From Kineosporia sp. NBRC 101731 (GTDB lineage Bacteria; Actinomycetota; Actinomycetes; Actinomycetales; Kineosporiaceae), in assembly GCF_030269305.1 (NCBI RefSeq), contig NZ_BSTC01000009.1, positions 1 through 64,000 on the forward strand: a stretch of 64,000 bases of DNA. The letters run 5' to 3'. Made by a program: the position numbers and the translations under genes. This document shows, piece after piece, positions 1-64,000 of this stretch; within the stretch, counting starts at the first letter, position 1, and each line of letters opens with the position of its first letter. Below the pieces are notes generated by a model that was not told the origin of the DNA, ran no database searches, and worked only from the letters and a program-made list of their open reading frames with translations.

Positions 1-3000
1 GGTCGGCGGCTGCTTCGGCGGGTGTGGAGACCATTGGTACGGCGGGTGCGGGTGCTGCGGGTCTGGGCGCGCTGGCCTTGATGAACAAGCCCAATGGTTT
101 CAACAAACCGGGCTGGTACACGAAGATGACAGGCGGGGGCTCGGGCACCTCCACCACGAACTCTCCCAATGGTTCTGAAAATTCCTCTGCCGGAGATGGT
201 TCCGGTCCGGAGACGGAAGATCTCAAGGGCGGGTACGGCAGCAACGGCAACGGTGCGGTCGCTCCACCCCCGGGTCTGCCGGGTGTGACGGTACCTCCGG
301 TGGTCAATGGCCTGGGGGGCGGGCCGACGACGGTCAACGTCAACGGCACGATCAACGTCAATGGGTCCGGAACGTCGTCGAACTCGGAGTTCGGTGGACC
401 GAGCCGGACGAACACCGACAGCACCGTGGTGTCCAACGGTTCGCAGGACAGTGTCTTCTCGGAGCCGGGTTCGGGTGTTTCGACGCCGGGCAGCGAGGTC
501 AGCAGTACGGATTACACTGCGCTGCGCCAGACGCTGGAGAACATTGCCCAGAACCAGGTGTTCCTAGGCCAAAATGGTTCTGGTAAAACGAATGACGGAA
601 AGACGAACACTGGTCTTCCCATCCCGGTGGTGGGTCTGAACGGCACGACCGGTCAGAACGGCACGGGCGGTCAGAACGGAACCGGGGGGCGTAGCGGTAC
701 GCCGGACGCGGCCCGGAACCAGGCGGACGATCTCTTCGGGACGATCCCCGACGCCGTTCGTCACACGCTGCCGGCACCGCTGATCCCGGATTCCATCGGA
801 TCGAAAGCGACGGTGAATCAGTCGGTCGATCTGTTCGGGGTCATCCCGGACAACGTTCGCAGCACCCTTCCCCCGGCCCTGATCCCCGACCCGGTCACTT
901 CCGATCAGTCTGTTGCTCAGGCAAATTCGGCCGGTTCCTGGGCGACGGGCAACCAGACCCAGGCCGCGCCGGACCAGACCGCACCGGTTCAGACCGTGAC
1001 GGGCCAGTCGACGTCGGGTCAGACGGTGCCGGGTCAGACGGTGCCGGGCCAGTCGACGTCGGGTCAGACGGTGCCGGGTCAGACCGTGCCGGGTCAGTCG
1101 ACGCCGGGCCAGGTTCCGCTGCTCGGCGCGGCGCTGCCGCTGACGAACGTGTCTTCGGGCCCGGCTCCGGTGTCGATGGTTTCGGGGCCGAATACGGTTC
1201 TTCCAGGTCCGGTTCCGACTCCCGCGGCGACGTTCGCCTCCTTGGTGACGCCGGAGCAGATGCGGGCCGGTCTGGATCGGTACATGGCGGAGGCACGTCA
1301 GCAGCCGGGCGCGGATGCCCAGGATCTGCTGCGCTCGGGTGGTCTTGCCGGGGCGTCGGTCAGCGACTACTCCGCCTGGTACCAACGGCAGACCCAGGGT
1401 GCCGCTCTTCCCGCCTATGGTGGCGCTCCGCTGCCGAATGTCTCGGTGGCCCGCGACCAGTTCGCTCAATTCATCGCCGAGCAGCGTGAGCAGATGGCGA
1501 GAGGGCTGGAGCAGCGTGTCCGCCTGAGCGACAGCTCGGTGAACATTCAGCAGTTGCAGATGCTGATGTATCCGGCGTCGTCGTCCTCGTTCGTGCCGTC
1601 TCCGCCGTCGCCGGCCACGGTCGCGGCGACGCCGCTGTCACCGACGCATTGGGTTCCTGTCGGAGATTCCTGGAGTGGTGTCACCCAGGCGGTTCAGGAC
1701 GGTGGCCACGGCACCACAGTCTTCATCAACACCCAGCCGGCGGGACAGCCGCAGCAGAACCTGGCCGTGGTGAACTGGCAGGGACAAGCGGTGCTGCTGG
1801 ATCTGCCGGCGTCCGAGACGGTGGGGTCCGGGCAGCCGAGCAACGGTTGGATCCAGTCCCTGAGCGCTCTGCCGCAGGCGCCGCCGCCGGGCGCGCAGAT
1901 GATCGTGGTGGGCAATTCCGGGGCGGTGCAGGCCGGTCCGGCTCCGTCCACGGTGACATCGCCCGGCGTGACGGGATCCACCCCCACGCCGATTCCTCAG
2001 GTCGTGCAGCCCCAGCAGGCCGGTCCGGCCCCGGCCGCCCAGCCGAACCAGACGTCCCCGCAGCCGTCCTCGCCACCCGACACCGACGTCCCCCGTTCGT
2101 CGATCGACGGTCTGGACGTTCCCGGAACTGTCACCGGTGAGCAGACATTCGGCGCGACCGACGGCGACGGCCCGACAGCACCGACCGACCGCACCGCGCG
2201 GCCGAACCAGCAGGGCCAGCCGGACCAGCAGAGCGAGCCGAGCCAGCCGAACCAGCAGGGTCAACTGAACCAGCAGAGCCTGCAGAGTCGTCCGGACCAG
2301 CAGAGCCAGCTAGACCAGCAGAACCGGCCGGAACGGCCCGACCAGTCGGCGCCGGACCTCCGACCGGACGGAGCCGACCGGCCGACGCAAGACGATCAGG
2401 CAGACGATCGCGGACAGAACGATCGTGGCGACCAGCCGGCCGATCGTCCGGAACCGATCACCGGCGACCAGTCCGTCCCGACTCCTCGCGCTCCTGAGAC
2501 GGTCTCTCCCGCAGGAACCTTCACCCTGGGCACATTCGGCCCGGCTCTGTCGTCCACCTTGACATCGTCGGGAATGGGCGGGGGGCGACGCCGGCCCGAG
2601 GTCAAGGGCGACAACCGCACCCGCAACTTCGATGCCTGGCTGCGGGAGCAGTCGAACGAGGCCCGGGCATTCCTGAGGAGCCAGACGCCTGAGCGGGCAG
2701 GCCAGTTCCAGACGGTGGCCCAGGAAATCGTCCGTGGTCTGCGCCGTGACGGTGGGGTGCACCGGCTGGACCAGGACGTCGTGCCGGTCGTCACCTCGTT
2801 GTTGATGGCGAACTCGCCGGAGGGCGCGTCGCCGGACCGGATCCCGGAACCGGTTTTCGCCCAGGTGCGGCAGCAGGGCCAGGATCTGGTGAGAGGGCTG
2901 GGACTGCTCCCGATCGGTCTGCCGGGTGGGGCGCCGGGTGTGGGCGGGGTGTGGATCGACGGGGTCCGGCTGTCGGAGAACCATCCGTTCGCCTCGAATG

Positions 3001-6000
3001 ACGCCGTGGCGAGCCTGATGCACGACGGTCTCGCTCATGCGTTCGAGAGTCCGGACGAACTACGGTCTTTCGTTCAGGGACGAACCGACCATCTGGGTAA
3101 TCTCCCGGGTCCCCACAGCACGGGTACGTGGGTGCGGTTCATGGACGATCAGAGCAACGTCATTGGTGAGAACCATGATCGGGTGACGTTGCTGGATGTG
3201 CTGAATGCGGTCGGCGGCCCGGATCCGGGGAAGTGGCCGTCGTTCACCGATGAGCTCATTCCGATGGATGATCTGTCGGGCAGCCCGATGCTGCGGCAGA
3301 TGGTGCATTCCACGTATGCGCCGGTGGCGGCGATGTACGGGTTGATGAACCCGGTGGTGGATTTCCCGAGTCACGGTGGGGAGTCGATTTATCCGCGTCT
3401 GGCTGAAACGGTGTCGGGTTGGTCGCAGTATCTGAATGATCCGACCTTCCAGTCACTGGCGGATGCGGGTTGGGGGCATCGGGGGTCGGAGTCGATCCGG
3501 CTGGCTTTCGCGCATGCCATTGATCTGGCGAACGGGAGTGGTAGCGGGCAGCCGGGATCGCCCTTGGGCCAGCAGGAGGGCGCGGTCGGGAATGCCGTTC
3601 GTCAGGCGCCTCGGGTGCTTCAGTTCGTTCAGGGGATTCAGCCGCGTCAGCCTCTGCACGAGGCGCTGAATGATTTCCGCGCGCGTCTGGGCCCGCAGTT
3701 CGATGCGCAGTTCATGCCGCAGCTGGCGAATTTCACGCGTTCGTATCTGCAGATGATGCAGGTGCGGGCCCTGGGTGATGCGAGCCTGCCGGAGAACGTG
3801 CGGGAGGAACTGGGCGAGCACGACGATCCGCGGGTGTTGTTCCAGCATTGGCGTGATGCGTCGATGGCTGAGGTGACGCGCGCGGCGATGGACCGTGAGG
3901 TGCGGTACATCGGGATGGGCGCCGATCACGCGCGGTTCATCGAGAATGACTACACGGGTGAGCCTCTGGGTGCTTACGTGTACGAGATGGACGGCGAAGG
4001 TCTGGAGACCTTCGAGCAGGAGACCCAGGATCTGCTCAACCAGCCGGTTCCCGGCGCGGTTCCGCCTGCGCTCACGCTCGCGCAGTTCACGCCCGATCTC
4101 AACGGTGTGCTGGATTCCTCGCAGGTGCGGGGGTGGCGGGGGCCGCGTCCGGACCCCGGACAGCGGCCGCTGGACGGATGGTGGACCGATCAGGTCGGCC
4201 AGGCCCGGGCCTTCCTGGATGCGGCGGGGCCCCGGGCCGGGCAGTTCCGGGTGGCTGCGGCGGAGGAAGTACTGAGGGGCGTGCCGGTCGACAGCGCCTC
4301 ACGCCGACGGGTGAACGATGAAGCGGTGCCGGTGATCGCGGCGCTGCTGATGGCCAACTCGCCGGACGGGGTGACGCCGGACCTGGTGCCCGAGGTGGTC
4401 CGTCAGCAGGTACGACAGTCCGTCGCCGGGGCACTGGGCGGGTTGGGTCTGCTCGGGTTCGGCCCGTTGGGTGGCGGCCCCGATCGGGGCGGCGTCTGGG
4501 TCGATGAACAGTGGATGACGCCGAACCATCCCGCGGGTGCGGATCCGCGGTTGTCACGGTTGATGAGCGACGGCCAGGTCCATCTTTTCGAGAACCCGGA
4601 CGAGCTGGGTGCGTACCTGAACGGCCAGACCGACCATCTGGGCAACCTCCCGGGCGAGCACGGCCGGGGTGTCTGGGCGCGGTTCATGGAGGACGAGAGC
4701 AACATCATCGGTGAGCATCACGAAAAGCTCACCTTGATCGATGTTCTGAACACGGTTTCCGGGGGTGACCGGTCGCGGTGGCCCTCATTCACCGACGAGA
4801 TCTTCCCGGTGGACAACCTGTCGGGAAGCCCCTCCCTGCAGCGGATCGTGACGCAGACCTACGCCCCGATCGCGGCGATGTACGGTCTGAACAACCCGGC
4901 CGCCGACATCCCGGCTCACGGTGGGGAGTCGATCTTCCCGCGCCTGGCGGAGTCGCTGTCGGGCTGGGGCCCGCTCCTGAACGACCCGACCTTTGCCGAA
5001 CTCTCGAACGGTGGATGGGCACACCGGGGGTCGGAGTCACTGCGGCTGGCCTTCGCGCACGGGGTGGACCTGGCCAGCGGCCGCGGATCCGATGCTCCGG
5101 GGCCGGTGCTGGCGCAGCTCGAGGCCGCTGTCGGCGCGGCCGTGCGAGACGCGCCACTGGTGCGGGACTTCGTGGCCGCGATGCCGCCCCGGGCGGCGAT
5201 GGGCCAAGGGCTCAACCAGTTCCGCAACCACCTCGGACCCCGGTTCGACAGCGAATTCATGCCTCAGTTAAGGGCGTTCACGAATTCCTACCTGCACCTG
5301 ATGCGGGTGCGGGCGCTGGAAGACGCCACTCTGCCGCAGCATGTGCGCGAGGAGCTGGCCGCGCACGACGATCCGCAGGTGATGTTCCAGCACTGGCGTG
5401 ATGCGTCGATGGCCGAGGTGACGCGCGCGGCGATGGACCGTGGGGTGCGGTACATCGGGATGGGTGCGGATCACGCGCGGTTCATCGAGAATGACTACAC
5501 GGGTGAGCCTCTGGGTGCCTATGTGTACGAGATGGGCGGCGAGGCCCTGCAGACGTTCCAGGGTGACACCTTGCTCCACCAGAGCCAGGTGCCCCCGCCG
5601 GTCTGGGAGAGTCCTTTCCCCGATTCTGGTTTCGCGCTGGGGGAGTTCACACCCGCGTTGGTTGACACGCTGCGTAATGCCGCCTTGGGCTCTCGATCGC
5701 AGCTACGGGATCCGGACGGTCAGAACGACCGCGGCGACCGGTTCGATGCCTGGTGGGACGACCAGGTGCAGCAGGCGCGCGACTTCCTCGCGACCCGGCC
5801 GCAGGACGAAGTGCTTCAGCTGCAGCGTCTGGCCCAGGAACTCGTGGGTAAACTCCCCACGACCAGCCGGGCCCGGGTCACGGCGGAAGTCGTCCCGGTG
5901 ATGACGGCCCTGGTGACGGCGAACCCGCCGTCCCCCGAGATCAGTTCCCAGGTGAGGGGAGCCGCTCTCGAGATCATCCGGGGACTGGGCCTGCGTCCGC

Positions 6001-9000
6001 AGACCTTGCCGGGCGGTAACCCGAAACTCGAGCCGTCCTCCCTTGGCACGCGCCCGGATCCGGGTGCCGGGACCTCCCGCGACCCGGCCGGCGGCGGGAA
6101 CCAGAACGGTGTCACCCGGGACGCCCAGAACCGTCACGTGCCACCGGCACCCCTGGCGCCCAAGGACGTTCCCGGTGCTGGGCAGGACCTCCTCGGCATC
6201 ACCCCGGGCACGGACACCCGGTGGTACAAGGAGCAGCGGGATGCGTTCCAGCGGCTGCGCGAACTCGGCGCGACTACGCAGGGCGGTGCCGAGCGGCTGG
6301 CCCAGCAGGTCGGCGCCCGGCGTCAGGACCTGCTGAACGACGCCGTGCTGGCCGGCTACTTCTACCCCGACGGCTACGGTGTGCATCACCTGGGAGGGAT
6401 CGAGCGGCTGCGCCGTCTGGTCGAGACGACCCCGACGCTGAGGGCGAACGTGCCGCCTCTCCTGGGGCAGCCCGTGTCCCGGGGGCACCTGCAGGCCCTG
6501 GCGAACACCGTCCTGCCCGGTGGTTCGCTCTCCCTGCGGGAGAAGATTCAGAAGCTGGCCGTGGTGGCCGGTTCCCAGGCCGAGACCACGATCGCCACGC
6601 TGCAGCAAGGGCTGGTGGACCAGCCCGCCCGGATCGCGGTGCAGCGATCCTGGGAGGTCAGCCAGCTCCCGCTCAAGGTGATCCAGGCCAACCGGGCGAT
6701 CGAACTGCTCCAGGACACGCCGGATTCCGGTGAGGCGGGTGACCGCCGGAAGCAGCGTGGGCAGGAGCTGACCGACTCGCTGAAGGCCGTCAGCGACCTG
6801 TCCAGCGGGAAGCCCCGGAGTGAACCGGTCCGGCCGGGTGAGCTGGAGGCAGCCCTGCACCGGGTGGAGACCCAGCTCTCCGCGTTGTACGACGACGTCT
6901 TCACCGAGATGCACCCCGGCATCGAACAGCGTCTCAACGATCTCGGCGACCGATTCAACAGCATCTACGGACCGGCCGGCACGGTACACACGAGCGCACC
7001 AGGTCCGCTCAGCGCGGCGGAACTGGCCACCCAGCGTCAAACGCTGCACGAGATCCAGCGTTCGGTGAGCGATCTGGTGGGCCGGGCCGACCGTGTCGGT
7101 ATCGACGCGACCCTGGTCGACCGGTTGAACGACGCCCGGGAAGCGCTCGACAAGCTGTCGGACGACTTCGAGTCCCAGCACGAGCCCGTGGGCAAGGGGA
7201 AGCAGCCGATCGGGCACTCCGTACCCCCGCCCGCCGGCGAGACGACCACGGGGACGCCCCCGAAGCCCGACCGTCGTCTGCCGGCCCGGGTCATCGTGGA
7301 GTCGCGGGCCGGGCGCAAGATACCGTGGGGCGAGTTCGGGCACCCTGTCAGCATCGGTGGCCGCCCGGTGCAGTCCCTCGACGCGGTCGCGCAGCGGGCC
7401 GCGGACCAGTTCGACGGCAAGATCCCGGCCACCCTGAAGGCATCGATCCTGCGGGAGATCCCGAGGCTCGGGCAGATCAACCAGGCGCCGCGGCCGAACC
7501 AGGTGACGGCCGAGCCCACACCCGACGTCTACCAGGACCGGATGCCGGCCTGGGACCCGGCCCGGCGCCTGTTCGCCGACCAGGGGCTCGACCTCGGGGA
7601 CGGGGCCCGGCTGTTCCTCGATCTCGGGCCGCTGCACCAACCGGGCAGCACCACTTACCACCGCCCCGAAGACGTGCAGAAGCTGCCGCTGGGAGCGAAG
7701 CCGACCCAGTCCGTCGACCCGCCGCAGTACCAGGCACCGGGTCTGTTCCAGGACTACTACGGCGCGACCTACGCGAACTTCAACACCAGCTTCGACTTCA
7801 CCCTGCCGCGTGCCGCGAGCATCGGTTTCGGCGGCAAGGTGAACGTGCGTGGCCAGCGGTTGCAGGGGCAGTACGAGGGTGGTGTCTTCACCAGCGAACC
7901 GGGAGCCGCCCACAGCCAGTTCGCCTACTTCAGCACCCGGCCGGCGAGTTCGCCGGCCGCGGCCCCGGTGGGCACCCCCGGACCGTCCACCGCGACCGCC
8001 CCTGGCGCGACCGCTCCCGACGGGAGCCAGTGGCGCATCACGTACACCGATGCCTCGGGTACCTCGCAGACCGTTCAGGTGTCGGAGGACGTGATGCTCG
8101 CCTTCGCCGACAACGAGTCGCCGGAGGTGAAGACCGATACCCCGCAGCCGGATCCGCAGAGCCAGGACGAGATCCAGAATGACACGACGGGCGACGGTCC
8201 GCCCGAGCCGCATCCCGAGCAGGGCGAACTCGGTGAGCTCTTCTCGTTGCCGGCGAACGCGTCGCAGGCGAAGAAGGATGCCTTCCACGACGTCACCTGG
8301 CGGGTCTTCACCGCGGACGAGTCGATCTCGGCCGCCGAGGCCGGGACCGGCCGGAAAACCGATCCGGTCAAGCAGATCCACGACCGCTTCCCCGACGGTG
8401 GCGACGATCTCAAGCGACAGCTCGACGATCTCTTCGACGACAGCTCGCTGTTCCGGCACCGGATGGACATCTTCGGCTCGGGGTACACCACGCCGACGAT
8501 GAAGACGAACGACACCGGGGGCTGGGTCGGGCTGAACCTCAAGGGCCGGGTGTCGTCCATCCAGGCGGTGGGCGTGGCCAAGACCCCGCTCCAGCAGGAC
8601 ACCCGGAGTCTGTTCTGGGGCGGTGAGACCAAGGGGTACACCAGCAGCCTGGGCGGAAGCAGCCGCGTAGGAGGCAAATCGGTCAAGCTCTGGCCGACCA
8701 AGTCGCAGCTCCGGGCCGGTCTGGCCCCCTCGGGCGGTCAGCAGCGCGGGAGGACCCGCGAGGAGAACGTCTCGTTCGGTGCTGGCAACTGGCGCTACCG
8801 CAACTTCGAGTCGGACACCCGCACGTACCGCATGGACGTCGATCTGGTGACCGAGGTGCGCACGGATGCCGGCGGTGCCCGGACGCCCGTCACCACCAAG
8901 GTGACCCGTTACGTCCGGCTCACCGACCAGGAGGTGCAGCGCTTCGAGCAGGAGCTGCGGGACGTGCAGAACAGCACGAACGACAGCACCGTGCGCCCGG

Positions 9001-12000
9001 CCGACCGGCTGCCGCAGGACCAGAACGTGGCCACCGACCGCCAGCCGCCCCCGGCCATCCTGGCCGGAAAGAGCCGTGGGCCGGGCATCGTCGACAACCT
9101 CGGCACCTTCTACCAGGTGGCCGGCGACGCCACCAACATGATCAAGAACGCCGTTCGGGATCCGAAACTATTGGGCTCGCAGGGGCTCTCGCCGAGAGAT
9201 GCGCACGATCTCGAACGCTGGATCATGCAGAACTTCTCCACCCAGACGATGCTCCCGTTCAGTAGTCAGCTGATCAGCCACCAGGTGGGCCACACCACCT
9301 ATCTGAATGCCCCTGGCGGCCGGTTGCGGGTGGACGTGGCGGTCGCGTCCAACCAGGGTTCCACCTGGGTGGGCACGAAGTCGGGCGACGGCTCGATGGA
9401 CCACTACCCGATCGGCTACACCGATCTCGCGAACACCGACCGGCTGCAGGACGACCTCTCCGGCACCTGGTCGGGCAGCCTGGGCGGTAAGCCGAAACCG
9501 ATCGGTGACACCGCCAACCCGAGCCTCGACCTGAGCGAGGCACCGGGCAGCACGGGTGTCACCTGGCGGCAGCGCGAGCAGGTCGAGACGACGGCCAGGA
9601 ACGCCTCCTGGATCTCACAGGGATACCTGCAGAGCGGTCCGTTCCGCGGGTTCACCTTCCCGACCTCGTACCAGGTCGACACCAAGGTCACGTTCGAGCC
9701 GGACACCAGCACCGGGGCGACGGTCGCCGCCGCGGGCACCAAGGGCTGGCGCCCGGCCGCCCAGGCGCTGTCCGACCGGCGCTCGGGCCGGCCCCCGGAG
9801 AACCCGGCCGACAGCAGTCGGCGCGACTGGTACTCGGCATCCGACACCAAGAACATCCCGAGCATCATCCGCTACCAGGTGCCGGAGGGGCTGGCCCCGG
9901 AAGCCGGTCCCGGCGGCCAGGGCACCCCGAACCCCGACCTGGGCCGGGTCGTGGAGATCATCCCGCCGACCGTGGGTGGCCCGGGGATGCCGCCGGTGCT
10001 GCCGCCGTTCGACCCGGCCGCCCTCACCGACGGCGAGGTGCCGGAGGGCTGGCGCCTGCGCCGCAACGACCAGCCGCACGAGGTTCTCGGTGTGCCCGAG
10101 ATCGTCGCCACCACCAAGAAGCTGCTGGTGGACGCCGGGATCCCGGAGGCCGACTTCGGGCCGATGCTCCAGAGCTGGATCAACGAGGACCAGTTCATCC
10201 GGCGGCTGATGTTCAACCGTGACGTGGTCTCGGCCAGCCACTACTTCAGTCCCGGAAAGCTCTCGAACCGTCATGCCCGGGTCACCATGGTCGCCCGGCC
10301 GTACTCCGAGACGACCGAGCCGGGGCACGGCACTTTCCAGCAGAGCTCCATCGTGGAGTCCGAGCCCACCACGCAGTCCCAGGAACGCCACCGCTACAAC
10401 GAGACCGCCGCCGTCGGGGCGGACAACATCGGAACGGCGAAGGGCGGTTTCTCGGCCGGCACCAGTGTGAGTGTCAACGACGTCGAGACCCGCCGTCTGG
10501 AGTCGAACGAGCCGATCGCCGGGCAGTGGCTCTACTCGGCCAAGCGCGACCAGGTCCCGGTGCGTTCCGGAATGGTCTGGGACATCAAGGTGGAGAGCTG
10601 GGACGCGAACCCGTTGGGGCAGAGCGCCGCGAAGCACGGCGGTGCGCGTCTGGCCGTCCTGGGTGGTCTCTCGGTGCTGCGGCCCGAGGCCGACCTGCCT
10701 CAGCCGCAGCCCACCGGAATCCCGATCTCGATGCCGCCCTCGGAGATCCCCCTGCTGTCCGGGACGCTGTTCCACGACCCGTCGATGCCGGGGTCCGGTA
10801 CGTACAACTCGGTCACCGAGAGCGTTCAGAACGTGCTGCGGCAGATCGATCCCGACCTGCCCGACGTCGAGTTCCACATCGGCGACAACCGCCGCGGCGA
10901 GATCGGGAACACCGGTGTCCCGGTCAGTCTGAGTGCAATGCTCGACGACGGGTCGCTGCTCGGCCACCGCGCCACGATGGCGGGCCCGGGCCTGTTCCTG
11001 CACCAGAGCCGCAGCACGGCCGGTGGCGTCGACGACGTGACCCTGGAGATCCGGGCCGAGGAGATCCCGCCCGGTGAGATCGACCAGGCCTGGGTGGACG
11101 CGGGCCTGATCGGCGCGGACGGTAGTTACCTCTACGACTTCACCGAGGACGCCGACCAGTACACCTACAAGCTCAACACCCAGAGGGACACCGACCGCAC
11201 GGTCACGTTCACCGTTCGGTCGACCTCGGCCGGAGGCACCTACCAGGGCTTCCCGGTCCTGAAGGGCACGACCGGCGGAAGTGTTTCGGGTGGACTGAGC
11301 AACAACCCGTACACCGCGGACGTGCGCCACCGGGGCCGGGTGCACCGTCTGCGGGACGTGGTGCGACTGGGCGGGCCGGTGCACCACTACAACGGTATGT
11401 ACCGGATCTCGGTGACGGCCCACCGCAACTACGATCCCTCCAGGCCGATGCAGGTGCTCGGCCCGGTCGGCGAGAAGGGCCTGAACCTGGCTCATTCCAC
11501 GCTGGGGCCGGGATCGAGGTCGGCCACCTCGGTGACCGAGAACGTCTACGTGCCCGAGACCGTGTCCGTGCCCGAGGCCGTGCTCCGCAGCCCGGGCGGC
11601 AAGCCCGGCGCGATCGCTGTCCCGGTGCCCACCACCGATGCCTCCGGCCGACAGCTCGGCGCCTCACAGATTCTGCAGGGCCACGGTCTGGACGAACTGC
11701 ACGTCACCCCGGGCGAGGCGCTGGACCGCTCGGTGATCCACCTGGGTATCAGCAAGCCGGCCCTGCGCTCGATGCACGATCAGACGCTGAACGCGCTGGA
11801 CGCGAGCAGTATCGGTCAGCAGGGCGGGCCGATGGCGAGGACCAGCGCCGCCCGTGAGGCATACTCGCTCACCACCACACCGGCCCAGGTACTCAGCAGC
11901 ACGCACCTGACGCTGGGCGCCGGGCACACCTACCCGCCCTTCAGTCGCGGCAGCGGGGTCCTGACCGACGGACTGACCACGCTCAAGGTGACATCCCGCT

Positions 12001-15000
12001 TCTACGATCCCAAGCCGCTGGACTGGATTCCCGCCTCCTCCCTGGCCGAGACCGTCGGTATGCGCGAGCAGGCCGACGTGAAGATCTTCGGCGACAACCT
12101 GGCCGGCAACCTGGGCGGCACCGTCAGCACCCCGATGGCCGGAAACCCGCTCACCTCGTTCACCTTCGGGGCCGGCGCCGGTGGCGACCACGGCAAGGAC
12201 ACGATCCAGACCGTCAACGAGCGGCTGCCGGTCCCGGACTCCTTCCGCCGTACGGCCCCCTTCATGCGGGTGCCGGTCGGCCGGCTGGACCTGCAGGAGT
12301 TCGGCTCGGTGCAAGAGGGCCGGTTCGTCCGGTACGGCCAGAAGGGCTCGATCCAGGCCTTCCTGATGCCGGATTCGGCCGAGGTGCTCGTAGGCGTCGA
12401 GAAGGTCGTCTCCGATCGTCTGCTGCACCCCGAGCGTGGCATCCCGACGGCGAACAACGGTCACTACCTGCCGAACCTGACCGTGACCCCGCCCGACCTG
12501 CGGACCGTGGCCGGCCAGAACCAGCACCTGGCCGAGCAGGCCCGGCTGAGCGCGGCCTACTCGATGCCCAGCTGGGGCGACTGGCAGCCGGTGATCGGCG
12601 ACTACGCCCCGGATCCGAACGGTGGGCCCGGGCGGGTCCTGCTCACGTCGAACGTGAACGGGACGGTCATCCGGGAGGCCCTGACCGCGGAACAGCTGGC
12701 CGAGCGGCTGGGCCGGACCACGGATCGGTTCACCCCGGGTACCGGCAGTGGTCCGCGCCCGATCCTGCTGATGATGGGTGGCCTCGACCCGGCCTTCGCC
12801 GGGGCCCTGCGCACCGCGACCGGTAGTGACGTCCTGGGCACGCCCGACTCCTGGCGCCAGGACCAGCAGATCCGGGCGGTGCGGCCGGGTGATTCCGGCC
12901 CGGCGTCGGACACGGACGGCGAGATCACGCTGTACCCGAAGGAGGGCGGCGACCCGCTGACCTTCGGCCCCGACCTGGATCTGGTGCTCACCGGCCAGGT
13001 TCCGTGGCACCTGCAGGGTGCCCGGACCGAGGACCCGGTCGGTCTGCGCAATCCCGAACCGGCGATGTACTGGAGCCCGGTGCGGGACGGGGCGACGGTC
13101 GACACCGGCAACTCCCGTCCCGGCGAAGACCCCGGACAGCAGCAGGAACAACGGCGCCCCGGCTTCGATGACCTGTACGACGTCACGGACGACGAGGGCG
13201 ACCAGGGGCAGCGTCAGGACCAGCGTCAGGACCAGCGTCAGGACGGGGACCAGGAGCGCGATCAGAAGGCTGAGCCGGAAGGTGACCGGGAACAGGTACA
13301 GAACCGTGACCAGAAGCCGGACCGGGGACGCGACCGGGACAGGACGGCGCCGGACGAGGCGGAACTCTCGGAGTCGGAAGAGTCCGATCTCTCCGGGACC
13401 GAGGCCCCGCCGATGCGTCGTCGTGCTCCCCGAGACAGTGAAAATCGTTATCAGGAACCGGAATTCGTCATCGGATCGGATCCCTCAGACTCCGAGGCCG
13501 ATCTGTCCGACGACTCCGAGGCGGAGTCCGGCCGGCCGGGCGACACGGTCGGTGCCGACCGAGAGGTGCCGCCGGCGCGTCCTGACCCGACCCGGGGCCA
13601 GGGGACGACGGGTTCGTCCCCGGCCGGTCGCGGATCGTGGGCGACGGACGACGTGGCGGTCGACGACCTCAGCCGGCCGGGCGGGGAACCGGTACGTCAG
13701 GATGCTCTCGCTCCCAGCGAAACCCGTCGCACGGCAACGCCTCCGGCTTCGGAGACGGGTACCCGACCGGACCCGGGGAGTACGACACCCGAGGGCGGGC
13801 CCGAACGGCAGCCGGAACTGAGCCCGCAGGTCGAACCGGAGCGGAAGCCCGAGGCCGACCCCGAACCGACGCCCGAGATCAAGCCCGAGCGGAAGTCCGA
13901 CGTCGAGTCTGAGGTCGAGCCTGAGGTCGAGAACCGGCCTGAGCCGACGCCGGCTCTGGGAACGGGGTCGAGGACCGAGGCCGAACGGCAGCGTGAGGGC
14001 GTCCCCGGGACGACGGACGCGGAGCCGGATTCCGCGTCGGACTCCGAGGGCGAGGTCGCGCCCGGTCCAGAACAGGACGTCGAGCCCGCTCCCACGGCCG
14101 GCTCGCATTCCGTGTCCGGGCAGACCCGGGCCCAAGACGTGCCGCCGGTTCGGCCGTCTCTGTCGGGCACCCAGCTTGATGCCGAGTCGGCACCGGCTCC
14201 GCAGACCCAGCCGGAGACCCTTCCCGACGAAACGCGTTCTGAGGGCGTGACACGTTCCGGGGAGGAGACTCGGCCTGGGGACGACACGCGTTCTGGGCAG
14301 GTGACGCGGCCTGAGGACGGGGCACTGCCGGAGGAGGACAGCCGCGAGGATTCTGACGATGAGGTGGAGAACGGCTCCGACGACGATTCCGAGAACGACG
14401 CGGACGATGAGCTGGATGTCACAGACCGGAACCTCACCAGCAATCTCACGGCGAACCCGCCACCTCGGCGCAGCCCGGCCCTGACCGGGCTGGGCTCACG
14501 GCCGGACAGCCGGGCTTCGGTCGCCACCGACGGCAGTGGCGTCGTGCGTGGCTCGACGCCGCGTCCGGTGGGCCAGGTGTCGTTCACACCGTCGGGTCTG
14601 CCCCGGGCCGGAAGCGTCCCGTCCTTGCGGGGAGCGTCCCGGAGCGACGAGGGCAGTGACGTCAGCCCGTTCGAGCCCTTGCCGTCGTCCCTGGCCGGAA
14701 CCGGGCAGCAGCCGACGGCCCCGTCGCAGCCGACTGTCGCTGCGCCGACGCTCACGCCGTCCACAGCCGGTGAGACATCGCAGGGCACAGCCGATTCCGT
14801 GGTCCGGTCCGACGAGAGTCCCGCACCGGCGGCGCAGCCGGAACCCGATCCTGAGCTCGATCCCGAACGCGACCCCGACAGTGATCCGGACAATGCTCTG
14901 GAACAGGCCCCCATCACCGGGCCGGCGCCGCAGGTCACCACGCCGGTACTCGCACCGGCCGGGACGTCCCAGGTGGAAACGACGCCGGATCCGGGGAGCG

Positions 15001-18000
15001 TGACGGAGCCGGCGGACCGCGGTCCGCAGGACCTTTCGGAGACCAAGGAGAGCGAAGCCGAACCGACCGGTGACGAGGTGCGTCCCTCGTCAACGCCGCC
15101 GCAGTTGCCGGTTGGCGCCCCGGCGCAAGTGGCCGCGGCGGGCGATGAAGCCCGGCGGAACAATTCCGACGACGAGGACGGCGAGTCCGGAAGCAGCGAG
15201 TCTGAGTCTGAGGGGGAGCAGTCGGCTGCTCGTCCTTCGTCGGCACGGCCCGGGCCCGCTGGTGGACCCGAGCGGTCGCCCCGGCCGGAACAGCAGCAGG
15301 AGACCGGGCAGCCGGATTCCGAGGGCGAGCCGGATCCCGAGGACGAGACGGACGGCGAGGGGTCTGACAGCGAGTCGGATTCCGGCGATGGCCCCGGCCG
15401 GACCGAGACTCGCGACCGCCGCGATGACTCCGATGACGAGGCACCCCAGGGCTCCACACCGGCCCGTGACCAGCCGGAGCAGCCGGACCGGGATGACCGG
15501 GACGACCAGGGCGACCAGGGCGACCAAGGCCAGGGCAACGGCCAGGACGAGGGGCAGGGGAGGCGAAGCCAGGATCGGCAGAGCCCGGACTCGCGGAGGG
15601 ACCCGCAGGAGCGGAACCGGGACGAGCGAAACCGGGACGAGCGGGACCGGGACGAGCGGGACCGGGACGAGCGGGAGAGGCGGGACGAACGCGAGCGGCA
15701 CGAGCGGGCGGCCTCCCTACCGAAGCCCACTCCCTACCAGCCGGCCGTCGTCATGGATATGGAGCGGTTCGCCCCCGGGCTGTACGGGGCGCTGGTGAGT
15801 TCCGACCTGGCGAACTACCGCGGCCCCCGGGACCGACGCAACGGTGAAAAGCCCTTCGACGCCTGGTGGAGCCAAAAGCTCTCCGAGGCGCGGGCCTTCG
15901 CCGCGAGCCGGCCGGCCGCCGAGATCGGCCCGTTCCGGCAGTACACCGAGGACATGGCACGCAGGCTCCCCCGGGACGGCGGCGACAACGTGGTCCGCCA
16001 AGAGGTCGTGCCGGTGCTGACGACCATTCTCATGAATCATGCTCCGGCGGGTGCGACTCCCGACGACATCCCCGCGCCCTTGCTCCGGGCCCTGATGGTG
16101 AGTGGCGCCGGCATGCTCAGCGGTCTGGGCCTGCACCAGATCGGTCTGGTGGCGGGTAACCCCAACTTCGGCAGTGCGCCGCAGGCGGGCGGATCGTCCT
16201 CTGCCCCGCCCGACGACGGCCCGGGGCTGGACGGCGACGCCGAGACCCACCAGCTGACGACGTTTCGCGATCACCGCGGCGACGAGACGCTCGAAACCAT
16301 TGAGGAGACAGAGGAACCCGACGAGGAGGCGGTCACCGGGACCGCGCCCGACCCGAACGATCCGGGCGACTCCAGCGACTCCGACTCCAGCGACTCCGAC
16401 TCCAGCGACTCCGACGCCGGTGACTCCGACGCCGGTGACTCCGACGCCGGTGACTCCGACGCCGGTGACTCCGACGCCGGTGACTCCGACGACGGCCGGG
16501 ACACGGACGACACGAACAGTACGGACGATGCGGGTGACAGCGAGGCCGGCGATCCGGTCGTGGTGCCGCGCGGACCGGTGGATCTGCCGCTACCGACGCC
16601 CGACCCGGCGGCGATCACCCGGGCCCGGCAGGAGGCGCGAACCGCCCTGCGGCGGTTCCAGCCCCCGGCCGGGAGCAACTGGAACACCACGCTCGACACG
16701 ATCACCCAGCAGATCAGGGCCGCTGCCCTGACAGCCGGCAACCGGGTGACCGGACCGGTACTGATGGCTGCGGGCCGCGCGTCCGACATCCCCGGGCTGA
16801 CCGCCGGCGAGAAGACCGCGCTGAGCGACTATGCCTCTTCCGTGCTGGATGCTTACCGCGACGGCGCCGAGAAGGCGGCCAAGGACTTCCTGGACCGCTG
16901 GGACGGCGTGGACCGGGCCGAGGGGCAGGAAGTCAACCCGCGGCGGCGTCCGGTGCTGCCGTCCTTCGCGCTGGAGGGCAACCTCGGCAGCGGCAAGATC
17001 ATGGAGACCGGGAATTTCACCCGGCCCGACGATGTGGCGGCCAAGTTCTCCCGCGACCTCGGGCAGGCGCTGACGCCGTCACAGGTGTCCGCGGTGGAGA
17101 CACTTCTGGAGAACGGCCTCTCTCAGAAGGACGCGACCCGGATGATGCAGGGCGGTGTGTCCCTGCCCGGTCCGGTGCGAATCGGGAACCGTTCGTACGA
17201 CGTGCGTCTGGCCCTGGACCTCGTCGGTGGGGTGCCGCTGAAGAAGGCAGACGGGTTCGAGACCACCGAGGACAAGCAGATCGCGTACGACGTGAAGTAC
17301 GCGACGTCGCAGGCCGATCAGAGTTCCGGTCTGACGACGCAGCGGTCGGGGAACTTCGGTTTCACCGATGCTGTTGCTCTGGGGCCCAACCGGGTTCTGC
17401 GGGCGACCGGCGCGCCGCTGAACCTGAAGATGAACGAGCAGGAGAATCTGGAGCCGGTCTACGGTTCTGGTACGGAGTTCTCGCGCAATGTGAAGGGCAT
17501 GATCGGGAACACCGAGTTCCTGGCGGCGGCCCGGCTCAAGGTGGTTCTGCAGGACATCGGTGCGGACACCCCGCCCATGGACAGGACCGTCGGCTCGGGC
17601 CGGATCTGGGCGAAGTTCAACGACGAGGTCGTCCGCATGCCGGCGGAGGACACCCCGATCCAGATGCCGCCCCCGGCCGGGAACGACAGCATCGACGGGG
17701 ACGACGCGAACCGGGACGACGCGAACCGGGACGACCAGGGGCAGCGGCCGGTCCAGGACGGTCAGGATCAGCCGGCACCTGTGCTCGAAGGACCGAAACC
17801 CGAGGTGGCCAAGGTCTATCCGGTGATCTCGGTGCCGGGTGCGGACCAGCCGGTGGTTCCGGGGAGGCCTCGTCCGGGCGAGAGTATCCGTTCACCGTTG
17901 ATCGATGTGTTCCACACCGTCGAGTCGATGCGTGCCGACGAGCTGTCCGCGGCTCTGCGCGGTCGGCTCGGCGAGGTCGACCCGGACACGCAGCAGCAGC

Positions 18001-21000
18001 TGGAAGACTTCCTGCACGGCGAGAACCTGCAACTCAACGCAGGTTCGGTGATCGGCGGGAAGTTCCTGTCGAACGTGATGCCGGCGTTCAAGGGTCTGTC
18101 GCTGGAGATGACGGCCGGTATCAGTCATGTGCAGCAGGTGCTTTCGGTGCCGAAGACGACGTTGCGGCAGGATGCCGGTTCGTCGGTGAAGCAGGAGGCC
18201 AAGCGGGGTATCTCGTCGACGGCCGACGGCAGCCTGGGCTGGCAGGGCACGATGGAGATGGACCACGAGAACTCCGACACGAGCGGCCTGGGCACCTACT
18301 CTTCGGCCACACTCTCGTTCACGCCGCTGAGTCTGGGCCGGACCAAGCCGATCTCTACCTCCAGCGGTAACAACGCCGGCTTCAAGTCGGTGCTGGAGTA
18401 CACCGGACCGGCGCGTCTGTACCAGGTGCGGATGCCGGCGCAGGTTGCGCTGGACACCACGGACCCGATTCCCGACGGTGGCACGAACGGTCCCGGTGGC
18501 CGACGTCCGGTGCGGGGCGACATCACGCAGTACGTCTGGATTCCCGAGGGTGAGGCCGCGAAGTTCGAGGAGCTCGTGGCCAGCCCGCGCGAATTGGCCG
18601 GACGGCCGACAAGCCCGGTCCCGCCGGGCGGCACGCTCACCGACACCCCGGCCGATGCCTCGACCGATTCCTCGTCCGATTCCTCGTCCGATACGCAGAC
18701 CGAGAGTGATGCGGACACCGACGCCGGCATCCAGGGCGACGGGCGGGACGGCCAGCAGGACCAGCAGGACGAGGCGGCTCCCCCCGATCGGGAGGGCGAC
18801 GACCGGCAGGTGACGACCTGGCGCACGGACGTTCCTCCGGTGCAGCCGGACACACCGATCGACATGACGATGGGTCCGCCCGTCGGGGGTGGGACCCGGG
18901 GCGTTCCCGAGCTCGACGTCGACGCCCTCGCCACCCGTGAGTTCAACGCCCGGATCGAGATTCGCGACAGCAAGGGCGACCGGCGATACCTGCCCTCCGG
19001 TCTGGTGGCGGGTGAGGCGGTCGGTCACGGTGGCGCCGACCTGGTGCCGGGGGCCGAGAAGGTGATGCCGGAGATCGAGCGCCAGATCCGGCGCAAGCTC
19101 GGCCAGGAGCTCGCCCAGGCCACCGTCGTGGAACGGAACTCGTTCTGGCGTCAGGTGAACCAGGTCTACTCGGCGAATGCCCTGCTGACGAGGTTCCAGC
19201 GAGGTCTGCCGACGCGCCTGCCGCTGACGCTGTCGCTGGGTGGGAAGACGGTGCGGGTGGCCGTTGATCCCACGCTCGGCCGGTTCACCGGGAGCACGCT
19301 GCAGTCCGACGAGAACAACGGCACCATCGACGTGTCGTGGAAGAACGGCTCGAAGCTCGACGTCAAGCAGACGCTGGGTGCGGTCACTCGCGCATCACTG
19401 GACATTCCTTTCCTGTGGCCGCGTTTCGGTAAGGGTTTCTGGCGTGCGATGACGCCGGTGGTGAGTGGTAGTGCTTCGCACAACCGGCAGATGGTTTCGA
19501 CGGGTGGTCAGGCGATCAAGTCGAACCGGCGGTGGAAGTTCACCAAGAGCCGGGTGCAGCAGCTGACGTTCAACACCTCGTACCTGGTCGGCGTCAGCGT
19601 GGACAACAATCCGGTGACGCCGGGCGCCGGGGTGCAGATGCCGGCGGACGCGGTGCGCATCGGCGATGCGAAGGTCCGGTTCGCGGTGGCCGAGGAGATG
19701 CTGGCCAAGACCCCCGTCCGGGACGTCGCGAGTCTGGGCCGGGTCAACCCGAACCCCACCCAGGCCGAGATCGACGCCTTCAAGGGCGATGCCATCCGGT
19801 TCGGTGGCCTCGCGAACCAGGTGATCCCGGTCAGCACCCTCGGCACCCGGGCCATCGAGACGGCGATCCTCAACCACCTGGGTACGACCGGCACGGTGGA
19901 TCAGCGTCTGCAGGTGGCCGAGTCGGGCTCCGCGCCGGAGTCGACGCAGGGCAACCTGGAGCTCCTGCTCGACCGGACCGGCCTGCCACTGTCGGAAATG
20001 GTCGACCCGGGTGTGTTCTGGGACGATCACAGCGCGGGCCGGATGAAGTTCTACCTGCGCAACACCGATGCGCAGGCGCTCCTGGAGACCAGTGCCGGTA
20101 CGTCGGACGACGTGAACGAGTCGTCCGTGCGTCTGGACTACCAGGGCAAGCAGGCGGTGGCCGGCGAGTGGGGGGTCGGTCTGGGGGCGATCTGGCGGAA
20201 GTCGCCGCCGGAGGGTAGTCCGGTGTCGAACGTGACGATGGCTCCGAGTGGGCAGCGTCGTGGTGGTGGCCGTTCGGAGTGGTCACAGAGCGACAACATC
20301 GGTGGTGCGGTGCGGCGTACGGGTCGTGACGCGGATCCGCACCGGTTGTACGAGACCGATCTGATGGTGGAGATCACCGGGTATCAGTGGGTGCAGTTCG
20401 GCGGCGGGCAGATGCGTCTGGTCGAGACCCCGCAGTACCTGATCATCGAGCGCGGTTCCCAGTTCCTCTTCGGCGAGACCAACGCCACCGCGCTCGATCT
20501 GCCGAAGGTGCCCCCGGCACCGGCCACGACGTCCTCCAGTACTCCCGGATCGAGCGACCCGGCCCCCGGATCCACGCCCGCCCCGCACCGGGACGCCGAA
20601 CTCTTCGACGCGAGCGGCACCCCGATCAACCGGTTGGAGGAGGTCGGCGACGAGGACGAGGTGATCGAGCCGGACACGCCCGCACCGGATCCCGAGACCG
20701 ACACGGCCACGGACGACTTCGAGATCCAGTCGGTGCACAGCGACGACCCGGCTCCGGAACCGCCGCTGCGGCCCGCGTCGTTCGTCAACGACGGGCACAT
20801 TCTCGGCCTGTCCGAGGTGGTCGGGTTCGGCGATCCGGGCAAGCCGCTGGAACTGGTCAAGGATCTGCTGGCCAGGCACAACATCGCCGGATACACCGAC
20901 CCGCGCTGGCGCGACGTGCCGACCGGGCCGATGGTCACGCTGGAGAACGGTCTCGGCCCCCGGGCCGTGCGGGCCCGGTTCGGCACGGCCGACGGTGCGG

Positions 21001-24000
21001 GCATCGTGCTCACGATGACGCGGAACGTGACGAACATCGGGAACATCCCGACCCCGACGCTCCGCCAGACGGTGCAGGTGAAACTCACCCAGACCCGGAG
21101 TCCGGCGCGCCATGACGGCAAGGAGGTCGCCGTCGCGCTGGATAACTTCATGCAGCACGGTTCCCGGCACGACTCCGGCAGCGGAAGCGGCACGTCGTCG
21201 TCCACCGGTGGCGGTTTCACCGAGTCGAACACCACCGACGTACGTCACCGGATCGGGCCGGGCGGTAGCTACGGCCGCACCCGTGAAGAGGGACAGTCGC
21301 TGTCCCAGAACGAGTCCCACAAGGAAAACTTCCGGATCAAGCCCAAGAACAAGAAGTCGCTCGAGACCGAGCACCCGATGGCGTGGCGCGTGGAGCTCCA
21401 GGTCACGTACGAGGTGGGGCAGGGCTTCGACTCGCTGACCGGCGGTCGGGGACGGTTGTCGCTGGACTCGTGGACCTACTACGGCACGTCACCGGACATC
21501 GTGACGCTGCGCACCCCGATGGATTTCGCCACCCGGACGCCGGCGACCGTCTCCCGCAACCCCTACCGCACGAACACGGTCACCAACGTGCTCGACCTGC
21601 AGGGGAACATCCCGGAACAGACCTGGCTGGCCGGCAGCAAGTTCCTGCCCTCGTTCCTGCGCGGGAACCTCAGTGGCGGTTCGCCGAACGGCAACGCGAG
21701 CACCCCGCAGGGTATGCCGGTGGACCAGCGCCTGCACCTGATCAGCAGCGAGGAAGGGGTTTCGGCCAACGCCCCGGCGATGTACAGCGACAAGGGTCTG
21801 GAGCTTCCGGGCGAGCCCGAGCGTGGCTGGATCACCGACACCGTCAAGAAGCAGAACCTCAAGCTCGACCTGGCCGACCTGGTCTCGGTCAACCCGGCGG
21901 GCGACCGGCCCGGAACCATCAAGCCGATCGCGATCGGTACCGAGCACACGTCCGAGACCGGCCAGGAGCGGGAACAGGGTGTTGCCGGCGAGGTCTCCAG
22001 CGGGCAGGGCGGCGTGCTGCCGTACATCTACACGTTCCTGCGCCCGCAGGCCAACGAGGACCTGATCCGTCTGGGTGAGGCGAACTCGCTCTCGCTGCAG
22101 CCTGCTTCGGGCAAGGCCAACGTCTCGGCGCAGGGCCGCACCGCCAACTCCGGGCGTGTCGTGGAGGAGACCACCGAGCTCGACATCCAGGGCTTCTTCT
22201 TCCGCGCGACCACCGTGCACACGGTCAGCCAGACCCAGACCTCCCAGTGGCTGGCCTGGAACGGTGAGCAGCAGGTGGGCACCCCGGAGCAGACCGCCAT
22301 CGCCAACGGCGGTTACGTGTTGTTCAGCGAGGAGCAGGCGGTTGCCCTCGGACTGATCGAGACCGGGCAGGAGCGGGGGGACGACGGTGAGCTGACCAAG
22401 GTCTACCGGCTCGGCCCGAACGCGAACCCCGAACCTCCGACCAACTTCCCGGGAGTCACGAGCACACCCACCCGGTCGGGCATCTCGCTGGACTCGACGC
22501 CCGAGTCGATCCGGATCGGCAACGCGACGCCCGAGGTTCCCGGCCTGATGTCCGTCACCGGGCGCTACGACGCGCTGACGAACCAGGTCGAGATCGGTTC
22601 GGGCACCCAGCGCAAGCTGGTCGGCCCCGACGAGTTCGTGCGCTACCTGAGTGAGCAGCCGGGCTGGGGTCAGCGCGGGCTGATGCTGATGATCGACGGT
22701 ATCGGTGACTCCGCCGGGCTCCCCGCGAACATGTCCTTCCCGCAACAGGTCCGCGACATCGCGGGGGTCGAGGTGCTCGTCCCGACCGGCGAGCTGGTGC
22801 TCATCCCGCCGCCGCCCTCGGCCACCCCCGACCGGCTGCCGGCGCCGGAGACCCCCGCTCCCGAGGCGGCCCCGCTCCCGGACGACAGCGACATCTTCGT
22901 CATCGGTGACGACTCCGACGACGACTCACCGGCGGATTCGTCCGAGCAGGATTCGGAGGACGGGGCGGATCACGCGGCTCTGACCGCGGACACCGGCGCC
23001 CTGACCCTCGTGCGTCAGCAGGAGGTCGACGATTCCTCGGACGGCACCGAGAGCATCGTCATCGACCTGACCGAGCCGGTCGAACCCGCCGCCTGGATGC
23101 GGGTCGTCACGCCCCGGCCGAACCCGATGGCCGGCGGACCCGTCGCCCCGGCTGCCGGTGGCCGCCCGATGGCGGCCACCTTCCAGTGGTACACCCCGCG
23201 CAACGGAACAGCGCCCCGTGACGTGGGCCCGGACTTCGCCGAGGCTCTGGAGGCCATGGGTTCTGCAGCGGCCCGTGACCAGCACGTGCGCTACACGCCG
23301 CCGATCCCGGACTCCCGTCCGGCCGGGGCCATCGGCGTGGAGGAGACCGTCGACAGCGACAGCGACAGCGATTCGGGTAGCGAGCAGGAGCAGGACCAGG
23401 AACGGGATCAGGAACGGGACCAGGAACGGGAGCAGGACCAGGACCAGGAACGGGATCAGGAACGGGACCAGGAACGGGACCAGGAACGGGACCAGGGCGA
23501 CGATCGGGATCGTGAGGGTGACGGCGGCGACGAGGACCGGGAACGTGATCGGGACCGGGGTGACGAGGAGGGCGACCGACGGGATGACTCGCGCGGCGGC
23601 CGTCGTGGGCGCCGACCCGAGTCGGATGAGGACCTCGACGAGACCTCGGATCAGGAGGTGCTCGATCAGGACGAGCTCGGCAGCCTGATTGACGATGACG
23701 AGATCCGCAGTGATCTGGGTGATCTGGACGAGATCGGGAATCTGGGTGGCCGCGGCGAGGTGCCGGGTTCGTCGGGTGCGTGGGCCCGGGACGTCCGCCG
23801 GGAACCGACGATGCACGAGGAGTTCACTCTTGACGGCCTGAACGCTCTTCCGCCGGTCCCGCGGAACCCGTTGGGGGACGATCGCGGTCGCCTTCCCGAG
23901 GACTCCGACCTCTTCGTAGTGGGGGACAGCGAGGACGGTCTCAGCGACGTCGACGAGACCGGTGACCGGGACGACCTCGACGATCTCGACGACCGGGACG

Positions 24001-27000
24001 AGGTGGAGGTCCGGCTCGGGCCGCCGGAGCGGCTGGGCGAGGAGGAGACCCGCACCGTCGAGTCCCGGGACGAGTCGGTGACCCGGGACGAGACGGTGAC
24101 CCGGGACGAGACGGTGACCCGGGACGAGACCGTGACCCGGGACGAGACGGTGACCCGGGACGAGACCGTGACCGGTGACGAGACCGTGACCCGGGACAGC
24201 CAGGAGATCTCCGGTGAGGAGGTCGTCCGTAGCGACGAGGACGGCCGGGAGAGGCGGGACGACCAGGAGCAGATTGTGGCTCCCGAGGACCCCGACGACC
24301 CCAACGATCCCAGTGGCTCCGAAGACGCCGACGACTCCGGTGATTCCGACGACGGTGACGACGACGCCAGTGAGACCGGTAGTGACACCAGCCGGGACAC
24401 GACCGACACAGACCTCACCGACCGGCGCGGGCCGGTGGATCTCCCGCTGCCGGCTCCGGATCCGCAGGCGGTGCAGCGTGCCCGGCAGACGGCTCTGGAG
24501 GCCCTGCGCCGCAGCGATCGTCCTGCCGAGCCGGACCCGACCGAAACATCGCCCGACGAGATCCAGGTGGAGTCGTCGTCCCGACCCGGCGAGCCGGACG
24601 GGCCGGACACCGAGACGTCCACCCCGCCGCGCGACTGGGACGCCGAACTGGACGGGATCACCCGGAAGATCGGGGGTGCCGCGTGGTTCGCCGGTAACCG
24701 GGTGACCGGTCCGGTGATGATGGCGGCAGGGCGGGCCGTGAACGTTCCCGGTGTCACCCCGGAACAGCGGACGGTCCTGGAGAACTACGCGTCGTCCGTG
24801 CTGGACGCCTACCGGGAGGGCGCCGAGAAGGCCGCCAGGACCGTCCTGGACCGCTGGGACGGCGTGGACCGGGCCGAGGGGCAGGAGATCAACCCGCGGC
24901 GGCGCCCGGTGCTGCCGTCCTTCGCCCTGGAGGGCAACCTCGGCAGCGGAAAGATCCTGGAGACCGATGGTTTCACCCGTCCGGACGACGTGGCGAAGAA
25001 GTTCACCCGCGACTTCAACCAGTCGCTGACGCCGTCACAGCTCGCCGAGGTGGAGCGGCTGCTGAACGACGGGCTGTCGGTCGGGGACGCCACCTTGATG
25101 ATGCAGGGCGGTGCCCCGCTGCCGGGCCGGGTGCAGATCGGGAACCGCTCGTACGACGTGCGTCTGGCTCTGGACTTCATCGGTGGGGTGCCGCTGAAGA
25201 AGGCGGACGGGTTCGAGACCACCGAGGACAAGCAGATCGCGTACGACGTGAAGTACGCGACGTCGCAGGCCGATCAGACGTCCGGTCTGACGACGCAGCG
25301 GTCGGGGAACTTCGGTTTCACCGATGCGGTGGCGCTCGGGCCCGGCCGGGCCCTGCGGGCGACCGGCGCGCCGCTGAACCTGAAGATCAACGAGCAGGAG
25401 AATCTGGAGCCGGTCTACGGTTCGGGTACGGAGTTCTCGCGCAATGTGAAGGGCATGATCGGGAACACCGAGTTCCTGGCCGCGGCCCGGCTCAAGGTGG
25501 TTCTGCAGGACGTCGGCGCGGACGCCCCTCCGCTGGACAGCACCGTCGGCTCGGGCCGGGTCTGGGCGAAGTTCAACGACGAGGTCGTGCGGATGCCGGC
25601 GCAGGACACGCCGATCCAGCTCCCGCCGCCCGCCGACCCGGCCTCGCCGGGCTTGCCGACGCCGGAGACGGAAGGGCCCAGGCCCGAGGAATCCAAGGTC
25701 TATCCGGTGATCTCGGTGCCGGGTGCGGACCAGCCGGTGCGGCACGGGCGGCCCCGTCCGGGGGAGAACATCCGCTCGCCGCTGATGGACGTGTTCCACA
25801 CCGTCGAGTCGATGCGTGCCGACGAACTGTCCGCAGCCCTGCGCGCGCGGTTGGGCGATGTCGACGCGGCCACCCACCGGCAGCTGGAAGACTTCCTGCA
25901 CGGCGAGAACCTGCAACTCAACGCAGGTTCGGTGATCGGCGGGAAGTTCCTGTCGAACGTGATGCCGGCGTTCAAGGGTCTGTCGCTGGAGATGACGGCC
26001 GGTATCAGTCATGTGCAGCAGGTGCTCTCGGTGCCGAAGACGACGTTGCGGCAGGATGCCGGTTCGTCGGTGAAGCAGGAGGCCAAGCGGGGTATCTCGT
26101 CGACGGCCGATGCCAGCCTGGGCTGGCAGGGCACGATGGAGATGGACCACGAGGATTCGCCGCGCACCGGTCTGGGTACGTACTCGTCGGCGACCATGTC
26201 GTTCGTCCCGCTCAGTGGCGGCCGGACCAAGCCGATCTCGACCTCGAGCGGTAACAACGCCGGGTTCAAGTCGGTGCTGGAGTACACCGGACCGGCGCGT
26301 CTGTACCAGGTGCGGATGCCGGCGCGGGTCGCGCTGGACACCACCGAGCAGATTCCCGACGGCGACCTCGACCCGATGGGCGACGAGCGTCCGGTGCGCG
26401 GCGACATCACGCAGTATGTCTGGATTCCCGAGGGCGAGGCCGCGAAGTTCGAGGCGCTCGTGGCCAGCCCGCGGGAACTGGCCAAACCCGCGCTGCCCGA
26501 TCCGAGCACCGAGCCGAGTACTGAGCAGCAGAACGACGAAACCGGCAAGGGGAAGGCACCCGTCCGGGGCACGGGCCCGGCCCAGCCGGACACCACCACG
26601 TCGGGCCAGGAAACGCGGGACCAGGAAACGCGGGACCAGGAGACGCGGGACCAGATCGAGTCCCCGGAAGCCGAGACGCGCGACGAGACGCGCGACGAGA
26701 CCACGTCGTCCACCGCGTCCATCATCGAGACCGGCTCCCGCGGGACGGGACTGGACGCGCAGGCGCTGGCCACGCGGGAGTTCAACGCGAACGTCAAGAT
26801 CACCGACAGCAAGGGCGATACCCGTTACCTGCCCTCCGGTCTGGTGGCGGGCGAGGCGATCGGTCACGGTGGCGCCGACCTGGTGCCGGGCGCCGAGAAG
26901 ATCATGCCGGAGATCGAACGCCAGATCCGCGGCAAGCTCATGGCGGAGCTGACCCAAGCCTCGGTCGTGGAGCGGAACTCGTTCTGGCGTCAGGTGAACC

Positions 27001-30000
27001 AGGTCTACTCGGCGAACGCTGTGCTGACGAGGTTCCAGCGGGGTCTGCCGACGCGCCTGCCGTTGACCGTCACGCTGGGCGGTAAGACCGTGCGGATCGC
27101 CGTCGACCCGACCCTGGGGCGGTTCGAGGAGAGCTCGCTGCAGTCGGACGAGAACAACGGCACGGTTGACGTGTCGTGGAAGAACGGCTCGAAGCTCGAC
27201 GTCAAGCAGTCGCTCGGGTCGGTGATCCGGAGCGGGCTGGACGTTCCTTTCCTGTGGCCGCGTTTCGGTAAGGGTTTCTGGCGTGCGATGACGCCGGTGG
27301 TGAGTGGTAGTGCTTCGCACAACCGGCAAATGGTCTCGACGGGTGGTCAGGCGATCAAGTCGAACCGGCGGTGGAAGTTCACCAAGAGCCGGGTGCAGCA
27401 GCTGACGTTCAACACCTCGTACCTGGTCGGCGTCAGCGTGGACTCGACACCGTCGACGGTCCGGCCCGGGGCGAACATGCCGGCGGACGCGGTGCGCATC
27501 GGCGATGCGAAGGTCCGGTTCGCGGTGGCCGAGGAGATGCTGGCCAAGACCCCGGTCCAGGACCCGGCCGCTCTGGGACGGGTCAATCCGAACCCGACGC
27601 AGACCGAGGTCAGTGAGTTCAAGAACGACGCCATCCGCTTCGGCGGTCTCGCGAACCAGGTCATCCCGGTCAGCACGCTCGGACTGAAGGCCGTCGAGAC
27701 GGCAATTCTCAACTATCTGGGGGGAACCGGTAATCCCGACCAGCGTTTCCAGGTGGCGGAGTCCGGTGCGACGCCGGAGTCGACGCAGGGCAACATGGAG
27801 CTCCTGCTCGACCGGACCGGCCTGCCGCTGACGGAAATGGTCGACCCGGGCCTGCTCTGGGACGATCACAGCGCGGGCCGGATGAAGTTCTACCTGCGCA
27901 AGTCTCCCGCCAGTGCGATTCTGGAGACCAGTGCCGGTACGTCGGACGACGTGAACGAGTCGTCCGTGCGTCTGGACTACCAGGGCAAGCAGGCGGTGGC
28001 CGGCGAGTGGGGCCTCGGTCTCGGGGCGATCTGGCGGAAGTCGCCGCCGGAGGGTAGTCCGGTGTCGAACGTGACGATGGCTCCGAGTGGGCAGCGTCGT
28101 GGTGGTGGCCGTTCGGAGTGGTCCGAGAGCGACAACATCGGTGGTGCGGTGCGGCGTACGGGTCGTGACGCGGATCCGCACCGGTTGTACGAGACCGATC
28201 TGATGGTGGAGATCACCGGGTATCAGTGGCGCCAGTTCGGTGGTGGCCAGATGAGCCTGGTCGAGACCCCGCGGCACCTGATCATCGAGCGCGGTTCCCA
28301 GTTCCTCTTCGGTGCCACCAACGCCAGTGCACTCGACCTGCCGAAGGTGACCGATGCGTCCTCTGCTACCACCACGGACACTCCGGAGACCGACCCCGGG
28401 TCGAGCACGACACCCGAGACGAAGGTCGAGCCGGAACCCGAGGTCAAGCCCGAGGTCAAGCCCGAGCCGCTGCCTGCGGACGCTCTGCGTCCGCCGGCTT
28501 TCGTCAACGACGGGCACACGATCGGGCTGTCGTCGGTGGTCAGCTTCGAGGATCCCAGCCGGGTGCTGGAGGCGGCCAAGGACATCCTGGCGCAGAACAA
28601 CATTGCCGGCTTCACCGATCCGCGCTGGCGTGAGGTGCCGACCGGACCCACGCTCACGCTGGAGAACGGCATCGGCCCGAAGGCCATCCGGGCCCGGTTC
28701 GGAACCGGTGGCGGTGCGGGCATCACGCTGTCGATGGCCAGCAACGTGCCGACGATCAACAACGTGCCGACTCCCACCCTGCGTCAGATCGTGCAGGTGA
28801 AGGTCACCAAGACCCACGAGCAGGCCGAGGCGGCCGGCACGGAGGTTGCGGTCGGCCTGGACAACTTCATGCAGCACGGGTCCCGGCACGACACCGGATC
28901 GGGCAGCGGCACGTCGTCCTCGACCGGCGGCGGATTCACCGAGTCGAACACGACGCAGGTGCGCCACCGGGTCGGCCCCGGCGGAAGCCACGGCCAGACG
29001 AACGAGTCCGGGGAGTCCTTGTCGCAGAACGAGTCGCACAAGGACAACTACCGGATCAAGCCGAAGAACAAGAAGTCGCTGGAGACCCGGCACCCGATGG
29101 CGTGGCGGCTGGAGGTTCAGGTCACGTACGAGGCCGGCCAGGGTTTGGACTCGATCACCGGTGGCCGGGCCAAGCTGTCGCTGGACAACTGGACCTACTA
29201 CAGCACGGTGCCGGACAAGGTGACGCTGCGCACGCCGATGGACCTGGCGACCACGTCGCCGTCCACGGTCTCGCGCAACCCTTACCGCACGAACACGGTC
29301 AGCAATGTGATCGACCTGAAGGGCCAGGTCCCGGAGCAGACCTGGCTGGCCGGCAGCAAGTTCCTGCCGACGTTCCTGCGCGGGAACCTCATCGGCGATT
29401 CCGCTTCCGGTCACCGGGCGATGGGGCAGGGGACCCCGACCGACCAGCGCCTGCACCTGATCAGCAGTGAGGAAGGGGTTTCGGCCAACTCCCCGGCGAT
29501 GTACAGCGACCAGGGGCTGAACCTGCCGGGCGAGGCCGAGCGGGGCTGGATCACCGACACGGTCAACCGGCAGAACCTCAAGCTCGACCTGGCCGACCTG
29601 GTGTCGGTGAACCCGCCGGGCGATCACGCGGGCACGATCAAGCCGGTCGCGATCGGCACCGAGCACACCCGCGAGACCGGTCAGGAACGCGAACAGGGTG
29701 TGGCGGCCGAGACGTCCAAGGGCCAGGGCGGGGTGCTGCCGTACATCTACACGTTCCTGCGCGACGGCGCGAACGAGGACCAGATCCGCCTGGGCGAGGC
29801 GAACTCGTTCTCCGTGCAGCCCGGTCTGGCCAAGGCGAACGTGACGGCGCAGGGGCGCTCCGCCAACGCCGGGCGGGTCACGGAGGAGACCACCGAGCTC
29901 GACATCCAGGGCTTCTTCTTCCGCGCCACCACCGTGCACACGGCGATGAACTCGCAGACGCCGCACTGGCTGGCCTGGAAGGGTGAGAACTCACCGGGCA

Positions 30001-33000
30001 CGCCGGAGCAGATGGCCGTCGCCAACGGCGGTTACGTGCTCTTCAGCGAGGAGCAGGCCCTCGCCCTCGGCCTGATCGAGACCGGCCACGTGCGCGGGGA
30101 GGACGGCGAGCGGACGAAGGTCTACCGGCTCGGCCCGAATGCCACGACCGAGCCGCCGTCGGCCTTCCCCGGGGTCACGACCTCCGGCACCCGGTCGGGT
30201 ATTTCGCTGAACTCGACACCCGAGTCGCTGCGGATCGGCAACGCCGCCCCCAAGGTTCCCGGCTTCCTGAACGTCACCGGGCGGTACGACGCGGCGACCA
30301 ACCAGGTCGAGATCGGTTCGGGGACGTCGTCCCGGATGGTCGGCCCGGAAGACTTCGTGAAGTTCATGAGCGAGCAGCCCGGCTGGGGCCAGCAGGGTCT
30401 GATGCTGATGATGGACGGCATCGGTGACCCCAACGGTCTGCCCGCTCACCGGTCCTTCCCCCGCCAGGTCAGGGATCTCGCCCAGGTCGAGGTGCTCGCC
30501 CCGACCGGCGAGGTGGCCCTGCTCCCGCCCCCGCCCTCCGAGACCCCCGAAGCCCTTCCCGCACCGGACGATCGGGATCATCCGGCCCTGCCGGACGACA
30601 GCGACGTCTTCGTCATCGGTGACGGGGAGGACGCGCCCACTACCGATGACGCGCCCGTCACCGATGACGCCCCCGACGACGGCGCGCCGACGGTGGACGA
30701 TGCTGTGGCCACGACGCCGGAACCGGCGGGCTGGATGCGGGTGGTCGCGCGGCCGACCCCGGGAACACCCGGTACGGTGCCGGCTTCGTCTGCCCCATCC
30801 GCCCCGACCGCCCAGACCGCCCAGACCGCCCCGACCGCCCCGACCGCACCGAGGGTCGAGCCGACATTCCAGTGGTACACACCCCGTCCCGGGACGGAGC
30901 CGCGCGACGTCGGCCCGGACTTCGCCGAGGCGCTGACCGCGATCGGTTCCCCGGCCGCCGCGAACCAGCAGGTGCAGTTCACCCCGCCGATCGCCGACGA
31001 CCTGGGCACGGGGACCGACACCGACGCGGAATCGTCCCGCGACGAGACGCGGGACGAGACGCGGGACGAGACGCGGGACGAGACGCGGGACGAGACGCGG
31101 GACGAGACGCGGGACGAGACGCGGGACGAGACGCGGGACGAGACGCGGGACGAGACGCGGGACGAGACGCGGGACGAGGAAGCCGGCCGGGACGAGACGC
31201 CCTCGCCCTCGGTGGCTGAGATCGTCCGGCAGCTGCGTGAGGAGCCGAACGACGAGCCCGGCGGACCGACCCTGGACGAGACCGGTGACGGGACCCGCGA
31301 CGAGGCAGGCGATTCCGGTAGCGAGTACAGCGTCCACCTGGATGACGTCCAGGAGGACGAGGCCGTCCCGTCCGATCCGGAGCGGGCGCGGTGGGCCCGG
31401 GGTGGGGATGACCCGGCCGGGCTGCCCGAGCTCGGATCGAACTCCACCGGAGGCCGTTTCGTCTCCCGGAGCGACGGTGTCGATGACATCTCGTTCGTGC
31501 CCGATCCCGACGTCGTCCAGGAACAGCGGCCGCAGTTGCCGGCCGAGGTCCTGGAGGGCGGCGGGCTCCGGCACGCCCCGGCCGTGGTGGCGCCGGAGGT
31601 CGCGCGCTCGCTCCACGACCAGCTGACGACGGAGCTGACGCACAGCGGGTTCCTGCCGCCCGACCCGGCCCGGCCGTCCTCGCACCGCAGCCCGGCCGGC
31701 CCGGACGGACGCCGGAGGATACTGGGCGGCTGGATGCGCCTGTCCAGCAACGACCGGGTGCAGAACGTCGCACAGCTGAACCAGTTCGTCTCGGCGCAGT
31801 CCCTGAGCTCGCTGCACGGCCTGGCCCACGGCGAGGGTGTGCAGTTCAGCGTGACCGGCCGATCGCGTCTCGGGCAGAGTCGCACGGCGACGGTGACGAT
31901 CCGCTCCACGCCGGATCTCGACGCCGGGAGTGATTACTTCCGGCAGACGGTGCCTTTCGGTGACGGGACGCATAACGAGTTCCGGTTGCCGAGCCGGTTC
32001 ACGTCGTCGGTCGAGTACAGCCACCTGTCGAAGGCCGGCCGGGAACGGCTGCGCCAGGAGAACCAGGCCTCGCAGACCGATGGTGGCGTGCGGGGCCGCC
32101 CGACCAAGCTCGACAAGAAGTCCCTGATGAGGGACGCGGTCGCCCGGTCGTCCGGGAGCGGTGACGGTCGCGGGGCCCCGGCGCGCACACGCAGCGGTGG
32201 GGACGCCGAGCGTCACTCGACCAGGCTGCGGCTGAAGTCGTTGATGCAGGCTGCGATGGGCCGGCCGACGGCGCGGTCCGCCGCCGGTGACCCGGATCTG
32301 CTCTGGCACGGTGCCCCGGTGGACGGTGACGTGCTGGTGCAGTTGCCGGCGCCGGACGTGGCGCAGACTCCGGATCGAGGATCGGACCGGGCACCGCTGC
32401 CCCGGCCCGCGACGGTCTCCTCGCCGGAACTGCTGGGCTACTCCGCGCTGCCGTCGACCGGCCCGACCCCGGACACCGGCCCGACCCCGAGCACGGACAA
32501 CAGCACTGTCCTCGATGCGGCCCTCGGCTCCGGATCCCGGCCCGGTGAGAGCAATATCGTCCCGCCGCCCGATGCCGACGCTGCGTACTTCCGGCGGGCG
32601 GGCGATGAGGCCTACGGGCGCCGGGTGCAGTCGGCGCTCGACAACCAGGCTCGCGCTTACCAGGACGGTGACACGGCCGCGATCATCACGGCGATCGACG
32701 GTCTGCGGGACGCGTACGGCACCTACCTGGCCGACGTGGGCAGCTTGATCAGCGGACTGCGGGACCTGCCCACGCCCACGACCCCGGGCGGGCGGGCCGA
32801 CCACGAGAGCGCGCTGGGCGACCTACAGGACCGGATTCTCGACGGCTGGCAGGGCCTGCAGAGCCTGAACCCGATCGGGCTGATGACGGATCTGCCACTG
32901 GGCCCGTGGTATTCGAAGGACGATTTCGAGACGGTGACCGGACTGCTGGCCCGGATGCCGTCCCGGCTGCACACGGGCATCCGGATCGACAGGATCGGTG

Positions 33001-36000
33001 GGGCGCCGTCAGAACCGGTCCGGCTGGAACAGTGGCTGAACGACGGGCTCCGGGACCGCCGGGTCGTCCCGGAGCCGGGTCCCGGCTCCACCCTGACGGA
33101 CCTCGAGACGGCCACCCTGACCCGGCCGGAGAACGCGTCGCCGATCACGGTCCGGGGCCTCGGGCAGGCAGCGACGACGCTGGTGCCCGACCTGCGCGCG
33201 GCGCGGGACGCGGCACAGGTACAGCTCGACGCGGTGCGTGCCGGTCATGCCGAACGGGCCCGGATCGCGGGCGACTTCCCCGGTCTGACCAGGCTTGCCC
33301 AGACCTGGCGGGCCGGACCGGAACTGGCTCGGGCACAAGCTCTTCTGGACGCCCGGAACCGGCTGCTGGACCGGGCCGAGGGCCTGGTCGCCCAGATGTC
33401 CGTCACCGGGGAGAACGTCTCGCCGCAGACCTTGCGGCCCGGTGACGACGGCACCCCGGCCCGGCTCGACGACCGCTGGCAGATCAGCCGGGACGCCAGC
33501 GGCGACCTGCTGCTGACCGCACCCGACCGCGGCCTCGACGACCAGGTGGCGAGGCCGGACACCCGGGCCGTGGCGCAGGAGATCGCCCGGGTCACCGGCA
33601 CACCCGTGACAGCTTTCGTGGACGCCGGGAACGGGTACGGACAGAACTGGCTGACGTTCCCGCCGGACGGTTCGCGCCCCGAACTCGCCGACCGGCCGGG
33701 AGATCCGCAACCGGAAACCGGACCCGCGCCCCTGCGCGCCGACGTCGGGAGTGTCGCCCCGGGGGGCCGGGGGTTCGTGCGCAACGGTTCCGGTGATGTG
33801 ATGTGGGTGAACGAGCGCGGCGAGCCCCAGGTGCTGGACGGTTCGCGGCAGTCGGTGCGCCGTGACCTCGAGGCCTTCGTGGCGAGCGACCCGGACGTGC
33901 ATCGCGGTGGCGACTCGGTCTTCCTGGTCAGCAACCTGTCCCCGTACTTCGCCGCCGGACTGGCCGAGAAGTACGACCTCCACTTCACGTTCAGCGCCGA
34001 ACCGTTGGTGACCACGGCCCCGGCGACCGGCTGGGGCGGCGTCCCCACCCCGGACGGCTGGGTGACCGTGGCGAACGTCCCGGGCACCGACGTCAACCGG
34101 GGCTGGCTGGAAACGCTGCCTGCGGACGCTGACGGCCCGGTGACGATCGAGCCGGTGGGCGTCGCGGCCTTCCCGGCGCCCCTGTGGGCGCGGTCCATGC
34201 TCGGCCGGGACGACGTCGGCCGCATCACCCTGGTCGACCCGCTGGGTGTGGAACACCACGTCTACGTCCGCCAGACGGCCTACGGGCTTGAGCTTTCCGA
34301 CTACCAGGGCGGGAACCCGGAATCGGACTGGCGGATTCGGCCCGACAACGACTCGATGAAGATCAGCTACGCCATCGACGACCCGGTGATCGCTGAGAAG
34401 GCCCGCACGAGCGTCCGGAGCGCCCTGGAACTGCCGGACGGCCTGGAATTGATCCATGTGGGTGCCCAGGATCGCGTACCGCAGTACTCCTCGGCCGGGC
34501 GACGGCCCTTCGCCGATGGTCCCGCGATGCGTCTGCAGGCGGAGCGCGAGCTCGGCGAGGCTCCGAAAATTACCGAATATCACCGGAACACCACGAAACC
34601 GGTGACGATCAGCACGCGGCTGCCGGGCCGCCGGGACGAAGGTCCACGGCCACCGCAGTGGTGGGACGACCTCTCCGCCATGGACCCCTCCTCCCCGTCC
34701 CCGGAGGAGACCAAGATTCTGAAGGCGCTCGTCTCGGGCCTTCCGATCATGGCGCCGCAGCTGACCGCTCCCAACGTCGACCCGGACGCTCCGGTCCGGA
34801 ACTGGTCCGACGAATTGCTCGACCTGATGCAGCAGATCGATGCTCACCCGGATCTGGATGCGCAGGATCTGATCGACCGGGTCGAGCGGCAGGCAGGGCT
34901 GGAGCAAGACAGCGCCTTCTCCACTCCCACCTCTTACCAGGCGCGGATCTATCACTTCGAGGACAGTCCGCCGGTGCTGGAGTTGACCACCACGGTCAAG
35001 TACCACCAGCGCGACGGCGTCACCCAGGCCGAGCTGCAGCAGGCCTGGCAGCGCGACCAGGAAAGTCTCACCAGGAACTGGAACGAGACCCGGCCGGTGC
35101 TCTACAACGGCGAGCTCTACTGGGTGCGGATGCACGTCGAACTGGTCACGGACAACGGACCGGCGCACCGGATCCTGGAGGTGCGCAGCGAGGTCGGCGC
35201 GGACGGGCAGCCGCACCGGGCGAACGAGCACGCCATCAACCGGGAGACGCCCGGCTGGGTCATCCAGCACGAACGTGGCCACTTCCTGGGACTGCCGGAC
35301 ACTTACACCCGCACCCGGGGTGCCGGGACCGACCCGTTCAGCCAGGACCAGATCCGGCTGCGGACGCCGGGTGAGGCCGGTGCCGGGATGCCGCAGGTGC
35401 GGATGCCCACCTTCCTGGAGGGCCCGGGGGCCCTGATGGCCAGTTACGACGGGAGGCCGACGCCTCGCAACCTGATCACCATCCTCGACACGGTTCACGA
35501 CCAGATGGCGTACGACGAAGCCGCCCGCCGTCTGGCGAAACCGGGGGAGGACGGGGACCTCGGCGGCCGGGAACCGTTCCCGGCGCTGCGTCAGGCCGAA
35601 CGCCGTTTCCTCGCTGAGGTCCGGCCCGCGGTAGCGAACTACCGCGCGGTCGAGCAGCAGACGCTCCTGGGCCGGGCCGGTGTTGCTGACCGCAGGGCCG
35701 CGGCGCAGGCGGTGTTCGAGCAGTGGCGGTCGCAGAGCCTGCTGCTGAACCAGTTGCAGCAAGACCTGGGCGTACAGAAAGACGACATCCGGGAACCACG
35801 GTCGGTGCAGGCGGCCAAGGGTCGTGAGTACCATCGCGTGATCGCCGAGGGACAGCTGGCCGCGCGCCAGATGATGCGGTGGGCGGCCCTGGCCGGCCAT
35901 TCCCCGATCCCGATGGGTGGCGGCCTGTCCTTCACCGTCGAACCCGGCGGATACAAGCTGAACTGGGACGGCACCGGGAGGGGCCGGCCCGAGCCGATCG

Positions 36001-39000
36001 TGGTCGATCTGCTGGCGGAGACTCTCGGTACCCCGCTACAGGTGGACTGGTACCCGGCGGGCAACCCGGCCGTCGACGGGCCCGGTCGCGACGTGGCGAT
36101 GGCCGACGGCATGCTGGTCCGGCCGGAAGGCACCCCGCACCGCACGCTGAACGGCGTCCGCGATGACTTCTACACCCCGGGAACACTGATTCCCGACCCG
36201 GCCGGCAACACCGTCTACTCCCTGGACGACGCGCGGATCGAGGTCACCAGCGCCGGTCTGTCGGTGACCTTCCCGAACAGCCCGGACGTCGTCGTCGACC
36301 CGCACCTGCGGCCGATCGAGGACGGTACGGTCCAGATCCGGGTACCCCGCGTCGACCTGCTCACCTCCGCGCAGCGGGAAACCGTGCGCAACATCGTCCG
36401 GAGCCTCACCCCGGCCTTCGGGGTGGCCTCGTCGGTGCGCAGCAGCGACGCCGACGGAAACGGTTACGCCGGAGCGGGATCGGCCTGGGCCGCCCAGACC
36501 GATCCGTTCGCACCGGTACCGCCCAACGAGAAGGCTTTCTGGAACCCGGCTCCCGACCCGTCCGGCCCCGGTTCGCCGTCCTCGACCGGACCCGGGATCC
36601 CGACCCCCAGGAACGATGCCTCCCCGTCCTCCACCGGGGCTGCCGTTCCCACCCCGAAGGGTGACCGCAGCCTTTCGCCGGACGGCTCACCGGAGCAGGG
36701 GCCCTCGACCGGTGGCGACCCGACCGGACTCGGTCTCGTCCTGGGTGACCCGTCCGGTGATGCGGCGACCGGTCCCGGTCTGACCTTCCACACCTCAGGT
36801 CTTCCGGGCCTGTTCGGTGCGCGGCGGCCGGAGAGTCCTCTGGACACGTCCGTTCTCGACACCTCCTCCTGGGACGGCGGCAACCGCTGGCAGCTGGACG
36901 CCGGCACCGGCGGTTCCCAAGAGGTCACCTCGGCTCAGTTCCAGCGCTGGATGAGGGCTCCCTACGTGACGGAGGCGCAGTTCAACCGCCACCGGCCGCC
37001 TCTCACCATGCATCACCAGATGCGGTACGAAGAGGCCCAGAGCCTGGCCCGGCAGACCCGTATCGACCTGGTCTACGACCGCCCCGTCACCGATCCTCTT
37101 CCGGGGTACCAGCAGAACCGGGTGGTCAGCCGCTCCACGCTGGACGGTGTGCCGATGGCCGGCGACCCGAGCCCGGTGCGGATGGTCGAGGGCATGGCGT
37201 TCTACCCGGACGGCACCACCCAGATCGCCGACGGCACCCCGCAGCAGCAGGTGCTGGACACCATGCTGCGGGGCCTGAACGATCACGGGTACGACGTGCT
37301 CGGCGGTTACGGCGACGCGAGGTTCCGTCAGTCCGGCCCCCCGCTGTACCCGACGTCCCTGGAACCGGCGCCGGACCGCCTCGGAAACGTGCTGTCCGCT
37401 GAGTTCCTGCACGGATCGATGACCAAGCTCTGGGCCCTCAGCCAGGAGGCGGTGCGCAGCTCCGGCCCAGTCACGTCCACGCTGCCGTCCCGCGTCGTGG
37501 GGCATCGCCGGTACACGCCGACGGTGACGGTCACTCCGGTGGAAGGGGCCGGGACCCGTTACTACCGAACCGATCTGACTTTGACCAGCACGCCGGGCCG
37601 GGTCGTCGCCGGCCGGTTCCGCCCGCGGCCGCGCTGGTCGGACGAACAGATCAGCTGGTCCGGCCTGGACGGCACCGGCGAGCGGCTGATGGTCCAGGAG
37701 GCCTTGCTCGACATCGGCATCGACCGGGCCGTCTTCCAGCAGGCAAATCTCGACCTGTACGGGCTCTACCGCGACCTGGTCCGGTGGGGTCAGCCCGACT
37801 ATCTGGCCGGAACGCTCGAAGACGTGGCCCGCAGGCTCCACCTCGCCGAGCGCGACGAGAATGCCCGTGAGAGCACGGCGACCCTGCCGCGCTACGAAGA
37901 TGCCCCGCAGGAGAACGTAGACGCTGCACTGCCCGAGGACGACGCGACCATTGCTCCCCAGGAGATGCCTCCGCCGGCCTATGCCGCACCGGGGGACGCG
38001 GCGGGTAACGGCGTCAGCGATCAGGCCGGCTCCGTCTTCCGCCCGGAGTCCGGACCGCGCTTCCAGGCGTACCGCGAGGCCGACCCGGGGGCCGACCCGG
38101 TGGCCCTGCAGCACCACGACGACGACAGCCAGGACGACGACGGCAGCCCGGTCCACCCTGATGACGCCGATGACGCCGATGACGCCGATGATCTGGACGG
38201 CAGCGACATCTTCAGTGATGGCGAGCCGTTCGAACCCGACGACTTCCGCCGGGTCGAGCAGGACGCGGCGCAGGACGTGGCCCGGGCCATCACCGCTCTC
38301 GACGAGGCCCGCGCCGACCGTGACCACGGGCAGCTGGCCGCCGCCAAGAAGTCCCTGCGCGAGGCCCGTGAGGCGTACGCCTCGAAGGTCAGCGACGCGA
38401 TCGGGGAGCTGCGGGCCGAGCGGGTGGGTGACGACGATCCCGGCCTCGATGTGGTCCACGACGAGCTGACGAGCAAACGGAACGACGCCTGGCTCTCGAT
38501 CGTGCAGAGTTCGCCCGCCGGGCAGGCGGTGGACATCCCGATCGGCACGGACTATAAGCGTGCTGACTTCGGCGACATCCGCGACGGCCTGTCGCGGCTC
38601 CCGGCGGACCGGCACCCTGACATCCGGGTCGCCGACGGGCAGAACGGCCCGCAGCCCCTGAGCTCGTGGCTGGACCGGGAGTTCCGCGCGAACCTGCCGA
38701 GGGCTACGACGCCGCGGGACTTCTCGCGTATGGCATCGGATCTTGCGTCGTTGCCGGACCCGGGCACGACCTCGGTCCTGACGGCCAGGGCCGCCGGGAC
38801 GGTGGCCTCCTCGCTGCTGCCCGGCCTGCACGAGGCCAGGCAGGATGCGCAGGACCGGCTCGACCGGGCCCTGGCCGGGCAGCGGGCTCGGGCCGACCTG
38901 GCCGCGCAGTTCCCCGGCCTGACGGATCTTCCGCAGATCTGGCAGATGAACTCGGCCGTGGCCCAGGCCCGGTCGGTCCTGGACGCCCGCACCGAGATGG

Positions 39001-42000
39001 TCGACCGGGCGACCGGGCTGGCCGGTCAGACGCAGGTGCCGGTGCCTGCACAGGAACGCGACATCGCGCCGGACGAGGACGGCGTCCCGGTCGTGCTGGA
39101 CAGTCGCTGGCAGCTCCGCTTCGACGAGACCTACGGCACGGTGCTGAGCAGCCCGGGCGTCACCCCGGACGAGCAGAGGGTGCTGCCCGACGCCGTGCCG
39201 ATGGCCCAGTACGTCGTCGCCGTCACCGGTGAGCAGGTGACGGTGCTGACCGACCTCGGTGACGGCCAGGCCGAGGGCTGGGTGCTGCTGACGCCGGAAC
39301 ACGACCGGGTTCTCGTCGACCGGCCCACGTTCGGTCCGGGAACCGTCCCCGATCCCGAGGTCGGCGCGTCCCCCCTGGTCCTCCCCGGTGCCCAGCCGGC
39401 TCCCGGTACCACCGGTTTCACCCGGATGCCGGGGACCGCGGAGGTCGTGTACGTCGACCGGCAGGGCCACACCGTGATCCCGGACGGCTCGCAGTACGCC
39501 GTGCGGCACGCTCTCGAGACCTTCGTCGAGAGCAACGCCGGGCAGCTGGACGGCGCCCGGTTCCTGGTCGCCAACCTGCCCACGTTCTTCGCCGATCAGC
39601 TGGCCCGCACCACCGGGACCGGTTTCACGTTCAGCGCGGACCCACTGATCGCCACCTCCCGCCCGGTTCCGGGACAGCCCGCGGTTGCCGACGGGCAGGT
39701 CACGGTCGGCTCTGTCGCGGGCACCACGCATCTGCGCGGCTGGCTGCGGGCGACACCGCAGGGTCCGGACACCGCGGCGTCCATCGTCCCGGTCGGCAGC
39801 GCCGTGAACCGGGCACCGCAGTGGGAGTCCTGGCTCCACCAACGCTTCGATCAGGGTCAGATCCCGCACGAGCTGCGGATCCTCGACGAGAACCGGATGG
39901 AACACGCCTTCTTCGTGCGCCGGACGCCGGCCGGCCTCGAGGTCTCGAGCACCCCCGGTGGAACGCGGGCCGCGGACTATGTGCGCCCGGACGCCGACGC
40001 GGTGAAGATCAGTTACGACATCACCGATCCGGCCCTGCACCGGATCGCCCGGGAGACGATCGAGTTCCACCTGGACCGGCCCGCCGGCACGGGTCTCAAG
40101 CACCTGAACACCCCCTTCTTCCCGGCCTATTCACGGGCCGGGCGGCAGGCCTTCGCCGAGGGGGTCGCGCACCGGTCCCCGGCGGGGAAGTACCAGGACA
40201 CCCGCGTCCCGATGATCAGCCCGGAACTGCGGGCGAAGACCCAGCCGGTGGACGTCAGCCTCGCTCTGGCGATGCGGGTGGACGACCGGGCGCCGGTCAT
40301 GGACTGGACCCCGATCATCGACCGGATCATCTCCACCCCCGACAGCCTGGCCGGTGACCTGAGTCCGCAGGACCGCTCGAGCGCCCAGCACGTCGTGGAC
40401 ACGGTTCTCGCGATGGTGGAACGGGTCGACCCGGACCTGGCCGCGACCCTGAGGGCCGCCGACGAGGCCACGGCGCAGGTCCGCCAGGAGCAGGCGCAGG
40501 CCCGCGAGGACCAGTTCGGCCAGGACTCGGACGAGGTCCGGGAACAGCAGCGGATCGCCGAGTCCCGAGCGGCGGTCGAAGACCTCAAGAACCGGCTGGC
40601 CTTCGTCGACGGCCATCCCGAGCTGGGTCTGGACCGGTCGACGCTGACCGGCCAGATCAGCCGCACCTGGGCCCTGCGCAACCACTTCGGCGCCTTCGAC
40701 CCGACCTCGTTCCAGGCCCGGACCTATGTGTTCGACAACGGGACGACCGTGGTCGAGATGAGCTCGACGATCAAGTACCGCACCAGTGACTACACCACCC
40801 GGGCCGAGCTCGACGCCGCGTGGAAGCGTGACCGGGAGACGTTCGACCAGTTCTGGAACAACTCGGACCCGGTGCTCTTCGACGGTGAGCTCACCTACAC
40901 GCGTGGGTACGTCGAACGGGTCCTCGACAACGGTCCGGCCGACCGGGTTCTGGGAGTCCGGTCCGACCAGGTGCCCGAGGGACTGAAAGACCCGGGCCAG
41001 CACGACGAGATGGTCCGCAGCAACGTGTCCGGGGAGGTCATCCAGCACGAGCGGGGACACCACTGGGGCCTGCCCGACCGCTACGGCTCGCGGACCCAGC
41101 AGACCACCGACCCGCTACGCCGGCAGGAGATCCGCTTGCGTCCGGCCGCCTCGGCGGGCCCGACCCGCCCCGGGACCCGGCCGCCCACGTTCCTCGACCA
41201 GCGTGGTCTCATGCGCAGCGACGCGGAGATCCTCACTCCACGCGACCAGATCACGCTCATCCAGATGGTGCGGGACGGGAACACGTCACCGATCGGGTCG
41301 CTGGCGGATCTGAAGGAGCACCACGACGCCGTCGTCGTGCCCGCCCTGACGGACTACCGCAGTCAGTCAGTGCCTTCGACCGACCCGGCGACCCGGCAGA
41401 AGGCTGCCGACCAGCTGCATGATGCGTGGCTTCGGCACGCGAAGGAGATCTTCCGCAAGGCCGAGGAACTCGACCGGCATCAGATGCCGATGAATGCCCA
41501 GATGCGAGACCTGAGAGCGCTTCGAGCCGAGCGGGAGCGGCTCGGTATCGAGTACGCCCTCGCCCAGGAGGAGACGCTCAGGGCCGCCGTGCTGGCCGGG
41601 CACACCCCGATCCGCATGCCCGGCGGTGGCTACCTGACCCCGGACAGCACCGGCGGCTACGCATTCACCTGGGACGGTTCACCCGAACACCGTCCCACCC
41701 CGGACGTTCTGCGGATCATGGTCAACGCGGTCCAGGCGCCGGTGACCATGAACCTCACCGAAGGCTCGGGGCGCGCCGCCGACGGTGAGTTCGCGATGGC
41801 CGACCGGATCCAGGTGCGGCCCCAGGCCGAGCCGGTGCCCCGGCTCATCGGGGCCCGGAAGGACTTCTTCCTCCCGGGTTTCCTGACCTCCTGGAACGGT
41901 CAGGACAACGTCTACCGTCTGAAGGGCGCCCGGATCGAGGTCGTGTCGGCGGGGCTGGCAGTGTCGTTTCCCGAGAGCAAGAACACCGATCACCTGCTCA

Positions 42001-45000
42001 CGTCCGACCCGCACCATCTACCGGTCGATCCGCATCTGGCCCAGATCGTGCTGCCCGATCTCAAGCGGCTCACCCCGGTCCAGCTCGACGTGATCAGCGA
42101 GTTGACCCGCCTGCTCGACCCGACATTCCGCTACCACGCAACCGTTTACAGCCCCGGCCACCACAGCCGGGCCGATGCTTGGGCGGATCCCGTCCGGCCG
42201 CCCGGGACCGCACCGCTGCACGACCCGTCGGCTACGCGGCGGCGTCCTCCTCCGGGCGGTCCGTCCGGCTTCGGCGCGATCCCCGACAGCCCGAACGGCC
42301 CGGGCGGCCCGAACAGCCCGAGCAACCCGGGGGATGCGGGGAGCCCCGCACCGGGTGGGGTCACCGGGCTGGGTCTGACCGGCCTCGGGATCCAGTTCGA
42401 CTCCTCCGGCCGCCCGTCGGCCCGGTTCCCCGTGCAGTCGGCGCGCAGCGAGGACGGCGACGGGAGCCCGGCACCGGACGCCACGGCACCGGACGCCACG
42501 GCACCGGACGCCACGGCACCGGACGCCACGGCACCGGACGACACGGCGCAGCCGGCACCCGCGGGCGAACCGGTCCCGACCTGGGAGGAGACGCAGGACG
42601 GCGACACGATCACCGTCGCCTGGGACGGAACGCCCACGCAGGGTCTGCCGCCGCTGCTGTCGGAGCCGGGCCGCACGGCCCTGGTGCTCGTGGACACCCC
42701 CTCCGAGGGCAGCACGATCGGTGATGCCCTCCTGCGGTCCGTCAGCGACAAGATCCGCGAAACGATCGAACGGCACGCCCAGCAGGGGGTGAAGGCCTGG
42801 CGCGTCTACGGCCGGAACCTGAGCCCGTCCGCGATGCGCGACCTGGCCGACCAGTACGACCTCGACATCGTGTTCTCGCCCGGCCCGATCCCGCCGGACA
42901 GCTGGTCCAGCGTCACCGATCCGCAGGCGCCGGCCGACAGCGGTCCGGCCCCGGGCTGGACGCGGGTGCGCCGGTACCCGGCGCCGGCCGGCGGGAAGGC
43001 CTGGCTGGTCGACCATCTCGGCACTGATCCGACCCCGGTCCCGGTCGTCGCCGAGACCCCCGGGACACCGGGCCGGACCCTGTCCGAGATCGAGCCGATC
43101 TCGGCGACCGTGCCGGGTGCCGGTCCCTGGCAGTTCCGCTACGGCCGGGGCTGGATGCACGCTGCCCGCGCCGGCGTCGACGTCTCGACGGTGCCGGTTC
43201 CGACGCCCGAGTCGGGCAGCACCGCCCTGATCGTCGACGGTGACGGCGCCTCACCCGAGGTGCGCAAGGTCGTCACGGCCATGGCCCAGGGCCTGAAACC
43301 GGCCGCGCGCGAACGGATTCGCCTGGTGCTGGGCAATGTTTCCCCGGATTTCGCCGCCTCTCTGGTGACGAAACACGGCAACCACGTCCTGTTCTCGGCC
43401 GACCCGGTGACCTTACGCACCGACGGTGGTCTCCGGGCCGAGGTCGGACCGGTCGCCGACACCGACGCCTACCGGGGCTGGCTGCACGCACAGCCGAGAC
43501 CCGCGTCCCTCGTCGACGTCCCCGGCACCCACACCGAGGTGGACGGGGCGCTCATCGAGAGCACGGGGGAGACGCAGTACCCGCGCCGTGGCTGGGAACG
43601 CGCCGTCACCTCGCCGGACCGTCCGGACCGGGTCGGCGTCGAGCTCTCGTTCGACGGCGAGGTGACGGTCTCCTACCCGGGGGAGACCCCGATCCCGCTC
43701 GCCGGGCGCAAGGCCGACGTCCACGTGCTGCGGACCGGTTCCGGGCTGCTCGTCTCCGACGTGCGGTCGGTCAGGTTGCCGGCCCAGCGCCTGCCCTCGC
43801 ACCCGGAGCGCCCGACCCTGTCCGCGGCCCAGGTGAGCGACGCCACGACCGCCAAGTACAAGCTCACCCACTGGCGCCACCTGATGCCGGACATCACCCA
43901 GGTCGTGCTGCACGACGACCGGACCCCGCTGCACGCACCGCAGACTCTGCCGGGCGTCGACCTCACGGCCGTGCAGTCCGTCGGGTCGGCCGGGAGTACC
44001 TGGAAACCGGAGTATGACGAGCTGCTGGCCGATCCGGACACCGGCCGCCGGACGACCGTCGCCACCGAGTTCCCCATGATCTACGACCCCTTCGCCCTGC
44101 CGCTGATCCCGCTCGCCGAGGTGGAGAAGGCGCTCCAGGAGACCGGTCCGCCGTCCAGCGGCGAGTACTCCTCGATGATGCGGATCTTCGAGCAGACGTA
44201 CCACCGGCGCGGAAGGCTGATGCCGGAAGACATGAGGTCGGCGCCCCGGGGGGCCCTGCGGGTCCGGCTCAACGACGAGCTCGCCTGGCTGAAGGACTCC
44301 GGCCAGGACCGTGCCCTCGAGACCCTGATGGACGAGGTGGGCCGGCTGCCCGGCCCGGGCCCGCTGCGACCGGGTGAGACCCCCCGGGGGCCGGACCTGA
44401 AGATCCTGCGCGGTTACCTGGACGGTACCTGGGCCCCGGACGTCGAGGCCCGGCACACCCTCGACCGGATCGCGCCCGCGCTCGCCTCCCGTACCGGCGG
44501 GTCTGCCCCGAGGCCCGGGGCGCACCCGCTCGACCTGGCCGCCTGGATGCGCGACCAGGTCAGGACGCTGGAAGACCTGGAGCAGGCCCGGACGGGCGTC
44601 CGCCCGGACGTCCTGGCCGACGTCGTGCACCGGATCGTGCTCGAGCGGGCCTCGACCGTCGCGCGCTGGGAGACGGGCCGGATCCCGGCCAAGGTGGTCG
44701 ATCTCCCGGACGGGGTGCGGCTGATCCAGCTGCAACCACGGGTGCACCTCCGGCCCGGTGCCGGTGTGACGGCCCCGCAGGCCCAGGACCTGGCCGACCG
44801 GATGCGGGCCGGTATGGATGAGAGCTGGAACGGTACCGAAGGTTTCGCCGAGCGAGGGGCGACTGTGTTCGTCCGGGTCGCGCCGGAGATCACGTCCGGG
44901 CCGGACGTGCCCGAGGGTGCGTCGGTCGTGGAGATCGAAACGGGTACCGGCCGGGCGCACGCGGGCCGGGTCTTCGTCGACACCCCGGCGCAGGTGCTCA

Positions 45001-48000
45001 GTCACGAGGCCGGGCACCTGCTCGGCCTGATCGACTTCTACGCGGCCGACCGCACCGCTCCCGAACCGCTGCGTTACCGCTACCGCCGGCTGCACCCGGA
45101 GGAAACCCGGATCTCCGGCGAGCCGAAACACTTCCAGCCCAGCGGAATCGATCCGGAGCCGTCGCTGATGGACAGCTTCGGGTCGAACCCGACCCTGCGG
45201 AACCTGCGGAGCATCAGCCGGTTCGTCGACGAAGGCGACCGCCTGGGGCAGACCGACGGCGAGAAGACCTGGATCGACGCCTACCACCGGGAGCAGTCGC
45301 ACGAGGTGATCGCCGGCACCGTGCGCCGTCAGCTGGAGAGGCTCGGCTGGACCGAGTTCCTGCCGGACCTGAAGCAGGACAGCCGCACCCGGGTCGCGGA
45401 CATGCCGGCGGACCACCCGATCGTCGTCCTGTCCGACCCGGCCCGGGCTCGCGGACCGGAGGGGACCGACCACGCCGAGGAGATACGGCTGGACGCGCCG
45501 GGCGGACGCGTGGAGGACTCGGTCCTGGTGCGGCTGGAGTACTCGGCCCGGCAGGCCGAGACCGGTGGGTTCCCGGTCGCGGTCCTGATCAGCCAACGAG
45601 GGGAACAGGACACCACCGGGTACTGGAACACGGCGGCCTCCACCTCCGTGGCGCTGCCCCCGGCGTCCCGTCCGCTGCTCCCGCTGGAACCACTGCCGTC
45701 CCCGGCTGACGTCCGCGCCCTGCTGCCGGCGAACTGGACCGTCCCGCCGGGGCCGGCCGGGCGAATCGTCACCGCGCCCGGGCCCGACGGCCGGAACCTG
45801 GTGTTCGCCGTCGACCACGACGGCAACCCCGTGGTGCGTGACGGCCTGGACCTCGACACGCAACGAGAACTTGCGACCTGGGCCACCTTCCGGGGAACCG
45901 ACCTTCAGAACGCCCGGCTGCTGGTGTCCGACCTGCCCGAGGGGATGGCCCGCGACCTGGCGCGGCGGACCGGCGCGACCTTCACCTTCAGTGCCGAGAA
46001 CATCCGTGCTGCCGGTGATGCCCAGCTCCAGGTGGGCCCGGTTCCCGGCACCGACACCCTGCGGGGCTGGCTGACGGTCGGACCCACCCCGCCCACCTCG
46101 GCCGACCCGGACGGGACGGCGATCCGGGCGGACGGGGAAGTGCTCTTCCCGCCGGGCATGTGGGAAGTCGGAGTGCCGGACCTGGTCGCGTCCGGCCCGT
46201 TCACCGTGACCGACCAGATGGGCATGCAGCACCAGCTGCACGTGCGCCGGATCGCCGCCGGCATCGTGCTCTCCGACCGCGCGACCATCGACGCCGGCCT
46301 CGACCCGGCCCTGACCGAGCCCGCTCTGCCCGGCCCTTACGCCGCCGACCCGCACCGGCCCAAGGTCGTGCTCGACGTGCACGACGAGCGGGTCCTGGTG
46401 CTGGGCAAGAAGCATCTCGTCGAGAAGTTCCCCTGGCTCCGCCACGGTGCCGACTTCGTCGACGGGCCCTCGGCGTCGTCGATCCCGAGCTACAGCCGGG
46501 CGGGCACCCAGGTGCCGGGAGACGGCCTGGTCTGGCGTCTCTCGTCGAACGACGACTCCCGGTTCAAGCCGGAGATCACCGATGCCATGCGCCAGGGGGC
46601 GACCCCGGTGAGGATCACCACCTCGGCGGTCGTCCGGCGTGACCTGACGAACCCCGGACCCGACCTGCAGACCCTCCTGAACGATCCGGAAAAGCCGGTC
46701 GCGAGGCTGCGCCCGGCCCTGGACCGGATCGAGACGCTGCTGCAGATCCTCGATCGCCGCCTGCCCGAACCGGGCCGGGCCGATCTGGAGAGCGCCCCCC
46801 GTACCTCGAACGTGCGGGCCGACCTACGGCGGGCGCTGGACACCGGCTGGAGCCGGTTCGGGATACCGCGTGAGCACCTGCTGGCCCAGGCACAGCTCGC
46901 GCAGAACCTCGGGCAGGCGCTGCACGTGACGCCGATGGGCCGGTTCGAGGCGAGCGAGTACACGGTCGACGTGCCGCAGGGCCTCAAACCGGTTCCGCGC
47001 CGTGACGTCGAGCAGGTCAAGGTGCTCGAGATCAGTCTGCGCGACCGGATGATCCGGCACGACCGGGTGACCGAGGCCGACCTGGAGCATCTGCGGGAGC
47101 AGGAACTCCGGGAGCAGGCGGAGTTCTGGAACTCCTCCGGCCCGATCGAGGTCGACGGGGAGATCTACTACGTGCGGGCCCGGGTCGAACCGGTCACCGA
47201 CGGCGGCCCGGTCGACCACACCAGTCACGTCTGGTCGCCGGTCACGCAGGACGGCGTGGAGCGGGGCGGGGACGACGCGTTCAACCTCAAGAGCAGCACC
47301 CTCCCCGCCGCCCAGAACCACGAGCGGGGACACAACTTCGGGGCGGACGATCACTACCGGAACTCCCTGACCCCGGGATGGGGCTCGTCCGACCCGCTGC
47401 GCGGCCAGGTGCGCGAGAACGCCGGCGGCCCGGTGCGCGACTCCTCGCGTATCCAGCACGACAAGGCGCTGATGAACCTCGGTGACCACCGGGTGAAGGC
47501 CCGCCCGGCGCCGCAGGACCTGCTGCGCGTGGTGTTGGCCTACAAAGCCCGGGTCGTCGATTTCCGGACCGACGGCGAGAGCACGCCGAGCACCAGGCCC
47601 GATCCGGACGCCCTGGACCGGCTCACCCGGTACGAGGAACTCCACCAGGAGGTGTTCTCGGCCGGTAACGACGGTGACCGGGCCGGTCAATGGGAGGCCC
47701 TGGCCTCCCGCGTCCGTGAGAACCTGCTGCCCGCAGCCGAGCTCGACCGTTCGTCGGCCGGCCCGGGATCGCCGGAACGGCATCGGGCAGACTACGAGAT
47801 CGCGCACCTGAAGCAGGAGATCACCGAGGCCGAGAACCAGGCGCTACGCCTGCGCTCCGATCGCGGCGACGTGAGAATCCCGGTTCCCGGGCACGGCCAC
47901 CTGCTGCGTGAACCGGGCGGATCCTTCCGGCTGGTGCCCACCCCGACACCCCCGGGTTCCCCGGGATCCCCGGGAGGCGGGCAGGCGTCCACTGTCGGCG

Positions 48001-51000
48001 ACCGGCTCACGCCCCCGACGGTGACCCCCGACCTGATGGACCGTCTGACCAACGCGCTGAACCGTCCGGTGACCGTGGCTCTGCCCAACGTCACGGCGAA
48101 GCAGGACGGTGTGCTGCCCGGTGTGCCGATGGCCTCCACGGTGACGTACCGGCCGAACGGTGGACGCCCGGAGCTGGGTGGTGTGCGACCGGACCTGTTC
48201 GTCACGGGTGGGCCCCAGGGGCGGCGGATTCCGTCGGCCACGGAGGAGCCCGGTGTGTTCCGCCTGAACGAGGCCCGGATCGAGGTCATCCCCTCCGGCC
48301 TGCTCATCACCTTCCCGACGGCCGACGGCACCCGGCCCGATCCGGGTCTCGACGTCCGCCGGGCGATTCCGGAACCGGTGGCCCGCACCGTGCAGGTGCC
48401 GCAGATCGGTGACCTCACCAGGCCGCAGCGCGAGACCCTGCACCGGGTGATCGAAGCGCTGAACCCCGCCGTGGCCCGGGTGACCAACATCCAGGGCCCC
48501 GATCATCTGAGCAACGCCGGAGCCTGGCGTGGCCCGGACAGCCGGAAGGTTCCCCTCCGGTCGACCCCCGGCGCCGGAGCCACCACCCCACGGCCGCGTA
48601 TCTGGTCTCCCCAGTACGGTTTCATGAGTCTCGAGGCCCGGGGGACCAGGCCGTTCCCGGTCGGGTTCACGCCGGACGGACGTCCGGTGCGGGCCGGGCA
48701 GAGTGACGGCCAGATTCCTCTGGCGCCGCCCGCGGAGCCTCGTGCCGCCTCCGAGATGCACCTCCTGGCTGGAATACTCGATCTTCCCGGCGCGGCCGAG
48801 CGGGGTGCTCAGCTGGGCGTCGCCGCCCGCGAGCGCACGCTGTCGCCGAAGGAGGGGCATGCCCTCGAGATGGCGAGCGTCCTGGCGGAGCGGGCTTCCG
48901 GTTACGCGCGGAACCAGCTGCTGACCGGCGGCCGGCACAGTGGAGGGGACGAGAGCGCCATCGCGATCGGTAACCATCTGGTGCCGGTGGCGGCCGCCGC
49001 ACTGCTGGCCGGTCCGCAGCCCCATCACGACCCGGACACGTTCGTGCACGACCTGGTCCGTCAGATGGTCACGGTCGTGAATGACCTCGGCTGGCACCGG
49101 GGTGGCCTCAAGGGTGGTCTGATCGGCGGTGAGATCGAGAGCGGCGTGTACCTGCGCACGGCGGAGGGGGAGACCGTCGCCGAGTCGTGGTCCGGCGCGG
49201 ACGTGGGCAAGTTCCCCACTCTGGGGCTGCAACTGACGATGGACCGCCGCACGGTGGCCTGGGGCACGGACGGCCGGCTCTACCCCAACACGGCGGTCGT
49301 GAAGATCGCCACCGGTCATTCCGCCGCACGCACCGAGCGCCGCAACATCATCGAGGTGGTCTACGGCCCGGGGGCCGCGGTCCCGGCGGAGCGACGGACG
49401 ATGCGGGTGGGCGCGGACGGCCGCCGGACGCCGGTGTGGCAGAACGTCTGGGACCAGCACGAGAATGCCAAGTCGATGCTGCGGTGGCTGGAGAAGGCCG
49501 GTGAGAACGGGCTCACGATCGAGGAGGCGTTCCGGCCCGACGAGGCCGGGCACCGCAAGCTGGTTCGACGGTGGGCCCGGTCCGAGGTGCAGGCGGTGCC
49601 GCGCGAACAGCGGGCGATCGAGCGGGTCCGGGACGCGCTGCTGGACCGGATCGGCGAGGTGGGCGACGACTTTCCGCAGATGCGGCTGGGGCACGACCAG
49701 CCGGCCTCCGGCCGCCGGTACTACCCACAGCTCACCCCCGGGGTCCCGGCGGCCGGAGCGCTCGACCTGACCCGTCGCCTGGTCAGTTCCTCGATCAAGG
49801 CCCATGGGCTCGCCGGGTGGACGCAGAACGTCACGCAGGACGCGGCCGAGTTCGCCGCCAGTGCGTCCCCGGAGATGCTGGAGGCCATGGGCGAGGGGCA
49901 GCTGAGCCGCAAGCAGGTGAAGTTCCTGCGCCGCTTCGCCGAGACGAAGGAGTTCGAGGCCGCGCTCGCCACCCTGTACACCCACACGGTTGCCCTGGCC
50001 CGGGGTATCCACGGTGACGAGCTGCAGAAGAACTACATGTTCCTCCTCAGCCGGGCCGAGCGGCTCGGCGACGTCTTCGAGAAGCTGGACGAGACGGTGC
50101 GCGGCTACGCCGAGGTGAATGCCGCGGAACTGGTTCAGGATCTGGCCGACTACGTCGCCGAGAAGCATCCGACGATGGCCGCGGACCTGGGCCACACCGC
50201 GAAGCGCAGCTGGATCGACCAGACGATCGAGGACTCGACCCGTTCGGGCCGGGCCTCCGTCGTCACGCTCCGCCAGTACGCGGAGGCCGCGGTGGGCCAG
50301 GACCGCAAGCGGGCCGTGCCCCAGGTGGGGGCGTTCGGCGACATGACCACGGTGGACATCGAAGCGAGCTGGCCAGGCGGCCCGGATCTGCTGGTGTACG
50401 AGCTGAGGCACTTCCCGACCACGATGCGGGGTCGTAACGGCCGCACCTACGAGGTCGCGCAGCGTCCGCTCGACGAGACCGACAAGGGCCTGGACGTGAT
50501 GCTCAAGGCCGTGCAGTCGGCGTTCGACTCGGCCGAGCACGCGCGGGATCTCTCCGAGCGCAACGGTGGTCTGGTCGCGTCGGCGATGCGTTCGATCGAC
50601 CCACCCTGGGTGGTCGAACTACGCGACCTGGCGGCCGAGATCGGGGTGCCCGACGCGGCCGGGAAGGCCCGGCAGATCTACGAGGGGGCCCGGGACCACC
50701 GGTTGCGGCGGCACGACCGCCAGGCCCTGGAGCGCGCGAGCATCCTGGCCGAACGGGCCTCCGGGTATTCGAGGGCACACCTGGTGACCGGAACCAGCCA
50801 GCCCTCCGTCGACCCGAACATCGGTGCGGTGCGCGACTACATCGTGCCGATCGCGGCCGCCGCGATGCGGACCGACCCCCGGGCCCGGCGAGACCCGCGC
50901 GCCTTCACGTACGACCTGACCAGCTGGATGCGGTCGGTCGTCGAGGACCGGGGCTGGCACCGCGGCGGTCTGCCCGGCGGTCTGGTCGGCGGTGAGAGCG

Positions 51001-52997: not shown

Positions 52998-53114
52998 GAA
53001 TCCGACCGGCCGTCCTGAACCTCACCTGAACCCTTCCGGCTGTCCGTCCGTGCATGGGTGTAGGTACTGGTGTGCGTGATGCCACCGGTAACAGGTGCGT
53101 GACCGGAGGTGGCA
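52998..53114 (+). promoter_or_regulatory. Intergenic region after the giant gene (117 nt)
   Basis: No strong hairpin followed by a T-run is seen after the giant gene, so read-through into the next gene is plausible. A taggta hexamer at 53061-53066 has no good -35 partner at normal spacing. I cannot support a specific promoter or terminator. Confidence 0.3.
53105..53110 (+). promoter_or_regulatory. Shine-Dalgarno GGAGGT that decides the start of the next gene
   Basis: GGAGGT overlaps the upstream GTG at 53109 and lies 4 nt before the GTG at 53115, so 53115 is the better start than 53109 or the ATG at 53130. Confidence 0.6.
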
Positions 53115-54314
53115 GTGCCCGAGTCGGAGATGTCCCGGCGGGAGATGGACGCAGCGGCATGGGGGCCGCCTTCCTTCGGTGATGCCGTCATGGACGAGGA
53201 CGCCACCAATCCGATCCCGGTGCCGACCGGTCCGGAGGCGTGGCACACGATGCTGCTGCGCCTGGCCGGTTCGCTGCCGGACGATCTGATCAGCGAGGCC
53301 CGGGCCTGGCTGGCCGAGGGCGGGACGGTGGACGTCGCCCAGGCCGTCGGCTTCGCCGCCGCGACCGGGCGGGTGCCCGTGCTCGCGCAGGACGCGCTGC
53401 TGATGGCGGCCGAGCTGCGGTCGGCGGGGGAGGACGCGGAGCTGGTCGAGACCCTGGACCAGGTCGACGAGTCCGTCATCCTGCCCGTGCCCTGGGTGTT
53501 CGCCCCGACCGACCCGCGCCGCCAGGAGCAGGGTTCGCATCCCGGCCCGATCGATCTGACCAGCGGTGACGTCGGCCCGATGCTGGACGACGTGGATCAC
53601 GCCATGCGTCTGGCCGCCGGTCAGGAGCACGGTCTGGTCGCGGTCTGGCGCGCCTGGCGCACCCCGGCGGACGGGTCGCCCTGGCCCGCGCCGCGCCGCG
53701 TGTTCGTCGTGCAGGCGGGGACGGAGGTGTCCGGTGAGTACATGATCGCCATCACCGGGCGCATGCAGGACGCCCTGGCCGGGGCCGGGGAGAAGAATCC
53801 CCAGGTCGAGATCTGTGGTCCGGGGACGCCGGTACCCGGCTACCAGAGCAGTGCCTGCGCGCACGCGGCCCTGGTCTGGGCCGACGAACCGGCCGTGCCG
53901 GTGCGCATGGCCCGGGTGTTCGACGTGGTCGACCCGCAGTACGGCCCGATGTTCGCCGAGGACCACCCACTGATCGAGGACCTCGACGAGCTCACCCGGC
54001 TGTTGCAGTACCTCGGTAACGGCCTGCCGGTGCTGACCACCTCGGCGACGATGGGCGACATCCTCGACCCGGACCAGCCCGACGTGGTGCCGCTCACGTT
54101 CCGGACCGACGGTCACTGGGTCTGGACCGACACGATCAGCTACTACCTCGAGCGCTACGGTCTCGCGCCGGAGCCCGAACTGCTCTCCTACCTGCGCCTC
54201 GCGCAGGATGCCGGTCCCGAGGTGTCCGATGTCGCGCTGCACCGGGTGCTGAGCTTCCTGCAACGTCCCGACGAGGGTGAGCCGGTCTGGACCGTGCCAC
54301 AGGTGAGCGCCTGA
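53115..54314 (+). CDS. Conserved-looking soluble protein, first gene of the operon after the giant gene
   Basis: About 399 aa. GTG 53115 is chosen for its GGAGGT site. No signal peptide or membrane helix, so cytosolic. The N-terminal half is helical (AWHTMLLRLAGSLPDDLISE, DVAQAVGFAAATGRVPVL); the middle has strands (VFVVQAGTEVSGEYMIAIT) and two Cys (EICGPG, SSACAHAAL); the C-terminal 100 residues contain TFRTDGHWVWTDTISYYLER followed by PELLSYLRLAQ, a pattern I recall from actinobacterial hypothetical proteins but cannot name. It ends TGATG with the next gene (1-nt overlap), which implies translational coupling. Being coded directly behind the giant gene, a chaperone- or adaptor-like role for it is plausible, but that is inference from position alone. 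Not recognised as a known enzyme. Confidence 0.9.
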   Translation: MPESEMSRREMDAAAWGPPSFGDAVMDEDATNPIPVPTGPEAWHTMLLRLAGSLPDDLISEARAWLAEGGTVDVAQAVGFAAATGRVPVLAQDALLMAAELRSAGEDAELVETLDQVDESVILPVPWVFAPTDPRRQEQGSHPGPIDLTSGDVGPMLDDVDHAMRLAAGQEHGLVAVWRAWRTPADGSPWPAPRRVFVVQAGTEVSGEYMIAITGRMQDALAGAGEKNPQVEICGPGTPVPGYQSSACAHAALVWADEPAVPVRMARVFDVVDPQYGPMFAEDHPLIEDLDELTRLLQYLGNGLPVLTTSATMGDILDPDQPDVVPLTFRTDGHWVWTDTISYYLERYGLAPEPELLSYLRLAQDAGPEVSDVALHRVLSFLQRPDEGEPVWTVPQVSA

Positions 54315-57300
54315 TGCAGTCACGGTCCCCGGCGGACGGCCCGATGCGTAGGGTGCGCCGCCGGACCCGTCCCTGGATGCTGAACCGGCCCGGCTGGGCC
54401 CTGCTGCGCGGTGGCGGGGAGCTGCGCTTCGACCGGTCCGGGGTGCCGTCCGTGCTGCCCTCCGGCGAGGGATGGGAGATCGCGCCCTCCAGCCGGCCCT
54501 CCACCCGCGGCCGGGTGCGCGCGGAGGTTCCGGAGACCCCGCCGGACGCCGCGACCGAGCGGGTCCTGGCCGCCGGTACCGCCACCCGGGCCGGCTGGTT
54601 CTTCTCCTCCCTGCCGGTCTCGCTGGAAGAGTTGCCGACCGCTCCCGACTCACACTTCGTCGTCCACATCCCGTTCGGTCGCAGCGGGTTCCGGGTCTCC
54701 GGGCGGCCGGTATCGGTGCGCATGCTGGCCCAGGCCATCCGTTGCAGCCCGGACTGGGGCCGTCGCCCGGTCGTCCTGGCGGCCGGTGGGCGGGTCACCG
54801 CCGCCGTCCTCGGCCCGGTCATGTCCAGCCTCTCCTCCACCCTCGGGGTGGTGGTCATCAGCAGCCCCGGGCCGATTCTGATGGGGCCCCGGATCATGCT
54901 GGCCGAGGAGGGTTTCGTCTCGCGTGCCCCCGGCAGCACGAAGCAGACCCAGCTGGGCCGCGTACTGCCGGCCATGCGCCGCCCCCGCATCCCGATCCGG
55001 GACGTCAACCGGGCCGCGCCGGTGCCGCCCGCGTCCCGGGCGTCGCTGATCCTGCCCACGGCCGGTGCGTCGGCCGGATCGCCCCCGCCCCCGGTGATCG
55101 CCAGGTCCGTGGAACCCCCGGCCCCCCGGGCCGTCGACCGTCCCCGGGCCGTCGAGCCGCCCCTGGTCAAGGCCGTTTCCGCCGACCTCTTCGAGCTCCC
55201 GCCGCCCGACCTCGCGCTGCCGGACCTGTCCGGTCTCACCCAGTTGGTGCCTCCTCCGGCGGTCGTCGAGGAAGAATCCGGACGCAGGGACGCCGTGGTC
55301 GGCGATCCGGTCGAGGAGACCACTCCGCTCTGGGGAACCCTGCCGGAGTCGCCCAAGTTCGGCGCCGAGCCCGCCGACCGGGCTCCGGGGGAGGACCCCA
55401 CTCCCGCAGCCGATCCGGATGCCCCGCTCTGGGGCACGTCCCCGGTCGCGGCCGACGCAGGAAGCGTTGCTGCGGATCCGGTGAATCCGGTCTGGGGCAA
55501 GGCCGATCTCGATCGAAGTACGCCGGCCCGGATGGTGGCCGGGGCGGCCGACTCGTTCGAGGACATGCTGCGGCTGGTCGAGGCGCAGCAGGGGCCGGGC
55601 GCCGTCGAGTCGACCGCGTCGACCGCGCCTGCCGGGTCGACTGCGCCTGCCGAGCCCGTCGATTCGGCTGTTTTCGAAGCCAGAACGTCTGAGGCTGGGG
55701 CGTTCGGAACAGACGCGTTCGCCACCCAGCAGATCGTGAACCCGAATCTGGCCGGGAACCCGGGCCCGGTCGCGAATCCGACGGAAGTTCCGGCCGGGCG
55801 ACCGACGACCGGCGAAGAGTCTGCCGACGATCGTGCGCGTTTCGGTCGCAGCGGGATCCTGAACTTGGACGACCTGGAGCTCTCCGGCCTCGCCGAGGCC
55901 TTGGCCCGGATCGAGGCAGGGCGTCCAGCAGGCGGTTCCGGGGTGATCGATCCGGCCGGTGCGGTAGACCCGGCTGACACTCCGGACCGGTCCGTCCCCC
56001 CTGATGCCCCGGCCCCCGCTTTCAGGGCCGGTCATTCCGAGGTGGCGACCCCGACCGGCGCCGCGGGTGGTCCTGCGGAAAAGACTGCGGGTGGGGCAGT
56101 CTCCCAGGACGCTGTCCCCCAGGACGTCGTCGGTCACGACATGGTCGGTCGGGGCACGGTGGCTCAGGGCACGGTTGCTCAGGGTGGGGCCGACCCGGCT
56201 GCTACTCCGGTTGCCTCCGGCCCGGCGGCTGCTCCGGATCCCGCCGTCCCGATTGCTTCCGGCCCAGCCGGCGCTGGCCCAGCTGTCTCCGGCCCGGCGG
56301 TCCCGGACCGGGTGGCGAACCCAGCCGCAGAAACTCCTTCAACGGCCGAAACATCCTCGCAAGAAGAGATTTCCGCCCGGAGCGAGGGCATCGCCCAGGA
56401 ACGCGACGACGCCGAGGTGGTCGAAGAGGCCGAGGCGATCGCGCAGGCGAGTCTGACCTCGAAGATCGACCTGGACTCGTTCGGGATCGGGACCTCCGGC
56501 CTGCCCGGGGGAGCCCTTCCGGGCGTGGAGGTTCCCGGATCGGTCCCGATGGACCCGGACCCCGTCGGCACCGACCGGCCCACGAAACCGTCCGGGGCGC
56601 AACGGTCGTCCGGGGCGACCACGACGTCCGCGTCGGCTCAGGAGTCTGAGGCGACCTCGGCACCTGAGACGACCGGGTCGTCCGTAAAGACTCAGGAGCC
56701 CGAGGCGGCTCAGGTGACCCGGGGCACCCCGGCCGCCGAAGACGTCCCCCAGCATCTCCCCGAAGCGGTGGAGCCGGTCGGCGCGGTGCTGGAGATCCTG
56801 ACCGAGCTGGAGTTCCCGCCGGTCGTCGAGGCCACGGCGATCCCGACCGAGGAGCCCGAAGAGCTCACCGCACTCCTGGTGGACGAGGAGAGCGAGGCCG
56901 CCGGTGCGGAATCGCAGGAGCCTGCGGAGAAGGAACCCTCCCCGATCGAGGAACGCGCCTCCTGGATGCCGATCGGCGGTGACGCCCAACGCGACGACCG
57001 GGAGCAGGTGCGATCCCTGCTCGGCTGGCGTTACGAGGCGCACTCGCGGGCGATCACCGGTGTCCTGGCGCTGCAGCCGGGCCTGCGCGCGTCCGCCGGC
57101 CGGGGAGACCTGATGATCGGTCTGGTCGCGGTCCGGGCCCACCTGGCCGGGGCCAGCGCGGTGGTGGATGCCGTACTGCGCGGCGAGGAGATCCGGCCCG
57201 GTGGCGGTTTCGCGGAGATCGACCCGGCCGGGGCGGCCTTGCTCGCGCGGTGTGCGCGTTCCGGGCTGAGCCGGCTGCCGGCAGTGGTGGGACCGGTGTT

Positions 57301-57775
57301 CCGGGCGGGCAACCCGGACACCACCCAGCTGAAGCGGTACCGGTCCGGCCTGCGGCTGGTGGAACCGGCGTTCACCGAGGCCCGGCTGGTTCCCTCGTCC
57401 GCCGGCGAGAGCACGGTGGAGTACGCGATCTGGTCGAGTACGGCGCGGCGCACCGACCGGGTGACCGGACCGGGCGGTGACGGCGGCACCCGGGTGCTCT
57501 TCGCACCCGGCACCCAGTTCGTGGTGCTCGACGTGGAGCAGCCCGAGGACGGCGACCAGCTGCGGGTGCTGCTGCGTGAGCTGCCCGCGTCCGCGACCCC
57601 GGACGAGGCGGTGGACGAGCGGGCGCGTGAGCGTCTGCGGGAGTCGATGCAACTGGTCCAGCCGACGGCCCCGACCCAGCCGAGGATCCCCGAGCAGTGG
57701 CGGTACCCGCTCGGGATGCGTTCCGACGGAACCCTCTTCGCGCTCAGCCCCCAACCTGAAGGAGCACGGTCATGA
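54314..57775 (+). CDS. Rossmann-like + disordered + ADP-ribosyltransferase-fold protein, probably inactive ART
   Basis: 1,153 aa. ATG overlaps the previous stop by one base (TGATG). Residues ~114-204 ([44 protein letters not shown]) resemble the Rossmann-like pieces that end units B2/B3 of the giant protein (PGWGQRGLMLMIDGIGD ... VEVLVPTGEL); related families have a conserved Cys in the LLxCxTG position, absent here. Residues ~230-870 are Pro/Ala/Glu/Thr-rich and probably disordered. Residues ~875-1153 look like an ADP-ribosyltransferase fold: VVGPVFRAG (Arg997), IWSST (1039-1043) and [13 protein letters not shown] (1060 on). The ExE glutamate expected just before VLF is T-R here, so transferase activity is doubtful. 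Two Cys (Cys in IRCSPDW and ARCARSG) contrast with the Cys-free giant. No signal peptide. Probably a scaffold or substrate-handling partner. Confidence 0.85.
57759..57764 (+). promoter_or_regulatory. Shine-Dalgarno AAGGAG for the AAA+ gene
   Basis: AAGGAG lies 7 nt before ATG 57772, inside the end of the previous gene. It fixes the start and suggests good expression despite the ATGA overlap. Confidence 0.8.
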
Positions 57776-60700
57776 CCGTCGCAGTGCTGTCCGTCTCGGC
57801 CACGGACTCCGACTGCGTCACCGGTATCGGCCGGGCCCTGGCCGCGGCGTCGCCGGGGGCCACGGTCGCGGTACGGCCCGGGACCTATCGTGAGCAGCTC
57901 ACGTTCCGTCAGGACGTGACCGTGGTGGCCGAGGAGGGCCCGGGTTCGGTCATTGTCGAGGTTCCGCCCGGGCAGGGCATTCTCGTGGCGCACGGCCGGA
58001 TCGAGCTGAGTGGTCTGACGATCCGCGGCGGTGACCGCGAACTGCCGACCGTGCAGATGTTCGGCGGCAACGCCCGGCTGACCGACTGCACCGTCGAGGC
58101 CGACGGCGTGGCCGCGGTGCACGTGCGCGGCGGCCGGATCCGGATGAGTGGCGGCACGATCCGCAACCCGGGCGGTGCCGGCGTGATCGTCGAGGACGGC
58201 TCGGGCGAGTTCAAGGGCGTGACGCTGGAAGACCTCGGCAACGGTGGCCTGCTGCTGGCCGGCGACACGTCGCCGGTGTTCGAGGACTGCACGATCAGCA
58301 AGGTCAAGGGCAGCGGGGTGATGGCCGGGGGAGCCACCGCCGCGGTGCTGCGGGACTGCTGGATCACCGGGGTGGAAGGCGCCGGGGTGGTGGTGCAGCA
58401 GGATGCCCGCCTGAACCTGACCCGGGTCACGGTGGAGGACGCCAAGGTCGGTCTCTACGTGGCCGGGCACGCCGCTCCGCAGGTCGACGACTGCACCTTC
58501 ACCGCTGCCGGGGCCCACGGGGTGGTGCTGCGGGAGTCCTCGGCCCCGCTGCTGAACGGCTGCACGGTGCAGGATTCGAAGGGGCACGCCCTGCACATCT
58601 CCGGCGGGGCCGGCGGAACGTTCCAGAACTGCACCTTCAGCGGCTCCGGGGCGGCCGGGGTGGCCGTGACCGAGGAGGGAACGCCGGCGTTCGCCGGCGG
58701 TTCGGTCTCCGACTCCCAGGGCGTCGGGATGCTGCTGCTCGGCACCTCCACCGCGACGGTCGACGGCACGGTGCTGACCGGGAACGACGTCGGGGTGTCG
58801 GTCGAGGAGACGGCCCAGCCGGTGCTGCGGGGCCTGACCGTCAGCGGCGGTCAGTACGGCGTGCACACGGCCGGCGGGGTGATCACGATGGAGGAATGCA
58901 TCGTCGAGGCGGCCACCCGCGCCGGGATCCGGGTGGCCGGGGAGACCGTGCTGATCCTCAGTAATTCCCAGATCCGCGACAACAAGACCGGTCTGGAACT
59001 GACTGCGGGCTCCAAGGCGACGGTGAGCGCCACGGACGTCTCCGCCTCCGAACGCACCGGCGTCGAGGTCGGCGACGGCGCCGTGGCGGAGTTCACCGGC
59101 TGCCGGGTACGCGACTCGCAGGGCAGCGGCATGATCTGGGCGGAGGGCAGTCAGGGGGTCCTGGCCGACTCCGAGATCGTGTCCAATGCCCGGGACGGTG
59201 TGGAGATCCGCACCAACCGCCCGGTCGCGGTGCGCGGCTGTACCCTGCGGGGCAACGGGGGTGAAGGTCTCACCACCGCGAATTCCGGCATCATCGTTGA
59301 CAGTTCGGATCTCGACCTCGGCCACAACGGCGTCCGGCCCTCGCCCACCACGCCGCGCCGTCCGGCGACGCCGAAGCAGCCTGGCAAGCCCGACCGGCCG
59401 GGCAACCCGGAACGACCCGAGGGCCGGCCGGAGAACAACGGGGAGCGGGTGAGCCTGAGCGCCTACGACAAGCCGGTCGCGGAGAAGAAGCCCGCGGACG
59501 GCGAGGAGGCGAAGAAGGACGACGTCGACCCGATCAAGGCGTTGCTCGCCGAGCTGAACGCGCTGGTCGGCCTGGACCCGGTGAAGCGCGAGGTGGGCAC
59601 GCTGGTGGGCCTGCACCAGGTGGCCAAGCGCCGGTCCTCGGCCGGCCTGCAGGCGCCGCCGATGTCCCGGCACCTGGTCTTCGCCGGACCGCCCGGTACC
59701 GGTAAGACCACGGTGGCAAGGCTTTACGGAAAGATCCTGGCGAGTCTCGGCGTGCTCAAGTCTGGCCAGATGGTGGAGGTGGCCCGGGCCGACCTGGTCG
59801 CCGAGCACATCGGTGGTACGGCGGTGAAGACCACCAAGAAGATCGAGGAGGCCCTGGGCGGAGTCCTTTTCATCGACGAGGCCTACACCCTCGCCCCGCC
59901 GGACGGCAGCAGTCAGGACTTCGGTCGCGAGGCGATCGACACCCTGGTCAAGCTGATGGAGGACCATCGCGACGAGCTGGTCGTCATCGTGGCCGGTTAC
60001 GCGCCCAACATGCGGGCCTTCATGTCCCAGAACCCAGGTCTGGATTCACGTTTCACCAAGACTGTGGAGTTCGAGAGTTACTCCAGCGATGAACTGGTGA
60101 CGATCGTCGAGCGGTTGTGCCGCAAGAACCACTACGCCCTGGAGTACGAGACCCAGGAGGCGCTGCGCGCGGTCTTCGAGAAGATGCCGCGCACCGAGAC
60201 CTTCGGTAACGCCCGCGCCGCCCGGCTGGTGTTCGAGGAGATGCTGGGACGCCAGGCCTACCGGCTGGCGGCCACCCCGGACGTCGCCGAGATCGAGCTG
60301 GCCCGGCTGCTGCCGGAAGACCTGTCCGACACCGCCGAACAGAGCGACGCCGCGCAGGCCGGAAGCCGCACGGTGGTGGACAACCTGATGCACAAGCTCG
60401 AGGGCATGATCGGTCTGGCCGAGGTGAAGCGTGAGGTGGCCGACGTGGTCGACCTGATCGCCTCGGCCAAGGCCCGGGTCGAGGCCGGTCTGCCGGCACC
60501 GTCGATGTCGCGGCACCTGGTCTTCGCCGGGCCGCCCGGTACCGGTAAGACCACCGTGGCCCGGCTCTACGCCCAGTTGCTCAACGCGATGGGCATCCTG
60601 GCCACCGGCCAGATGGTCGAGGTGGCCCGGGCCGACCTGGTGGGGCAGTACGTCGGTCACACCGCGCAGAAGACGCTGGAGGTGTTCAACCGGGCCCGCG

Positions 60701-61188
60701 GCGGGGTGCTCTTCATCGACGAGGCGTACACGCTGTCGCCGCCCGGGGGCGGCAACGACTTCGGCCGCGAGGCGATCGACACCCTGGTCAAGCTGATGGA
60801 GGACCACCGCGACGAGATCGTGGTGATCGTGGCCGGTTACACCGGTGACATGAAGCAGTTCCTCGACGCGAACGTCGGTCTGGCGTCGCGGTTCAGCCAT
60901 CAGATCAACTTCGCCTCGTACAGCCCGGACGAGCTCGTCGCGATCTTCCAGACGATGTCCGCGGCCGGCGGTTACGAGGCCTCCGGGCAGACGCTGCACG
61001 TGCTGCGCCAGCACTTCTCCACGGTCGACCGGGGCGACACGTTCGGTAACGGCCGGTACGCCCGCCAGGTGATGGACAAGGCGATCACCCGTCAGGCCAG
61101 CCGGCTGCGTACCATCCCGAACCCCTCCTTGCAGGACATGCAGCTGCTGACCCAGGCCGATGTCGTGGCGGCGCTGGGAAGGCGTTGA
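57772..61188 (+). CDS. Right-handed beta-helix fused to two CbbX/EccA-type AAA+ ATPase domains
   Basis: 1,138 aa. ATG overlaps the previous stop (ATGA). Residues ~1-515 are repeats of about 22-24 residues (vleDcti..ngg.GVvv...a.p.l.gctv), typical of parallel beta-helix (PbH1) proteins that bind extended ligands. A Pro-rich linker ([20 protein letters not shown]) follows. AAA+ domain 1 has Walker A GPPGTGKT (639-646) and Walker [10 protein letters not shown] (Asp702, Glu703); domain 2 has GPPGTGKT (920-927) and LFIDEAYTL (Asp983, Glu984). Both keep sensor-like VIVAGY and the CbbX pattern [11 protein letters not shown] / [11 protein letters not shown]. This class includes Rubisco activase CbbX and the type VII secretion ATPase EccA. 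EccA carries an N-terminal TPR-like domain; here a beta-helix takes that place. No Rubisco gene is near, so a role in remodelling or export of the giant protein fits better (inference). No signal peptide; cytosolic. Confidence 0.93.
61176..61182 (+). promoter_or_regulatory. Shine-Dalgarno GGGAAGG for the secreted protease-like gene
   Basis: Lies 10 nt before ATG 61193, inside the end of the AAA+ gene. It supports ATG 61193, which begins a clean signal peptide, over the GTG at 61160. Confidence 0.65.
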
Positions 61189-61192
61189 GCTG

Positions 61193-62242
61193 ATGAGGAC
61201 CAAGCTGCTGACGGCTCTGCGACGGGCCGGTGGGCCCGCACTGATCCCGGTGATCGGGGCACTGGTGTGCCTGGGTCTGATTCCGTTCGCCGCCGGGGCC
61301 CGGGCCGCACAGTCCGCCCCGGTGGCGGCCGCCGCCCCCGCCCCCGCCCCGTTCGTCTCCCCGGAGCCCACCCCCCAGAGTCAGTGTGTGGACGACGGCA
61401 CCACCGGGAAGCGGGTGATGGCGCTGTACGTGCGGGGCGACGAGCAGACCGACCGGTTCGGCGCCTACGAGGCCCGGTTCCGGGGCTGGCTGGACACGAT
61501 CGACGGGGCGTTCGTGTTCTCGGCGAAGCTCAACGGTGGCGGCTGGCGCAAGGTGCGGTACGTGCGGGACGCCGACTGCCGGCAGGTGATCGACGACGTG
61601 GTGGTGCCTCAGGCGTCGATGGAGAGCACCGACACGATCACCGTCGCCCTCAAGTCGATGGGGTACGACCGCGCGGACCGCAAGTACATCGTCTGGTACG
61701 ACCAGGACGCCTGCGGGGTCGGTTTCGGGGCGGGCGGCAACGACCAGCCGCAGTGGTTCAACCTCTCCAACTACGGCCCGCACTACGCCGCGATCGGTAC
61801 CGGCTGCTGGGGCTGGGCCCCCACACTGCACGAGCTGTTGCACACCCTGGGCGCGGTGAACAGCAGCGCACCGCACGCCACCGACGCCGGGCACTGCTAC
61901 GACGACGAGGACGTGCTCTGCTACGACGACGGTGACCTGCCGGCGGGGGGCCTGCAGCAGATCTGCCGGCTGCCCGCGGGCCAGCCGAAGAACGGCTACG
62001 CCGCCAACATCATCGACTGCAACGGCGACGACTACTTCAACACCGATCCGGCGCCGGGCAGCTATCTGGACACCCACTGGAACGTGGCCGACAGCGACTT
62101 CCTCTACGCCCAGCGCCCGGCGAACGACACCACCCCGGCCGTGACCGGGGCGAGTACCCAGAAGGTGAAGAAGGCCCCGGCCCGGACGGCGAAGAAGCAG
62201 AAAAAGAAGAAGAACACGAAGGCCCGGAAGAAGAACGACTAG
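61193..62242 (+). CDS. Secreted metzincin-like metalloprotease homologue with lysine-rich tail
   Basis: 349 aa, starting 4 nt after the AAA+ stop. MRTKLLTALRR, then a hydrophobic core (LIPVIGALVCLGLIPFAAG) and an ARA-A cleavage-type site make a Sec signal peptide. The mature part is rich in Cys, Asp and Trp, suggesting disulfides. The zinc motif is HELLHTLGAVNSSAPH (His213, Glu214, His217, His228). Homologues I recall have a VMCY Met-turn; here it reads VLCYDDG (Leu242), so the Met is replaced. The region GTGCWGWAPTLHELLHTLG is otherwise as expected. Residues after ~325 are a very basic Lys-rich tail, which could bind the acidic cell wall, DNA or the acidic linkers of the giant protein. Substrate unknown. 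The 3' end overlaps the opposite gene within CTAG. Confidence 0.88.
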   Translation: MRTKLLTALRRAGGPALIPVIGALVCLGLIPFAAGARAAQSAPVAAAAPAPAPFVSPEPTPQSQCVDDGTTGKRVMALYVRGDEQTDRFGAYEARFRGWLDTIDGAFVFSAKLNGGGWRKVRYVRDADCRQVIDDVVVPQASMESTDTITVALKSMGYDRADRKYIVWYDQDACGVGFGAGGNDQPQWFNLSNYGPHYAAIGTGCWGWAPTLHELLHTLGAVNSSAPHATDAGHCYDDEDVLCYDDGDLPAGGLQQICRLPAGQPKNGYAANIIDCNGDDYFNTDPAPGSYLDTHWNVADSDFLYAQRPANDTTPAVTGASTQKVKKAPARTAKKQKKKKNTKARKKND

Positions 62243-63351
62243 CGGCGCCAGCCGGGCGGCCCGGTGCGCCCGGCCACCAGCGCCGCCCCGAGCGCCGCGC
62301 AGTGCTGCGGTTCCGGCAGCATGACGACGGGCCGCCCGAGGTCTTCGGTCAGCATCCGGGACACCAGGGGGATGCGCGCGGTACCCCCGGTGAGCAGAAC
62401 GGCGCCCAGGTCGGCCGCGCGCATGCCGGCCGAGTCGAGCCCCCGGCGCAGAGCGGGCAAGCCGGCCGCGAGCTGTGGTCGGATCCACTCCTCGAGCCAG
62501 TCCCGGCGCAGCGTCGTACGCCGTCCCGGTCCGGTGAACGGGAGGTCGACGACGACCTCAGCGACCGTCGACAGCGACTCCTTGGCCCGCACGCAGGCGT
62601 CCCGCACCCGGCGCCACCGCATCGCATCGTCGGGGCGGCCGGTGTCGAGCAGGCCGACCACACCGTCCGAGGCCAGGTCCAGGTGGGCCATCACCGCGGC
62701 ATCGATGTCCACGCCGCCGAACCACTCCAGCGACTCCGGCACGCCGAGCACCCCGATCGAGTTCGTCCCGGTCCGGCCGGCCGGTCCGGCCTGGGAGGTC
62801 CGGATCACCGTCGCGTCGAACGAACTGCCGCCGGCGTCGTACACGGCGATCGGCTCCGGTCCGCCGCGGGGGCGGCTGCCCAGGTAGTGGATGGCCACCG
62901 CCTCGGCCTCGGTGAGCAGGGTGACCTCGTCCCGGCCCAGACCGGCCCGCCGGGTGACCTCGGCGAACTGTTCGCGACGATACGGTCCCCAGACCGCGGG
63001 ACAGGTCACCACCACGTGGGCGGGAGGACCACCCTCGAGCGCCGTCACCCGTTCGAGGGCCCCGGAGAGCAGAGCGGTCAGCAGGTCGCCCGCAGTAGTG
63101 GCCCGGCCCCCCAGCTGGATCGGCGTGGAGTCGCCGAGGCGACGACGGAACAGGTGAGCGGCCATCTCGGGCAGTCCCGAGGTCACGGAGGTGGGTTCAC
63201 CGACGGTGAGCGATCCGTCCGGCGACATCTGCACCACGGAGGGCATGAGTGGAAAACCGCCATCGGCCCGTACCATTTGCGCAGCTCCGCGGCGGCTGAC
63301 GGCCGCGGAGACGAACGTGGTACCGACGTCGATGCCCAGTCCGTAGCTCAA
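62239..63351 (-). CDS. Hsp70-family/actin-fold ATPase without substrate-binding domain
   Basis: 370 aa from TTG 63351, which has AAGGAG 4 nt upstream and no other in-frame start. Nucleotide-binding motifs of Hsp70 are present: GIDVGTTFVSAAV (phosphate 1, residues 6-18), VVTCPAVWGPYRREQF (connect 1 region), YDAGGSSFD (phosphate 2, ~170-178), VLLTGGTARIPLV (adenosine motif, ~317-329) and AALGAALVAGR at the end. DnaK is about 620 aa; here the peptide-binding and lid parts are missing, so it is an ATPase module only, as in many actinobacterial Hsp70-like genes. No membrane segment. Convergent with the secreted protease-like gene, sharing the 4 nt CTAG in which both stop codons lie. Its role is unknown; helping folding or assembly of the neighbouring system is inference. 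Confidence 0.92.
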   Translation of the reverse strand: MSYGLGIDVGTTFVSAAVSRRGAAQMVRADGGFPLMPSVVQMSPDGSLTVGEPTSVTSGLPEMAAHLFRRRLGDSTPIQLGGRATTAGDLLTALLSGALERVTALEGGPPAHVVVTCPAVWGPYRREQFAEVTRRAGLGRDEVTLLTEAEAVAIHYLGSRPRGGPEPIAVYDAGGSSFDATVIRTSQAGPAGRTGTNSIGVLGVPESLEWFGGVDIDAAVMAHLDLASDGVVGLLDTGRPDDAMRWRRVRDACVRAKESLSTVAEVVVDLPFTGPGRRTTLRRDWLEEWIRPQLAAGLPALRRGLDSAGMRAADLGAVLLTGGTARIPLVSRMLTEDLGRPVVMLPEPQHCAALGAALVAGRTGPPGWRR

Positions 63352-63477
63352 AGATCTCCTTGCGTACGTGAAAAATGCAGGATTTAGTGACGTTTACGAT
63401 AATCCCACTCAGTAATCTGCCCTGCTGTCCCTGCCCCGGCTACCTGGAAGTTCATCAACAAGACCCATGGCGATCAC
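63352..63477. promoter_or_regulatory. Divergent intergenic region between Hsp70-like and response regulator genes
   Basis: About 126 nt, visibly more AT-rich than the surroundings around 63370-63415. As the only gap between divergent genes it must hold promoters for one or both, but I cannot assign -35/-10 pairs or an operator with confidence. Confidence 0.4.
63356..63361 (-). promoter_or_regulatory. Shine-Dalgarno (AAGGAG on - strand) for the TTG start
   Basis: CTCCTT on the + strand reads AAGGAG on the - strand, 4 nt before TTG 63351. It decides the uncommon TTG start of the Hsp70-like gene. Confidence 0.7.
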
Positions 63478-64000
63478 ATGACCGAGCCCAGTGCCGACCG
63501 GCCCACCCCCTTGCGGGTGGCGGTGGCAGAGGACGGCGCGCTGTTCCGTGAGGGCCTGGTGCTGCTGCTCGAGGCCACCGGCCACACGGTGGTCGGCGCT
63601 GTGGACGGCGGCGACAAGCTGGTGACTCTGCTCGAGCACACGCCGGCCGACGTGGCGGTGCTCGACATCAGGATGCCCCCCGAGCCGGACGGCGGGCTGG
63701 TCACGGCCCGGCGGCTGCGCGCGCTGCACCCACACATCGGGTTGCTGTTGCTGTCGCACTACGCCGAGGCGCACTACCTGATGGAGATCCTGAAGATCGG
63801 CACGGAGGCCATCGGCTACCGGCTGAAAGAGCGGGTCTCCAGCGCCGATGCCCTGCGGGACACCGTGCGCCGGGTCTCCGACGGCGAGATCGTCATCGAG
63901 CCGCTGGTGGCCGGTCAGCTGGTCGGTCACCCGGCCGGCCAGCCGGACGAACTCGGGTCGCTGACCGGTCGCGAGGCCGAGGTGCTGAAACTGATGGCCG
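63478..64000 (+). CDS. NarL/LuxR-family response regulator, 3'-partial
   Basis: 174 codons visible from ATG 63478; cut by the right edge. The receiver domain has the acidic pair Glu18/Asp19 (VAVAEDG), phosphoacceptor Asp63 (VAVLDIRMP), Ser93 (LLLSHY) and Lys117 (YRLKERV), all at standard places, so it should be phosphorylatable by a sensor kinase. The window stops at LTGREAEVLKLMA, the opening of a LuxR-type helix-turn-helix. No clear Shine-Dalgarno is seen before the ATG, but the start gives a normal N-terminus and no alternative is better (ATG 63467 opens only a 4-codon frame). Divergent from the Hsp70-like gene. A kinase gene is expected just outside the window; whether it controls the giant operon is unknown. 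Confidence 0.92.
   Translation, partial: MTEPSADRPTPLRVAVAEDGALFREGLVLLLEATGHTVVGAVDGGDKLVTLLEHTPADVAVLDIRMPPEPDGGLVTARRLRALHPHIGLLLLSHYAEAHYLMEILKIGTEAIGYRLKERVSSADALRDTVRRVSDGEIVIEPLVAGQLVGHPAGQPDELGSLTGREAEVLKLMA

Follow-up and report, generated by a model that had tools for sequence, protein, structure and literature searches.

Known giants and ESX clusters

Gigantic actinobacterial proteins of more than 10,000 amino acids that carry several toxin domains were described by Zhang et al. (2012, PMC3482391), the longest recorded there having 13,652 amino acids. A survey of ESX clusters includes the Kineosporiales (PMC4791881), and EccA-like AAA+ proteins have N-termini that include TPRs and a beta-helix (PMC10659427).

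The window analyzed here is a stretch of 64,000 nucleotides at the beginning of contig C9 in the 8.26 Mb genome of Kineosporia sp. NBRC 101731. The source organism is an actinomycete from soil, and its nearest relatives likewise belong to Kineosporia. The window encodes a giant protein, whose frame is unclosed where C9 begins, and four partner genes, P1 to P4 (Table 1). We consider it likely that the giant is an ESX-exported chain of many effectors, with its own chaperones, that would act as a weapon against other cells.

Table 1. Positions of genes and protein modules in the window (aa, amino acids).
Feature	Position	Strand	Description
Giant gene	3-52997	+	17,664 codons seen; open at the contig end (window base 1)
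140-aa module, three copies	2502-6032	+	aa 834-981, 1353-1496, 1871-2010; profile matches
Putative "EAC-like" module, copy 1	3093-4067	+	aa 1031-1355; profile match
Putative "EAC-like" module, copy 2	4638-5603	+	aa 1546-1867; profile match
140-aa module, fourth copy	15735-16172	+	aa 5245-5390; profile matches
Duplicated block, copy 1	16599-22832	+	aa 5533-7610; self-comparison
Duplicated block, copy 2	24456-30551	+	aa 8152-10183; self-comparison
Metzincin-like module 1	34923-36242	+	HERGHFLGLPD motif; profile; TIGR03296 M6 domain 5.7e-6, below cut-off
Metzincin-like module 2	40698-41939	+	HERGHHWGLPD motif; profile
Metzincin-like module 3, divergent	44679-45344	+	HEAGHLLGLID motif; profile; TIGR03296 0.0089
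Metzincin-like module 4	46992-48284	+	HERGHNFGADD motif; profile
C-terminal tandem, unit 1	48813-50594	+	aa 16271-16864; profile match; 55% identical to unit 2 (alignment A4)
C-terminal tandem, unit 2	51168-52994	+	Modelled; predicted glutamine-synthetase-type (amidoligase) fold
P1	53115-54314 (listed start GTG 53109)	+	About 400 aa (401 aa as listed); without known family
P2	54314-57775	+	1,153 aa; low-complexity middle, C-terminal ART-fold domain
P2 ADP-ribosyltransferase-fold domain	56984-57673	+	Profile A1 against PDB sequences
P3	57772-61188	+	1,138 aa; right-handed beta-helix and two EccA/SpoVK/CbbX-type AAA+ domains (Pfam)
P4	61193-62242 (listed start 61160)	+	N-terminal hydrophobic (signal-like) segment; HELLHTLGAVNSSAPH metzincin-like motif, HExxHxxGxxxxxxH

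The giant reading frame

The part of the giant seen in the window has a mass of 1.90 MDa and a pI of 4.9, and we estimate the full length at about 17,940 amino acids. A chance open frame is ruled out: no stop occurs in its 17,664 codons, compared with 408 and 240 in the other two forward frames over the same interval. GC content at the three codon positions is 0.71/0.51/0.875, and substitutions relative to one relative peak at third positions (0.31/0.27/0.41, 2,398 codons compared). Together, the codon-position GC and the excess of third-position differences identify the frame as coding sequence.

The contig breaks inside a repeat at the window start, as might be expected if the frame were an assembly artefact. 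We give that explanation practically no weight, because giant frames are present in five of five other Kineosporia genomes, one of which is a single 8.07 Mb contig. Uninterrupted giant frames occur in several species, and that of K. babensis (G005) encodes 23,988 amino acids.

Partner genes

The GTG at 53115 is directly preceded by GGAGG, and with this start P1 begins 117 nt after the giant. An initial annotation, made from the letters of the window, had described an unbroken frame of more than 17,650 codons followed within 117 nt by three partner genes that are coupled through TGATG and ATGA overlaps, one encoding a twin AAA+ protein of the CbbX/EccA class. Our analysis agrees on each of these points. 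The TGA of P1 and the ATG of P2 overlap as TGATG (54312-54316), and P2 and P3 overlap as ATGA (57772-57775). P3 exceeds the NCBIfam cut-off for EccA (TIGR03922; 505.5 against 466.65 bits, summed over the two AAA+ domains) and, with a higher score, that for SpoVK (542.9 against 422.95 bits). The N-terminal TPR domain of mycobacterial EccA is absent from P3, and the Pfam match in that region is the beta-helix.

A fair structural model of P1 (pLDDT 79.8) has no clear known fold. The C-terminal domain of P2 matches XopAI (1.9e-14), the PAAR effector 6dre (1.3e-9) and Vis (7.3e-8) when profile A1 is compared with PDB sequences. The catalytic Glu of ADP-ribosyltransferases belongs to the ExE motif. 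By eye, the column of alignment A1 that would hold it has a Glu in one of the 12 sequences, and P2 of the window is not that sequence. Because Glu is this rare in the column, the P2 domain is probably not an active ADP-ribosyltransferase.

P4 is a fourth partner gene, which overlaps or trails P3 depending on its start. ATG 61193 is the more likely start than ATG 61160. The protein has no Pfam or NCBIfam match, and copies with 67% identity are found behind P3 in G004 and K. babensis.

Missing 5′ end and ESX genes

Comparison with the giants of K. babensis and G004 places about 275-278 N-terminal residues of the giant off the contig. Residues 5-45 of the part seen align with 280-320 in K. babensis, and the window start falls near residue 279 in G004. 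The initial annotation had proposed looking upstream for the start of the giant and for ESX core genes. The end of contig C25 and the start of contig C17 each hold the first ~44 codons of such a giant. The window giant's own head falls in the assembly gap. Exactly 127 nt are common to the C25 end and the C17 start, and likewise to the C25 start and the C9 start; because of this sharing, the giant head is taken to be the repeat that broke the assembly.

The giant start on C25 is about 12 kb from genes for EccC, EccD, EccB and WXG100 proteins. The series on C25 is EccC (reverse strand), EccD, EccB, two WXG100 proteins, proteins of 134, 1,139 and 1,034 amino acids (all with zero cysteine), a protein of 116 amino acids and the giant start codon. 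EccC (C25:43658-47752; TIGR03924, 978 bits against a cut-off of 509), EccD (235 against 94.95 bits) and EccB (267 against 154 bits) exceed their NCBIfam cut-offs and supply the ESX core that was sought, with the join of C25 to the window proposed from synteny. The small WXG100 proteins match TIGR03930 at 6.4e-10 (C25:50624) and 1.3e-5 (C25:51030), both below the curated cut-off.

The order EccC (reverse) and EccD (forward), then the giant, then P1, P2 and P3 recurs at three other Kineosporia loci (G002, G004 and G005), one of them in a single-contig genome. Between the giant and P1 there is an extra P3-like gene in G002 and an extra P1 in G005. Because of this shared gene order, C25 likely joins the window. 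Counting against the join, it crosses an unassembled repeat and C17 also has a giant start, so that another pairing is possible.

EccC (TIGR03924) scores over the cut-off at 15 places in the six Kineosporia genomes (6 of 6). A giant lies near 10 of them, counting the C25 start and the G004 giant; near the other five, no WXG100_2-headed frame of at least 5,000 amino acids was matched. Every WXG100_2-headed Kineosporia frame of at least 5,000 amino acids has EccC within 30 kb (9 of 9). The PF25547 head is present in the giants of relatives. The head of the G004 giant matches WXG100_2 at 0.037 only, which tells against ESX export.

The ESX secretion motif is YxxxD/E following a helical hairpin. 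It is not conserved across 17 giant heads, a further point against export; a dimer partner may carry it. Also unfavorable is that no mycosin (TIGR03921) scores over the cut-off in any of the six Kineosporia genomes. Subtilases that resemble mycosin but score below the cut-off adjoin EccC at four other loci, none of which gave a P4 match. Beside EccC at the four window-type loci no subtilase was matched, and P4 is present at three of them. P4 may replace mycosin.

This distribution, with P4 behind P3 in the window and likewise in G004 and G005, also fits a released multi-toxin precursor, in which P4 and the internal metzincins would cut the exported chain into effectors and P4 would stand in for mycosin. 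We regard such processing as unlikely. The G002 locus and an ESX locus at C9:223872 have neither P4 nor a mycosin neighbor (the numbers are small), P4 was matched at a single P1 locus (K. babensis) of the 57 that extend more than 9 kb downstream, and no cleavage sites are known.

Modules of the giant

Low-complexity linkers separate the predicted enzyme modules of the window giant. The four metzincin-like domains and the C-terminal tandem of the initial annotation were recovered, the former as four HExxHxxG sites and the latter with an additional partial third copy. Among known folds, the one predicted for unit 2 of the tandem most resembles the actin cross-linking domain (ACD) of Vibrio MARTX/VgrG. 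Both the metzincin and the ACD-like assignments are predictions from motifs and one model. The module at residues 1031-1355 is probably the domain that had been called "EAC-like", a name that was not confirmed. The alignment of this module (A6), with 16 profile matches across six giants, has zero matches to PDB sequences at E <1 and scattered single-member matches to Pfam at 0.019 or worse.

The duplicated block is about 2,000 amino acids long, with copies 74-87% identical over three aligned pieces, and it recurs in two further giants of the same genome. The 140-amino-acid module has 14 copies in the G004 giant, ahead of its GT4 units, which adjoin Asp/Ser-rich linkers.

Across loci we found the layout of polymorphic toxins, in which the trafficking part and the flanks stay constant and the effector domains are exchanged. 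At one locus, the flanks are conserved but the cargo differs from species to species. A role in conflict is suggested by the types of cargo and by how they turn over.

An ESX-exported chain could instead be a stalk on the cell surface or a scaffold for exoenzymes, serving in adhesion, envelope remodelling or polymer digestion, with proteases and glycosyltransferases whose targets are nutrients or the envelope of the producing cell. Of the modules tested, the metzincin-like ones have the widest spread (25 matches, which fall in 11 of the 26 frames compared), the G004 GT4 units could modify their neighboring Asp/Ser-rich linkers, and no cognate immunity gene was recognized. These points favor the scaffold, and the last counts against a weapon. 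We nevertheless consider a scaffold rather improbable, given the exchange of cargo between conserved flanks and the presence of GT4-conflict, glutamine-deamidase and ACD-like folds, families taken, in part from their names, to be tied to biological conflict.

P1, the gene after the giant, was considered as cognate immunity and rejected. It is 71-81% identical between loci whose cargo differs, too conserved beside variable cargo.

Cysteine depletion

The seen part of the giant has no cysteine, compared with about 100 expected. Among ten Kineosporia giants (three of them 5′-incomplete), eight have zero and two have two each, giving 4 cysteines in 124,402 amino acids. The background in one relative is 243 in 42,877 amino acids over 71 mechanically chosen frames, 11 of which are also cysteine-free. 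Trp, Tyr and Met show no comparable depletion. Avoidance of stop codons was rejected as the cause, as Trp and Tyr are likewise one change from a stop and are near background. Near-absence of cysteine across thousands of residues is the distinctive feature.

In 43 frames upstream of P1, mostly outside Kineosporia, there are 102 cysteines in 130,007 amino acids, compared with 566 in 64,660 in control frames downstream in P1 loci. Ten giants from outside the genus have 0 to 1.87 cysteines per 1000 residues. P3 (9.7 per 1000) and P4 (25) are not depleted, P1 has 5.0, P2 1.7 and EccC 1.5-2.9. Because P2 and EccC are also cysteine-poor, low cysteine by itself is no proof of export; this and the weaker depletion in some outside giants count against our preferred reading. 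We infer that the giant chain meets an oxidizing space or must cross a channel unfolded.

Distribution of the cassette

P1 was sought in 98 relatives. All six Kineosporia genomes gave a match and one other genome a weak match, and the seven genomes of other genera in the family gave none. A scan of genome contigs gave 212 P1 relatives, and 75 loci were kept, in Kineosporia, Frankia, Micromonospora, Saccharopolyspora, Actinoplanes, Catenulispora, Streptomyces and other genera. Two P1 relatives were left out: L011, which has an in-frame TGA, from every alignment, and L013, which had been read on the wrong strand, after alignment A2 and before A3. In 43 of the 71 loci with more than 8 kb upstream, the last 6 kb before P1 contain the end of a same-strand frame of 2,000 amino acids or more, and 37 of these 43 have coding-like composition. 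Frames of that length occur downstream in 1 and antisense in 6 of the 71 loci. Downstream, P2C was found in 18 and P3 in 21 of the 57 loci with more than 9 kb in view, so the full cassette is either not universal or too diverged for the search used.

WXG100_2 was matched in 59 of 197 genomes of a class sample, the window's own included. From outside the genus we took 10 of the 12 WXG100_2 frames of at least 4,200 amino acids (G198:C56 and G213:C8 were left out). EccC is near seven, EccD near six, a P3-like gene near six and P1 near one, G187, which has two copies of P1 and the gene order of the window. Because blastp gave zero matches between window modules and the ten outside giants, these share setting and head with the window giant, not cargo, a point against our preferred reading. 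Related giants with other cargo in similar settings suggest a machine that exports many-effector chains.

The initial annotation had staked its reading on giants not regularly occurring without the partners and a secretion locus. Such giants are a minority, three of the ten outside the genus (G126, G198 and G213b), with neither partners nor EccC/EccD in the stretch read. Two of these views are cut by contig ends, the G126 contig ending within the giant and the G213b contig beginning 1.9 kb ahead of it. That these three include the longest outside frames (20,950 and 19,629 amino acids) also counts against ESX export.

Together with the unconserved secretion motif, these three loci are what one might see if the giants were cytosolic assemblies or silent relics beside ESX genes by chance. 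We find this very unlikely in view of the near-total absence of cysteine, frames intact up to the K. babensis length in several species, the third-position bias of changes and the linkage to EccC in all genus cases.

Proposed function

In the preferred reading, the giant would be exported by a type VIIa (ESX) secretion locus dedicated to it. A WXG100-like N-terminal head with two hydrophobic segments would recruit it to EccC. P3, together with P1 and the ART-fold P2, would hold the chain export-competent and feed it to the EccB/C/D complex. The chain would carry exchangeable enzyme modules, here four putative metzincin-type proteases and a C-terminal pair of predicted ACD-like amidoligase fold, and, as a weapon either held at the cell surface or set free, could be directed at competitors, at prey, or at such hosts as fungi or amoebae.

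We also put forward, as plausible if not quite probable, a distinct ESX subtype that spans several actinomycete families and is specialized for megadalton cysteine-free multi-effector chains. Its parts would be P3 as feeder, P2 as pseudo-ART adaptor, P1 as adaptor and P4 as a secreted metzincin replacing mycosin. A single chain as long as ~24,000 residues would be threaded through a type VII channel, with whole cargo arrays (13 glycosyltransferases, or proteases and ACD-like domains) swapped between species.

If exported by ESX, the giants would be far larger than the type VII substrates known to us, and they would be an extreme case for testing whether T7SS translocation is folded or threaded. 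P1-P4 of the cassette are candidate export factors, and the suggested signature for finding more such chains is a cysteine content near zero across thousands of residues. The loosely known giant actinobacterial toxins would gain a locus with exchangeable cargo.

Comparison with known systems

The Kineosporia loci have EccB, EccC, EccD, WXG100 proteins and an EccA-type AAA+ protein in common with ESX (type VIIa) loci. They differ in having no mycosin over the cut-off, an EccA-like protein composed of a beta-helix and two AAA+ domains, and a predicted megadalton substrate. The CpnT-type WXG100-headed polymorphic toxins of mycobacteria are like the giants in having a WXG100-like head on an enzyme-bearing chain, and CpnT is a member of PF25547. 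The giants are about twenty times longer than CpnT and have many predicted enzyme modules instead of one. Unit 2, with its predicted fold, is 11-12% identical to the actin cross-linking domains of Vibrio MARTX/VgrG1 (4dtf, 4dtd, 4e1f).

The initial annotation proposed a candidate undescribed system, and this stands in part. The giant multi-toxin kind has been known since 2012 (PMC3482391) and beta-helix EccA-like AAA+ proteins are described in PMC10659427, whereas the combination of features was not met in the literature searched. In searches of open-licence literature, we found no match for giants in an ESX setting with conserved P1, cargo exchange and cysteine absence. The ESX core, the P1-P4 neighborhood and the absence of cysteine belong to the Kineosporia giants and were not met in the accessible sections of PMC3482391. 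By their description there, SACTE_5178 and its kin resemble the window giant in being actinobacterial proteins of more than 10,000 amino acids with toxin-type domains, including metallopeptidases, on one chain. The window giant is longer, at about 17,940 amino acids (23,988 in K. babensis), than the longest protein recorded in that paper.

Giant genes and their neighbors

Two giant genes (very long, cysteine-poor frames) of the NBRC 101731 genome have a near-identical head in common. The assembly is broken at this shared head, and the contig ends of C9, C17, and C25 overlap by an exact 127 nt. A second ESX (type VIIa secretion) locus of this genome encodes, in order, a WXG protein, EccC, EccD, proteins like P2 (ART-fold domain) and P3 (beta-helix and two AAA+ domains) from 3′ of the window giant, a ParA-like protein, and then a giant of 9,735 aa with 2 Cys. 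C25 and the relative G004 have, upstream of the giant, genes for two proteins of ~1,000 aa that lack Cys and, by eye, contain repeated ‘LGDLSxxQLxxLxxAGLLDD’-like motifs; it is possible that they are co-substrates.

The G004 genome, a single contig, encodes a 13,394-aa frame (L023-L025) with no Cys and 13 tandem GT4-type glycosyltransferase units, with a period of ~710 aa and a mean pairwise identity of 72% (alignment of 14 unit-length pieces). In G002, another Kineosporia, a relative of P1 (the first gene 3′ of the window giant) has one in-frame TGA; its sequence was kept unaltered and excluded from alignments. A 5,032-aa giant is nearby. Beyond P4, the window contains a convergent Hsp70-like frame (recognized by eye), followed by a response-regulator-like gene.

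Locations of giants and associated genes
Feature	Location	Strand	Remarks
Hsp70-like frame	window 62239-63351	-	starts GIDVGTTFVSAAV
Response-regulator-like gene	window 63478
Second ESX locus	C9:216045-266963
~1,000-aa proteins	C25:51913-58516
~1,000-aa proteins	G004:4034135-4040420
GT4-unit giant	G004 C1:4041333-4081517
P1 relative (L011)	G002:C1:637844-638995
K. babensis giant	G005 C12:448002-519968		72 kb, 23,988-aa frame, 0 Cys
Second-class giant	C3:138559-171387
Second-class giant	C5:33535-62820
Second-class giant	G004:7658255-7686118

Second class of giants

Giants with a different N-terminus form a second class, found on C3 and C5 of the NBRC 101731 genome and in G004. Those of C3 and G004 have a Cys at the extreme C-terminus and a shorter beta-helix gene nearby, which probably encodes a single-AAA protein. 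EccC-like ATPases, scoring below the cut-off of the curated EccC family model (TIGR03924), adjoin the second-class giants at all three loci.
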